A stretch of DNA of 64,000 nucleotides from Pseudo-nitzschia pungens. Its lineage: Eukaryota > Bacillariophyta > Bacillariophyceae > Bacillariales > Bacillariaceae. The notes below the pieces were generated by a model. It was given only the letters and a program-made list of their open reading frames with translations. It was not told the DNA's origin and did not search any database. Where the stretch lies: contig CM074758.1 of the NCBI GenBank assembly GCA_037355855.1, positions 7,475,001 through 7,539,000 of the forward strand. Reading direction: 5' to 3'. This document shows positions 1-64,000 of the stretch, piece by piece (within the stretch, counting starts at the first letter, position 1; each line of letters starts with the position of its first letter). The position numbers were made by a program, and so were the translations under genes.

Positions 1-227
1 GGGGAACCACAGGATTCCCGTGAACTAAAGAGAGAAACAACTCCCACCACTGGACAAACCAGGGGGAAAATCAGTTATAACACGAGTTATCACGAGAGCA
101 GTGGAAATCCAGCAAGAAAAACTGGAGGAACTGAGCAATCACTTTTTGCTCAATTCCACCACAAGCAGCAAAGATAACAGAAATAGTGTAACTAAATTAA
201 ATCTAATAGAAAACTGATTAACTCACC
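1..227 (+). other. 5' leader of Gypsy element G0 (possibly with the end of its 5' LTR)
   Basis: This stretch lies directly upstream of the gag start codon of G0 and has no credible gene. It is A-rich and should be the untranslated leader of the retrotransposon RNA. I could not find a second copy of it near the 3' side of the element, so I cannot place the LTR edge; the 5' LTR probably lies mostly outside the window. Confidence 0.5.
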
Positions 228-1664
228 ATGGCGACCAAGGGAACCAAACTGAAGCCTTTCAACATCACACGGGAGGACTGGCCGGAAGACGCCACCACCG
301 TAAAGATGAATGTAGACAGCGAACAGGTTGGAATCGCATTCAGCGACTACCTGAAGGTCCTCAGTGGTACTGAAAGACCAGAACTCTTCCTCATCTGGAA
401 GAGAGACTTTGACCAGAAAATTGCTGGCAATGACAAACTCCACGGAGACCAGAAACTGGACGTCCTACAGAGAATCCTCTCTGGGGAAGCACTAGCACTT
501 GTCCAGCAGACTCTCACTCGGACCTACTTGGCCGAACCGACCCACAAGGTCCACCACACCAGACGCGTCCAGAAAAAGATCCAGGAAATCGAGAAACGGG
601 ACCAAGCAAACATCCTACTATCAATGGGGCAAGACGCCACCGAAACTCCCACGGGAGCCTCCAAGGAGAAGGCAAAGGAGAAATCTCCAAACGCCGACAA
701 AACCGACACAGCCACGGCGAGATCGGACAAAGACCCGGAGACCGACAACCTCGAGTCACCAATCCCAAAGAAAAAGGTCGCAAGCGCCCTCACCCAGTAC
801 TACCAATCCCAGGAGTACAGGAAGGATGTCATGGAAGAATGCATGCATGTCCTCAAGCTCAAAATCTTTGGCAATGACCAAAACGGCAAGCGCTCGTACA
901 TTGTCCTCCGCAGATTCATGCGAGGCATGCGAGTGGAACTCAAATATGGCATCAGAGCCTGGGCCAATCGAATGGCCGAGCTCCAAAGCTACCTCCCCGA
1001 ATGTCTCCGGGAGTGTGGCAGTGACCAAGTGGAAACACCAACCAGTTTCACCCAAGGAGAACTGAAGGAAATACTGGATTCCGACATGACCCACTCCCAA
1101 CGCAAAAAGTTGGAACACATTGGATGGGACCTCTACACCCAATCCTTTAACACCACTATCGACAAGCTCGAAAATTTGGAAATCACCATCCGGAAGGAGG
1201 CAATAATGCAACAGCGCATCACCGACCTTGAAAAACAGAATGGCGTCACCAAGAAGACCCCCAAGGCCGCCTCTGGGGGAGGAAACCGCCACGGGAAGTC
1301 CCCCGGCAAAAAGAAGCGACCTGTGGAAGGCAGCAACAAGCAGCTATGCAAGACCTGTGGCAAGGTCCATGCCGGCAAATGCTGGAAACTAACCGGTGGT
1401 CCCTCCAAGAAGGGAAAGTTTGACCGGGAAATCATCAACTTGCTCAAGGAGCATTTTGTGGCAAAAGAAGACTCAGACAACGAGCAACATTCCAAACCCC
1501 ACTGGGGAAGGAACCTATCGAACCACGAGTACTCCTACGTACTGGCCACGGCCCAAGCTGACCACGACATTTCTGATGACGAGATCGACATCTCCGAACG
1601 AGAACTCAAAGAGTACAGAAGAAAGTACAGAAAGACCTTTAAAAAGAAAGGATCCCACAACTGA
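228..1664 (+). CDS. Gag of Gypsy-type LTR retrotransposon G0
   Basis: 478-codon ORF that starts at an ATG in a good context (caccATGG) and ends in TGA directly before pol. It should form the virus-like particle and bind the element RNA. The middle is helical and charged. Near residues 375-386 there is a short zinc-knuckle-like motif (CKTC, then H, then C; spacing C-x2-C-x3-H-x3-C, shorter than the usual retroviral knuckle), followed by a basic stretch. Downstream pol is in the same frame, so Gag and Gag-Pol could come from one reading frame by passing the UGA. No internal stop or frameshift is visible, so the gene looks intact. Family assignment rests on its position before a clear Gypsy pol; gag itself is not a sequence I recognise beyond the knuckle. 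Confidence 0.85.
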   Translation: MATKGTKLKPFNITREDWPEDATTVKMNVDSEQVGIAFSDYLKVLSGTERPELFLIWKRDFDQKIAGNDKLHGDQKLDVLQRILSGEALALVQQTLTRTYLAEPTHKVHHTRRVQKKIQEIEKRDQANILLSMGQDATETPTGASKEKAKEKSPNADKTDTATARSDKDPETDNLESPIPKKKVASALTQYYQSQEYRKDVMEECMHVLKLKIFGNDQNGKRSYIVLRRFMRGMRVELKYGIRAWANRMAELQSYLPECLRECGSDQVETPTSFTQGELKEILDSDMTHSQRKKLEHIGWDLYTQSFNTTIDKLENLEITIRKEAIMQQRITDLEKQNGVTKKTPKAASGGGNRHGKSPGKKKRPVEGSNKQLCKTCGKVHAGKCWKLTGGPSKKGKFDREIINLLKEHFVAKEDSDNEQHSKPHWGRNLSNHEYSYVLATAQADHDISDDEIDISERELKEYRRKYRKTFKKKGSHN

Positions 1665-1678
1665 ATGGTTGATACCAT
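1662..1678 (+). promoter_or_regulatory. gag-UGA-pol junction of G0 with adjacent hairpin
   Basis: The gag stop TGA (1662-1664) is followed without a gap by pol in the same frame (both start coordinates are divisible by 3). The bases right after it, ATGGT-TGAT-ACCAT (1665-1678), form a perfect 5-bp stem with a 4-nt loop. UGA readthrough is one reading. Stop-start reinitiation (UGAAUG) is the other, because an ATG follows directly. Confidence 0.6.
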
Positions 1679-4600
1679 CCACACCGGACCCCGCATCATC
1701 AACAGATTTGCGGACATCTGTGTGGAGGTATTGGACCACAAGGGAAGGGGGAGGATGCTCCGGGGTCTATTAGACTCTGGTTGCTCCAAATCCATCATAC
1801 TAAGGCAATTTGTCGACCGAAGTCAACTAACGAACCGAGACCAAAGATCTATCACCTATAATACCTATGGGGGCAAGTTCAGAACCAGGTCTGCGGCTTC
1901 AGTGGGACTGAGGTTAATAGAATTTTCAAACTCCAAGACCATCAAGTGGACCTTCCAAGTGGATGAATATCATCACCACGAGGAAGTACCCTATGACATG
2001 ATCATAGGATCCGACCTAATGGCACAGCTGGGACTGGATATAAAATACAGCTCCCGAACTATAGAATGGCAGGGTGACTCCATTCCCATGAAGGGGATGG
2101 GGGAGCTCACGGACCCGGACAAATGTGAGGCAGTATTCTTTGCCAACACACAAAGTCCAATCCTCCAGCAAGAGGAAGAAAGGCAAGCCAAAATCCTGGA
2201 CGCAGACTACTCCAAAGTCGATATAGACGCTATGGTCAACGAGCTAGAGATCACTGCGGAATCCAAGGAAGCCTTAAAGAAAACTCTGAAGAAATTCCCG
2301 ACACTCTTTGGCGGAGGTCTGGGGCTACTGAAGAACATAGAACAGGTATCCATTGAACTCCAACCAGGATTCAAACCGGTCCGACAGCGGTACTACTCTG
2401 TACCCCATGCCTTTGAACAAGCACTTCGCAAGGAGATCACTAGACTCTGCGATATTGGAGTCCTGGAAAAACTCCCCCACGACGACGATTCACCATGGGC
2501 ATCCCCTACCTTTTGTCAACCCAAAAAGACAGGGGACATTCGGGTCCTCACGGATTTCCGGAAAATGAATGCAGCTATCCAAAGGAAGCCTTTCCCACTA
2601 CCACGCATAGGGGAAACAATCCAGAGACTGCAGAAATTCAAGTCCGCTACGGCATTGGACTTATCCCAAGGATATTATACCATCCCCATTTGCAAGGAGA
2701 GCCAAAAGATTTGCTCTACCATTCTACCGTGGGGAAAGTATGCCTACAAGAGGCTGGCAATGGGGATTGCTTGTGCTCCGGATATCTTCCAATCAGTCAT
2801 GATGAACCTGCTTGGTGACCTGGACTATGTCCTAGTCTATATTGATGATATCCTGATCATCCAGAGAGAGGGGGAATCTGAACAGGATCACCTCGACAAG
2901 ATCGACACAGTCCTCCAGAGACTGGATGATGCTGGCTTTCGAGCCAACCTACGAAAATCCTTCTTCATGCAAAAAGAGGTGGAATATCTGGGATTCCTAT
3001 TAACAACAGAGGGCATTCAGCCCCAGCCAAAGAAACTGGAGGCGATGAAGCGCCTGGAAGCCCCAAAGAATACCAAGCAACTCAAGATGTTTCTTGGAAT
3101 GGTAAATTTCTACCGGGACATGTGGAAACGACGCTCCCACATCCTTGCCCCTCTGAACAAGCTAGCAGGGAAAAAGGGCAAAATGAACTGGTACTGGGGT
3201 CCAGCAGAGCAGAAAGCTTTCATGGAGGCAAAAAGGATGCTCGCAGATGAAGCGAAACTCGCATTCCCGGACTTTACAAAACCATTTCATCTCTACTCAG
3301 ACGCCAGCGATAGGCAACTGGGAGCAACTGTGTGCCAAGATGGCAAACCCCTTGGTTTCTATACGAGGAAACTGAACTCAGCGCAGCTCAACTACACTGT
3401 AGGAGAGAAAGAACTCCTCGGAATAGTGGAAGGGCTCAAGGCGTTTGAAGGAATCCTACGAGGACAAGATGTGATTATTCACACAGACCACCTGAACCTA
3501 CTGTATCAGCAGATGCCAACGCAGAGGATGGTCCGGTGGAGACTCCTCATGGAGGAGTTCCATCCGGTAGTCAAGCATGTGGCTGGCAAAGACAATGACG
3601 CAGCAGATGCACTATCACGACTGGACATCACTGATGACCCAGCAGATACAGTGGAATGGCTACCACCAAATAAGCCCCTCACCTACGGGGATGAGGAAGA
3701 GCACCTCCGGCAACTCCTATTCCCACTTGGAGAAGAGTCGGCGGAAGAATTCCAGGGCAATAGTGCATTCCCACTTGCTCCGGATATGATCCAGTTCTAC
3801 CAACAAAAGGACACGGGAATCACGAGTGCTCTGGAAAAAGACAAACGACTGACTACCAAAATGGTGGAAGGTTACAGTCTAATCCACAAGGAAGGAAAAA
3901 TCCTGATCCCGGACAAACTCAAAGATAGAGTCATGGAATGGTACCACAGCATGCTGGTCCATCCCGGAGAAAAGAGAATGGAACAGAGCATCCGCTCCGT
4001 GTTCACCTGGAGAGGTCTACGAAAGGACGTCCAGAACCTCTGTCAACACTGCCACACGTGCCAGATGTTCAAAAAGAGTGGCCGGAAGAAGTATGGACTA
4101 CTACCGGAGAAAGCAGCTGAGGTTACCAAATGGCAAAGGGTCAATGTGGACCTCTGGGGACCTGCAACTGTCCACAATAAAAATGGTAAAGACTACCACA
4201 TCCATGTTCTCACCATGGTGGACCCAGTAACCGGATGGTTTGAATTGGCCCATCTAAAGGACTCACCAAATGCAGCAGAAACTCAACGTTTGCTAGACAG
4301 TACCTGGCTAGCAAGGTATCCGCGCCCAAAGGAAATTGGCTTTGATGGCGGGAGTCAGTTCAAAGCAGAGTTCCAAGAGCTCTGTGACAACATGGGGATG
4401 AAAAGAAAACCCAGTGGCGCTTGGAACCCACAATCCAACTCAGTGCTGGAAAGGATCCATCAGGTCCTGAAGGACTGTCTACTGTCCTTCAACTTGGAAC
4501 AAAGGGATCTCCACGAGAAGGATCCTTTTGAGGAATTCACTACCAAGGCAGCATATGCGATTCGCAGCGCCATCCACACCACTCTGGGGTATTCCCCAGC

Positions 4601-4937
4601 GCAACTGGTGTTTGGAAGGGACATGTTCATGCCCGTGAATTTCCCAGTGGATTGGGAAGCAATCCAAGCAAGGAAACAAAAGAGTATCCACAAGAGTAAT
4701 ATCCGGGAGAATCAGAAGAGGATTCCCCATGTCTATAAGGAAGGAGACTATGTCACCCTGGAAAGGAAGGGCATTATTCCGAAACTATCCTTCCCACAAC
4801 AAGGACCTTACAAGGTGCTCAAGGCCCATGACAATGGAACTGTGACTATTGAAACTGCTCCCTTTGTAACCGACCGGGTTAATATTAGGAGAGTCCATCC
4901 CTATTATTGCAGGGATAGCACTAAACTGGAGAAGTAA
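1665..4937 (+). CDS. Pol of Gypsy-type LTR retrotransposon G0 (PR-RT-RH-IN)
   Basis: 1,090-codon intact ORF with the Gypsy domain order. Aspartic protease motif LLDSGCSKS near residue 36. Reverse transcriptase from about 200 with YIDDI near 391. RNase H begins with LYSDASDRQLGA near 543. Integrase has a zinc-binding region (LVHPG, then CQHCHTC near 760-790), first catalytic Asp in NVDLWGP near 828, second in FDGGSQFK near 894 and Glu in VLERIHQ near 929. The C-terminus (FPQQGPYKVLK, then VNIRRVHPYY) matches the GPY/F module. Integrase after RT and RNase H is what separates Gypsy from Copia. Enzymes of this kind copy element RNA into DNA and insert it in the genome. The stop is TAA, unlike the UGA at the gag end. 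Nothing is missing in the catalytic motifs, so the element could have been active recently. Confidence 0.93.
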   Translation: MVDTIHTGPRIINRFADICVEVLDHKGRGRMLRGLLDSGCSKSIILRQFVDRSQLTNRDQRSITYNTYGGKFRTRSAASVGLRLIEFSNSKTIKWTFQVDEYHHHEEVPYDMIIGSDLMAQLGLDIKYSSRTIEWQGDSIPMKGMGELTDPDKCEAVFFANTQSPILQQEEERQAKILDADYSKVDIDAMVNELEITAESKEALKKTLKKFPTLFGGGLGLLKNIEQVSIELQPGFKPVRQRYYSVPHAFEQALRKEITRLCDIGVLEKLPHDDDSPWASPTFCQPKKTGDIRVLTDFRKMNAAIQRKPFPLPRIGETIQRLQKFKSATALDLSQGYYTIPICKESQKICSTILPWGKYAYKRLAMGIACAPDIFQSVMMNLLGDLDYVLVYIDDILIIQREGESEQDHLDKIDTVLQRLDDAGFRANLRKSFFMQKEVEYLGFLLTTEGIQPQPKKLEAMKRLEAPKNTKQLKMFLGMVNFYRDMWKRRSHILAPLNKLAGKKGKMNWYWGPAEQKAFMEAKRMLADEAKLAFPDFTKPFHLYSDASDRQLGATVCQDGKPLGFYTRKLNSAQLNYTVGEKELLGIVEGLKAFEGILRGQDVIIHTDHLNLLYQQMPTQRMVRWRLLMEEFHPVVKHVAGKDNDAADALSRLDITDDPADTVEWLPPNKPLTYGDEEEHLRQLLFPLGEESAEEFQGNSAFPLAPDMIQFYQQKDTGITSALEKDKRLTTKMVEGYSLIHKEGKILIPDKLKDRVMEWYHSMLVHPGEKRMEQSIRSVFTWRGLRKDVQNLCQHCHTCQMFKKSGRKKYGLLPEKAAEVTKWQRVNVDLWGPATVHNKNGKDYHIHVLTMVDPVTGWFELAHLKDSPNAAETQRLLDSTWLARYPRPKEIGFDGGSQFKAEFQELCDNMGMKRKPSGAWNPQSNSVLERIHQVLKDCLLSFNLEQRDLHEKDPFEEFTTKAAYAIRSAIHTTLGYSPAQLVFGRDMFMPVNFPVDWEAIQARKQKSIHKSNIRENQKRIPHVYKEGDYVTLERKGIIPKLSFPQQGPYKVLKAHDNGTVTIETAPFVTDRVNIRRVHPYYCRDSTKLEK

Positions 4938-5150
4938 TTAAATGTAACAGTACCATGGAGGAGCATGCCGTGCACCGGAATACAGTCACGAATCTACTCA
5001 GGACTGGATTAAGGATAAGGATAAAAAAATCAGCGAGTCGACAGAATCGCCGATTCAGAGCGCTCTTGGAACTGTAGCAAATAGACTAACCAATAGGGCT
5101 CACAATTTGCATATCACTACTATTCTAATCACTAGTAGACCCGGGGTATG
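4938..5150 (+). other. 3' end of G0, truncated; possible start of its 3' LTR
   Basis: Follows the pol stop. A TGTAACA sequence near 4,945 resembles the LTR start of the other Gypsy elements in this window (TGTAACA), so the 3' LTR may begin there, but there is no second copy to confirm it. The sequence changes near 5,150 into antisense Copia reverse transcriptase, so the rest of the LTR has been lost. Confidence 0.35.
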
Positions 5151-5367
5151 GCAGGCGCCTGCGACTGGCAGACCAGATAGAGCCCGTACTATCTTGCAAG
5201 CTTGTCCAACCAAATGAGGGGGGAAACCGTCCTCAGCTTGTGCCACCAAATAATATTTCTTTTTGATTGGCGCAGTGAGGTAGGCGTTTTGGATATCAGC
5301 AGACAATACATCCAACCCATTCAAAGCTGCTAACAGAAAGAATATTCGGACGGAATCTCTGCTTGGG
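5151..5367 (-). pseudogene. Reverse transcriptase fragment of Copia element A (distal piece)
   Basis: On the minus strand this encodes a Copia reverse transcriptase stretch (DVLSADIQNAYLTAP, then IVRALSGLPVAGA), closely matching the same place in Copia B. It runs into the LTR of B at 5,367. The preceding part of the same gene resumes at 15,329 on the other side of B, so this is the downstream half of a gene split by an insertion. Homology ends near 5,150; the remaining RT, RNase H and 3' LTR of A are absent. Confidence 0.85.
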
Positions 5368-6266
5368 TGTGTTGATATCCGCTCGTCAGCGGTCTTCGGG
5401 GAACTAATCGTAGAACTTAATCGTCTTATACTGTGTACTGGAAATAGGCGAAAGCCTTAACAATAATAACGCGTACATCCCTGGCAAAGGGTGAGACTAC
5501 AGCGGGCTGTCCAAGGTCTTATTGCATACACTTAGTTACTACAAGGTACTTCCCTAGAGGTACATCGGAATCGATCGAAAGGGAGGGCATGATAGGTTTC
5601 TATTTTAGAGTATAAAAGAAAGAGTGAAAAAAGGGAGCTGAGCCAAAGCGCTCAGCTCTGTATCGTGACAGCGCTCCGATAACTCGTATAATAACAGAGC
5701 TCTGTAGCTCTGGTACTGTATTCTACGGGTAGCGTATCGGAGTATCGCTTAATTAGATCGAATCGTGCGCTAGCGCTAGCTCGCTTATGCTAGCGCGTTG
5801 GGTAACTGTTTGGGCCGGGTATCCGATCATGGTACATATTATACACCAATGACCTGACCCCGGCGGTAGCATCATATCTTAGCATTGGTATCATGGTAGG
5901 TTAGCATCTTTCAGTATCTCGTAGCCTTAGCAACCCTAACCCTGTAGCATTTAGCTACACCCTGAAAAGGTGCTTTACTCGGGGTACGTACGATTGGTAC
6001 AAATCGTACGCGGCGACCCTAGTAAACTCTGCTAGCATCCATACTAAACAGGATAGGTCTGCTGCTAAGCCTGCTGCTAAGCCTGTTGCTAAGCCTGTTG
6101 CTAAGCCTGTTGCTGAGCTTGTATGCTAGCAATTAGCGCACAGCTCTAGCACTCAGCTCAGCACCTGTTAGTCAGTTACTGGGTGTTGCTGACTGTAGAC
6201 CCAGTAGCCCTTCTACACAGGAGCCTTGCTAGCACAGATCATAGCACCACCATGAATATCTTCATA
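5368..6266 (-). repeat. 3' LTR of Copia B
   Basis: Same sequence as 14,430-15,328. In sense (minus) orientation it starts TATGAAGATATTC and ends GATATCAACACA. It holds a 12-bp tandem repeat (GCTAAGCCTGTT type, 6,062-6,115), an inverted repeat around 5,990-6,012 (GTACGATT and AATCGTAC), a two-unit CCCTAA stretch near 5,934-5,942, and a TATAAAAG on the plus strand at 5,611-5,618, antisense to the element. Confidence 0.92.
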
Positions 6267-6869
6267 GTCCCCGTGATTGATGCCAGTGGTCCTGTATGAG
6301 CAACTGAGCAACTATACCAGTCCCCGGAAACAGATACTCCCAGGAGGACACCAATACTCTTGCCTGTTGTACCAGGACACTTGGATGGATCATAACAGAA
6401 TTCAGGGATGCTTCCATGTAACTTGTCAGAGGTCAAACTGCACCAAATATTGCAGTTCTTCTATCAGAGGCCCGGCCGATTTATGGTAAAAAAAAAAGGG
6501 GGTTGGACCGGAAGGCATTTTGCCCTTGGTCCGATTCCTTAACACATATAAGGACATATCAATCGGCCTATTGTAGTTTCAGATTTTATAGTCCCTGGAA
6601 CCGGTGTACCGGAGACTCCCAACATATCACATATAGCATAAGATCGAATCGGAATCGAAGTCCGTTGCGTTCGAAGAATTCGTTGCAATAGGAATAAGGT
6701 TGCGTCCGAAATCGAAATCGAATGCTCCCAAAAAGAAATCGCTCCGACCGAAAAGACTCGTAATCGAAATCCGGATTCGACTGGTTCCAAAAATCGAAAT
6801 CAGAAAACTGCTGCGTCCGAGCTGCTTGTCAGGGACCAAAGGTACCCCAAATAATGCAGCTAGAGCAAT
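6267..6869 (-). other. 3' untranslated region of Copia B
   Basis: Lies between the pol stop and the 3' LTR. No credible gene. It contains an A10G5 run on + near 6,487-6,501 and a stretch rich in cgaaatcgaa-type words (6,640-6,800). A polypurine tract for second-strand priming should sit next to the LTR on the minus strand; only a weak candidate (CACGGGGAC) is visible there. Confidence 0.5.
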
Positions 6870-9800
6870 TTACCACATGCATCGAGCGCAGTGTTCTTTC
6901 AAAGCTGGACCATTCAATAGCTTGGTGAATAAGTCGGCAATATTGGTCTCACCAGGCTCCTTTGCAATTCGAATTGTTCCAGCAGCAATAGACTCGCGCG
7001 CCTTGTGGTATGCGACGCTGTTGTGCTTCTTGTTGCAAGGGCTCTCTGGTCTGGTAGTATTTTTGACAACAGACTCATTGTCACAGTACACATTCGTAGG
7101 ACCTTCAATAGGAACGCCCATCATCCGGAGCTTGTATCTGAGCCCTTCAATCAGTTCAATGGCAATTCGGAGTGCAACTATCTCAGAACCAAAGGTTGAG
7201 GTCTCGACAGTGGTTTGCCTTTTGCTGAACCACAGGATTGGAGCCCTGTTCACAAAGATGATGATTCCGGTATGGGATCTTCTTGTTGCTTTGCATCCGG
7301 CATGATCGGCGTCAACAAAACAGCTCATAATAACTGCTTTTCCAAGCGCTTCGGGGGCATCTGGTGGCAACACCTCCTTGGCATCTGGATAAAACTCGCT
7401 CCAGTCGCAGTTGGGAAATCTGGATTCATCCACATCAGGACGCGTCTCGTCAAATACTAACTTGGATCGTGCATGCGCCTTGAGATAGGCAAACATGTGC
7501 AATACTTGGTTCAAATGCCCTGTTCGCGCTTGTGCTAGATATCTAGACATAAGAGATACAGGCATGACCAAATCCAGTCTCCCAAGTTCGCACAACCACC
7601 TCAAGACACCAATCAGGCCCTGGTAGTAGTTCTGCTTACTTGGATCCAGTTCGGCGGTTACATCAACTTCTGGACGATAATCGGATGTCAACGGGGTAGA
7701 CACCTTGTTCGGAAGGTGCTTGTAACCATACTGCTCGGTGCCAAGCTCCTTCTCTACTGCGTCGATGGCTTTCTTGGCATATTTCTCGGAGGACATCGCC
7801 CACTTGGGAATTGGATCGTCTTCGACCACATGCGAATGGACATCAGCGCCCAGATACAGGGTTGGAACTTCTATAGTCCCGTCCTTCAGCGTGAAGCGCT
7901 GCTCGATACTTTCCAACTGCCGTCGGGGGTCCTCACTGCAACAGATGATATCGTCGACGTATGCAATCAGGTAGGCCCAGTACCTAGAGCCGTCCTTTCG
8001 TGTCTCCACTCGCATATGAACGTCAGGATCAGCTTTACAGGGTTGATATCCTAGCGTTCGTAGGTGCTTGGTCAAATAGGATCGGAACGACGCGCCTGCA
8101 ACAGGAAGTCCATACAGTGCCCGAACGATCTTACATACCTGACCTACCAAATGCTGGGGGAAACCATCTTCAGCCCGTGCAACTAAATAGTACTTCTTCT
8201 TGATCGGCGCTGTAAGATATGCGTTCTGTATGTCCGCAGACAGCACATCCAAATTGTTCAGCGCTGCCAACAGGAAGAAGATACGGACTGAATCTCTGCT
8301 TGGAACACTGCTGAAGGTATGTTCCTTAGCTGTGGCTTGTACCTTGTGGCCATCGGCGACAAGCCGTGCTTTCCTTGTGAGAGACCCCAACTTCACGTCA
8401 AAGATCATGTGCGTCGTGATCTTGCTGAATCCTTCGGCCTTCAGACCTTCGACGGTGTAGCTGGAGTCAAACTCGAACGCCATCTCGTTGTTTCTCATCT
8501 CCTTCGCAATCGCCTTCTCCCAATAGTCCGTTCCCGTCTTTCGGTCGATGGCAAGAGCTTCAGGGATAGAATGTGGTAGCTCCACTCCGAACTTGTGCGT
8601 CCTATCCCAGTACTTGTTTCGCTTGGTGGCCTTGAGGATTCGCTTCTTCCTTCGTAGTACGTGGTGGATCCACCATCGAAATGCTGGCTGATCCGAGATC
8701 TTGGCAGATATGGCATACTCTGCGGTCTGTACAGGAAAGGACTCTTTCAGATCGCTCAACTTACACCAGGATTCGGTTCCGTCTTTCCAACTGACGAGCA
8801 ATCGCCATCCCTTCGTTGTAGGCTTGGGGACTTTGCGACCATACTTGTTGGTGATCGTCGCATCTTGCTTCCTAACGGCAGATCCGTCCTTCTCGTGATC
8901 AATGATCTCGTCCAACAGAGAAAACATGCGTCCGTCGTCGTCGATCTCGCTGTACATACTCTCAGCAACAATATTGGCGGTGTACTGCTCGACGGAACCA
9001 TCTGGAAACTGCAGATCATACATTCTGGTATCAAGGATAGGGTTATCATTCCTCTTGCCAATCGGATTGCCATTAAGATCAGCAGAACGATTCTTCACAA
9101 CACACCGTAGTCGTTCATCGCCCTTCTGGATCATGACATTATTACCAATATACTCATCATAGTCATCCCCATCAGGTATGAGGTCGTCGATATCTGGAAT
9201 AGAGGCTTCAGGCTCGGCGAGCTCCCACCGTTCTTGGTGACCTTCAAATAACTCAGCAGGGGGATCAGGGTACGTAGCTTGGAACTTTGCGTCGTTATCC
9301 TCAACCTTGTCCCCGATCTTGGATTCCACTGCTTGGTCAAATGAGTCCATATAGCGCTTGACGTCATGGGAACGCCATTCTTCTTCAGTAACAGCACGGA
9401 CTGTGTTAGTGCTTACCGGCATGGCCGCCTCGTTCAGGATCCAGTGGCAGTCTCCGCCTCCGAATCGGTCACCGCACGGGCCAAGCCATCGTCCCAGCTT
9501 CTCGGTCCCATCAGAGAGATCAACCCAATAGACGAAATCATACCATTCATGGGCTTGGTACAGAGATATGTCAGGCATGTACCCATGTACAATTTCGAAC
9601 GGCGTTCGACCCATCATCGTAGGATCACTGGAAGCCGTGCGCTGTCGGATGGCAGCAACGAGCTCTCCGCAGAAAGCCCACAGGCGCTTGGGGGATCGCT
9701 TCCGAGCCGTCTTCTTACGTATACTTCTGCTGATATGGCCGATGCTGAGCTCCGCGCGATTCTGGAAGGGACATCTTGGCTGGATGAAAGTCTGGTGGAT

Positions 9801-11417
9801 ATGGTTTTTGCTGACGACCTTATTCCATGGAGTCTTGTAAGTACCAGGGGCGCCTTGCTCTCGAGCGCCATCAGATATCAAATGCTCGGGGATGCCGACG
9901 TCGTGGATGAAAATCTTCAGGCCTTCATATGCTTGCTTCTTGCCCTGTATAGGTATGAACTCGTCGTAGCCCTTACCATTACTGAAAACTTGGGCGGCTG
10001 AATCTTGTCGCATGATGCTCGGGACCTTTGCCATCCAGGTGTCGGTGTACCATTTGCCAGCCGCGATGCGCTTGTTTCTGAAGCTCTGCGTTGGCAATCG
10101 GCGGACAAGGGGATGCATAGGGTTGCGGAAGCCTTTCTGGGTCGTGACTCGAAGGGTATCCGCAGCCTTTCTCGGAGATACATCCCAAATCTTGGACAGA
10201 CGGTCGGAGTCGATCTTGCAGTATCGTTCGGTGTCAATCGTCGGACCCCACTTGGCTCGTCTGGCGATAGTGTCGAGCTCTGGGTCGACTGGTTCGACTG
10301 CATCGTCGTCCCATCGTACATGCTTGTAGACGGATGACAAGCAGACGGGAGAACTGTGACGGGGATCCAATTCGAAGCGCTCGCGTCCATCGGTGTAGGC
10401 GCGCTCGTACAGAGGGGTATGCAGGGCGTTGACTGTAAGACTTGGAACTGTATCCTCGTCTACATCGTCCCCGCAAGTCTTCAGGGGATCGCCCGAATGA
10501 AAAAGAGAAGATAGCCGCGCATCCAGACGCGAGTCGGATGCGATCGAACATGGGGTCAGATCACGGCGGGTACAGAGTTGCTGAAGGCTCCGCAGCTTGT
10601 ACTTCTCATAGCAATCATGCTGTGGCAGGATCAGCTCATCGCTCCGAAGAGGATCATCGTACAAATGGGGACTGAAGTTGGACCGTGTTTCGACGGGCTC
10701 CAACTTGCGCTTGTTGGACTTCTTGGACTGCTTCGTGGTCGGCGCGGACGCATGGGGCGTCCCCGCGCGAAGGACAGACACCGTAGGATTCAACGGATGG
10801 GATCCGTCGATGGCTTCTTCGGCTTGCTCGAACTTCTTGCTCTTCGGATCCCAAGGGAAGTCTCGGGTAGCAACGACATGATTGCATGTAGCCATTTCAT
10901 GCTTGGTTGGCTTGCGGGAAGGGAAATAGGACACGACCCCATCAAGCAGGAGCTTGATATCGAGGGTGTGGCCCGCATGGGGATCTTCAGGATCGGTATT
11001 GTCAATATGGATGGAGTGACTGGACTGCTCATCATACTGACGGGGCGTTTCACTGACACGATTGGGATGGCAGTCCCGTATCTGATTCGGGCAAATCAAG
11101 CTGTGGGACAACTTGTCGCCAAAATACAGGGCTTCGTGGAAATAAATCAACCAAACTTTCCCGTCGGTATCTGTGTAGGCCGTAACACAGGTCCCAATAG
11201 GAATGTTCTTGATAGGCTCGAGCTCAGGCGAAAAAGGATGAACATCGACGTGGCTGACGACTTGGTCTTCAAGCAAGATCATATTGGAACCGGCGGCAGT
11301 CGTATCAGCGTGGCTGTCCAGCTCGCACTGTCCCTCAGGACTCGGGCGCGCGCGCGGGAGATCCATCTGGTACAACAGCCGGCCAACCTTACTTAATTTC
11401 GGGCACCGGCCGTCGTT
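6870..11417 (-). CDS. Pol of Copia element B (PR-IN-RT-RH)
   Basis: Open for about 1,515 codons from the codon after the gag UGA to a TAA. There is no ATG at its beginning (first ATG is in YQMDL), as expected if it is made as a Gag-Pol fusion. Counting from position 11,375: protease motif CELDSHADT near residue 20; integrase with Asp in YTDTWMAKV near 443, Asp in ISDGAREQ near 500 and Glu in NRAELSIGH near 543; reverse transcriptase with QNAYLTAPIKKKYYLVA and the YVDDI active site near 1,140; RNase H with FVDADHAG near 1,350, YCDNES near 1,433 and ADLFTKLL near the end. Integrase before reverse transcriptase defines Copia. The protein copies and integrates the element. No stop or frameshift is seen. 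Confidence 0.95.
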   Translation of the reverse strand, partial: NDGRCPKLSKVGRLLYQMDLPRARPSPEGQCELDSHADTTAAGSNMILLEDQVVSHVDVHPFSPELEPIKNIPIGTCVTAYTDTDGKVWLIYFHEALYFGDKLSHSLICPNQIRDCHPNRVSETPRQYDEQSSHSIHIDNTDPEDPHAGHTLDIKLLLDGVVSYFPSRKPTKHEMATCNHVVATRDFPWDPKSKKFEQAEEAIDGSHPLNPTVSVLRAGTPHASAPTTKQSKKSNKRKLEPVETRSNFSPHLYDDPLRSDELILPQHDCYEKYKLRSLQQLCTRRDLTPCSIASDSRLDARLSSLFHSGDPLKTCGDDVDEDTVPSLTVNALHTPLYERAYTDGRERFELDPRHSSPVCLSSVYKHVRWDDDAVEPVDPELDTIARRAKWGPTIDTERYCKIDSDRLSKIWDVSPRKAADTLRVTTQKGFRNPMHPLVRRLPTQSFRNKRIAAGKWYTDTWMAKVPSIMRQDSAAQVFSNGKGYDEFIPIQGKKQAYEGLKIFIHDVGIPEHLISDGAREQGAPGTYKTPWNKVVSKNHIHQTFIQPRCPFQNRAELSIGHISRSIRKKTARKRSPKRLWAFCGELVAAIRQRTASSDPTMMGRTPFEIVHGYMPDISLYQAHEWYDFVYWVDLSDGTEKLGRWLGPCGDRFGGGDCHWILNEAAMPVSTNTVRAVTEEEWRSHDVKRYMDSFDQAVESKIGDKVEDNDAKFQATYPDPPAELFEGHQERWELAEPEASIPDIDDLIPDGDDYDEYIGNNVMIQKGDERLRCVVKNRSADLNGNPIGKRNDNPILDTRMYDLQFPDGSVEQYTANIVAESMYSEIDDDGRMFSLLDEIIDHEKDGSAVRKQDATITNKYGRKVPKPTTKGWRLLVSWKDGTESWCKLSDLKESFPVQTAEYAISAKISDQPAFRWWIHHVLRRKKRILKATKRNKYWDRTHKFGVELPHSIPEALAIDRKTGTDYWEKAIAKEMRNNEMAFEFDSSYTVEGLKAEGFSKITTHMIFDVKLGSLTRKARLVADGHKVQATAKEHTFSSVPSRDSVRIFFLLAALNNLDVLSADIQNAYLTAPIKKKYYLVARAEDGFPQHLVGQVCKIVRALYGLPVAGASFRSYLTKHLRTLGYQPCKADPDVHMRVETRKDGSRYWAYLIAYVDDIICCSEDPRRQLESIEQRFTLKDGTIEVPTLYLGADVHSHVVEDDPIPKWAMSSEKYAKKAIDAVEKELGTEQYGYKHLPNKVSTPLTSDYRPEVDVTAELDPSKQNYYQGLIGVLRWLCELGRLDLVMPVSLMSRYLAQARTGHLNQVLHMFAYLKAHARSKLVFDETRPDVDESRFPNCDWSEFYPDAKEVLPPDAPEALGKAVIMSCFVDADHAGCKATRRSHTGIIIFVNRAPILWFSKRQTTVETSTFGSEIVALRIAIELIEGLRYKLRMMGVPIEGPTNVYCDNESVVKNTTRPESPCNKKHNSVAYHKARESIAAGTIRIAKEPGETNIADLFTKLLNGPALKEHCARCMW

Positions 11418-11420
11418 TCA
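11375..11420 (-). promoter_or_regulatory. gag-UGA-pol junction of Copia B with 8-bp RNA stem
   Basis: Gag stops at TGA (11,418-11,420, minus). Pol continues in the same frame. After a 4-nt spacer, ACGGCCGG (11,406-11,413) can pair with CCGGCTGT (11,375-11,382) across a 23-nt loop. Copia A has the same geometry with a changed first pair (A-U here, C-G in A) and third pair (G-U here, A-U in A), so pairing is kept. Confidence 0.7.
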
Positions 11421-13424
11421 GTTCTTGGGGGTCTGTCCTTGGTTCGAGCCGTTGCCCTTCTTCTTGTTCTTGTCCTTTTTGCGTCCCTTGGGCCCAAAAC
11501 TGTTCCCTGCGCCTTGGGTCACATTCGCGTTCGCGGAGGCAGCAGGCGTGGCATGGCTCGAACTCGTGGACTGAATGGTTCGGGCCTTCTTCTTCTGGCG
11601 GAGGTCGTACAACTGCTTTCGTTGTTCCTTGGAGAAGGTCTTGTAAACTTCGTAGGGATACTTCTTGTCTTCGACCTTCCCGCTATACGATCCGCCGTGG
11701 TTGCTACTTCCTTGACCATCGCCACCATCTTGACGTACAGAGGAAATACTTCGCGCTCGCTTGGTTGAAGCCGCACCCATCTTCCGTATGCCGAGGCATT
11801 TCTTGAAGAATGAGACGCATTCATTGAAGTTCGTGGTATACTTGTCACTGTCGAGGGCTTGGATCTTGGGGTTCTCAAACCGATCGTCTTGGATGCTGTG
11901 GATGAAATTCATGGTGAAGTCTTGCTCGTCTGGCAACTTGCCGTGATTGGTGAGCGTAGTCTGGAAATTCAACCAAGTTCTGCAGTGCTTCTCAAAGTCG
12001 TATGTTCGAGAGTCTCCTGTGTAGCGAGAGGTGTACATACCGGTACGGACCTTGTCAAGGATAGCCGTGACGTTCGTCTGAGAGAAGGCATTCTCGTATA
12101 GAGTTAGGAATGCGGCTCGGGCATTCCCAGTTGGATGCTTCGCGTCTTTGTACTTTCGAGTGTAGGCCCAACCGGGCCCGTCGCTGACTGCGTTACAGAG
12201 CAGCACCCAAACGTCGTGGTTGTCAGTGACAAACTGTGGGCCTTCAAGCGTGGCGCATCGAACATTATAATCCATCCAGTTGGAATAGGTCCCGTCGTTC
12301 CCAACAGTGGCGGACCTGTCAGCTGCAGTCACCGTCTCTTGCTCCTTCGGGCGAATGACATATGATAAGGGGAATCCTCGTTCATTGTACTGGAAGCGGA
12401 GGAACTGGCGGAAGTTTTCTTCCCACTTACGGAAGTTGTCAAGGCTGACGAGCTTCGGCGGGGTAATGGATGCGACTGTCTCCTTGTCGGAGGTTTCCAT
12501 TCCGTGTAGGCGATCACGAGTTCGGTCGGCTGCGAGGGGATCACTAAGCCAAGTATGGGCTGTAGGCTTGATACCAATGAGTGGTTGGTAGCGGATCCAC
12601 TCAGAAAGAAGCTTAAAGGATTGTCTGAAGGAAAGTCCGATGAATACTCGTTCAGGGTGGGGGCACATCGGATGACGGTCGCTATTGAAATCACGTAGGT
12701 ACTTGGGGAGTTCCTTGGCAGAGAGCTGCTGGATCGCCTCGATGCTGTTGAGGCCATTCCGGAATAGTTCATCCGCCGTATCGTTGTTGCTGAAACCAGA
12801 AAGGATCTTGTGGAGGTCTAACTCTCTTGAGGTGAGCTTCGCTCCATTCTTGTATCCAGAGATGCCTCCGTTAGCCTGGGCTGTGGCGTGAGCTTGGAGG
12901 ATATCAGGGCTAGCCCCTGCAGGTGCAGGAGCGGGAGCAGGAGCAGGAGCGGCGGCAGCAGCAGCAGCGGCAGCAATCCGGGCTGCATCCTCTCGAGCGG
13001 CGGCAGCAGCAGCGTCAGCAGCAATCCGGGCCGCATTCTCGCTGCGCATCGCTCTCAGTTCTTGAATAGCAGCAAGGAGGATCATCTCAGATCGAGGTTG
13101 GATGTCAAGGTTTGGTTCTTGTTGGACTCTGGAGCCTCCAAGGACAGCAGGAGCAATAGGAGGGACTCCAGGTGCTCCGACAGGGGGCATCGCTCCGGCG
13201 GCGACAGGGGGCAGCGCTCCGACAGGGGGAACACCGGCTCCAACAACGGCTCCAGGCGGAGGAAAGTCTCCTCCAGGGACAGCGCCTCCAGGGACAGCTC
13301 CACCTCCAGGAGCAGCGACGTCTCCAGGGACAGCGCCGCCTCCAGCTTCAGGGGCATCTCCAGCAGCGGCGGCTCCGGCGGCGGCTGCAGCGGCGGCGGC
13401 TTGACTTCTAGTTTGCTTGGCCAT
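11418..13424 (-). CDS. Gag of Copia element B
   Basis: 668-residue ORF. I chose the ATG at 13,424 (MAKQTRSQAAAA) because copy C starts its gag with the same residues in the context aaccATGGCC. The frame is open further upstream, but only from a GTG. The N-terminal 160 residues are low complexity, Ala/Gly/Pro rich (GGAVPGG-type repeats). The middle (GGISGYKNG, SEWIRYQPLIG, YVIRPKEQ) is shared with Gag of element A and should be the capsid-like part. The C-terminus is very basic (KGRKKDKNKKKGN) and likely binds RNA; no CCHC knuckle is seen. It ends in TGA, with pol in the same frame behind it. Confidence 0.88.
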   Translation of the reverse strand: MAKQTRSQAAAAAAAAGAAAAGDAPEAGGGAVPGDVAAPGGGAVPGGAVPGGDFPPPGAVVGAGVPPVGALPPVAAGAMPPVGAPGVPPIAPAVLGGSRVQQEPNLDIQPRSEMILLAAIQELRAMRSENAARIAADAAAAAAREDAARIAAAAAAAAAPAPAPAPAPAGASPDILQAHATAQANGGISGYKNGAKLTSRELDLHKILSGFSNNDTADELFRNGLNSIEAIQQLSAKELPKYLRDFNSDRHPMCPHPERVFIGLSFRQSFKLLSEWIRYQPLIGIKPTAHTWLSDPLAADRTRDRLHGMETSDKETVASITPPKLVSLDNFRKWEENFRQFLRFQYNERGFPLSYVIRPKEQETVTAADRSATVGNDGTYSNWMDYNVRCATLEGPQFVTDNHDVWVLLCNAVSDGPGWAYTRKYKDAKHPTGNARAAFLTLYENAFSQTNVTAILDKVRTGMYTSRYTGDSRTYDFEKHCRTWLNFQTTLTNHGKLPDEQDFTMNFIHSIQDDRFENPKIQALDSDKYTTNFNECVSFFKKCLGIRKMGAASTKRARSISSVRQDGGDGQGSSNHGGSYSGKVEDKKYPYEVYKTFSKEQRKQLYDLRQKKKARTIQSTSSSHATPAASANANVTQGAGNSFGPKGRKKDKNKKKGNGSNQGQTPKN

Positions 13425-14429
13425 GGTTAACTTGACTTGCTCTGAGTAACTAACTTGCTTCAGTTTCCAAATTCTTTTGTGGTGGGGACTGTTTCCATCC
13501 AATTTGTCGATCGAAAGGTCCTGTATCGATTGTTCTGTATCAATTTCGTGTCGACGTTCGAAAGAAAAGGTATCAAGAAAAGGTATCACGTCAGCGTTTC
13601 CGTGTCAACAGTTTCGTGCCGATGATGTCTTCGTGTCAACAGTTTCGTGCCGACGAAAGGTATCCACATCGATGGTTCCGATTCGATGGTTGGATGGTTG
13701 GTTACCAAAAGAGAAGAATTCTTTCGGTCTTTCTGCTCTGGACCAATCGATTTGATTTTGGAACATGACTGGTCCCAGGGATCTATCGGTTTTGAGATAT
13801 GGCTGATCTCAGAGGCATGACTGGCCTCAGAGACATGACTGGTCTCGCATTGGTTTTGAGATATGACTGATCTCAGGGTTCTGATTCCAAGTTCCCTTGG
13901 CTAAAATCAAAAAAAATCGATGGTATGGCAGATTTGAGGTTGTCTGCGCCTCATTATTCTGATGGATGGTCCTGACGTCATGTCATTGTTCTGCTGGATA
14001 TGACCGTTCTCACTGGGAACGTGCGTGGCGTTCTGTCTTCCACGAAGGTTCCATCCGTTGCGAACGTCCCCTTGAATCCTGTAAAAATAACAGGGAATCA
14101 TGGACGCTGCTTTCTCCACGTCCTGCTTGCTCCTTCCCCACCGGACTGAGCCTCCATGGTGCCACCATGATGCTCAGCTACCGTACTCTGTATCAATAGG
14201 CCCCAGAGGTGGATGTATGGGCTCCGGTCGGTTTGCGCCTCTGTCTGCTGGGGAAGGGCTCCCCATTAACATCAGGGATCTCACGATGTCAGCTGCTGGT
14301 CCAGTTACAGCTGAGGTTTTACATCCAAGTGTAGGCATGGATGCCAGTGGTGATCAACCAACTGGGTTTCTTCACGCGCTCTAGCCGGCGTCCCGGTTCG
14401 TAGTGGGTCGAGCGGTGGGTCTGATAAAC
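13425..14429 (-). other. 5' leader of Copia B with short repeats and a CRE palindrome
   Basis: Untranslated leader between the 5' LTR and gag. It holds repeated words (tttcgtgtcaacagtttcgtgcc near 13,600-13,650; catgactggtctcag-like units at 13,760-13,880), a TGACGTCA palindrome at 13,973-13,980, and, next to the LTR, GTTTATCAGACCCACCGC (14,412-14,429, minus strand), which is conserved in elements A and C and is the likely primer-binding region. Confidence 0.6.
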
Positions 14430-15328
14430 TGTGTTGATATCCGCTCGTCAGCGGTCTTCGGGGAACTAATCGTAGAACTTAATCGTCTTATACTGTGTAC
14501 TGGAAATAGGCGAAAGCCTTAACAATAATAACGCGTACATCCCTGGCAAAGGGTGAGACTACAGCGGGCTGTCCAAGGTCTTATTGCATACACTTAGTTA
14601 CTACAAGGTACTTCCCTAGAGGTACATCGGAATCGATCGAAAGGGAGGGCATGATAGGTTTCTATTTTAGAGTATAAAAGAAAGAGTGAAAAAAGGGAGC
14701 TGAGCCAAAGCGCTCAGCTCTGTATCGTGACAGCGCTCCGATAACTCGTATAATAACAGAGCTCTGTAGCTCTGGTACTGTATTCTACGGGTAGCGTATC
14801 GGAGTATCGCTTAATTAGATCGAATCGTGCGCTAGCGCTAGCTCGCTTATGCTAGCGCGTTGGGTAACTGTTTGGGCCGGGTATCCGATCATGGTACATA
14901 TTATACACCAATGACCTGACCCCGGCGGTAGCATCATATCTTAGCATTGGTATCATGGTAGGTTAGCATCTTTCAGTATCTCGTAGCCTTAGCAACCCTA
15001 ACCCTGTAGCATTTAGCTACACCCTGAAAAGGTGCTTTACTCGGGGTACGTACGATTGGTACAAATCGTACGCGGCGACCCTAGTAAACTCTGCTAGCAT
15101 CCATACTAAACAGGATAGGTCTGCTGCTAAGCCTGCTGCTAAGCCTGTTGCTAAGCCTGTTGCTAAGCCTGTTGCTGAGCTTGTATGCTAGCAATTAGCG
15201 CACAGCTCTAGCACTCAGCTCAGCACCTGTTAGTCAGTTACTGGGTGTTGCTGACTGTAGACCCAGTAGCCCTTCTACACAGGAGCCTTGCTAGCACAGA
15301 TCATAGCACCACCATGAATATCTTCATA
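14430..15328 (-). repeat. 5' LTR of Copia B
   Basis: Partner of the LTR at 5,368-6,266, same length and apparently identical. It carries the promoter and the transcript ends. On its right edge it meets the TGGG duplication and then the older Copia A reverse transcriptase. Confidence 0.92.
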
Positions 15329-15848
15329 TGGGACACTGCTGAAAGTGTGTTCCTTGGCTGTTGCTTGTACCTTATGGCCATCGGCGACTAACCTAGCCTT
15401 TCTTGTGAGGGCTCCCAGCTTGACGTCAAATATCATGTGGGTGGTGATCTTGCTGAATCCTTTGGCCTTGAGTCCTTCAACGGTGTAGCTGGGATCAAAC
15501 TCAAACGCCATCTCGTTGTTCTTCATCTCTTTAGCAATTGCCTTCTGCCAATAGTCCGTTCCGGTTTTCTTGTCAATGGCAAGCGCTTCAGGGATTGAGT
15601 GCGGGAGTTCCACACCATACTTGTGTGTACGATCCCAGTACTTGTTGGATTTCTTGGTGGCTTTAAGAAGACGTCGTTTCCTTCAGAGTACATGATGTAC
15701 CCACCATTTGAAAGCTGGTTCATCGGCAATCTGGTTATCAACAGCATACTGCGCAGCTTCAACAGGGAAAGACTCTTTGATATCACCTAACTTACACCAC
15801 GATTCAGTACCATCCTTCCAACTCACCAGTAGCCTCCATCCCTTAGTT
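15329..15848 (-). pseudogene. Pol fragment of Copia A (between integrase and reverse transcriptase)
   Basis: Minus-strand Copia pol sequence (TKGWRLLVSWKDGTESWCK, then LPHSIPEALAIDKKTGTDYW, then DVKLGALTRKARLVADGHKV), colinear with Copia B. It has an in-frame TGA at 15,683-15,685 where B has CGA (Arg). It is bounded on the left by Copia B and on the right by the inverted-repeat transposon T1. Confidence 0.88.
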
Positions 15849-15872
15849 CGTCCGAAAACTGGTTCGCGACCC
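15849..15872 (+). repeat. Left terminal inverted repeat of T1
   Basis: Matches 21,395-21,418 as a reverse complement; starts CGTCCGAAAAC. Closely related to the end of T2 at 59,002-59,025. Confidence 0.88.
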
Positions 15873-16139
15873 ATCGCGACCAATCGCGACCGGATCGCGA
15901 CCCAATCACGACTTGTCTCAGAAAAATGCGACCCCAATTTTTTATTTCACAACCTTTTTTCCATTATTCTCAACCTTATTTCTCCTTTTTCTCGATCCCC
16001 GCATCGTTTTCAGGAAAATGTTCTGATCTAGACCCTGATATTCAGTCCCTCGTCACCCTTTCATTCCATTTTACACATTTGACACATTTGACTCAACATA
16101 ACAAATAATTTTTAATCAGATTTACTTCAATCATCAATC

Positions 16140-17310
16140 ACACAAAAGTGACAGCATGCAGCAACCAACGAGTCGATAATACAGGGGGGGACAGCAAGCA
16201 GCAACGCGTCGATAATACAAACGCGTCGATAATACAGCAGGGGGGACAGCAAGCAGCAACGCGTCCATAATACAGGGGGGACAGCAAGCAGCAGCAACGC
16301 GTCGATAATACAGGGGGGGACAGCAAGCAGCAAGCAGCAACGCGTCGATAATACAGGGGGGGGCAGCAAGCAGCAACGAACGCGTCGAAAATACAGGGGG
16401 GACAGCAAGCAGCAAGCAGCAACGAACGCGTCGACAATACAGGGGGGACAGCAAGCAGCAAGCAGCAACGAACGCGTCGAAAATACAGGGGGGGCAGCAA
16501 GCAGTAAGCAGCAACGCGTCGATAATACAGGGGGGGGCAGCAAGCAGCAACGAACGCGTCAAAAATACAGGGGGGACAGCAAGCAGCAAGCAGCAACGAA
16601 CGCGTCGAAAATACAGGGGGGACAGCAAGCAGCAAGCAGCAACGCGTCGATAATACAGGGGGGACAGCAAGCAGAAATCCGTCGAAAATACAGGGGGGGG
16701 GGGACAGCAAGCAGCAGCAACACGTCGATACTACAAGGGGGGGACAGCAAGCAGCAACCAACGCGTTGATAATACAGGGGGGGACAGCAAGCAGCAAGCA
16801 GCAACGCGTCGATAATACAGGGGGGGGGCAGAAAGCAGCTGCAACCCGTCGATAATATAAACGCGTCGATAATACAGGGGGGGGGACAGCAAGCAGCAAC
16901 GCGTCGATAATCCAGGGGGGGACAGCAAGCAGCAGCAACGCGTCAAGCAGCAGCAACGCGTCGATAGTACGGGGGGGGGGGGGAGCAAGCAGGAGCAATG
17001 CGTCAATAATACAGGGGGGGAAAGCAAGCAGCAACGCGTCAATAATACAGGGGGGACAGCAAGCAGCAGCAACGCGTCGATACTACAGAAAGAGCAAGTA
17101 GCAACGCGTTGATAATACAGAGGGGGGACAGCAAGCAGCAGCAACGCGTCAAGCAGCAGCAACGCGTCGATAGTACGGGGGGGCGGGAGCAAGGAGGAGC
17201 AATGCGTCAATAATACAGGGGGGGAAAGCAAGCAGCAACGCGTCGATAATACAGGGGGGGGACAGCAAGCAGCAGCAAGCAGCAACGCGTTGATAATACA
17301 GGGGGGATAA
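16140..17310. repeat. Minisatellite with poly-G runs in T1
   Basis: About 30 degenerate units, each near 30-50 bp, built from cagcaagcagcaa, cgcgtcgataatacag and a run of 5-12 G. Unit length varies by insertion of extra cagcaag words. Long minus-strand frames (up to about 300 codons, reading CCPPCIIDALLLAV-like repeats) stay open only because the units lack stops in those frames; I do not read them as genes. Confidence 0.9.
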
Positions 17311-17339
17311 TACACGAGAATATTTTTAAAGAACTATCG

Positions 17340-17830
17340 CCTTTGTCGCCATATTACCTTTTCCGATCATTCTGGTTGTCGCCGTCGGTCCTCGTTGTTC
17401 CGACCGTCGTCGTCGTCCCTCTTGGCTCCAATATCTCCTGTGTGAATGTACAAAATAAACAACAGGCGGTTAGTCGTCATTATCGTTCCGGTCGTCATCG
17501 TCGTCTCTCTCTGTCCCCATCGGTATTCAATTACGGTACCTTTTATTGTCGTTGTCCTTCGTCGTTCCTCTTCGCTCCGATCTCTCCTCCTGTGTGAATG
17601 TACAAAATAAACAAAAGGCGGTTAGTCGTCATTATCGTTCCCGTTGTCGTCGTCATCCCGGTCGTCGTCGTCCCGGTCGTCGTCGTGTCGGTCATCGTCG
17701 TCCCCCTCTTCTACGATCGTACCTTCGTCGTACCTTTTAGTGTCATCATCCCTCCCCGATCGTCTTCGTCGTCCTCTGCAGGTTCGTTCGCGCGTCGTAC
17801 TCGTAGATATCTGGGTAAGCCAGATGACTC
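17340..17830. repeat. gtc-rich low-complexity block with a 152-bp duplication
   Basis: Cytosine/guanine/thymine-rich stretch of gtcgtcgtc words. A segment containing tgtgtgaatgtacaaaataa occurs at about 17,439 and again 152 bp later at about 17,591. No gene is supported. Confidence 0.7.
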
Positions 17831-18063
17831 AAGGTCTGCAGCCCACCCTACCTTGATAACAAAAGATAACAGGAAGGATTTCAAGAGTGATCAGTTCTTT
17901 ACTTTCTTTGCCATTAGTCTCTCCAAGATGGTACCAGGCGCCTTGCTCTCACTTTAAACTGGTCCGGCCAGAAAATTCCAACACCGAAACGAAAATGAAA
18001 ATTATGACACATCCACCACGAGGGAGATGTGGGGCAAAATCGAACAACAAAATTATTCACTGC

Positions 18064-18240
18064 GATGATGCACATAATGTACGCGATGATGCACATAATG
18101 TACGTAGGTAACAGTACTGTTTGTACAGGCTGACTGGAAAAAATGACAGCAATGTACGTAGATTACAGTACTGTTTGTACAGGCTGACTGGAAAAAATGA
18201 CAGCAATGTACGTAGATTACAGTACTAAGTCTACAGTCTT
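18064..18240. repeat. Short tandem duplications (gatgatgcacataatgtacg and a ~64-bp unit)
   Basis: Two back-to-back copies of a roughly 64-bp unit containing tacagtactgtttgtacagg and gactggaaaaaatgacagc, preceded by two copies of a 20-bp unit. Confidence 0.75.
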
Positions 18241-18539
18241 AGTAAAAGAAAAAATGACATGTCTGCATACATACCTAGTAGTACGTATGTATGTATGCAG
18301 GGGATGTGTAGGTTTCCAGTACTGTGTATACTGTACGTAGGGTACTGGTAGAAATCTTTTGGTAGTAGCATTATAAGATAGAGAGAACACCATTAAAGCA
18401 GTAGTAGACAGTAATAGTGGTATCACTGGATGTGACTGATGTGGTGTTGTTGGTTCGAGTGCCATGGTGGAAATATATTTTGCTACATCACGATGCGATA
18501 ACAATATTTTTGCTGCGAAGCACATGTCAGAATAAGTGA

Positions 18540-19770
18540 GCTATTCAGTTATTCAATGGTGACATCCATACTATTGGTGATTTTTGAATACTTCTTTTTG
18601 CATACTCTTGCCCATGCATAGGATGAGGAATATTCACACTGGAATCACACAACTATTGGCCAGATTCATTCAGATATGTGATTTGGTAATTTTTTCTAGT
18701 AAATTCTGCAGTAGTGGACCAAATATCAATTATTCAGTGGTGACACCCAAATTATAGGTGATTTTTGCATATTTCTTTTTGCATACTCTTGCCCATGCAC
18801 AGGATGAGGAATATTCACACTGGAATCACAGAAATATTGGTCAGATTCATTCAGATATGTGATTTTACAGTATTTTCTAGTAAATTCTGCAGTAGTGGAC
18901 CAAATATTAATTATTCAGTGGTGACACCCAAATTATAGGTGATTTTAGAATACTTCTTTTTGCATACTCTTGCCCATGCATAGGATGAGAAATATTCACA
19001 CCGGAATCACACAAATATTGGATAGATTCATTCAGATATTTGATTTTACAGTATTTTCTACTAAATTTTCCAGTAGTGGACCAAATATTAATTATTCAGT
19101 GGTGACACCCAAACTATTGGTGATTTTTGAATACTTCTTTTTGAATTCTCTTGCTCATGCATAGGATGAGGAATATTCACACCGGAATCACACAAATATT
19201 GGACAGATTCATTCAGATATTTGATTTGGTACTTTTTTCTAGTGAATTCCGCAGTAGTGGAACAAATATTAATTATTCAGTGGTGACACCCATACCATTG
19301 GTGATTTTTGAATACTTCTTTTTGCATACTCTTGCCCATGCACAGGATGAGGAATATTCACACTGGAATCACACAAATATTGGCCAGATTCATTCAGATA
19401 TTTGATTTTACAGTATTTTCTAGTAAATGCTGCGGTACTGGACCAAATATTAATTATTCAGTGATGACACCCAAATTATAGGTGATTTTTGAATACTTCT
19501 TTTTGCATACTCTTGACCATGCATAGGATGAGGAATATTCACACTGGAATCACACAAAGATTGGCCAGATTCATTCAGATATGTGATTTTACAGTATTTT
19601 CTAGTGAATTTTCCAGTAGTGGACCAAATATTAATTATTCAGTGGTGACACCCAAATTATAGGTGATTTTTGAATACTTCTTTTTGCATACTCTTGCCCA
19701 TGCATAGGATGAGAAATATTCACATTGGAATCACACAAATATTGGCCAGATTCATTCAGTTATTTGATTT
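18540..19770. repeat. 181-bp satellite-like tandem array in T1
   Basis: The word ggtgac (gatgac in one copy) recurs at 18,558, 18,739, 18,920, 19,101, 19,282, 19,463 and 19,644: six consecutive intervals of exactly 181 bp. Units are AT-rich, differ by scattered substitutions and show no length change. Small ORFs inside are by-products. Confidence 0.93.
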
Positions 19771-20099
19771 GATGGTATATTCACTGAGGTAGTAGTACTA
19801 TTCTTGCTGCTTGTAGTAGTAGTACCACAGTTATACGCTGCTGCTACATACTACTGCAGTGCGTAGGTAGTAGTACATAAGAGGCAGTCAAAAATTATGG
19901 CGCAGCGGGGCAGGCTCTCTGTGGTTTAGGTGGCGCGCGATATCACCATCAGCTTTCTACTGGTTTCTACTACTATTACTTCAGTACGGTACATACTACT
20001 AGTAGTAACTCTACTGCTAGTATCATGTAGAAGAAATCAATTCTCAGCAAATAAATGCATGACAGAAAATGCATGTGTCGTAAATCTTACTTCACATAA

Positions 20100-20560
20100 T
20101 TTTGGGTCGAAATGGAACAAGAAAGACGGCAACTGGAAATGGTAAGTGAACCACATCAAGGTTGGAGGAGGTATTAATAATGGATTTTGATTCGTCTAAC
20201 TGTGCATCATTGACTTGCCTGCTTGCTCCTGATAGGGAGGCGACCGCAACTGCTGATGAAATAGGATGCAACGGCAAATGAAATATAATGCAACGGTGAG
20301 TGAAGCACATCAAGATCTGGGGTATTGATAATGGATTTCAATTGTTCTAATTCTGAATTGAGTTGCCTGCTTGCTACTGATAGGGAAGAATCAACTTTAG
20401 TAATTCGACGGGGCAACTGAAAAATGATGCGAAAAATGATGCGACGGGGCAACTGACACATATTGCGATCGCAAGACAAATATGATGTGATCGCAACTGA
20501 CAAAATGATGCGATTGCAACTGATGAAATATGATGCGATGTGAGGAGACCTTTACTGGCA
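20100..20560. repeat. ~160-bp duplication followed by short gatgcga-type repeats
   Basis: Two diverged copies of a unit running from caactggaaatg/gaaatataatg through cttgcctgcttgct to ctgatagggagg; after it, short words aaaatgatgcga and gcaactgac repeat to about 20,540. Confidence 0.7.
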
Positions 20561-20634
20561 GTACAGATACCGGTATGGATGAAATTATCACGATGACCAT
20601 TATTTAAAAATCGTTTGAACCAAAATTTGTGTGG

Positions 20635-20945
20635 TGTGCATGAGGACGAAGACGATCAGAGCAAAGAGCAACGACGATTTCAAGGACGACGAAGACGATC
20701 GAAGCGAAGAGCAACGACGATTTCAGAGAGGACGACGAAGCCAATCGAAGCGAAGAGCAACGACAATTTCAGAGAGGACGACGATGAAGAGGAAGGCAAT
20801 CGGAGCGAAGAGCAACGATGCCTTCAGGGAGGACGAAGACGATCGAAGCGAGAAGCAACGACGCCTTCAAGGACGACGAAGACGAGGACGATCGAAACGA
20901 AGAGCGACGACGATTTCAAGGACGACGAATTTGTGTGTGCGTGTG
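20635..20945 (+). repeat. ~50-bp tandem array of acidic/basic codons
   Basis: Five or six copies of a unit built from gacgatcgaagcgaagagc and aacgacgatttcaaggacg. More than one forward frame is open, reading Arg/Glu/Asp-rich repeats; a repeat effect is the simpler reading than a gene. Confidence 0.75.
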
Positions 20946-21394
20946 TGAGAAAATTGAACAGAGAATAAACAATTATTAGAGTAGTATCAATATTTATCAA
21001 AAGAAAGACTTATATTTTGCTTCATAGTGTTTCAAAATTTTTTTTCATGGGGGTCGCGATTCCTGGGCTTCGGGTAATAATTGTGATTTTTGTGATGAAT
21101 TTCTTGAGGGGTGTGATGGGAAATACTTTGTGTCGGGATGAGAAATCAATTTTTGGGAGTGAATTTCTGCAACAGTCTCATAATATATAATGATGGTAGG
21201 GTCGGTAATAATGAGTCAGATTGAAAAAAAATTTGGGTCGAGTTTGAATTTTATTTTTTTTTCTCGTATTTTCTCGTAATTGAGGTAGTAACTGGGTCGC
21301 GATTGGGGTTGCGAATCGGGAGAGAGCTACGAATGGAGCTACGTCAAAATGAGCCAGGAATAAATCGCGACCCCCCTAAATAAATTCTTGGGAG

Positions 21395-21418
21395 GGGTCG
21401 CGAACCAGTTTTCGGACG
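21395..21418 (-). repeat. Right terminal inverted repeat of T1
   Basis: Inverted copy of 15,849-15,872, ending ...GTTTTCGGACG, followed by TT and then resumed Copia A pol. Confidence 0.88.
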
Positions 21419-24176
21419 TTGTAGTAGGGAGCACTTTGTTGGTCTTGGTGCTTGATTTCGGAACGGCGGTCTCATCCTTCTCGTGATCTATAATCTCGTC
21501 CAGTAGAGTGAACATACGACCCTCGTCATCGACAGAACTGTACATGTTTTCAGCAACAATATTTGCCGTATATTGCTCCACTGTACCATCAGGAAGTTGC
21601 AAATCGTACATTCTGGTATCAAGGATAGGGTTGTTGTCCCTCTTCCCCAAAGGATTGCCATTCAAATCAGTGGTTCTCGCTTTGACGGTGCACTTGAGTC
21701 GTTCATCTCCACGTTGAATCATGACCTTGTTCCCAATGTACTCATCATAGGTATCCCCATCGGGTACGAGATCATCCACATCTGGGATAGAGGCTTCTGG
21801 TTCTGCCATGGTGGTGGAATCGTCTGGCCATCTATCCTGGTGGTTCTCAAATAGTTCTTCTGGGGGTTGCGGATACGTCTCTTGGAACTGAACGTCAGTG
21901 TCCTCGAGTTTGTCTCCGATCTTGGATTCAACTGCTTGGTCAAATGAGTCCATGGCTCGCTTGACATCGTGTGCACACCATTCGGCTTCAGTGACAGCTC
22001 TAACAGTATTAATGCTTACTGGGAGCGCAGATTCAGTAAGTATCCAGTGGCAGTCGCCACCTCCAAACATTCTTCCACACGGCCCAAGCCACCGACCGAG
22101 TTTCTCTGTACGATCAGACAGGTCAGTCCAATAGACGAAATCATACCACTCGTGTGCTTGATACAAGGAGATATCTGGCATGTGCCCATGGACTAGTTCA
22201 AATGGAGTTCTTTCCATGCATGCTGGATCACTGGAAGCAGTCCGCTGCCTGATAGCTGCAACAAGCTCACCACAGAATGCCCACAGCCTCTTGGGGGATC
22301 TCTTTCTTGCAGTCTTCTTCTGAATGCTTCTGCTGAGATGCCCTATACTCAGTTCTGCTCTGTTTTGAAAAGGACAGTGTGGCTGGATGAACGTCTGATG
22401 GATGTTGTTCTTCCGGATTACAGCATTCCAGTGGGTTTTGTATGTGCCGGCAGCGCCTTGCTCCTTAGCCCCATCTGATATCAGGTGTTCTGGAATTCCA
22501 ACCTCATGGATAAAGATCTTGAGACCATCCGCCGCTTGCTTCTTGCTGTGGATAGGGATGAATTCTTCATATCCTTTACCATTGCTGAACACTTGGGCGG
22601 CTTTATCTTGTCTCATAATACTTGGTACCTTTGCATGCCAGGTGTCAGTCCCCCACTTGCCAGCTGCAACTTGTTTGTTTCTGAAGCTCTGTGTCGGGAG
22701 CCTCCTAACCAAAGGATGTTGGGGGTTCCTAAATCCTTTTTGTGTGGTCACTCTCAGTGTTGCTCTTGCCTTTCGATCAGATATATCCCACATCTTGGAG
22801 AGCCTGTCTGAATCAATCTTGCTGTACCTGTCCGTATCAATCGATGGTCCCCATTGCTTTCTTCTTCGGGTTGTATCTGTTTCCGGATCGATTGGCTCTT
22901 CCAAATCAGCCCAAGCGATTTGCTTGTCCCTGTACACTGCAGATAGTGCAACCGGTGCATCCCTGACATTGGGATCCAGTTCAAATCTATCCAATCCATC
23001 AGTGTATGCAGGCTCATACAAGGGTGTATGAAGGGCATTGATCTTGAGGCTTGGCCTTTCCCTGTCCCCGCAAGTCTCAGATGAATCATCTTCAGAAACA
23101 ACTTGGGGTTCAGAGTAGACCGCTGAGAGCCTTGTGTGGAGCCGGTCATCGGAAGCAATGGAACATGGAGTCAGATCTCTGGATGTACACAGCTGCTGTA
23201 GATGTCTCAGTTTGTAGTGGGAATACTTCTCGTTGGATGGCAGCATATGATTTAGCTGGAGCTTCTTGGAATACAGAGAGGATTTGAAGTGGTTCCTGTG
23301 GTTGGGGGGCTGTAGGCTCGTGCAATCGGACATGGGGCGTGTCGGGGCAGAGTTTTCGATCGGTTCGATTCCTGTCGGAGCAGGGTTCTCAATCGGTTCA
23401 GGGTTCTCAATCGATTCGATTCCTGCCGGGGCAGGGTTCTCAATCGGTTCGATTCCTGCTGTAGGCATATTGCCTGTCGGGGTATTAACCTTGGTCTGTT
23501 GTTGCTGCTGTACAGCAGAAACAAACTTGGTTGGATCAGGGGAATATGGATGTGATTGGTCAATTGCGAATTCAGCTTGCTGGAATTTCGGGCTTGCTGG
23601 ATTCCACGGGTCATCCATGGTTGCAATTACATGATCACATGTTCGCATTTCCCTTTTTGTGGGGCGTCTGGAGGGGAAGTAAGAAATAACACCATTAAGC
23701 CGGAGCTTAATATCCAGTGTCGGGACCTCTTCTTCTCCATCTTCAGCAACACGCTCAATATGGATGGAATGAGACGATTTAGAATCAAACTGTCTCGGTG
23801 TTTTGTCCACACGGTTGTGTCCACAACTTCTAACTTGGTTGGGGCAGATTAAGCTGTGCTGGAGCCTGTCCCCGAAATACAAAGCCTCATGGAAATATAT
23901 CAACCAAACCTTTCCATTTGAATCCGTATAGGCAGTGACGCATGTCCCGATCGGAATGTTCTTCACTGGTTCATATTCTGGGGAGAAGGGATGAACATCC
24001 ACATGGGAGGTGACCTGGTCTTCCAATAAAATCATGTTGCAACCAGCAGCTGTCGTGTCCGCATGACTATCCAACTCGCAGTTGCTTTCTGCAGGCCTTG
24101 CAGATTGTGCTGCTGGTACATCCATTTGATACACCAGCCGGCCCACCTTACTCAATTTCAGGCCCCGGCTGGGAAG
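21419..24176 (-). pseudogene. Pol of Copia A, protease-integrase part
   Basis: Minus-strand frame open from the codon after the gag UGA (24,177) up to T1. Protease motif NCELDSHADTTAAG lies about 30 residues in; the integrase core has Asp in GTDTWHAKV, Asp in ISDGAKEQ and Glu in NRAELSIGHLSR. It is colinear with Copia B but clearly diverged. The gene is interrupted by T1, goes on at 15,848, and is interrupted again by Copia B, so the element is dead. Its RNase H and 3' LTR are not in the window. Confidence 0.92.
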
Positions 24177-24179
24177 TCA
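24134..24179 (-). promoter_or_regulatory. gag-UGA-pol junction of Copia A with perfect 8-bp RNA stem
   Basis: TGA at 24,177-24,179 (minus), pol in frame behind it. A 4-nt spacer, then CCAGCCGG (24,165-24,172), a 23-nt loop, and CCGGCTGG (24,134-24,141): a perfect 8-bp stem. Spacer and loop lengths equal those of Copia B. Confidence 0.7.
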
Positions 24180-26126
24180 ATCCTTCTTGGCGTTGCCATT
24201 GCCATTGCCTTTTCCTTTGCCATTTTTGCCTTTCTTTCGTCCTTTCGGTCCAAAACTGTTGCCGGCGCCGCTTGCCTGTTGGGACGGTGCTGTTTGAGTT
24301 TCTGCGGCTTGGACGCTGCGGGACTGGGCCTTCTTCCGACGGAGTTCTTTTAGTTTCTCTCATTGTTCGGCGGAGAAGGTCCTGTAGACAGAAGGGGGAT
24401 ATTTATTGGCTTCAATCGTACCAGTATAGGTACCTACCACCGACTTGGTTTTCTTGTTGCCATTTCCACCTTCATTCCCGCCTCCACTAGCCACGAAAGC
24501 TGAGACGGATCGACCGCGCTTGTTCGAATGGTGGATGGTCGTGATACCAAGTTCTTCGGTGAACATCGCAACCAGTTCCCTGAAATTCCACATATATTTC
24601 TTCTTGTCACGTAGGGCGATTGATTTGGCATTATTCAAATGCTCGTCTGTGATCGATCGGAAGAAGTCCAAGATGAATCGCTTCTCGTCTCTCTTTGGAT
24701 CAAATCCAGCGTAGTTGATGAGAGTGGTACGGAACTTCAACCAGTTTCGACAGTGGGTCTCGAAATCGTTGTGACGGGAGTCGCCTGAATACTTGGAGTC
24801 CGCGATGGCTTTGATGGTCTTGCTGACAATCCCATCGACGTTCGTCTCTGTGAAGGCATGGTCGTAGATATGGAGGTATGCCGCTCGGGCATTGCCTCGT
24901 GTCTCGTCCCTTTGGTATGCGAAGGTTCGGATATATTCCCAGCCTGGACCACTTCGTACAGCAGCACAAAGCAATGTCCAGACCGTCTGGTTATCCTCTT
25001 CAAACTGTTCGCCTTCAAGCACTGCACACCGCAAATTGTATTCGGTCCAGTTGGAGAAGCCGTCTTTGCCGCCAATGGAACTAGATCTGTCTTCCTCCGT
25101 CACTTCTGCTTCATCGTCTGGACGGATCACATACAGTAGGGGGAATCCGTGCTTGTTGAAACGATCGCGTAGGTCTTGGCGGAATGCTCGGTCCCACTCG
25201 GCAAACTTGGGCAGGGTCGTTAAAGAAGGTGGTGGAGTCGTCACGGGGGTTGCCTCTCGTTGCTTCTTTGTCGCCACTAGACGCTTCTCGGTCCGTTCAT
25301 AAGAATCATGTTGCTCTAACCATTCCTTGGCAGTGGGGCGAGCACCAATGAGGGGTTGGTAGCGAATCCATTCGGCAAACACCATTAGCTTCTCGATAAG
25401 AGAGTCACTGATATAGACAGCCGTAGGATCAGGACAAGCAGGGTGCCTGTAGGAGGCAAGGTTCCTGGAGAATCTGGAAGCACGCTCAGGGGTGAGCCGA
25501 CGGATAGAATCAATCGTGGATAAATCAGATCGGAATAACTCTTCAGCCGTTGCCTCATTACAGAAAGATTCGTAGACCTCAAAGAGATCCTCTTCTCGTC
25601 TGGTGAGTGGTTTGCCGTCGTTGTAGCCGTAGATACCTCCCCTTGCCTGAGCAGCTCTGTTGGAAGCAATAAGGGTCTCCTTATCTTTGGAGGTACCAAA
25701 TTTTTCATCCATCCGTTCCTGTAGGATTTGGAGTTGCTTGACAACCATAGCCATGGCAGTGTCGCTCTGGGTACGTGGCTGGATAGAAAAATCATCTTCT
25801 GCTTGGACCCTAGATCCTGCTGCAACGTCTTGGGCCTCTGCTGCCTTCGCGGCTGCTGCTGCCTTTGCTGCTGCTGCCCTGGTGACCTTCTTGACTGGTT
25901 TGTAGGTACTTGGTGCATTCTTCCTCTTGCGTCCCTGCTCCTTCTGTTCCTCCTCCTCGTCAGAGTCCTCAGTCTCCTCCTCATCAGAGGGATCAGTGAT
26001 CTCCTCATCGTCCGGCTCATCCTTCCCTGGAGTATCCTCCTTGGGGGGTTCATTACCCTGGGTTTCAAGGATCTTAGGATCGTTAGGGGATTGTTTGGAT
26101 GGTTCCTTTTCAGTAGGGTTAGGCAT
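24177..26126 (-). pseudogene. Gag of Copia A with one premature stop
   Basis: Starts at ATG 26,126 (MPNPTEKEPSK). The N-terminus is acidic (runs of D and E near residues 35-65), then Lys/Ala-rich, then the shared capsid-like region (GGIYGYNDGKPLTRRE, EWIRYQPLIGARPTAKEW, LYVIRPDDEAEV). An in-frame TGA at 24,360-24,362 replaces an Arg codon (CGA in B). The frame then runs on through the basic tail (GPKGRKKGKNGKGNG) to the natural TGA at 24,177. The N-terminal region is unlike that of B (acidic instead of Gly/Pro repeats), so A and B are different subfamilies. Confidence 0.88.
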
Positions 26127-27024
26127 GTTGGCTAGGCTTTGGATGAATCCGTTGTTTGTTCCAAGTTAATCTCTTGCTTGGAATAATAATAATACATATA
26201 TCGACTGGTGGTTGTTGCTGTAACGTAGTGTTGGCGATTGCGAGAATACCTCTCGATGACCTTCCGTGTCCTGTTTAGATAAGACTAAACTTGGTGACCT
26301 TCCGGATCTAGGTGACCTTCCGGATCTAGACAAGATTAAACTTGGTGACCTTCCGGGTTGGGTGACCTTCCGGATATAGACAAGATTAAACCTGGTGACC
26401 TTCCGGGTTGGCTTCCGTGTCTTTCAATCCTTCACCTGGGATAGTCATTTGGCTACAATCCACTACCAGCAACTGGATGTCCGAAACGTACTGAAGAAGA
26501 GTCTTTCGTTTCCATCCTGGACACTCGTAACGTACTGAAGATTCCAATCGAAGGGCGTCTCGTGTGGATTCTTTGGAGAGCGTCTCGTATGGATCCTTTG
26601 GAGGGCGTTTCGTATGGATTCTTTTGTTACGTCCCTTGCTCAATCGGTCCCTTTTTGCTTCCGGGCCAAGTCTTGGTGGAGCCACCACCCTGCTCTGTTT
26701 CATAGACCTAGTTTGAGCCGTCCTCTAAGCGTAGGATCTCTAGGTCCCGGTATCTAGCAAAAGGGAGCCTCGTTTACATCACTGTAGATCTTCTCGCGTC
26801 CGCTCTGAATTCTGCGTATCGATCGTCCGAAGGATCCACTGGAGGCACGTCGATGTCAGTTCCTCGTACTGTAGGCCTGGAGCTGAGTTTTACATCCGAC
26901 AGATGGTTCTTTTACATCCAAGTGTGGGCATGGATGCCAGCAGGGATCAGCTGCTGGGTTTCTTCACGCGCTCTAGCCGGCGTCCCGGCTTCGAAGTTGG
27001 TTTCGAGCGGTGGGTCTGATAAAC
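26127..27024 (-). other. 5' leader of Copia A with ggtgaccttccgg repeats
   Basis: Untranslated leader. From about 26,260 to 26,415 the word tgaccttccg recurs about seven times, often with agacaagattaaac between copies. Between 26,520 and 26,640 a second set (ggcgt/gcgtctcgtatggat) recurs. Next to the LTR is the conserved GTTTATCAGACCCACCGC primer-region sequence (minus strand). Confidence 0.6.
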
Positions 27025-27903
27025 TGCGTTGATATTCGCTCGTCAGCAAAAAAATAAGGGATAACAATAACAATAATACCACATAGAGTCCTGGCAAATA
27101 GTGAGACTACAGAAGATACTGTTCGGTCTCTATTGCATACACTTAGTCACTACAAGGTACTTCCCTAGAGGTACATCGGAATCGATCATGGTGAGGGCGT
27201 GATAGGATGTGTTTATTTTAGAGTGTAAAAGAAAGAGTGAAGGGAGCTGAGCCAAAGCGCTCAGCTCTGTATCGTGACAGCGCTCCGATAATAACTCGTA
27301 TAATAACAGAGCTCTGTAGCTCTGGTACTGTATTCTATGGGTAGCGTATTGGAGTAGCGCAGCGTAGCTCTGCTTAATTAAGCTTCGCTTAATTATATTC
27401 AATCGTGTGCTTGCTTGCTTGTGCTAACGCATTGGGTAACTGTCTGGGTCGGGTATGCAGTCATAGTACATATTATACACCAATGACCCGACCCCGGCGG
27501 TAGCATAGTATCTTAGCATTGTATCAAGGTAGGTTAGCATCTTTCAGTATCTCGTAGCAATTAGCAACCCTAACCCTGTAGCATCTAGCTACACCATAAA
27601 AGGTGCTTTACTCGGGGTACGTACGATTGGTACAGATCGTACGCGACGGCCCTAGTAAACTCTGCTAGCATCCACACTAAGCAGGATATAGGTCTGTTGC
27701 TAAGCCTGCTGCTAAGCCTGTTGCTAAGCCTGTTGCTAAGCCTGTTGCTAAGCCTGTATGCTAACAATTAGCACACAGCCCTAGCGCTCAGCTCAGCACC
27801 TGTTAGTCAGCTACTGGGTGTTGCTGTCTGTAGCCCCAGTACACTCTCCTACACAGGAGCCTTGCTAGCACAGATCATAGCACCCACCTTGAATATCTTC
27901 ATA
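27025..27903 (-). repeat. 5' LTR of Copia A
   Basis: 879-bp diverged relative of the Copia B LTR (same ends, TATGAAGATATTC and ...ATATCAACGCA in sense orientation; same internal 12-bp repeats near 27,700-27,755). Its right edge cuts the LINE reverse transcriptase after residues DRWAGG, so A jumped into the LINE. The matching 3' LTR is missing from the window. Confidence 0.88.
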
Positions 27904-28556
27904 CCACCAGCCCATCTGTCAAGAGCTTCCTGAAAGTCAACAGCCAAGTCCTCACCAGATGTTGAGGAATCAGAGCGAGCACAAAACAAATCTGTGTCAT
28001 CCACAAAGGCAAAACCCACAAGAGAAACCAGTTGCAGTGACAATGAAGTGATAAGATGGACACCATGCCCAGCCTGTTGCATCATTCGGAAGACAATTGT
28101 TGACACCAAAGCCCAAAGAGTTGGACCAATACCGTTGCCTTGGCCACAACCACTGAGAGGAACAGGTTCATCACCATACACAGGGCCGGACCGACCAAAA
28201 CCAGTTTTGATGTGGTGCTTGGCATGTTGCAAAGTAGACAGAAGTACTTCACACACATGTGCGGGAACCCCAAAGCTCTGGAGAGTGAGACCTGCAATGG
28301 GATGAGATATCCTATCGTAACAGCCCTTGGCATCATTCATAGCAACAGCACCAGATCTGCGCTTCTGCTGCAACACATCACAGATGAGCTTCTTGTTCAG
28401 GCAGGTGTTGATGGCCTTGTGGTGTTTCCTGCTACCATGTTGATCAACAGCCACTGCATTGGCAAGTTCAGCATGGGCAAGAATGCGTCTGCCAATCATC
28501 TTGTTGTTGATTTGGAACTCAGGAGACATCAACTGGATAAGCCTCATCTTATCCAC
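27904..28556 (-). pseudogene. LINE ORF2, reverse transcriptase part (frameshifted and truncated)
   Basis: Minus-strand sequence beginning near DKMRLIQLMSPEFQ, with reverse transcriptase blocks AVAMNDAKGCYDRISH, GCGQGNGIGPTLW and the catalytic FVDDTD. It is one frame off from the upstream endonuclease part; the shift lies in an AT-rich spot near 28,548-28,565. It ends where the LTR of Copia A begins at 27,903. The remainder of the RT and the RNase H are not attached here. Confidence 0.88.
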
Positions 28557-30778
28557 TCTATATATTTACCAGGTTTCTTGAAGATCTCAACATCAGTGAT
28601 GACCTGCCAAGCAGAAGGAGAGAAGCCAACAATCAAAGGGACGGATCTCAGGAGAGTGTCAAACTTGTTCAGCTGGGGATCCAGGGCAAAAGCCTTGTGG
28701 TGTGCAAAGCTCAAACAAGAAGGTTCACTGGCTGTGCGTTCCCTCTGGCGTTTCCAGGCAGCAGCATTGTCAGCTGGACACACTGAATAGTCAAAGGGGG
28801 GCAAACTCAGTATAGAGTCAGGGACTTTGAGACAAGAAAGAAATTCAGAAAGGTATTTGTCAGTGGCAGGAGGAGGATTATATGTGCCATCAAGAACTTG
28901 AGCAGAAGCATGGGCTGTGCCTAGGTATCCGAAATCTTGAATGAAGGAGGGATGCATGGAAGGAGTGCCAAGACACTGCTGTTGACGCCTGACATTGGAT
29001 TCAGCCATAGCTGGAACCATAGTAGACTGGGACTCCAAGACCTGTTCAACACCATCATGGCCAACTGCAATAGCTCTCAAGACAGCTGACTTGTTGACAC
29101 GTCCCCAAATAGACCTAGCAGCAAGGCCAAGCTCTCGTTGAAGCCGTTCCCTGCGCATCCTGGCACGGATCTGGGAAGCACTCTGGTTGTGAGGCGTGCC
29201 TTCAGCAAGAAGTGCATCCACCAGGCCTTGATTGAAGGAGTCTCTCCATGAGGGAGCCAACTTCTTCACTGCCCGGTATTGCTTGTAAGCTTGTTTCAGA
29301 TGGAGGAGAGCACTGGAAAGATTACTGTGTTCTCCTTTGTAGAGAGAAAGCTTCCAGGCCAACCTTTTCAAAATAGTATGACTGGTGGACACACCCTGTC
29401 TCAACTTGACAACACACCTCCAAAAGTCAATGGTATCACGATAGACTTGCAGCTGGGGTGACCATGGAACCAAACCAGCTCTAGTGCGACAGAGGTTTTG
29501 TTCAACAGAGAGCCTGAGAGAGGTGGAGGTTTCATGGAGTACTTCATATGTGGTGATGAGATCAGCGCGCACAGAAATATCCCCAGACTGAAACTGAGCC
29601 AGTAGGTGCTCCAGCTTAGCTTGGAGAGAAAACACTCCAGCCTTGAGAAAGCTGTGCCTCACTCGCTTGAAATCCCGTTGGCGTAAATGAGGGTGGGAGG
29701 ACTGGAGTTTGGAATGAGAGAAGCTCACAGGAGGTGGCAAATGCTTTCCCATGAGGCTGCAATTACAGACTTCAATCCAAAGCAGTCTGTGGTCAGATTC
29801 CATACCCTGGGCACCACCAAAGGGACAATACCCAGCCCTGAGAACATCAACATTCTCAGAGACCCAAATGGCATCAATTGGCGTTCTGGTAGTGTTTCTG
29901 TTGTGGGTGGCAGGAGGAGAAGACTGACAATGAAGGGTAAGAATGGCCTCTCTGAAACCAAGAGCCTGGAGCTCAAAGGACAAGCCATCAGACCGAACAT
30001 CAGCATTTTGATCAATCCCAAGAATGACCCTATCCCCTGCCCCCAGACAAGCCTGAAGGGCAGCAGTCAAATCCCTGTGAAAAAGGATGCATGGATTGGG
30101 ACTGAAAAGATTTTCAGCTGCTTGAAAGTAGCGGTACTGTTGATTCCAGACTGAGCCAAGATCCCTATCATTTTCAACTGGGCAGTAGGCAGAAAACATG
30201 GTGACAGTGTAGCCATCCCTGCCATGAAACTTGACAAAGGACCATCTTCCAAGACCAGAAGGGTCAGCCCCATGGGCAACCTTGTGGGAACTGAACAGTT
30301 GGTCAATGGAAAAACCTGTGCCTCCAGGCTGAAGCCATGTGCATTCAGAAGCTTCATGCTTGTTGTTGGCAAGATAGAAAAAACTTGAGGGACAGACATT
30401 CTTCATGAGCTGATTGAAAAGATCACAAGGCAGGAGTTTGGATTCATTCAAACAATGTTCAGCAAAAAGCGCCACACTGGCGTTGCTCTTGACAAATTGA
30501 CGGGAGTTGTGCTTGGACCTTGACATAAAGGCAGCTCTACGCTGGGGTCCAATGTTTTGGAAGGTGATGATGGTGGAATTAGAGGATGGAGCTTGAGGAA
30601 AGGAATGACCAAAACTGTCAGAATCCTTAGCAGCAAGAGAGTCTCCATGAAGAGTTATTTGGACAAATTGAGAAGCAGGGAAAGAGACGGAGGGGGAAAA
30701 GGGAGAAACAGTAGAAGCATTGATGGGATTTGGATTGGAAGGCAACCCATCAAACCTCATACCAGAAGAGCTAACCAT
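28544..30778 (-). pseudogene. LINE ORF2, endonuclease and linker part
   Basis: I start it at ATG 30,778, which overlaps the stop of ORF1 (ATGGTTAG), rather than at the earlier in-frame start near 30,850. It carries an APE-type endonuclease: FQNIGP near the start, ALFAEHCLNES, GIDQNADVRSDG, and the terminal ESDHRLLWIEV. The enzyme would nick target DNA to prime reverse transcription. A long linker follows (ARMRRERLQREL, then PPFDYSVCPADNAAAWKRQRE). It ends at a TGA where the frame slips into the RT part. Confidence 0.87.
30771..30778 (-). promoter_or_regulatory. ORF1/ORF2 overlap ATGGTTAG
   Basis: On the minus strand the 8 bases ATGGTTAG hold the proposed ORF2 start (ATG) and the ORF1 stop (TAG). 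Such stop-start overlaps are used for termination-coupled reinitiation in several LINE families. Here it is inferred from position only. Confidence 0.5.
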
Positions 30779-33317
30779 GATCAGAAGGAAACCGAGTCTG
30801 TCGCACGGAAGGAAGAGTTGCCGGAGCTGATTTGGTGGAGACATTGGCATGGCTCAAATCACTGACACTAGCATCATGGCTGGAGGAGAATGCAATGGCA
30901 GCAACTCCAACCCTCAAAGCAGAGGCTGCATCTTCCTCACCACCAGGCAAACCAGAAGGCAGGACAGCAGGAACTGCAGGTGAGACAGCAGGAGAGGCCA
31001 CAGGGGAGGCATCATCCATGGCAGTATTGGGAGGATCAGGAACTTCAGGGGGGACATCAGGAGAGACACCAGGGGAGGCACCAGCCTTGGCAGCATTGGG
31101 AGGATCACCCCCAGGAGAAGCAGCACCTGCAGGCGGTGAAGCCTGGACAGCAGTGAGGTTGGAAGTGCCAGTAGCTAAGGTATCCATGGATTGGGAATCA
31201 TCAAATCCACCACCACCACTGTCAGCACGGGCTTGGAGGTTGAAGTGCAAATCCAGATCAAAAGTGAGGTCTGGGGCAAGGTCAACTGACAAGTCATCAT
31301 CAACAAGCTCCCAATCTCTGGCATCACCATCTCCAAAGAATGGAAGAGAGTCATCCTGCATTGGGTCTGCAGCCGGTGCAGTTTCCACAACACAATTGAC
31401 ATCAGCATCCCAATGGTAAGCCTCCATTTCAGTCAAGCACTCAGAAGAGAACCATTGTCTAACACAAGAACCATATTGGGCTTCCAGAAAAATAGGCAGG
31501 AAAGACAACATGGCCATGGCTTCAGCCTTGGTAGTCATGTTGTACAAAGCAAGGATCTCGCTCCGGTATGGACTGGTATCAACAGAAAGAAAGAGAGGCC
31601 ATGACCAATTGTCACGGGTTCTGATGCCCATAAGCACACTGCGCAGGGTCTTCAAACCTAGCCCTTGGCCCAAATCAACAGGAAGATCAAGATCAACTAC
31701 CCCCAAAACAGGAGCAGTTTCATGACTCTCAATAAATTTGGCTTGGCGGTGCTTAGCTTGGCGAACAGTCTTGAGCTTGGAAGGGGGAAGGGGTCTGTCA
31801 GAAGGATTGGTAGCTGTCTCAATGAACTTGTAGAATTTGCCATCAGGGAGAGAGGCAATGTCTGAAGGTTTGCACCGATTGAACTGGGCTTTGAGGAGCT
31901 TAACAGTTTGGGCGCGCTTTGTAGCATCACATAAAACATGAGCAGCCAGAACCGGATTGGGATCAGGAGTTCTGGAGTTGTCCAGGCTGATATTCTTCCT
32001 GATAACAGCAATAGGACATGCCTGAAACCTGGGATGAGTCTGAAGCAATTCATTGTAGTGGTCAAGATCAAAACTCTGTATGTAGGATCCAAGGAGAAAG
32101 CCACAGGTGACAATAACTGGGGCTTGTATGTGATCAAACTTCAGGTCCATGTCACGATCCCTGAGCCTCTGGAGCAAGGGTACAGAAAATAGAGTCTCCA
32201 GGGAAACACTGTGTCCCACAAAGAAGCGTAGGTGAGGAGCAGTTCTGCTGCGAAGCCAGAGCTGAGCAACATACAATTCCAAGGTTTTCCTGTCAGGAAG
32301 GGTAGTCCAAAGCTTGGTAACAGGCTTGGCCTTGGGGTTGAGCCGGGCTCGTGAGGGGAAAACATACAACACCAGGCGCTTGTCAACAGTCCAAAGTAGA
32401 TCCAATGCTTCCTTGAGAGACTTGAGCAGTTCATCATACAGTTCCCCAGGGCGTTGAGACAACAACCGGGGAAGGGACAGAGTGACAAAAGAACTATGGG
32501 AACACTTGGTACCTGCAGTGACATCCACTGGAGCCCGGGAATCACTTGAGCAAACCCCTCGGCGTTGGAGGAAATGCCTAGCAGAAGAGGACAAGACAGT
32601 AGCATCACCACCACCAGGAAGAAAGGACACTGATTTGGAGGCGGAAGCATCATCAACCGCAGTTGGCGCAGGTGTAGGAGGTCTCTTCTTGAAATGCCAG
32701 TGGGAGCCAAGCACCCGGTTAGCTGCCAACCATACTTTTCCTTCAGTGCTGGGCAGAAGGTTGCCCTCACAATACAAGTCATCAAAACACTCAGGAGACA
32801 TCTTGACCAAACCAATAAGACATTTCTTCAGAGCCTGGCCAGAGGGTTGCTTGGTCCAGGCTGGGGCAGAGCCTTGAAAGCATGCAGAGGCAAGAGAAGC
32901 CAAGGAATCTACAGAGGCAATGCGCCAATCAGGATTGTCCGGAAAAGCCTGAGCGTAAACAGGAGGGATGGCAGTCTGGCAAATATCATGGATGGATTTC
33001 TTGTCTTTACCCTCCTTCTTGCTGAAAAAGTGTGTAGGGCTTGGGCACCCAGCCCATAAGCGGGAACCTGTTGGAGATTTGCGAAAGGCTTGAATCGCAG
33101 GAGGTGTGGGAGACCTGCCAGAGCAGGGACCCTGACCATAAAAACACCAGAAGAAGGAATCAGAATGAGCCCTGTTTGCAGCAGCCAGAGCCTCCTTGTG
33201 GTGGGATTGGCGTGCTTGCTGCTGAGAGGAAACAGACTTCTGGGCAGAGGAAAAGGCAAGAGTAGATTGCTTGAGGATAGATGAAGCAGGGACCTTGCCT
33301 GAGGTCACAGAACCCAT
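30771..33317 (-). CDS. LINE ORF1 protein
   Basis: 848-codon intact ORF from a true ATG (MGSVTSGKVPASSILKQ) to TAG. I do not recognise a conserved domain and see no CCHC knuckle. In LINEs the first ORF usually encodes an RNA-binding protein that packages the element RNA, and its place directly before the endonuclease/RT ORF supports that role. The central region (about residues 300-640) looks globular and mixed; the C-terminus is Pro/Ala/Gly/Ser-rich and disordered (repeated ASPGVSPDVPPEVPDPPN-type words), which also explains the long shadow frames on the other strand. The stop overlaps the ORF2 ATG by a frame change. Confidence 0.8.
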   Translation of the reverse strand: MGSVTSGKVPASSILKQSTLAFSSAQKSVSSQQQARQSHHKEALAAANRAHSDSFFWCFYGQGPCSGRSPTPPAIQAFRKSPTGSRLWAGCPSPTHFFSKKEGKDKKSIHDICQTAIPPVYAQAFPDNPDWRIASVDSLASLASACFQGSAPAWTKQPSGQALKKCLIGLVKMSPECFDDLYCEGNLLPSTEGKVWLAANRVLGSHWHFKKRPPTPAPTAVDDASASKSVSFLPGGGDATVLSSSARHFLQRRGVCSSDSRAPVDVTAGTKCSHSSFVTLSLPRLLSQRPGELYDELLKSLKEALDLLWTVDKRLVLYVFPSRARLNPKAKPVTKLWTTLPDRKTLELYVAQLWLRSRTAPHLRFFVGHSVSLETLFSVPLLQRLRDRDMDLKFDHIQAPVIVTCGFLLGSYIQSFDLDHYNELLQTHPRFQACPIAVIRKNISLDNSRTPDPNPVLAAHVLCDATKRAQTVKLLKAQFNRCKPSDIASLPDGKFYKFIETATNPSDRPLPPSKLKTVRQAKHRQAKFIESHETAPVLGVVDLDLPVDLGQGLGLKTLRSVLMGIRTRDNWSWPLFLSVDTSPYRSEILALYNMTTKAEAMAMLSFLPIFLEAQYGSCVRQWFSSECLTEMEAYHWDADVNCVVETAPAADPMQDDSLPFFGDGDARDWELVDDDLSVDLAPDLTFDLDLHFNLQARADSGGGGFDDSQSMDTLATGTSNLTAVQASPPAGAASPGGDPPNAAKAGASPGVSPDVPPEVPDPPNTAMDDASPVASPAVSPAVPAVLPSGLPGGEEDAASALRVGVAAIAFSSSHDASVSDLSHANVSTKSAPATLPSVRQTRFPSDHG

Positions 33318-33339
33318 TGGTGTGTGTCAAGACGGCTGG

Positions 33340-33755
33340 TGGCCTGTCAGCTGGGAGCCTGACTGCGGGGATCCTGGCTGCTGGGAGCCTGACTGCTGGG
33401 AGCCTGACTGCTGGGAACCTGACTGCTGGGATCCTGACTGCTGGGATCCTGACTGCTGGGAGCCTGACTGCTGGGATCCTGACTGCTGGGATCCTGACTG
33501 CTGGGATCCTGACTGCTGGGAGCCTGACTGCTGAGATCCTGACTGCTGGGAGCCTGACTGCTGGGAGCTTGACTGTTGAGAAGCGAACTGCTGGGAGCCT
33601 GACTGTTGAGAGCCTGGCTGCTGGGATCCTGGCTGCTGGGAGCCTGGCTGCTGGGAGCCTGGCTGCTGGGATCCTGACTGCTGGGAGCCTGTCAGCTGGG
33701 GGTCTGACGGCAGAGTACCTGACTGCTGAGAGCCTGGCTGCTAGGAGCCTAACTG
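33340..33755. repeat. 10-bp based minisatellite upstream of LINE ORF1
   Basis: About 40 near-copies of a 10-bp period, tgctgggagc/ctgactgctgggatc, with G-to-A and C-to-T variants. Forward frames stay open across it (reading repeated WEPDC or SLTAG) but have no other gene signal. It sits in the 5' region of the LINE. Confidence 0.9.
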
Positions 33756-34280
33756 AGAAGCTGCTGGCAGAGAAGAAGGCTGCAAGGAATCCCCTGGAGC
33801 AGATTCAGTGCCAAGCATAACAGTATCAGAAAGCACACTTGCAGATGAGGATACAGAAGAAGAGGAAGACATATCGTCAACAGAAGACCCATGCATAGAG
33901 GATGAAGAGGCTGAGGAGGCTGATGAAGAGGATGATCTGGTAGCAAGAGCAGGAGAAGGAGTGGCGCGAGCAGAGTTGGCACTAGAATGTCTTGGAGGGG
34001 TCTGTTGCACAAAGGGACGCTTGCTAGACCGAGACCCAGAGGCAGACCTAGCAGAAGAAGATGGCGTGGAAGATCTTTTCTTCCGGGAAGCAGCTTGGGT
34101 GGTGGGCCACCCCTTATTAGGAGGGGGAGGCATTGGACCAGAAGGGGAGCAGCTGATTGCAGAGACACCAGCTGAGGGCAGAAGGGGCAACAGGAACGCT
34201 ACTTGGATGCAGAAAAACCAGGGGATGACACAAGCCTGGGCCGGAGAAGCACCGGTTGAGGGCAAATCAACAGCAGTATA
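33741..34280 (-). other. 5' region of the LINE, Ser-rich open frame plus monomer-like repeats
   Basis: The minus strand is open for 174 codons and very Ser/Ala/Pro-rich (SSSSSASSASSSSMHG), but begins at a TTG, so a real protein is doubtful; it could be an N-terminal extension or untranslated sequence. The far end (34,170-34,275) contains the unit ggagaagcaccggttgaggg and neighbours that recur in the array at 39,184-40,620, so the LINE 5' end probably consists of such monomers. Confidence 0.5.
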
Positions 34281-34606
34281 ATATAATATACTTATTTAAG
34301 TAGGAAAATCCACCGAAGGTGGTTAAAAGCTACTCAGTCTGTAACCAGACTTTATCATCGCCTCAATCAAAGAGTCAGGACCCCAAGTTGTAGAACGACG
34401 CGCCGCCTCAACCATGGGGGATTATGCCCCAGGTTGTAAAGACGACTATTTGGCAAACGAACCTTGGTAAGAAACAGGAAAAAACAAACCAGTCCAGAGC
34501 ACAACAGACACTGCTGTTGCAAAGCGTACAGGAGATGGGGTAACAAGAACGTGAAAGGGAAAGACACAAGCAAAACTGTCCCTGGAATGCTGCTGTAAAG
34601 CATCAG
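34281..34606. other. Spacer with two short hairpins, no gene seen
   Basis: Contains ccaccgaaggtgg (34,310-34,322) and agtctgtaaccagact (34,337-34,352), both perfect short inverted repeats. The end (from about 34,565) matches sequence on the far side of Copia C (37,530 onward: caagcaaaac, gcatcagtaatg), so it is host repeat sequence into which C inserted. Confidence 0.5.
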
Positions 34607-34610
34607 TAAT

Positions 34611-35521
34611 TATGAAGATATTCAAGGTGGGTGCTATGATCTGTGCTAAGGTTCCTGTGTAGGAGAGTGTACTGGGGCTACAGGCAGCAGCCTCCAGTAG
34701 CTGACTAACAGGTGCTAAGCTGAGTGCTGAGCTGTGTGCTAAATGGTTAGCAACAGGCTTAGCAACAGGCTTAGCAACAGGCTTAGTAACAGGCTTAGCA
34801 ACAGACCTATCCTGATTAGTATGGATGCTAGCAGAAGTTACTAGGGTCGTCGCGTACGATTTGTACCAATTGTACGTACCCCGAGTAAAGCACCTGTTAT
34901 GGTATAGCTAAATGCTACAGGGTTAGGGTTGCTAATGCTACGAGATACTGAAAGATACTATGCTACCGCCGGGGTCGGGTCATTGGTGTATAATATGTAC
35001 CATGACCGGATACCCGGCCCAAACAGTTACCAAACGTGCTAGCATAAGTGAGCTAGCATACGATTGGATCGCTAATAATTAAGCGAAGCTACGCTACTCC
35101 GTGCGATACGCTACTCCGTAGAATACAGTACTGGAGCTACGGAGCTCTGTTATTATACGAGTTATCGGAACGCTCTGTTATTATACGAGTTAGCGAAACG
35201 CTGATACGATACGATACAGAGCTGAGCTGCGCTCAGCTCCTGCCACGATATATTCACTCTTTTCTTTATGCTCTAAAATAAACACGCCTATCATGCCCTC
35301 CCCTTACGACCGATTCCGATGTACCTCTAGGGAAGTGCCTTGTATTGCCTAAGTGTATGCAATAGACCTTGAACAGTCCACTGTAGACTCACCCTTTGCC
35401 AGGGATATACGTGTTGTTATTGTTAAGGCTTTCCCCTTTTTTTTCCAGTACGCAGTACAAGACGTTTATCTACGAGACGATTCAAGTTCCACGAAGATTG
35501 CTGACGAGCAATATCAACGCA
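34611..35521 (+). repeat. 5' LTR of Copia C
   Basis: 911 bp, starts TATGAAGATATTC and ends ATATCAACGCA. Contains the 12-bp aacaggcttagc tandem repeat (34,748-34,805), a ggttagggttgc stretch near 34,922, and an inverted repeat around gtacgatttgtacc. An aaaataaac motif near 35,274 may act in polyadenylation. Confidence 0.88.
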
Positions 35522-36535
35522 GTTTATCAGACCCACCGCTCGACCCACTACGAACCGGGACGCCGGCTAGAGCGTGTGAAGAAACCCAGCTGGCTGATCA
35601 CCACTGGCATCCATGCCTACACTTGGATGTAAAACATCAGCTTATTGGACCTACAGCTGACATCGCGAGATCCCTGATGTTAATGGGGAGCCCTTCCCCA
35701 GACACGCGACCGACCGGAGCCCACACATCCACCTCTGGGGCCTGTTGATACGCAGTTGTTGATACAGTAGATGAGCATCATGGTGGCACCATGGAGGCTC
35801 GATCCGGTAGGGGAAGGAGCAGGACGTGGAGAAAGCAGCGTCCATGATTTCCTGTTATTTTTACAGGATTCAAGGGGGACGCTTGCTTGCCACGGATGGA
35901 ACCACACTAGAAAAGAATTTTCGTGGAGACAGACCACCACGTACTTTCCAGTGAAGACAGTGTCCAGCAGACCAAGGACATGACGTCAGGCCCATCCGAA
36001 ATAACGAGGCGCAGACAACCTCGAACCTGCTATACCATCGAATTTTTTGATTTTTAGCCAAGGGAACTTGGAATCAGACAAGCCAAGAACCCTGAGATCT
36101 GTCATATCTCAGAATCAAATCGATTGGTCCAGAGCAGAGCAGAAAGACCGGATAGAATTCTTCTTTTGGTCGTAACCAACCATTCAACCATCGAATCGGA
36201 ACCATCGATGTGGATACCTTTCTAGCCAACCATCGAATCGGAACCATCGATGTGGATACCTTTTTTAGACGTCGGCACGAAACAGTTGACATGGAAACGC
36301 TGACGTGATACCTTTCCTTTCGGAATTGTCGATACAGAACAATCGACACAAACCACCGATTCAGATGTTCTTCTTTTGGATGACGACACGGAAACGTCGA
36401 CACGATACCTTTTTCTTTTGGCCGTCATCGATACAGACCTTCGATCGACAACTTGGATGGAAACAGTCCCCACCACAAAAGAATTTGGTTTAGAAACTGA
36501 AGCAAGTTAGTTACTCAGAGCAAGTCAAGTTAACC
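35522..36535 (+). other. 5' leader of Copia C
   Basis: Starts with the conserved GTTTATCAGACCCACCGC next to the LTR. It is colinear with the leader of B and keeps the TGACGTCA palindrome (35,981-35,988). Repeated words ccatcgaatcggaaccatcg and gatgtggatacctttt near 36,190-36,265. Short ORFs in it are not credible genes. Confidence 0.6.
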
Positions 36536-37057
36536 ATGGCCAAGCAAACTAGAAGCCAAGCCGCCGCCGCTGCAGCCGCCGCCGGAGACGGCGCCCCTGG
36601 AGCTGTCCCTGGAGGTGGCGCTGCCCTTGGAGGCGGCGCTGTCCCTGGAGGCGACGCTCCTCCGCCTGGAGTTGCCCCTGGAGCTGGAGCCGGCGCCACT
36701 GGAGCTGTCCCTGGAGTCGCTGGCGCCGCCGTTGTTGGAGCGCTCCCCCCTGCCGGAGCACCTGGAGTCCCTCCTGTTGCATCTGCTGCATTTGGAGTCT
36801 CCAGGATCCAACAAGAGCCCAACCTCGACATCCAACCACGATCTGAGATGATCCTGCCTGCTGTTGCTGAAGACCTGAGAGCAATGCGCAACAAGAATGC
36901 AGCTCGGATTGCTGCTGAGACTGATGCAGCCGCCGATGCCACCGCCGACACTGTAGGCGGTGCTCCTAGACGAGGATGCAGTACCAAGTCTTACAATCAA
37001 CGCCCTGCATACTCCGTTGTACGAGCGCGCCTACACCTATGGACGCGAGCGATTTGA
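36536..37057 (+). pseudogene. Truncated gag-pol remnant of Copia C
   Basis: Starts MAKQTRSQAAAA in a strong context (aaccATGG). The Ala/Gly/Pro-rich N-terminus of Gag runs to about residue 140. At about 36,960 the sequence jumps to a pol piece (in another frame: VPSLTINALHTPLYERAYT, FELDPR) that in B lies between protease and integrase. So roughly 2.5 kb of gag and pol is deleted. Confidence 0.82.
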
Positions 37058-37165
37058 ACTGGATCCCCGCTGTAGGGATTCTGTCATCCGCTTACAAGCA
37101 TGTTCGATGGGACGATGCAGTCGAACCAGTCGATCCCGAGCTCTATACGATCTCCAGACGACGGC

Positions 37166-37417
37166 AGGAGCAATGACGCTCTTTGATGGACCTGTATTCA
37201 GGACGCCCATCTGCCGTGAGTACATTGTACTAAGAACCACTGCTGAAGAGCCAGTAAGCAGCGGATAGCGCAGGAGCGCAAGTACTAGTAGAAGACCAAG
37301 CAAGACACCGCATCAGATAGCGGGGACAGAATGGCGTGGTACTCCCGTCCTCATGGTGAATGCTGACGTTAGTGTTGCAGTACTACCAAGACCTGTGGGG
37401 ACTTGGCCTCTTATGGC
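37166..37417 (+). other. Unassigned segment inside Copia C
   Basis: After the pol homology ends and before the 3' LTR remnant there are about 250 bp with no match I can see elsewhere in the window and no open gene. Confidence 0.35.
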
Positions 37418-37509
37418 GTTCCCTTATTTTTTCCAGTACGCAGTACAAGACGTTTATCTACGAGACGATTCAAGTTCCACGAAGATTGCTGACAAGCAAT
37501 ATCAACGCA
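37418..37509 (+). repeat. 3' LTR remnant of Copia C
   Basis: Matches the last ~92 bp of the 5' LTR (tacgcagtacaagacg, tacgagacgattcaag, atatcaacgca), then TAAT. Confidence 0.85.
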
Positions 37510-37844
37510 TAATGCTAGTGGTCAGCCAACACAAGCAAAACCCTTCCTCAGATACATAGTATCAGTAATGCAAGTGGTCAGTGTACAAAAGCAAAACTCC
37601 TCTCTAAATGCTGGATTGCAGCATCAGTAATGCAAGTAGTCATCCCCAAACACATTCCCGTACTGTACCGTATGGTACATCAAAAGAACACGAGCGAAAT
37701 TTCCCAGGTAATGCTCGTGTACCATACCGTGTACTGCACAACACTTAGAGGCATTGGAGCCTACTACCAAATTCGTAACAGCTGCTGCTGTCCTCCTGTT
37801 AGAACTTCGTAGTAGCTTGGAAACAAGGGCTCTAAGTGATGACA
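37510..37844. other. Spacer with repeated catcagtaatgcaagtggtc words
   Basis: Contains three copies of a cagtaatgcaagt/tagtggtcag word and several gtaccatacggt-like palindromic words near 37,660-37,740. No gene supported. Confidence 0.45.
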
Positions 37845-38620
37845 CTTATGGACCATCAGGGCTGTAGGCTTGAAAACAGATCACAGCTGTACTGTGAACT
37901 GGAGGGGTATATGTTGGTGGTGGAGCGTTAAGTAACATGTACTTAGCAGCTTTGGGGCTTGGGTCAGAAAAACAGTAGGTCCATAATCGAAAACAATTAT
38001 GGTCCAGCAGGGCAGTAGACTTGAAAACAGATGACAGTTGAAGTGTGCATCTGAGAGGGTTATGTAGGTACGGGAGCCTTAAGCAAACTGTACTTAGCGG
38101 CTTTGGGGCTTGGGTCAGAAAAACAGTAGGACCTTAACCGAAAACACTTATGGTCCAGCAGGGCAGTAGACTTGAAAACAAATGACAGTTGAAGAATGCA
38201 TCTGAGAGGTATATGTAGGTAGGGGATCCTTAAGCAAACTGTACTTAGCGGCTTTGGGGCTTGGGTCAGAAAACAGTAGGACCATAAGCGAAAACACTTA
38301 TGATCCAGCAGGGCAGTAGACTTGAAAACAGATGACAATTATACTGTACACCTGAGAGGGTTATGTAGGTGGTGGAGCCTTAAGCAAACTGTACTTAGCG
38401 GCTTTGGGGCTTGGGTCAGAAAACAGTAGGACCATAAGTGAAACACTTATGGTCCAGCAGGGCAGTAGACTTGAAAACAGATGACATTTATACTGTACAC
38501 CTGAGAGGGTTATGTAGGTGGTGGAGGCTTGGGTCAAAAAACAGTAGGACCATAAGCGAAAACACATATGGTCCAGCAGGGCAATGAACTTGAAAACAGA
38601 TGACAGCTGGAATTTCTTGT
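37845..38620. repeat. ~151-bp tandem array
   Basis: The word acttagcggctttggggc begins at about 37,941, 38,092, 38,243 and 38,393, spacing 151, 151 and 150 bp. Each unit also has cttatggtccagcaggg and gacttgaaaacagatgaca. A shortened fifth unit follows. Confidence 0.88.
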
Positions 38621-38664
38621 AGAAATATTCCTACAGTGGAAGGGGCTGTTTGTGAACTACACCT

Positions 38665-39183
38665 TGAAAAGACTTAGCGGACTTAGCAAGGAACCTTGAA
38701 GAATGTAGAACGTTAAGTGGAAATCACTTAGGAAGCTTGGAAACAATGTAGAACATTAAGTATAATATATACTTAAGGGCCTTGAGGGTGGAGCTTGGAA
38801 ACAGATCGAAGCAGTACGTAAGACGGCAACAGTAAGACGGCAACAGTATTAGAAGTATTTTCGAATCGCTGTAGAATCAGTACTGGAGGTGCTGTAGAAA
38901 ATTATGTGTCGGTTTTGTTTTGGTTGTTGTTTTGGTTGTTGCTGCTGCTCGATTGGCCAAGTGGTGAATTGGCAACCAAATCAACCAAAAGAAGCAGCCA
39001 GCAACTGAACCAATAGCAGAAACAAAGAGCGCAGGTCTTGGTTAATACATGTAGGTCCTGGGGTTGTGATTGGTGGTGTAAAAGGGAGCGAGATATCGCA
39101 TGGTAAAGTTGTGTAGAAATCTACGCATTTTTAGTACTGGAACATCGGAACGTCGGACAAAATGCGCGATGCGCAAATTGTGG
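38665..39183. repeat. Long direct repeat, left copy
   Basis: About 500 bp that recurs in the same orientation at 41,609-42,092: shared landmarks include gcaaggaaccttgaagaatg, gtgtagaaatctacg and tactggaacatcggaacgtc. Could be LTRs of an unrecognised element or a segmental duplication; no target duplication found. Confidence 0.7.
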
Positions 39184-40620
39184 GCAAATCAACAGCAGAA
39201 AACCTCCAGTGGAGTGCAGAAGCAACAACAGAAACGCCGCTTTGGATGTAGAGGTGCCAGGTGATAGCAAAAGCTGGGGCAGAAGAAGCAGCAGGTGAAT
39301 GCAGAAGCAACAACAGAAACTCCACTTGGGTACAGAACTGCCTGATGATGACAAAAGCCGGGGCAGTAGAATCACCAGTTGAGTGCAGAAGCAACCACAG
39401 AAACGCCACTTGGATGCTGAAAAGCCACAGCAGAAAAGCAACCAGCTGGGTGCAGGAGCAACAACAGACACGCCGCTTGGATGTAGAAGTGCCAGGTGAT
39501 GACAAAAGCCGGGGCAGTAGAAGCACCAATTGAATGCAGAAGCAACAACAGAACCGCCACTTGGGTGCAGAACTGCCTGATGATGACAAAAGCCGGGGCA
39601 GTAGAATCACCAGTTGAGTGCAGAAGCAACCACAGAACCGCCACTTGGATGCTGAAAAGCCACAGCAGAAAAGCAACCAGCTGGGTGCAGGAGCAACAAC
39701 AGACACGCCGCTTGGATGTAGAAGTGCCAGGTGATGACAAAAGCCGGGGCAGTAGAAGCACCAATTGAATGCAGAAGCAACAACAGAACCGCCACTTGGG
39801 TGCAGAAATGCCTGATGATGACAAAAGCTGGGGCAGTAGAATCACCAGTTGAGTGCAGAAGCAACAACAGAACCGCCACTTGGATGCTGAAAAGCCACAG
39901 CAGAAAAGCAACCAGCTGGGTGCAGGAGCAACAACAGACACGCCGCTTGGATGTAGAAGTGCCAGGTGATGACAGATGCCGGGGCAGGAGAAGCACCGGT
40001 TGAGGGCAAATCAACAGCAGAAAACCTCCAGTGGAGTGCAGAAGCAACAACAGAAACGCCGCGTTGGATGTAGAGGTGCCAGGTGATAGCAAAAGCCGGG
40101 GCAGTAGAAGCACCAGTTGAATGAAGAAGCAACAACAGAAACGCCACTTGAGTGCAGAAATGCCTGATGATGACAGAAGCCAGGGCAGTAGAAGCACCAG
40201 TTGAAAGCAGAAGCAACAGCAGAAAACCTCCAGTGGAGTGCAGAAGCAACAACAGAAACAACAGAAACGCCGCTTTGGATGTAGAGGTGCCAGGTGAGAG
40301 CAAAAGCCGGGGCAGTAGAAGCACCAGTTGAATGCAGAAGCAACAACAGAACCGCTGCTTGGGTGAAGAAATGCCAGTTGATGACAAAGGCCAGGCCACA
40401 GCAGAAAAGCAACCAGCAGTTGAGTGCAGAAGCAACAACAGAAACGCCGCTTGGGTGCAGAAATACCAGGTGATAACAAAAGCCGGGGCAGTAGAAGCAC
40501 CGGTTGAGGGCAGATCAACAGCAGAAAAACCACCAGTTGAATGCAGAAACAACAACAGAAACGCCGCTTAGGTGCAAAATTGTAGGCTGGGTAACAGGGT
40601 AGAGCAGCAACAACAGGTCC
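39184..40620 (-). repeat. Higher-order tandem array related to the LINE 5' end
   Basis: Monomers near 75-80 bp (gcagaagcaacaacagaaac, ccacttgg, gatgacaaaagccggggcag, tagaagcaccagttga) are grouped into a 235-bp higher-order unit between about 39,261 and 40,003; three forward ORFs of 90 codons at 39,261, 39,496 and 39,731 show the exact 235-bp step. The block ending ggagaagcaccggttgaggg / caaatcaacagcag also stands at the 5' end of the LINE (34,240-34,275). Minus-strand frames up to 361 codons are repeat artefacts. Confidence 0.9.
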
Positions 40621-41608
40621 AACTTTGGGCTGGACAAGGAAAAGCTCCAGGGGAACCAAAAGAAAAGACTGGAGCACTACCAGAAGAGTCACGTTCGAAA
40701 CCCACAGAGGTGCTCTGGAGTTTCAGAATTTAGAATCCCAGTAGACCACTGCAAATCGTGTAGAAACTGCAGCAAATTGGCTTGTAGACTTGTAGGGACC
40801 AAAAGGGAACAGGGCAGCTGCTTGTGTAGAAACTAGGGGCTTTAGTAGGAACACTTAGGGACCGGGGGATATCAATGGCAGGGCACACTTAAAAGGCTCA
40901 GGAGGGAACTTGAAGTTCAAACTCGCGAGTACTTATAAGTGGAAACAGTATCCAGGGGCAATTGGCTTGAAAACAGGGACCTTGAGCGTGACACTTATGG
41001 ACAAGGGAAGCTGCCTGCTTGGAAACAAGGGGAGTAATTAAGGGTAGAAACAGTATCCAGGGGCAATTGGCTTGAAAACAGGTACCTTGAGGGAGATACT
41101 TAGGGACCGGGGAAGCTGCTTGCTTGAAAACAGGGGCTTTAGTAGAAACACCTAGGGACCAGAGGGAGGCTTGTGTCTTGAAAACAGTGTCGAACTTGAA
41201 GTTCAAGTTGGGGTTGCTTAATAGCGAAATCACTTAGGGATCAGGTAACCCGCGAACACTTAGGGACCAGAGAAACTGTAGTCTTGAAAACAAGGGGGGA
41301 TAGTAGCTGTAGTCTTGGAAACAAGAGTGCAATAAGTAGGAGGTACTTAGGGATCGGTTGGTCTTGGCTTGAAAACGGCTTGAAAACAGATGTAGTAGGG
41401 GGAGCCTTAAGCGATAACACTTAGGGACTGGGGGGCTTGGCTAGGAAACAGGGTAGCTCTTAAGTGAAAGGTACTTAAGAAGCAGGAGGCTATTGGCTTG
41501 AAAATAGGGAGGGAACTGGAAGATATGCTCGCGAGAACTTGCAAATACTTAGGGATCAGCAAGCAGGAACCTTCTAGAAGGGGGGGGTATGTGTGTGTTC
41601 GACAACTT
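40621..41608. repeat. Degenerate cttagggacc / gcttgaaaacag array
   Basis: From about 40,830 the words acttaggga(c/t)c, ggcttgaaaacag and gtagaaacac recur irregularly every 60-80 bp to about 41,545. They resemble parts of the 151-bp units at 37,845-38,620. No gene supported. Confidence 0.65.
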
Positions 41609-42092
41609 CAACTTGAAAAGACTTAGGAAACTCAGCAAGGAACCTTGAAGAATGTAGAACGTTAAGTGGATATCACTTAAGGGGCTTGAAAGACTGTATA
41701 GCGTTAAATAATAAGGTAGCTTGAAAACAGATCGAAAAAAACAAACCGAGCTCGGAGACAAAGCGGAAGCCAAACAGCAGCTGTAGAATTAGTACTGGAT
41801 GCGCTGTAGAAATTATGTGTCCTTTTGCTTGTTGCCGAAGCTCGTTGCTGCCGAATCGATCGACCGACCGGCAGAGGAAACAAGCAACCACAGCAACCAA
41901 AGGAAGCAAGGAGCAGCCAAACAAACAGCAGAATCAGATAGGGGAGGTCTCTGTTAATAGGTGTAGTGCTTGGTTTTGTTGTAGGAGCTTTAGAAGTGAG
42001 TGAGATATCAAAGGGGAAAGTTGTGTAGAAATCTACGTGTTTTAAGTACTGGAACATCGGAACGTCGGACAAAATTGCGCGTCGCAAAATTG
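41609..42092. repeat. Long direct repeat, right copy
   Basis: Second copy of 38,665-39,183. Its end (gcgcgtcgcaaaattgtgg) meets the broken left end of Gypsy G3 at 42,093. Confidence 0.7.
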
Positions 42093-42229
42093 TGGATCCA
42101 CCAGATTACAACAGACTATATCAGCCCGATTCTATGCTGACAATCTAACCAGTTTATGCAAGTCCTATGTTTGCCCAGACCACTGCATCAAATACAAGAA
42201 CCAGAACTCTCAATATGGCAAACTGCCAC
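42093..42229 (+). pseudogene. Gypsy G3 integrase zinc-finger fragment
   Basis: Plus-strand piece whose translation matches the integrase N-terminus of G1 (start GSTRL; then ARFYADNL, SLCK, YVCPDHCIKYKNQN). It ends in GCCAC, the target duplication of G2, and continues at 55,714. Everything of G3 upstream of this point is lost. Confidence 0.85.
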
Positions 42230-42549
42230 TGTAACACTCTAAGGTAGAAATTCGGAGTAGTATGTAAAATTGTGAATGCTTAGATACTTTACGAGATATT
42301 GTTATGCAAAATTGAGAATGGAGACATATAAAATTTGGAGTCGTGAGCATAGCCACATATCGGAATGCTCTGCCATAAATGTTGATTCATTGTCGGTTCC
42401 CACGATTAGGCATATATTCTATTCTGGGACTCGACTGTATTAATTAGAACACATATAAAAATGTATTCATGACTGAAGATATTCAATTCCCATGTGGGAT
42501 TCGGTTAATTATTCAGTCGTAACCTACTAGTGTACGCTAGCATGTTACA
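42230..42549 (-). repeat. 3' LTR of Gypsy G2
   Basis: Begins TGTAACACTCTAAGG and ends GCTAGCATGTTACA on +; the ends are inverted copies of TGTAACA. Differs from its partner at 55,394 by a few bases. Confidence 0.92.
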
Positions 42550-42759
42550 TAGTGCCTCATGATTGAACGAATTCCACGATTAAGCCCATCCGTTAAGCCG
42601 ACCAGTGGTTCGCAGACGAATCTGAGTCTTCTGATTGGCTCATTCGAATATCCGGGATTTCATTTGGTTGAACCGGTTCTTGATATGGAGTAATCTTTCG
42701 AATGTTCACTGTTTCCACTATCGAGGGCGCTTTCTGCAATCGTACAGTTCCATTATTGT
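42550..42759 (-). pseudogene. G2 integrase C-terminus and 3' end
   Basis: Minus strand encodes NGTVRLQKAPSIVETVNIRK, the GPY/F-side tail of the Gypsy integrase, followed by a stop region near TCGGCTTAACGG and the ATGAGGCACTA sequence that precedes the LTR in G1, G2 and G3. Confidence 0.8.
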
Positions 42760-45729
42760 TCGAGGAGACCACCTACCAAGGAGCCAGTTGTGCCAACCAA
42801 TAGTCCTCTGTGCCCTGACAGCAGAAGCAATTGCAAGTGAGTAGGATGATGGATAAATTCTCTGGCCCTTCCGAACTCTGGTGAGGAGATCCACAATGGC
42901 AACAGCCAATGATGGAGCAGTTTGTTCAGCTTCAAGCCTCTTCTGCAGTGGTCCCGTGAAGGCAGACACACTATGCGTGACAGCCCCAGTATCCTTGCAG
43001 GAGAGCACATGAGAAACCTTCTCGTTGTCTGCATCACACAAGGGACACCTGGAGTGATCCTGATACTGGTAGTGAAGTAGTTGGTTGCCAACACCAATGC
43101 ATCCAGAAGCAAACTTGACAAACCACCTTTGCATGCCCGGCGGTAGACGCTTGAAGGCAGACAGATGGGCACACCAATGGATGGAACTCAGAACAGGTTG
43201 TGGAATGGGGATGTCATGGTGGGTCTGCCAATATTTAAGAAGAGGAGGACCAGAAATGGCAACATGCAGAGCATTCTGATCAAACCTTGAACACTTGCAT
43301 CCATTGAGAGAAAATGCCCAAGGCTCAAACACAAGTCTGGGATAGTGATGGGCAGAAGCTCTATGGACAGAGAGAAAGGCCTTTGCCATGCTGTCAACCT
43401 GATGATTGCAAAGGGCCCACCAATCAAGAAAGATTCCAGCTTGATGGCCCTGAACCCACTGAAAATGCACAGAGATTGGCAGGGCAGAAATCATGTTTCT
43501 GATGACATAAACATAATCAAAAGACTTCTGGGAAATAACCAATGGCCATGATCCCTCAGCCTGTTTGAGAGCTGTGTCACCATCCAGAGCAATGGTGATA
43601 GAGCCAGAAGCAATATCAAAAAGACTCACCAGAGCAGTGCAACAGGTGAGAACCCCAATGATGCCTGCCAGTTCACTCCTATAGGATGATTGATCCTCAG
43701 GGGATCCACTGACAAAATTACAGCCAGTGAGAAACAATGAAGCATTCTTGGTGGAGGTATTGGGTGATAGAATGAAAGCAGAAGTTCCTCTGAGAAGGTC
43801 CGGATCAAATGAACCATCACATACAGCACTGGCAGTACCACTCTCAATAGCATCAACAAGGTGCTGACAGCCAGCCTGTGGTAGGGAATATTTGTGGAGA
43901 AGTACTCTTGGAGACTCACAGAGTGCATCAAAGGCATCTACTGGGGAGTCTGGAAGAGAATCAAATGGATTGTACACCAGAGGATCCATGTCAGGAGGCT
44001 CAGAAACAAAGGCTGAGGACCCAACAACGCGGACAACTTGTCCACAAATAACAGGGCAGACAAGCACATCAGCACAGGCTGGTTTGTCAGAAAGGAGTTC
44101 AGAAGTGACCCTGTATCTGCCCCTGCCCTGGGAGGTGCTCACAATCCAGCCAGTAGAAGTTTTGAAGAATATTCTGTTGGTGGATGGAGACAAAAACCAA
44201 GGCCAAAGAGAAGCTGTCTGGGGAGAGAGCCAATGCCCAAGATGAAAAGAAGGAGCCAGTGCCCTGGCTGCAGGGGGTGGACAGGGGGGAAGAAAACAGG
44301 TCTGAAGAGCCTTAGTCCATAAGCGCTGTGCTGCTGGAGGCCAAGATGGAGGACATCTAGGCCAGTCAAGATGATCCCTCAAGTGATTGGAGGATGTCAG
44401 CTGGAAGGCCATGGGAGAGAGTCTTTTCCCATCTGGAGTACAAATGTCAGCAAGGGAGATAGCCTTGAGTGACATGCGCATGTGATTCAATAGGGACAAG
44501 TCAGCACCTCTCAAGCCAGCGTTGACAAAGGCTTGCATGAGATAGCAGTCATTGGAACGTAGCAGGGGAAGATCTGGGAAGTCTTCAAACAAGCTCACAG
44601 GGTGAACAGAGAAAAACTTCCACACATGTTTGTACCAGCAAGGAGTGACGTAGGAAGCAAAAGGATGATATGGGGTGACACCAAGATGGAGAGGAATGCC
44701 AAGTTCGAGCCGTAGAGACTCAGCAGTTAGCCTGAGAATCCGACCAGTTTGGGAGGACCTGACAGATTCCTGAAAGAGAGTGGCAATATGACTGAACTCT
44801 TGGAGGAGGTAGGGATGAACGAAACCAAAGCCTTGATAGAGGGAAGGACCATAGAATACATGTCTGGGAAATGTCCGTGACATCCCTGCTTTATTCAGCA
44901 CAGGAACAAGTGCTGGGTGAATGATCTTCGTCCAGGTGGCCTCATCAAGTTGCGTTACAGGCATGGGGTATTCAACAGACTTCATGAAAGAATACTTGAA
45001 TGTGTAGAGGGATGCCCTCTTCTCACACTTGGAAGCCTTGAGCTGAGAGCCAAAAGACTGAGATGTAGTGGGAATGGACTGAATCCCATACTGCTTGAGT
45101 GTGGTCTGGAATTCAGCTCCTAGGAATTCTCCACCGTTGTCATGGACACACCTGATGGGTCTTGGGTATCTTGAGAGCCAGCAGTTCTTGAATTGGTCTG
45201 AGACATGTTGGGAGGACTTGTCTCTGATTTGGATGATCTGTAGTAAGTTGGTGACTGGATCAATACAAGTTAGGGCCTTGAAGTTATAGTTCTTGCCCTG
45301 AGCTGTAATCTTCCATGGGCCTATGAGGTCCACATGAATCTCGTTGAATGGCGCTAGTGGGGCTTCTTTCGGTGGAAGCTTCCCATACTTGGAGTGTTGA
45401 TTCTTGTATTTAATGCAGTTGTCGGGGCAGATGTAGGCCTTGCAAAGGTTGGATAGATTATCCGCGTAGAATCTTGAAGAGATAGTCTGGTAAAGCCTGG
45501 TGGATCCACAATGACCCAACAGAAGATGATACCACTTGATTGTATCATCAATAAGTGTTGAAGGAATGTAAATTCTCCAACTATCTGGGTTAGACTGGTT
45601 CGCATAACATAGCATTTGATTGCCTTCTAATTCTTGGTAGAAGAAGGCTTTAGATTGAGTCTTGAACTTGATGGTAGGGTCCTTTTGTTGATGGAGATAG
45701 ATAGTTGAATAGTTCACCGGGCATTCCAT
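42718..45729 (-). pseudogene. Chimeric ORF: Gypsy integrase N-half fused in frame to LINE ORF2 C-half
   Basis: 1,003 codons with no stop. Residues about 1-225 are Gypsy integrase of G2 (HLLLGHCGSTRLYQ zinc region, HVDLIGPWK with the first catalytic Asp, VHDNGGEFLG with the second). After IPTT the sequence turns into the C-terminal part of a LINE ORF2: ARRTFPRHVFYGP-like RT thumb (here MSRTFPRHVFYGP), then RNase H with Asp in CDGSFDPD, Glu in SSYRSELAG, Asp in ALDGDTALK and His in QWVQGHQAG, then a CPLCDADNEKVSHVLSC zinc motif. The catalytic Glu of the integrase is lost, so it cannot act as an integrase. The last ~15 codons read the Gypsy tail out of frame. Confidence 0.85.
42760..45063 (-). 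mobile_element. LINE ORF2 segment captured in G2
   Basis: The LINE-derived part of the chimera: late RT region, RNase H and a C-terminal CCHC-type motif. It starts mid-ORF2 and stops close to the ORF2 end without a poly(A) tail or 3' UTR, and the host sequence between the two edges is missing. That is unlike a normal LINE insertion and fits template switching or recombination. Confidence 0.8.
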
Positions 45730-46045
45730 TGTAACACTCTAAGGTAGAAATTTTGAAGTAGTATGAATAATTGTGTGTTATTTCACTTTACGAGATGGGA
45801 TTAAAATTAGAGAGAGGAAATAATGAGCGATGAGGTCATCGCGACCTCTTCATATAATCTACATCCCTGTATATAACATATATTCTGTATGTAACCTTAA
45901 TCGTACGATCGCTCTCTTCTGCATGCCTGTTCATACATACCGGATATCCATACATGCATATCATATATATATATATCGGTTGAATCCCATGTGGGATTCG
46001 GTTAATTATTAATTCGTAACTACTAGCCTACGCTAGCATGTTACA
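45730..46045 (-). repeat. 3' LTR of Gypsy G1
   Basis: Same family as the G2 LTR at both ends but different in the middle (tcatcgcgacctcttc, a TATATATATATA run near 45,964-45,975). Confidence 0.93.
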
Positions 46046-46075
46046 TAGTGCCTCATGATTGAACGAATCCCACAG

Positions 46076-49000
46076 TTAAGCCGACCAGTGACTCATGGAA
46101 CAATCCGAGTCATCTGATTGGCTCAATTCGATATTCGGGGATTCATTCGTCGTCGACTCCGACTGATTCGATTGACTTACTGTGGATTCATTCGATGGTT
46201 CCCGATACGGCGTAAGCTTTCGGATGTTCACTGTTTCCACTACTGAGGGAGCTCTTTGCAACTTCACAGTACCATTTGGATTCACTTGTGTGATTGGAAA
46301 GGGACCAATCTTCCTGGGTTGTAACTTGTCCGGATCTGGCTCTTGGATCCATACCTTATCATTGACTTGGAAGGTATGGTTGATTCTTTTGGCATTATCT
46401 CTGAGTAGATTCTTGTTAATCCCCTGTTGTCGAAGCTGTTGCAGCGCTAACAGATTGGAGGTTAGTGGTAGGTCAATCAGCATGTCCCGATTGAATACTA
46501 GGGAACCCGGTGATGCCTGTAAAGCAGCATTGACAGCACACCGGGAGGCATGCATGCATGTTGCCAAGGCGTTGTCCATGAGCTGACTAGCTCTGGTGTT
46601 GACTTGAGGAGGATTAACATGCACTAAAACTCTGAGGATATCAGCGACTGTATGATAGACTCTTTCACAGATGGCACTTGATTGGGGATTCTTCACTGTG
46701 GTAGGGATGGACTGAATCCCATATTGCTTAAGTGTAGTCTGGAACTCAGCCCCTAGGAATTCACCACCATTGTCATGGATGCATCTGATAGGTCTTGGAT
46801 ACCTTGAGAGCCAACAGTTCTTGAATTGGTCTGATATGTGCTGGGAGGACTTGTCTCAGATTCTGATAATCTCCAGAAGGTTAGTCACCGGATCAATACA
46901 GGTTAGGGCCTTGAAGTTGTAGTTCTTGCCTTGAGCTGTAATCTTCCAGGAACCTATAAGGTCCACATGTATCTCGTTGAATGGAGCTAGCGGGGCTTCT
47001 TTCGGTGGTAACTTGCCATATTTGGAGTGTTGGTTTTTGTATTTAATGCAGCTGTCGGGGCAGATGTAAGTCTTGCAAAGATTGGATAGATTGTCAATGT
47101 AGAATCTTGCGGAGATAGTTTGATATAGCCTGGTGGATCCACAATGACCCAACAGAAGATGGTACCATTTGATGGTATCATTGGAAAGCGAGCTTGGTAT
47201 GTATATGCGCCAGTTGTCTGGGTTTGATTGGTTGGCATAGCAGAGGATATTATTGCCTTCTAATTCTTGGTAGAAGAAGGCTTTGGATTGCATCTTGAAC
47301 TTGATCGTGGGATCTTTCTGCTGATGAAGATAAATATTGGAATAGTTCACCGGGCATTCCATATTTGGTAGGTTGACTAGGCACTCATTGTTCAGCAAAT
47401 AGGATTGGAGTTCGTGATCTGCGTCATTGCATAAGTGCTGGAATAGGGTCGGGAACTCTGTTAGAAACAGTTCTTCATCTTGTTTGGGGACTTCAAGGTT
47501 CAAGAAATCGATTAAGGTGCCCTTTGAGAGGGCTTTCTTCCCTTCAGTAGGTGGATCCATCCGGGGGAGTCTGGAGAAGGCGTCAGCAAGAACATTCTTC
47601 TTGCCTTCAACATAGGTGAGGTTGATACCAAATTCTTCAAGGAATAGTCTCCATCGGAGGACTCGTTGGACCGATAGGGTTCTGAAGGTAAGGTTCTTAT
47701 GGTCGGTGTATACATTGATAACACCACCAAGTAACATTTTGCGGTACTCTTTGCAGCAGAGTACTATTGCTAGGAGTTCTTTCTCCATGGTAGTATAATT
47801 CTTCTGGGCATCAGATAGTTTCTTGGACCAATATGCAATCGGCTTGCCATCTTGTATTATGGCAGCACCGAGCTGGAGGTCTGAGGCATCAGTGTACAGT
47901 TCAAAGGGCTTGTTTAGATCTGGATAGGTGTTCAGCGCATCTGCTGCCACCATGGCTTTCATCTCTTGGAAGGCTTTATCTTGAGCAGGTCCCCAAGTGA
48001 AAGCTGAAGGAGCTTTCCTTTGTTTGGCTTTGATGGTAGCTGCTTGAGGAGCTTGCTTCTTTGGGGTTCCGGTGATGTCAAAGAGAGGAGCTAGGACATG
48101 AGATCGCCGGGACCACATGTCCCTGTAGTATCCTACTGCTCCTAGGAATGACTTGACTTGGGTCACAGTTCTTGGCCGATCCATGTGTAGGATGGCTTCA
48201 ATCTTTTTGCGCCATGGCTTAACTGCAGTAGGAGTCATCCAATAGCCTAGGAAGTCAGTCTCTTGTACAGCCCAATCACATTTGAGTGGGTTGCACTTGA
48301 GACCATTCTGGTTAAGTCGGTCTAGGATCTTGTCAATGGTCTTCATGTGTAGATCAAAAGAGCCATTGGTCCAGATGCCAATATCATCAATATAAACAGT
48401 GCAGTCGGTGTCTTGTAGGATATCTTCCATTAGTTGCTGTGCAACATCTGGCGAGACTTTGACACCCATTGGTAGTCTTTGGTACTCATAGCAACCATAA
48501 GGGGTGACTATGGTACAGAGCTTCTTGCTTGCGTCATCCAGTTCAAAGCAGTAGTATTGCATGGACAAGTCAATTTTGGTGAAGTGAGTGTACTTGCCCC
48601 TCTTGTTCATGATATCCTGTATCCGGGGAATTGGATAAGGACGTCTCTCAAGGAGTTCATTGAGTTCCCTGAAGTCTGATACCCATCGTACCCTGTTGTC
48701 TTTCTTTGGTACTATGAAGGTTGGAAACGCCCATTCGGCCGGTCCAGTGCAACGCTTGAGTACTCCATCATTACAAAGATTCTGGAGCTCCCTTTTGAAT
48801 AGGTGTTCTCTTTTGTATGCAACTGGATAAGGCTTCTTGTGTATGGGCTTGGATCCGGGCTTCAGTCTTAGAGAGATCTTCTTGTGAGGGTACTTGCCAA
48901 GTTCTCCATTGAAGACATTTGGATACTTGTTTAGTATTGCTTGGAACTGCTGCTGCTCTGCTTTGGACATGTGGCTCTGTTGTTGTGCGACTGTAGATGG

Positions 49001-50056
49001 ATCTGTTTCTTGGTAGGCTTGGTCGAGAATCACCTTGGACTTGTATGGATTGGCAAAGGAGAGATCATCAGCAAAGAGTTCATCATCTTCTAGTTCTTCC
49101 ATGAGCATGGTGTAGTCGGACTCATGGTATAAGGACGTATCCTTCATAGGAATGGTTCGGTCCATCCACTGAACTGCTCCGGTATTGAATAGGAGATTGA
49201 TCTTTGCTAGGTGGAGGAAGTCTCTGCCTAGTATCAAATCATATTTGCAGTCAGGGGAATGGAAGAGCCTTGCCTCTTGTCGATCAATGTTGTAGTTGCC
49301 AAACTCCTGTAGTTTGATGTTCTTCATGATGATATACTCTGTTGTATCAAAACTTCCATTCGCTGTGGTGGTTAGGACTTGGTGCTTGCTTCTGATTGGT
49401 ATTGTGCCAAATGGTAGTGCTTGTTTGTTAATTAAAGTTCCGGAGGATCCACTATCTAGTAGTGCTAGTAGTGGGCTTGATTTCATGGGGATGCCTTGTA
49501 TGTACTGTACGTTGGTTAGAAGAATAGGAGCCACGTTGCTCGTATTCTGAATAGGAGCCACGTTGCTCTTATTCGATGCCTGTTCTGCTGTATTTTTAGT
49601 TGTATTTCCAGCAGTCGACAGCAGCGTTAAATAATTTTGCTCCAGCGCACCTCCTTTGGTGTAGTCTTTGGAGTTTTGGGTGTTGCAATAGAGGTTTTTT
49701 GCTGTACCCGTGGACCAATTCCTTGCTAGGGACAAGATTGGTCTATTTATTGCTGCTGTACTATCTTTCGCGTCTGTACCCTTGGATCGATTCGATTGTT
49801 TTCGATTCGGATCCATGTTCGTATCGTTCGTTCCGGAGAATCGAACTGTTTTTGTTGCTGCTTTTGCAGTCTTCGAGCGCTCAACAGGACTCCATCCTGT
49901 AGGTTCCTTCCCCTTTTTCTCCGGGAGATCTCCTCCTTGCGTCATCCCAGTCAGCTGTGCTGGAATGGCATCAAGGGCCTGTGGCGCCGGAGGCAAGGTG
50001 ATTGCTGGTTTTGGTGGACCATTGGGTCTCTGTTTGGTGGAGAATTGCCTTTGCAA
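46076..50056 (-). CDS. Pol of Gypsy G1 (one internal stop)
   Basis: In frame with gag behind its UGA. Protease LLALLDSGSSGTLI near residue 200, reverse transcriptase VYIDDIGIW near 555, RNase H LYTDASDLQLGA near 720, integrase zinc region HLLLGHCGSTRLYQ to CPDSCIKYK near 965-1,005. A TGA at 46,856-46,858 interrupts the integrase just after LLEIIRI, where G3 reads AGG (Arg); two base changes would be needed. The frame then continues through the second catalytic Asp and Glu (SSAICERV) to TAA at 46,076. Except for this stop the gene is complete. Confidence 0.92.
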
Positions 50057-50059
50057 TCA
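50043..50059 (-). promoter_or_regulatory. gag-UGA-pol junction of G1 with hairpin
   Basis: TGA at 50,057-50,059 followed in frame by TTG. GATTGC (50,053-50,058, including the G and A of the stop) can pair with GCAATT (50,043-50,048) around a 4-nt loop: five Watson-Crick pairs and one G-U. G2 has the same stem with G-C and a different loop. Confidence 0.6.
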
Positions 50060-51091
50060 TGGGAGCCAAATAAGCTCACCATCGATGCTCCTTTCTGTTC
50101 GGCCTCCATGTTTGGAGTGATACGATTCCCTTGCTGCCTTCATGTGAGCTTGGAACGACTCATTGCTGCCGGAAAGGTCATGAGTGTGTGTATGGAAGGT
50201 CTCAGTGGTGGCGTTGGCTTTGTTGCCGGGCCCCTTGTAGTTCTTTGAGTACCTGTTCTTAGGGCACTTGGACCACTCGTGGTTGTGGCCCTGAATGCGA
50301 CAGGGGTTGGACTTCTTCTTGCCCTTGGGATTGTTCTTCTGGGTCCCAGAGCGCTTCCTGTTGTTGTTGTTAGAACTATTAGAATTGTTGGAACGTCTTC
50401 CAGTATTCTTGTTGTTGTTCTTCTGTTTGCTGAGCCGATCGAGACTGCTCATATGGTCGACCAGGAACTGCGATGTGGTGTTCCGAGTGACCCCTTGGTG
50501 GATGCGTACATAGTCTTCTATCCAGGCATTTGGGTAGCTATGTAGGAGTATGGTGACTTGCTGGAGGTGGTCCAGATTGGTGACATACCCATGGAGTTTG
50601 GTTGTATATTTCATGAGGGTTAGGAGTCGGTCTGTGTGGTCTTTGCAGGTGGACTCCACCTTCTTTTTGCACGCCAGGCTCCGGAGATATATATGCATGA
50701 TGTCCCTGGCGTCTTCGGCATTGCAGTAGAGCTTGATAAAGGCTGCAAATGCTGAATCAAATCCTTGTCTTGTAAGCGGATATAATCTTTGTCCATTCGG
50801 TCGGGTGCTTTGCGTTAGAGATCTCCATTCGGTTTGTGCTTTAACACATAAGCAGCGTCCGAAATAGCGGATGAGCGCTGAGTCCTGTACACCTAGATCT
50901 TCCACTGCGTTTAGAAATGCTTCCTCGGTGTGGAGGAGCTCTTCTAGGCCTCCCTTATCTGTGAAGAGGGGGATCTTGACGCTGTCGGAATGGTCAGCAT
51001 TGTCGTAGATCGAAAGCGTAATTAGCTTCGGCTTGGAGCTGTCGAAGGAGCTCTTGTAAGAGACCGGTGGTTCTCTGTAGATGCCGGCCAT
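50057..51091 (-). CDS. Gag of Gypsy G1
   Basis: 344 residues from ATG 51,091 (MAGIYREPPVSYKSS) to TGA. The first 210 residues look helical and capsid-like. An Asn/Lys-rich basic linker follows (NNNKNTGRRSNNSNSSNNN), then a C/H cluster (PCRIQGHNHEWSKCP) that resembles a reduced zinc knuckle with C, H, H and C ligands. It should package the element RNA. The stop is UGA and pol continues in the same frame. Confidence 0.88.
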   Translation of the reverse strand: MAGIYREPPVSYKSSFDSSKPKLITLSIYDNADHSDSVKIPLFTDKGGLEELLHTEEAFLNAVEDLGVQDSALIRYFGRCLCVKAQTEWRSLTQSTRPNGQRLYPLTRQGFDSAFAAFIKLYCNAEDARDIMHIYLRSLACKKKVESTCKDHTDRLLTLMKYTTKLHGYVTNLDHLQQVTILLHSYPNAWIEDYVRIHQGVTRNTTSQFLVDHMSSLDRLSKQKNNNKNTGRRSNNSNSSNNNNRKRSGTQKNNPKGKKKSNPCRIQGHNHEWSKCPKNRYSKNYKGPGNKANATTETFHTHTHDLSGSNESFQAHMKAARESYHSKHGGRTERSIDGELIWLP

Positions 51092-51234
51092 GGTTGGAGG
51101 AGTTAGCTGAAGAGTTTCTCTTGTCAGGGGTACAAGTTGCCTCTATTGTTGAGGCTTTTGTTGTTTCGGTTTTCTTGAGAGTTCAGTACTGAATTCTACT
51201 ACTGTTCCTACGTGAAAGCGGACAGTAATTACTG

Positions 51235-51550
51235 TGTAACACTCTAAGGTAGAAATTTTGAAGTAGTATGAATAATTGTGTGTTATTTCACTTTACGAGA
51301 TGGGATTAAAATTAGAGAGAGGAAATAATGAGCGATGAGGTCATCGCGACCTCTTCATATAATCTACATCCCTGTATATAACATATATTCTGTATGTAAC
51401 CTTAATCGTACGATCGCTCTCTTCTGCATGCCTGTTCATACATACCGGATATCCATACATGCATATCATATATATATATATCGGTTGAATCCCATGTGGG
51501 ATTCGGTTAATTATTAATTCGTAACTACTAGCCTACGCTAGCATGTTACA
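51235..51550 (-). repeat. 5' LTR of Gypsy G1
   Basis: Identical in reading to 45,730-46,045. The internal side (minus strand) continues CAGTAATTACTGTCCGC, shared with G2, as the presumed primer region. Confidence 0.93.
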
Positions 51551-51555
51551 TCCAT

Positions 51556-54220
51556 GTCTGTTGTATTGGGTAGGTTGACTAGGCACTCGTTGTTCAGCAG
51601 ACAAGCTTGTAATTCATGGTCTGCGTCATTGCACAAGTGCTGGAATAGGTTCGGGAACTCTGCTAAAAACAGTTCTTCGTCTTGCTTGGGGACTTCAAGT
51701 TTCAAAAAATCAATAAGAGTGCCCTTACCAAGGGCTTCTTTCTTCCCCACAGTAGGTGGATCCATCCTGGGAAGCCTGGAGAAGGCATCAGCAAGAACGT
51801 TCTTCTTGCCTTCCACATAAGTGAGGTTGACACCAAATTCTTCTAGGAAGAGTCGCCATCGGAGGACGCGTTTGACTGAGATGGTGCGAAAGGTAAGATT
51901 CTTGTGGTCAGTGTATACATTGATTACACCACCAAGGAGCATCTTCCTGTACTCTTTGCAACAGAGTACAATGGCTAGGAGTTCTTTTTCCATAGTCGTG
52001 TAGTTCTTCTGAGCATCAGATAGTTTCTTGGACCAATATGCAATGGGCTTGTCATCCTGTATTATGGCAGCACCCAATTGCCGGTCTGAGGCATCAGTGT
52101 ACAGTTCAAAGGGCTTGTTGAGATCCGGATAGGTGTTCAGCGCATCTGCTGCCACCATTGCTTTCATTTCTTGAAAGGCTTTATCTTGAGCAGGTCCCCA
52201 AGTAAAAGCTGAAGGAGCTTTTCTTCATTTGCCTTTGATGGCAGCTGCTTGGGGAGTCTTCTTGGGCATACCAGTTATATCAAATAGGGGAGCTAGGACA
52301 TGAGATCGCCGGGACCACATGTCCCTGTAGTATCCTACTGCTCCTAGAAACGACTTGACTTGAGTCACAGTTCTTGGTCGATCCATGTGGAGGATGACTT
52401 CAATTTTCTTTCTCCAAGGCTTAACTGCAGTAGGAGTCATCCAATATCCAAGGAAGTGCAGCCCAATCACACTTGAGTGGGTTGCACTTGAGGCCATTCT
52501 GGTTGAGTCTGTCGAGGATCTTGTCAATGGTCTTCATGTGGAGATCAAATGATCCATTAGTCCAGACGCCAATATCATCAATATAAACAGTGCAACCAGT
52601 GTCTTGTAGAATATCTTCCATTAGTTGCTGGGCAACATCTGGAGAGACTTTGACACCCATTGGTAGTCTTTGGTATTCATAGCAACCATATGGTGTTACT
52701 ATGGTACAGAGCTTCTTGCTTGCATCATCCAGTTCAAAGCAGTAGTATTGCATGGGCAAGTCAATCTTGGTGAAGTGGGTATACTTGCCACGCTTGTTCA
52801 TGATATCTTGTATCCTTGGTATGGGGTATGGTCTTCTCTCGAGGAGTTCATTGAGTTCTCTAAAGTCTGATACCCATCGGACCCTGTTGTCTTTCTTTGG
52901 GACTATGAAGGTTGGGAATGCCCATTCAGCTGGTCCAGTACAACGTTTGAGGACTCCATCATTACAAAGATTCTGGAGCTCCCTTTTGAATAGGTCTTCT
53001 CTTTTGTATGCAACTGGATAAGGCTTCTTGTGTATGGGCTTGGATCCGGGCTTCAGTCTTAGAGAGATTTTCTTGTGTGGATATTTCCCTAGTTCTCCAT
53101 TAAAGACATTCGGATACTTGTTTAGTATTGCTTGGAACTGCTGCTGCTCTGCTCTGGACATGTGGCTCTGTTGTTGTGCGACTGTAGATGGATCTGTTTC
53201 TTGGTAGGCTCGGTCTAATATTAGCTTGGACTTGTATGGATTCGCGAAGGATAGTTCATCAGCAAAGAGTTCATCATCTTCTAGTTCTTCCATGAGCATG
53301 GTATGGTTGTCATGGTATAAGGAGGTGTCCTTCATAGGAATGGTTCGATCCATCCACTGAACTGCTCCTTCTTTGAATAGGAGATTGATCTGTGCCAGGT
53401 GGAGGAAGTCTCTGCCTAGTATCAAATCATATTTGCAGTCAGGGGAATGGAAGAGCCTTGCCTCTTGTCGATCAATGTTGTAGTTGCCAAACTCCTGTAG
53501 TTTGATGTTCTTCATGATGATATACTCTGTTGTATCAAAACTTCCATTCGCTGTGGTGGTTAGGACTTGGTGCTTGCTTCTGATTGGTATTGTGCCAAAT
53601 GGTAGTGCTCGTTTGTTAATTAAAGTTCCGGAGGATCCACTATCTAGTAGTGCTAGTAGTGGTCTTGATTTGAGAGGGATGCCTTGTATGTACTGTACTG
53701 TGGTTAGAACAATAGGAGCCACGTTGCTCTTATTGGATGCCTGTTCTACTGGATTTCCAGTAGTCGACAGCAGTTTCAAATAATTTTGCTCCAGCACACC
53801 TCCTTCGGTGTAGTCTTTGGAGTTTCCGGGATTGCAATAGAGATTTTTTGTTGCACCGGTAGACCAGTTCCTTGCCAGGGACAAGGTTGGTCCATTTGTT
53901 ACTGCTGTCTTATTCGAATCGATAGTAATCGATAATGCGTCTGTACCCTTGGATCGATTCGGTATCCAATTCGAATCCGTGTCCGTATTGCTCTTTGCTG
54001 AGAATCGGACTGTTTTTGTTGTTGCTGCTGTTGCAGTCTTTGCTAAGCGCTCAACAGGACTCCATCCTGTAGGTTCCTTCCCCTCTTTTCCCGGGAGATC
54101 TCCTCCTTGCGTCATCCCAGTCAGCTGTGCTGTACTGGCATCCAGGGCCTGTGGCGCCGGAGGCAAGGTGATTGCTGGTTTTGGTGGACCCTTGGGTCTC
54201 TTGGAGGATTGCTTATGCAA
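51556..54220 (-). pseudogene. Pol of Gypsy G2, protease-RT-RNase H part
   Basis: Very close to G1 pol (LLALLDSGSSGTLI, VYIDDIGVW, LYTDASDRQLGA). Broken by an ~11-bp deletion near 52,458 (just before FLGYWMTPT), by an in-frame TGA at 52,225-52,227 where G1 has CAA, and by the G1 insertion at 51,550. The gene goes on at 45,724. Confidence 0.9.
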
Positions 54221-54223
54221 TCA
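54207..54223 (-). promoter_or_regulatory. gag-UGA-pol junction of G2 with hairpin
   Basis: TGA at 54,221-54,223 followed in frame by TTG. GATTGC (54,217-54,222) pairs perfectly with GCAATC (54,207-54,212) around ATAA. Same arrangement as G1. Confidence 0.6.
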
Positions 54224-55258
54224 TGGGAGCCAAACAAGCTCACCATCGATGCTTCTTTTGGTTCGACCGCCATGTTCTTCATGGTAGGATTCCATTGCTG
54301 CCTTCATGTGGGCTTGGAATGATTCATTGCTGCCAGGGGTCTCGTGGCATTGAGAATAGAAGGTTTTGGTGTTAGAACTGTTGTGATTGTTCTTGTTGCC
54401 GGAGCCCTTGTTCTAATTCTTGGAGAACTTGTTCTTCGGGCATTCTGACCAATCATGGTTGTGTCCCTGGATCCGACAGGGGTTGGATTTCTTCTTGTTT
54501 TTGTTCTGATTAGACTTGCTGGTTGGACCGGAGCGTTTTCGATTGTTGGAATTGTTCAAGCGTCTTCCACTATTCTTGGTGTTATTCTTTTGTTTGCTGA
54601 GGCGATCGAGACTGCTCATGTGGTCCACAATAAACTGAGAAGTAGTTTCCAGAGTGAGCTTTAGGTGGATTCGAACATAATCTTTGATCCAGCTGTTTGG
54701 GTAGCTGTGGAGGAGGATTGTTAGAGTTTGTAAGTGGTCCAGATTGGATGCGAATCCATGTAGTTTGGCTGAGTACTTGATTAAGGTCATGATCCGATCG
54801 GTGTGATCCTTGCAGGTGGATTTGATCTTCTTCTTGCAGGCACTGCTGCGTAAATAGACATGCATGATGTCTCTAGCGTCTTCTGCGTTGCAGTACAACT
54901 TGATGAAGGCTTGAAAGGCTGAGGTGTATCCCTCCTTTGTGAGTTGATATACTCGTTGATTATTGGCACGAGTTGCTCTTGTTAGTGTCCTCCATTTGGT
55001 CTGTGCATCGACGCATAGGCATCGACCGAAGTATCGAATGAGGGTGGCGTCCGGAATGGAGATATCTTCTGCGGCGTTTAGGAAGGCTTCTTCAGTGTAT
55101 AGGAGTTCTTCTAGTCCTCGCTTGTCGGTGAATAAAGGGACCTTGATGCTATCGGAATGATCTTCCTCGTCGTAGACAGAGAGGGTCACGAGCTTGGGTT
55201 TGGAGCTGTCAAAGGAGCTCTTGTATGCGACTGGTGGATCTCTGTAGATGCCTGCCAT
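54221..55258 (-). pseudogene. Gag of Gypsy G2 (premature stop)
   Basis: ATG at 55,258 (MAGIYRDPPVAYKSS). Colinear with G1 gag, including PCRIQGHNHDWSECP. A TAG at 54,413-54,415 stands where G1 has a Tyr codon; the frame then continues to the natural UGA at 54,221. Divergence from G1 in the middle shows they are separate lineages of one family. Confidence 0.88.
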
Positions 55259-55393
55259 TGTTGCTCGCGTCGATTGCTGCTTGCTGGAGATAAAGGTGCC
55301 TCTGTTGTTGAGGCTTTTGGTATTTTGATTTTCTTGAGAGTTCAGTACTGAATTCTACTACTGTTCCTACGTGAAAGCGGACAGTAATTACTG

Positions 55394-55713
55394 TGTAACA
55401 CTCTAAGGTAGGAATTCGGAGTAGTATGTAAAATTGTGAATGCTTAGATACTTTACGAGATATTGTTATGCAAAATTGAGAATGGAGACATATAACATTT
55501 GGAGTCGTGAGCATAGCCACATTTTGGAATGCTCTGCCATAAATGTTGATTCATTGTCGGTTCCCACGATTAGGCATATATTCTATTCTGGGACTCGACT
55601 GTATTAATTAGAACACATATAAAAATGTATTCATGACTGAAGATATTCAATTCCCATGTGGGATTCGGTTAATTATTCAGTCGTAACCTACTAGTGTACG
55701 CTAGCATGTTACA
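55394..55713 (-). repeat. 5' LTR of Gypsy G2
   Basis: Partner of 42,230-42,549, 320 bp. Followed on + by the GCCAC duplication and G3 integrase. Confidence 0.92.
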
Positions 55714-56578
55714 GCCACCAAAGGAAGCGCCATTGTCCCCATTTTATGAAGTACACGTTGATCTCATCGGTCCTTGGAAGATTACAGCTCAGGGCAAGAA
55801 CTACAACTTCAAAGCCCTAACCTGTATCGATCTGGTTACTAACCTCCTTGAAATCATCAGAATCAGGGACAAGTCTTCACAACATGTATCAGACCAATTC
55901 AAAAACTGCTGGCTTGCAAGATACCCAAGACCTATCCGGTGTGTCCATGACAATGGTGGTGAGTTCCTAGGAGCTGAATTTCAAACTACCCTCAAGCAGT
56001 ATGGAATTAACTCAGTTCCTACAACAGTTAAGAACCCCCAGTCGAATGCTATATGCGAACGCGTCCATCACACAGTTGCTGATATCCTACAAGTCCTCGT
56101 ACGTGTCAATCCTCCACAAGCAAATACCAGAGCCAGTCAGCTCATGGATAATGCTCTTGTGACTTGCATGCATGCCTCCAGATGCGCTGTCAATGCTGCC
56201 TTACAGGCATCCCCTGGATCCCTTGTATTCAACCGGGATATGCTGATAGATCTACCACTAACTGCCAACCTATTGGCGCTGCAACAACTAAGACAGCAAG
56301 GCATTAACAAGGCTCTGCTCAGAGATAATGCCAAGCGCAAGGAACATACCTTTCAACCCAACGAGAAGGTATGGATGCAAGAACCAGATCCAGACAAGCT
56401 ATAGCCTCGAAAGACAGGACCATTTACTATTGCCCAAGTCCATGACAATGGCACGGTTAAGATCCAAAAGACTCCATCGATCATTGAAACAGTCAACGTC
56501 CGGAAGCTAACCCCTTATAAGGAACCAACAGACCAGTCCAACGCTTCAGACAGCTCAGTAATCCACTGGTCAGCTTAA
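55714..56578 (+). pseudogene. Integrase core and C-terminus of Gypsy G3
   Basis: Plus-strand frame with HVDLIGPWK, VHDNGGEFLG and SNAICERVHH, i.e. the three catalytic residues, then the C-terminal tail (NGTVKIQKTPS, VNVRKLTPYKEP, HWSA) ending in TAA. A TAG at 56,402-56,404 replaces the Gln codon of G1 (DKLQPRK). Upstream it continues from 42,093-42,229 once G2 is taken out. Confidence 0.9.
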
Positions 56579-56608
56579 GTATCAGATTCATTCAATCATG
56601 AGGCACTA

Positions 56609-56947
56609 TTCGACGGGCTAGCGTAGCTAGCACAAGCCACGACTGAATAGTTGACTGAATCCCACATCATGGGAATCGAATATTATGCATGTATGGCAAT
56701 CTACGTTCATGAATACATTATTATATGTGTTCTAATTATGATAGTCGAGTCCCAGAAGAAAATATATGCCTAATCGTGGGAATTGACAATGAATGAACAT
56801 TTATGGCAGAGCATGCCAAAATGTGGCTATGCTCGCGACCTCAAATTTTATATGTCTCCATTCTTAATTCGCGTAACAATATTTCGTAAAGTATCTAAAC
56901 ATTCACAATTTTATACCACTCCGCGATTTCTACTCTAGACCGTAACA
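56609..56947 (+). repeat. 3' LTR of Gypsy G3 (old)
   Basis: Diverged LTR in the opposite orientation to those of G1 and G2: shares (inverted) cataaatgttcattca-like and cgtaaagtatctaa-like segments and ends ...CCGTAACA. Preceded by the conserved CATGAGGCACTA. It cuts the transposase-like gene of T2 at 56,948. Confidence 0.82.
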
Positions 56948-58512
56948 CTGACAACTGCGTAGATGCCATCTGAATCCACATCATATCCATTCACAGCAGA
57001 CGTCGGCTGTTTTAAACCTTTCACATTGAGAAAACACAGCATTTGACAGGGGATTTCAGTGTTCTCATCCACTGAAAACATAGCCCAGTCAAACCATACA
57101 CTGTTGACTTGGCCAGAATCAGACCTGTAGGATGGGTGACACCAAAACAGGTAATTGACACCATTTGCGGAATCCCATCTGTTGTGTTCGGTGAAACCCA
57201 AAATACTGGATGGGTCTTTCAGCAGAGGCAGGACCGAGTTGCAAACAAAATCTAGCATGACTGAAGAATGAAATGGTTTATTGTGGTTCCGTCGCCTGAC
57301 CCATTTAATTGAACCTCTAGTTCCATCTGGAAAAATGGTGAAATGGGAGCCAGACTGGGAAGGCCGGGGGGATATGACTTTTCCATCCATGTAAAAAATG
57401 ATGGGAACAAGGATTTCAGAATTTTCTTCTCTGCAGAGGGATCTCCAGGAATCGGACCACCATGATCCATGGTGCAACTCGGTGATGGGACAAGAATCAG
57501 TTCGAACCGGGCAATGCTCTGGTGACAAGGGGGTGTTGCTGTTGGGGAACGACAGATTTTCTTCCAACATTAAATCTGGATTCGACAGGAGGGAATACAA
57601 AGCATCCAAAAAAGGACGAACATAGATTTGAGCAGGTTTGTTGTTGGGAAGCCAATTCACAATTTTGGGCTCAAATTTTGGTTCAGACGATATACCAAGA
57701 TTTTTTTGGATTTCTTGAAAAATGGCATCACGTTTTCTTGTTGGTGTAACATTGAAATTGAAACCAGGACGATTGTTGCTGTCTTTCGCCCAATTGAAAA
57801 TGGTTTGATAAGTCGAAAGAGGTAGCTTGTGTTGTGTTATGATGTTGAGGAGATTGATTTCGGCAATCAGTTTGGAACGGGGTGGGAACAAAGTGCGGTT
57901 CCTCAAGGCTTCCTCTCGTTCGTTTATGGAAATGGTGGAGCTTTTATTGGGTTCGGAATCGGAACTGTCATCACTGACATCACTGGCAGGATCGAAATTG
58001 TCAGTGGCATCAGCATCGGAACAGATTGAGTTCATTTGTTCATTTTCAGCCATTTGTGATTCAATTGCCTGCCTGTCCATGGGTGGGATGAGTACATTTG
58101 CAATAACCTGACGGTTGAGTGAGGAGTGAATACTGGAATTTGTGGTTGTGGAGGTGTCATTTGGGGCAAGGGAAGGAGGGATTTGTGGTCCATTCTGTGT
58201 CATTGTCAGTCCATACTGTGATGGTGTGTGTCGAACCGAACGAAGGGTAGTTTCTTCTTTCACCAAAGAAATGAAATCCATAAGATCGTTCTCGCGATAA
58301 TAGGTATGGCAACCACTATTGAAATAAAGATGCTTTGAGAGACCTGTAGATACATATCGATAGGTGAAATTGTAGCTCGATTCTTGTTTGTATCCCTTGA
58401 ATGATTTTGATTTTCTTCTTCTTCCGGTGGCAGTGCAGTAGCAGCAATAGAATGTCTTGGGTATTCTGGGAGCATCGACAAAGTGCCTTGGGTTTGAGGA
58501 AGCTTTCGGCAT
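56948..58512 (-). pseudogene. Candidate transposase of T2, C-terminally truncated
   Basis: About 520 codons from ATG 58,512 (MPKASSNPRHFVD); the last few codons and the stop come from the G3 LTR. The N-terminus has a Cys/His cluster (FYCCYC near residue 22; SKHLYFNSGCHTYY near 57-70), fit for a zinc-finger DNA-binding region. An acidic stretch follows (SDVSDDSSDSEPN). A later block (LVPIIFYMDGKV) places an Asp after a hydrophobic strand, as the first Asp of DDE/D enzymes often is. I do not recognise the family. The role is inferred from its place inside terminal repeats shared with T1. Confidence 0.6.
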
Positions 58513-59001
58513 GGTGTGGTGCAGTGCGGGACAAAAAAAATTGTGTTTGATGATTATTTTTTTATGATGTGAAAGAGAGAGGCAGTAAGGTTACGGAGAC
58601 ACTGCTGCAAAAAGAGATGTGAGTTTGAAAAAAGGGCATGTGACGTGACACCACTGTAAAAAGGAAAGGTGCCAGTTCTACTAGCCGAAGTGAGTAATTT
58701 TACTACCGTACGAAGTGATAAAAATAAAGTGATAAAAATAAAAAGTGGAATTTTGGTGTGACTGAAGTGAGTCTGATTAAAAATTATTTGGTTTAAAATT
58801 GAGTCAAATGTGTCAAATGGAGTGAATTTGTGATGAGTGAGTGAATATCAGAGTCGGGATCGTATCATTTTTCTTGAAACATGGGGGGGTTGCGAAAAGC
58901 GAGCTGAAAAGGTTGCGAATAATGGAAAAAAGGTTGCGAATAAAAAAATTGGGTCGCGTTTCTGAGGAAATGGTCGCGTTTGGGTCGCAATGGGGTCGCA
59001 A

Positions 59002-59025
59002 CGGTCGCAAACCAGGTTTCGGACG
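59002..59025 (-). repeat. Terminal inverted repeat end of T2
   Basis: ggtcgcaaaccaggtttcgg then acg; reverse complement of the T1 left end with a few changes. Confidence 0.8.
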
Positions 59026-60310
59026 AGGGACCTGCAGTGGATTATGGGGCTTCAAATTGTTCACGAAACGCCCACACACAGCTAATTGCAACAGCAACGC
59101 TGGTATGGACAGCGAAGAGTTTTGTAAGTATGTTCTAACAAGTCTTGTTCCGTTGTACCCAGACGTACAGCTAGCAAACGGTCTATGGGTCTTGTTAATT
59201 GTTGATTCCGGTCCTGGACGTCTTGATAAAAAGCTACTGCAGGAACTCAGTGTAAAAGGTGTGCTACTATTTCCGGGAGTACCGAACACAACTCACGTCA
59301 CGCAAGTTACTAACTGGAGCTACAGTCCCTTCAAGACGGCCTATCGCAACAACAGGTCCAAACTACATGCAATCCGCTGTTTAGAACAGAAATCACTGTG
59401 AGCGAGTGACTATCCAACGATGGTGTTCAGAAGACAAGAGACCAACAGGACAATTGGATTAGAGTCTGCGTTTGATGCGGCGTTTTCTCCGGCTCGATCG
59501 AGATCTTTTTGGGAGCTGGTTGGAATTAGTCCCTTCACAAGAAACTGTCTCAGAGATCGTAATGTCGTTCACGAGCTGATGATTTTACCAAATGGAGATA
59601 TCGAAGAAACAAAGGATCCAGCGACGGTTGAACTGTTGGAGCTCGAACGTCGAAACGCTGCGGCGGTCGAAACGCTGATCGATTTTGGATTTGACGGAGA
59701 CGTATTTCGGAAGGAAGCACCACGGAATCGGCAACGAGTTACAAGATCCGAAGCTACTATGGCGCGCGCGATCCAAGATGCGATCGCAAAGGCAAATACG
59801 GCGGGAAAGAAGTACATTGTTCTTGGTGGTAGGCCGTACAACTGTCACGATCAACACATTGCGGATGAAAGAGCGCGTCGCGAAAAAGAAATCGAAGCAA
59901 TGAAATCCGCAAAGGCAGCGCTAATTCAGTCATGCAGCGGCAATTTTGTAAAGCTGCGGGTGAACAAAATGAAAAAAAATTATGAGTGGAAGCTTGGAAA
60001 AAAGCCTACAGGTCTAAAGAAAGAGGACATACTGACTGCAATAGTAGGAGTGAAGGATGATCCTCCAGTTGGTGCAGTAAAGTGGACTGAAGAGGATGAC
60101 GCTGTACTGAAAAAAATAGAACAAGAGGATATCACAATTAAAGACACAGTGGTTGCAAAGAAGATGGCTGAGCAGGTTAGAACAGCACTGATTAGTACAA
60201 CAAGGGCTCTCACGAACGAGAGGGTGGAAATTGTAAAGGCACACCTCTCCCCAGAGGAAATTGAAATGATGGAGGAGTCGCGAGCGCATTACCCTTGTGG
60301 GGAGTACTAG
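59026..60310 (+). pseudogene. DDE transposase-like gene, 5' truncated, one internal UGA
   Basis: Frame open from the T2 edge. LLIVDSGPGRLDKKLL and FPGVPNTTHVTQVTN, SPFKTAYRNN are typical of the second half of a DDE-superfamily nuclease: the Asp of VDSGPGR and the NTTHVTQ region are hallmarks I associate with such proteins. A TGA at 59,399-59,401 interrupts; the same frame continues (DYPTMVFRRQETNRT, SFWELVGISPFTRNCL) to TAG at 60,308. The C-terminal third is Lys/Glu-rich. The N-terminal half is gone, lost where T2 sits. A domesticated host gene is a less likely alternative because of the stop and truncation. Confidence 0.65.
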
Positions 60311-60350
60311 CGCGAGCGCATTACCCTTGTGGGGAGTACTAGCGCGAGCG
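60278..60350. repeat. Tandem duplication of gcgagcgcattaccc unit
   Basis: Two copies of a ~38-bp unit (gcgagcgcattacccttgtg, gggagtactagc) directly at the end of the preceding frame; the first copy supplies its stop codon. Confidence 0.85.
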
Positions 60351-60789
60351 CTTGTAGTTAATGTTGTTAGTGGTTTAAAGTGATTTATTTGTTACAGAGA
60401 GACATGCCTTTGTTATTGTTGCAAATAGAAGACCGGAGCAAAAAAAAGTGATCGAAATTTCGTCTCGGAGATTTCGAACCTCTATTTCGAACCTCTATCG
60501 GTAGGCTGTGACAGAAGGTTTGTTTTTAGTTTTTAGGTGTTGGGTGTGAAAGTCGTCTGCTAACGCACGTGTAGAAAAAGTACTGTGCTCTACGCTGTCA
60601 CCATGACTTTAACCTCTAAACCCTTACCGTCCAAGACATCCGGTCACTCCTGGCCACCGAACGCACAAAGAATCAACTGCAACACTCGTCTTGGAATTGG
60701 ACCTTCCCGCACACAGCACTCACAGCACAGCACAGATTCAACCCACGGATCTCCGATCGAACAATAACAACGAAATTAGCAACAGAAAC
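60311..60789. other. Intergenic region upstream of mL54
   Basis: Contains a doubled word tttcgaacctctat (60,470-60,500) and a CACGTG palindrome near 60,565. The 5' UTR of mL54 presumably lies in the last 150 bp. No other gene seen. Confidence 0.45.
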
Positions 60790-61134
60790 ATGGCGTCACT
60801 CGTAAAAATGGTGCGATCCATGGCGCGAAACCAACAACAACAACAACAACGCGTCCTCCAACGCCTCTTTTGCAGCACCCCCGAGAGTGCCATGCCGATG
60901 AAGGCCGGAACCGCTCTCAAGAACCTGGCGATTTTCAAGGGCCAGGACGTTCCCGTCACGCTGGAACGATCCGAGTACCCCGAGTGGGTGAGCGATCTCG
61001 CCAAACCCCAGCCGAGTCTCGCGGCGCTGCGGAAAATCCCGAACGAAGAAGCCGATCTGGACCAGATCAAGCGGTACCTGAAGCTCACCCGGCGCCAGGC
61101 CGTTCGCCAACGGAACGAGGAGTCGGCGTCCTAA
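60790..61134 (+). CDS. MRPL54: Mitochondrial ribosomal protein mL54
   Basis: 114-residue intact ORF, ATG 60,790 (aacATGG) to TAA. The first ~35 residues are basic, Gln/Arg/Met-rich and without acids (MASLVKMVRSMARNQQQQQQ), as in a mitochondrial import signal. The core has the mL54 pattern: LKNLAIFKGQDVPVTLERSEYPEWVSDL, here cited in parts as LAIFKGQDV and SEYPEWVSDL, followed by a conserved basic end (QIKRYLKLTRRQAVRQRNE). It is a structural protein of the large subunit of the mitochondrial ribosome. GC-rich coding sequence, unlike the surrounding elements. No intron visible. A longer in-frame reading from 60,691 has no better start and lacks an import signal at its front, so I chose 60,790. 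Confidence 0.85.
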   Translation: MASLVKMVRSMARNQQQQQQRVLQRLFCSTPESAMPMKAGTALKNLAIFKGQDVPVTLERSEYPEWVSDLAKPQPSLAALRKIPNEEADLDQIKRYLKLTRRQAVRQRNEESAS

Positions 61135-62064
61135 CTATATATATACATATACATAGAGAGACCAAAACCAACCAAATCCAATCCAATTCAATTCAATTCA
61201 ATCCTAACCAAACGAATCGAATCGAATCGAATCAACTTAGCGGTGGTTGGTGTTGGCATGGCATGGGCTTGGCAAGGCAAGGAATGGAATGGAATGGAAC
61301 GGAACGGAACGGAGTTTGATCTCGTGGACGCCCCAGAAAAGGGGAACATAAAGCCGCAAGCTATTATTACTATTTGGACGAAGACGCGACGCTGTCTCGG
61401 GGACGACCCGTGGACATTTTCTAGACGATTGGCGATTGGTATGAATATACTATTGGTGACACACGGTTCGTTTTCGGTTCGTGGAGGGTGGCAGCTCGAT
61501 TCATTTACTACTATTTGTCATTGATTATGATTCATTCGTTGACGTGCTTTCTCCACGACCGGATGTTCCGAAGGTTCGACCGAGGGACCCGCAACGTCGA
61601 TCCAGGCTGTCGCATCGCATAAAAAATAATAGTGAAATTGCCGTTGAATAACTTACTCGTATTGTTCTGCGTCGTTCCCATCGAGATAACTCGAACTATT
61701 TTCGGTGCGTTCAACGAGTGCGTGTGCTTGTTATTGTTATTGTCGCTCTCCGTGAGTTGCAACACAATACCCGGTAAGGTTTACGGTATCTGTTCATTTT
61801 CGGAATGGCACCAGCTCCGTCCTGCTCTTGTTTCTCAATGACAACGTTGATGTTGTACCGTACGAAGTAATGTTACACGTAACTTACCTGCATAGTAGAA
61901 TCTATTGGACCTCGGGGGGTAATTAGTGGAGTTGTGAGTATTATCACCTCTGTCACAATGGAGCTCTTACTTCGCTAGAAGAGAGAGTGTGAGAGAGGGG
62001 GGAAAGTTAAAAACTGACTTTTCGCTGTTTTTAAATGTAGACCTGGTAGGATTTTGTGTACTAA
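61135..62064. other. mL54 3' UTR with microsatellites, then sequence without a recognised gene
   Basis: tatatacatatacata after the stop, then (aattc)n near 61,184-61,202, (gaatc)n near 61,215-61,232 and (ggaat/ggaac)n near 61,280-61,313. From 61,320 on I see only short frames without family signals. Confidence 0.55.
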
Positions 62065-63142
62065 AAGTTACGCAACAGCAAAATAGCAGAAGCCAACAAC
62101 GATTTTGAAAACAATGTTCCGCACCACCGACGTCGTTATTGCCTTGTCGTTGATTACTGTCAGAATGCTCAGCTTCCAAATCTTGGCAGAACACAACCAG
62201 GAGAAACGTATTACATGACACCCTTAACAGTACCAATCCTTGGTATCGTTGACTGTTCTTTAAAGGGCGGCAGCTTGGACGCTTATGTTTATCACGAAGG
62301 GATTGGTAACAAAGGTGGGGACAACGTTGCTTCGATGATACTCATGTTGCTAAAACATAAACAGTGGCTGAAAGAGAACGAACCAGGTGGAGAGCTGAAC
62401 ATTCTCATGGACAACTGTGGGGGGCAGAACAAGAACAATTTCGTTCTTCGTTTAGGAAACATGCTCGTTGAAGCCGGCTATTTCAAAAAGGTGAACTTTA
62501 CTTTCTATGTTGTTGGTCATACAAAGAACTGTGCTGATAGGTGGTTTAATACAATGAAAAGAGACTACCGGTGCCAGAACCTGTACACATTCAAACAACT
62601 ATGTGCAGCATTAGCAACAAATGAACGAATTACTGTCCACGAGGTGAAGAACGGCGACTTCAAAATGTTTAAAGTATTTCAACGGAAGTTCTACAAGGAC
62701 ATCGTCACAGGGTCAATTCAACCAGGTCATATATTTACGGAGACTGCAGTAAGCCAACAACGTTAACAATATTATTGGACCGACTTGAAACAGCACCACC
62801 CAATGTCCAAGATTTACGAAAGGGTATTACGTCATTGGCTGATCGTCGAAAATTATGCGGGAAGCGCTAATCGATTTCGTCTTGCTTGATAGTCACGCCC
62901 CAATTGGCATCAAAGAAATTAAGCAAATAGAACTGTTTACAAAGTGGAGGAAGCTAGTCCCCGGTGATTTTGCAGATGAGATCTGTCCATACCCTGGTGA
63001 TGAAGTCATGAAAAGGTTTAAGGACGAGTGGAATCGAAAGGCAAGAGAACGAGAGCAGCGAAAACGGGACGCTGCGCCTGGAAGACAGCGGAAGAGAAGG
63101 AAGAAGCAACAGGAGCCACCACAAACGCCACAAGACAAGTAG
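62065..63142 (+). pseudogene. DUF7869-like transposase-derived gene, 5' truncated and frameshifted
   Basis: Open from about 62,065 without a clear ATG. CLVVDYCQNAQLPNLG, then QPGETYYMTPL, GIVDCSLKGGSLDAYVYHEG and LMDNCGGQNKNN match proteins with a DUF7869-type domain, which are thought to derive from transposases; the Asp in VDYCQ and in MDNCGGQNKN would be the metal ligands. The frame ends at TAA 62,764-62,766. Homology-like sequence (NVQDLRKGITSLADRRKLCGKR) goes on one base out of frame, and a third frame (62,855-63,142; PGDFADEICPYPGDE, then a basic tail) carries the C-terminus. Two shifts make it a pseudogene unless introns are involved. Confidence 0.65.
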
Positions 63143-63730
63143 TTAGTAGTATTAGTGGTAACAGTAATAGTTGATCAAATTACGTTGTTTAATTGTATTG
63201 ATAGAACAATAGTGTATTAGAATTCCGATTGACGACAATTGATCGAACGATTTTTGTGAGAGTTTTTTTCAATTTTCGTCAACCGAACTTCTTTTGCCTT
63301 TTTCTCGAAACTGAGTTTTTCGAAAAATTATCTTGAACCTTAATGGGGTAGCATGTTTCTGCGTTACCACGCTTAAGTACTCGTAGTTTGTTTCTTGTGT
63401 GTCATAGTTTTGGGACATACGACAATCGTCTCCCGGTCGGATGTCGGACCCGACGGACATCATTGTTTCGTCGTTGTCCGTTGTCCTTTGGAACTGGTGA
63501 GCAGCAAGTTATGGAATAAGGTTTACCGGGATCGTACGGTACCGCAAACCTTACCCGTAACTTACCACAACCTTGCGGAATACGAAGTGCATAACAACCG
63601 GAACAGAGTCTTATTCTGTGGCATCTCTGTACTGCAGTGAGTGACCAAACACCCCAGTGCATCCTCCGTAGCTCGAAGGAAGAAAGAAACGAAACGAAAC
63701 GAAACGAAAAAGAAATCGGCAAAAAATACA
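63143..63730. other. Intergenic or promoter region before the last gene
   Basis: AT-rich to about 63,390, then GC-richer. A short frame at 63,395-63,640 (81 codons) has no recognisable family. A (gaaac)n microsatellite near 63,687-63,710 lies in the probable 5' UTR of the following gene. Confidence 0.45.
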
Positions 63731-64000
63731 ATGAACACCCTCGACGGATGGTTGTCTTCCAAAAAGAGCGACGCCCAGGTCGCTCGGGATTCCAAGCGCG
63801 CCAGAGAGGAACGAAAACGGAAGCACCCCGTCCGCCGCAACGGGACCGCAGCGGCAAAGGCAAGGGCCGAGCCAAAAGCAATAGCAAGAGCAAACGCAAG
63901 AGCGAAACCCTCCGGTGCCACGAATCGCAACGGCCGCAATGGAAGGAATTCGACTCGCTCCAATAAGAAGAACAACAATAACGGGAACAACAATAACGAG
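63731..64000 (+). CDS. Start of an unrecognised basic Asn-rich protein (runs off the window)
   Basis: ATG 63,731 (acaATGA) opens a frame with no stop for the remaining 90 codons. It begins MNTLDGWLSSKKSDAQVARD, then is Arg/Lys/Ala-rich and ends Asn-rich (NKKNNNNGNNNNE). GC-rich, Arg-codon-rich use resembles mL54 more than the elements. The TLDGWL start faintly recalls short clamp-binding (PIP-like) motifs, but it lacks the usual Gln and aromatic pair, so I assign no function. A competing frame from 63,637 is less convincing because it spans the microsatellite. Confidence 0.5.
   Translation, partial: MNTLDGWLSSKKSDAQVARDSKRAREERKRKHPVRRNGTAAAKARAEPKAIARANARAKPSGATNRNGRNGRNSTRSNKKNNNNGNNNNE

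Follow-up and report, generated by a model that had tools for sequence, protein, structure and literature searches.

In-frame stop codons between gag and pol in Gypsy and Copia retrotransposons of the diatom Pseudo-nitzschia pungens point to programmed readthrough

The window analyzed here, a 64,000-nt stretch of contig CM074758.1 from Pseudo-nitzschia pungens whose first letter is position 1, holds five LTR retrotransposons, G0, Copia B, Copia A, G1 and G2, and in all of them gag and pol are split by an in-frame UGA, as the initial annotation had described. The features are as follows.

222..1661, plus strand: G0 gag frame, 480 codons from stop to stop (open frame)
1662..1664, plus strand: G0 junction UGA, with an AUG immediately 3′ (read from sequence)
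1665..4937, plus strand: G0 pol, 1090 codons, ending in TAA (Pfam RVT_1, RT_RNaseH, Integrase_H2C2, rve)
1666..1738, plus strand: predicted G0 hairpin 3′ of the UGA, main stem 1672-1731, 7-nt spacer in the window copy
5368..6266, minus strand: Copia B 3′ LTR, 899 bp, 100% identical to 14430-15328
6870..11417, minus strand: Copia B pol, 1515 codons, ending in TAA, with RVT_2 (open frame and Pfam)
11372..11416, minus strand: candidate Copia B 12-bp stem-loop, 1 nt past the UGA (folding and A/B alignment)
11418..11420, minus strand: Copia B junction UGA (read from sequence)
11421..13604, minus strand: Copia B gag frame (open frame)
14430..15328, minus strand: Copia B 5′ LTR, identical to 5368-6266
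21339..24176, minus strand: Copia A pol remnant lacking RT, with its frame ending in TAG (open frame and Pfam)
24134..24172, minus strand: candidate equivalent in Copia A of the Copia B stem, with an 8-bp core (alignment A2, in which L110 matches the window copy exactly at this place)
24177..24179, minus strand: Copia A junction UGA, context UGA CUU (read from sequence)
24360..24362, minus strand: additional TGA in frame within Copia A gag (read from sequence)
46079..50056, minus strand: G1 pol frame (Pfam RVP, RVT_1, RT_RNaseH, Integrase_H2C2)
50057..50059, minus strand: G1 junction UGA (read from sequence)
50060..51142, minus strand: G1 gag frame (open frame)
52421..54220, minus strand: G2 pol remnant (Pfam RVT_1)
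54221..54223, minus strand: G2 junction UGA (read from sequence)
54413..54415, minus strand: in-frame TAG in G2 gag (read from sequence)

The Ty3/Gypsy pol order of RT, RNase H and integrase is present in G0 and G1, and LTR pairs indicate that G1 is nested in G2, which was split by its insertion. RVT_2 occupies residues 1003-1195 of the 1515 in Copia B pol, near the pol end as in Ty1/Copia, and Copia A, in which RT is absent, was placed in Ty1/Copia through its kinship to Copia B. No Pfam match was found in the G0 gag, a tRNA scan of the window found none, and Rfam searched against the whole window at gathering scores gave no match. By kinship, the five elements represent three families (G0, Copia A/B and G1/G2). 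The description of exactly one stop per element stands for three of the five, Copia A having an extra TGA and G2 a TAG in gag. Similarly, an intact pol ending in TAA was confirmed for G0 and Copia B but not for G1, whose 1,066-codon frame ends at a TGA within the integrase (46856-46858), past which the broken frame continues to a TAA at 46076-46078; such pol-terminal stops, a within-copy control, are readable only in the window's own copies. TGA is absent from the 3,813 codons (1090+1515+480+728) of the G0 and Copia B open frames, a zero that follows from the definition of an open frame, the informative part being that such long frames exist.

Junctions were then read across the genome. UGA was found genome-wide at 121/121 distinct read junctions of five families, three Gypsy (G0, G1/G2 and G68) and two Copia (Copia A/B and C61), after L017, L018 and L028 (unreadable junction) and L108 (indel) had been set aside; in L018, L028 and L108 the junction is lost, not alignable or indel-shifted. 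This number comprises all 49 of the distinct G0 locations whose junction could be read and all 14 G1/G2-family junctions read. Fused copies, the counter-case raised in the initial annotation, were looked for, and none was found among the read junctions of the UGA families. TGA was also present in every row of two wider listings (150 rows listed in one), some rows carrying extra stops, and in 138 of 139 junction-covering rows of a third, where the exception, L108, has an indel that puts the TGA in a shifted frame; by themselves these listings do not place each TGA at the junction. Retention of UGA across the genome exceeds chance.

The stop is not UGA throughout. A further Copia group, assigned like C61 to Ty1/Copia by RVT_2 matches, has TAG at the junction in 15/15 places, and gag and pol are fused in a single frame in four sampled families, Gypsy L067 and Copia L062, L063 and L066. 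The proposal that the host has settled on UGA is contradicted by these groups. No frameshift family was met among the 150 of 1225 RVT_1 and 150 of 376 RVT_2 candidates scored, for which one representative per frame-length class was read. In total, five UGA families and one UAG group have gag and pol in one frame with one stop between, though single copies may hold extra stops; G68 was placed in Ty3/Gypsy only through RVT_1 matches in L002, L003 and L008. A scan of viral contigs with the G0 relative P0001 and Copia B pol gave no loci. Database proteins have fused or pol-first frames in which the codon itself is not visible, and a pol-first start there may be the choice of a gene caller or a contig end.

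To evaluate how firmly the stop is held, codons near the junction that encode a conserved residue by two-fold codons were counted as invariant or not. In the most diverged groups few were invariant (C61, 0/18; Copia A/B, 3/24; UAG group, 8/20), while the stop was invariant; elsewhere the test is weak, with 21/63 in G0, 31/58 in G68 and 6/8 in G1/G2. In some families the protein is under constraint upstream as well as downstream of the stop. pN/pS was 0.19 over 64 codons past the UGA in G68 and 0.41 over 130 codons in C61, where 4/13 rows carry a stop inside those codons, and the post-stop constraint was weak in Copia A/B (0.60), G1/G2 (0.73) and the UAG group (0.76). Synonymous diversity in Copia A/B was lowest at the junction among 239 columns; in G0, G68 and G1/G2 its minimum was not at the junction.

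Contexts or structures 3′ of the stop are conserved in most families, and candidate signals were found in five of the six groups, G1/G2 being the exception. The putative G0 hairpin had an energy of −33.3 kcal/mol over 75 nt (z −4.85) and ranked first by energy among 155 windows; 96.1% of its alignment cells were paired vs 32-48% with the alignment slid, and both sides had changed in two pairs. For the candidate Copia A/B stem, 77.3% were paired vs 14-50% when slid, with three pairs changed on both sides. The Copia A/B junction windows had a stability ordinary for their composition (z 0.02 and −0.51), and the Copia A stem differs from the minimum-energy fold of the window copy alone. The UAG group has UAG-G at the junctions read, followed by a 7-nt spacer and a predicted stem (z −3.52 and −2.68) whose covariation was equalled by 117/500 shuffles. 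G68 has UGA-CUA in 18/18 loci (13 places) and no fold at its junction (0.0 kcal/mol). In C61, UGA is followed by CUG in 9/15 and CA(A/G) in 6/15, and the junction fold is not notable (z −0.43). UGA-CU occurs in 15/21 Copia A-like copies; UGA-CUA was found in one of them, L128, and not in Copia B, G0 or G1/G2. In G1/G2 no clear readthrough signal was found: all four bases (U, C, A, G) occur directly after UGA, the junction fold is unremarkable (z −0.38 and −0.24), and a conserved block about 40 nt past the G1 UGA gave no consistent fold. No motif common to all families was found by eye.

Taken together, we consider it very likely that LTR retrotransposons of this genome make Gag-Pol via programmed stop-codon readthrough, which, judged from sequence, appears the best explanation of a conserved in-frame stop that, in the most diverged families, does not change even though synonymous codons do. 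Most ribosomes would terminate at the UGA and release Gag, and in a few a tRNA would decode the stop, so that translation continues in frame to give Gag-Pol. In most families the sequence downstream of the stop, or RNA structure formed there, would increase readthrough: UGA-CUA in G68, UGA-CU or UGA-CAR in C61, the large hairpin in G0 and the stem near the stop in Copia A/B, while the further Copia group, with UAG-G and a stem, would follow the same strategy. We infer both that readthrough takes place, at some level and with some amino acid inserted, and that selection acts on the Gag to Gag-Pol ratio.

The strongest alternative concerns G0, in which Gag could end at the UGA and translation restart at the adjoining AUG, with the hairpin pausing ribosomes and Pol made without Gag. 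An AUG lies directly 3′ of the UGA in every read G0 junction except L022, and a hairpin shortly past a start codon could favour initiation there. L022, which may be dead, has AUU instead, and reinitiation predicts no preference for a stop codon. Outside G0, in the UGA families as well as the UAG group, the first AUG is distant or unfixed, with a median index past the stop of 17 in Copia A/B, 36 in G1/G2 and 66 in G68, no AUG within the 64 codons in 11/11 distinct G68 rows, and no fixed position in the 13 C61 rows. Reinitiation therefore cannot account for the common arrangement, and we regard it as improbable for G0 as well.

Less probable still is excision of the stop within an intron in a minor share of transcripts, comparable to the regulated splicing of Drosophila copia. 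Splicing is a published means of setting the Gag to Gag-Pol ratio (PMC2194720), but the identity of the stop should then be irrelevant, whereas each family keeps a single stop codon throughout the 136 junctions read.

That the host reads UGA as a sense codon, or as selenocysteine at the junction, is very hard to sustain. UGA seems a minor terminator in the LHC genes read, which end in TAA in 19/20 and TGA in 1/20, but that one gene does terminate with it, and 72 LHC-domain matches hold no TGA (2 TAG and 1 TAA inside), so that UGA does not look like a general sense codon here. Furthermore, the UAG group shares this layout although its stop is not UGA, and 4227 Rfam families, which we take to include SECIS, gave no match against window positions 1-6300 at E up to 5. 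Decay, in which dead copies acquired UGA by a C-to-T change, would fit the extra stops of many copies, including G1, G2 and Copia A of the window, but as a general account it is refuted by the finding, within each family, of one and the same codon at one position in copies that range over 51-99% in protein identity to the query, many rows having long open frames on either side of the stop; we give it almost no credence.

Returning to programmed readthrough, a further proposal, possible but on balance doubtful, is that the host favours it, leaky termination at non-UAA stops having let both superfamilies adopt in-frame stops repeatedly and independently, each evolving a signal of its own, be it a CUA context, a hairpin, a covarying stem or UAG with a stem. 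Because branches are very long between families in the Copia tree, and long for G1, G68 and L067 in the Gypsy tree, these trees do not settle how many origins there were. If this proposal were true, one genome would offer a natural series of readthrough signals alongside fused families. If readthrough is used, gag-stop-pol readthrough would extend beyond fungal elements and vertebrate retroviruses to diatom retroelements of both LTR superfamilies. With UGA, UAG and fused families within one genome, a single translation system would allow the effects of the stop codon, its context and its 3′ structure to be set side by side. For annotation, a junction stop does not make such elements broken.

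The gag-UGA-pol arrangement is already published for Tca2 (Copia) and for Tj1, Tcry1 and Tosmo1-3 (Gypsy); what is notable here is its presence in several families of one genome, in both superfamilies and with varied signals. Among diatom LTR retrotransposons, to which the present elements also belong, most putative active CoDi and GyDi elements are reported to carry at most one stop codon or frameshift separating gag from pol (PMC2806351); neither "UGA" nor "TGA" appears in the main text of that paper, a named stop or a readthrough proposal was not found there, and no statement of readthrough in a diatom element was found in the portions of the open-licence literature searched. The fission yeast Ty3/Gypsy elements Tj1, Tcry1 and Tosmo1-3 have a single in-frame TGA between gag and pol in a conserved GAA-TGA-CT context, the Tj1 stop being reported as essential for transposition and the related Tf1 and Tf2 as single-frame (PMC10085805). 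The Gypsy elements here share the in-frame TGA, but unlike that single 8-bp context, their contexts are family-specific, G0 has a large hairpin, and Copia elements are involved too. Tca2 of Candida albicans is a Ty1/Copia element. Its gag-UGA-pol junction has a possible 3′ pseudoknot, and a 300-nt junction segment gave no readthrough in S. cerevisiae (PMC2194720), which counts against a readthrough reading. Tca2 is one element, whereas the candidate stem here appears to covary between the Copia A and B subfamilies. Moloney MuLV has an in-frame gag-UAG-pol stop followed by a short spacer and 3′ RNA structure (PMC2194720), resembling the UAG Copia group with its UAG-G, 7-nt spacer and predicted stem, although MuLV is a retrovirus with a pseudoknot. 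Finally, the UGA-CUA/UGA-CU context is described in alphaviruses and in OPRL1, LDHB and MDH1 (PMC4132726, PMC4207609), and UGA-CUA alone is enough for 1.5% readthrough in a reporter assay in human cells (PMC4132726). G68 (CUA), C61 in 9/15 and Copia A-like copies in 15/21 (CU) share this context; the known cases are virus replicases or cellular genes, whereas those described here are LTR retrotransposons.

The junctions between gag and pol of G0, G1 and G2 (Gypsy) and of Copia A and Copia B each hold an in-frame TGA where the initial annotation had placed it (5/5). A single stop between gag and pol was confirmed for G0, G1 and Copia B, but Copia A carries an extra in-frame TGA in gag and G2 a TAG in gag; likewise, both superfamilies are present, but the five elements amount to three families only (G0, G1/G2 and Copia A/B). 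The pol of G1, described as intact with a TAA end, was found to be interrupted, its 1,066-codon frame closing at a TGA in the integrase; TAA (46076–46078) is the frame's terminal codon. G1 is nested within G2, and the LTR pairs are identical in G1 and in Copia B and 98.75% alike in G2; the G1 copy is recent, because its LTRs are identical. Several of its kin have open pol frames of 1,293–1,324 codons. Further features of the window are as follows.

5155–5366 and 15329–15848: flanks of Copia B, matching adjoining parts of its own pol (8092–8303 and 8301–8817); Copia B therefore appears to have inserted into an older related copy.
18549–19782: six registered copies of a direct repeat at a spacing of 181 bp, 89–92% alike to the reference.
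27849–33326, minus strand: frames of 238, 769 and 851 codons, possibly another retroelement; the 238-codon frame matches RVT_1 (46.9 bits), and no Pfam family matched the other two.
33226–33826: array with 15-bp spacing, 27 registered copies.
46856–46858: in-frame TGA inside the integrase of G1, a copy with identical LTRs.

The window spans C1:7475001–7539000 of a 66.9-Mb genome in 28 contigs, all of which was searched with a piece across each junction, X standing at the stop. For G0, TGA was found in every one of the 150 rows scored (of 758 candidates), which are close copies at 92–100% identity, with a second TGA in two. For Copia A/B, with 150 of 293 candidates scored, 138 of the 139 junction-reaching rows had TGA, some with extra stops, and the 11 rows without a stop ended short of the junction; in one copy (L108) the aligned frame holds only TAA, and its letters show an indel, with TGA in the shifted frame. 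Each G1/G2 row among the matches listed (150 of 862 candidates scored) had TGA, some with extra stops. Two further UGA families gave TGA in 15/15 rows covering the junction for C61 (Copia; 2 of 17 rows lacked coverage) and in all 13 covering family rows for G68 (Gypsy), the other rows of the G68 search being fragments beyond the junction or distant matches at 31–39% identity, three of which (nominal start residues 92–96) touch the junction and hold no stop. Reading the codon aligned to the junction in individual loci gave TGA at 121/121 distinct places across the five families: 49 for G0 (52 loci, with L031, L038 and L059 repeating places already counted under other names), 30 for Copia A/B and 14 for G1/G2 (both chosen subsets of the listed rows), 15 for C61 and 13 for G68 (18 loci). 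In L109 and L121 (Copia A/B) the stop lies a few codons from the aligned column; L018 and L028 (G0 junction lost or unalignable), L017 (without a junction) and L108 were set aside from this count.

The broader claim that the host's elements settled on UGA failed, since the same genome has fused gag-pol families and a UAG Copia group. Fused frames were found among the sampled families in one Gypsy (L067) and three Copia representatives (L062, L063 and L066); we set family limits by sequence and frame length and read a single representative of each class, so that rarer families may be missing. The UAG group (L064, L065 and kin) had TAG in 15/15 rows, to 40% identity at lowest, and at 15/15 junctions read, 11 aligned directly and four a few codons from the aligned column. 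Its members (L064, L065, L069–L081) share UAG-G with a stem 7 nt downstream, conserved to 40% protein identity.

UGA becomes UAA by one transition, and drift would be expected in the diverged families if the codon only ended translation, which argues that the identity of the stop matters. Near the junction, invariant two-fold codons of conserved residues numbered 0/18 in C61, 3/24 in Copia A/B and 8/20 in the UAG group. For G0 (21/63), G68 (31/58) and G1/G2 (6/8) this comparison is weak. The genome is photosynthetic, as its 72 LHC-domain matches indicate, and of the 20 LHC genes read (L149–L168), a sample with three near-identical copies and too small to stand for the whole host, 19 end in TAA and one in TGA. 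UGA thus serves as a stop at least once in the host, and UAA is the preferred terminator in this gene family.

Downstream of UGA, pN/pS was 0.19 over 64 codons in G68 (upstream 0.10), with AUG in none of 11 distinct rows within that stretch, and 0.41 over 130 codons in C61 (upstream 0.13), with no fixed AUG place in 13 rows and a stop inside in 4/13. Because these stretches lack a conserved start codon, their conservation is best explained by translation by ribosomes arriving from gag. The corresponding pN/pS was 0.60 in Copia A/B, 0.73 in G1/G2 and 0.76 in the UAG group; in G0 it was 0.19, and an AUG directly follows the stop. In C61 (L061, from 1792), the first ~40 residues past UGA are hydrophobic and tryptophan-rich, odd-looking as a pol start.

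The sequence 3′ of the stop differed among families. G68 has UGA-CUA in 18/18 loci and no fold 3′ of the stop (rank 77 of 78 windows). Among 15 C61 junctions, nine have UGA-CUG, fitting the UGA-CU context reported as leaky (PMC4207609), and six UGA-CAA or CAG, fitting the leaky CARNBA (PMC4132726); synonymous diversity reaches its minimum at the junction (0.218 vs mean 0.678) and the fold is ordinary (z −0.43). G0 has a 73-nt hairpin (−33.3 kcal/mol, z −4.85) that ranks first in energy of 155 windows, one of which has a lower z; in the window copy its main stem is preceded by a 7-nt spacer. Across 34 distinct sequences, L018 excluded, 96.1% of the hairpin's cells pair vs 32–48% when slid, a share reached by 0/500 shuffles, and two pairs are changed on both sides (reached by 10/500); synonymous diversity in the 3′ arm (codons 20–30) is 0.020 vs mean 0.320, other windows being lower still. 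Copia A-like copies have UGA-CU in 15/21, and Copia A/B share a stem (12 bp in B, 8-bp core in A) with 77.3% of cells paired vs 14–50% slid and three pairs changed on both sides, equalled by 18/500 shuffles (11 distinct sequences). In Copia A/B synonymous diversity is lowest, among 239 columns, at the junction, and the fold is no more stable than its composition predicts (z 0.02 and −0.51, ranking 14 of 222 and 10 of 159 windows). The UAG-group stem, separated from the stop by a 7-nt spacer, has z scores of −3.52 and −2.68, ranks 7 and 23 of 178, and is 88.3% paired vs 38–57% slid, with covariation equalled by 117/500 shuffles (six sequences). For G1/G2, no signal was found 3′ of UGA (fold rank 84 of 141), and the next base takes all four letters.

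Among the better relatives of these elements, the named proteins are from diatoms, namely Fistulifera, Nitzschia inconspicua and the Psemu1 gene models, which we take to be Pseudo-nitzschia; weaker hits to named proteins fell in plants, insects and a bacterial bin. The host is probably a diatom. In a Gypsy pol tree of 111 rows (13 of 120 database rows omitted as unclear), G0 belongs to a 13-row set with support whose 12 remaining members are all pol-first (database frames beginning at pol), beside an 18-row set (support 93) with 17 fused; this suggests that the gag/pol split is derived in the G0 line, the tree being midpoint-rooted only. G1 and G68 form a group close to the fused L067, their long branches being flagged as unsafe, and 100 G1 relatives comprised 90 pol-first, 7 fused and 3 without a protease match. 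In the Copia tree, also with long branches, A and B are surrounded by pol-first relatives, with C61 and the UAG group at a great distance. The gag-stop-pol arrangement likely had several origins.

This arrangement is already known. In Tca2 the gag and pol genes are separated by UGA; a 300-nt segment with this junction reportedly failed in S. cerevisiae, though Pol was made from gag-pol RNA (PMC2194720). Tj1, Tcry1 and Tosmo1-3 conserve GAA-TGA-CT, and the Tj1 stop was reported essential (PMC10085805). UGA-CUA by itself gave 1.5% readthrough in a human-cell reporter (PMC4132726). No report of a single genome in which Gypsy and Copia elements alike use the arrangement, some with UGA and some with UAG, was found in the open-licence literature. 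Judged from sequence, stop readthrough, a mechanism of known kind, is most likely real here, and its setting is unusually rich.
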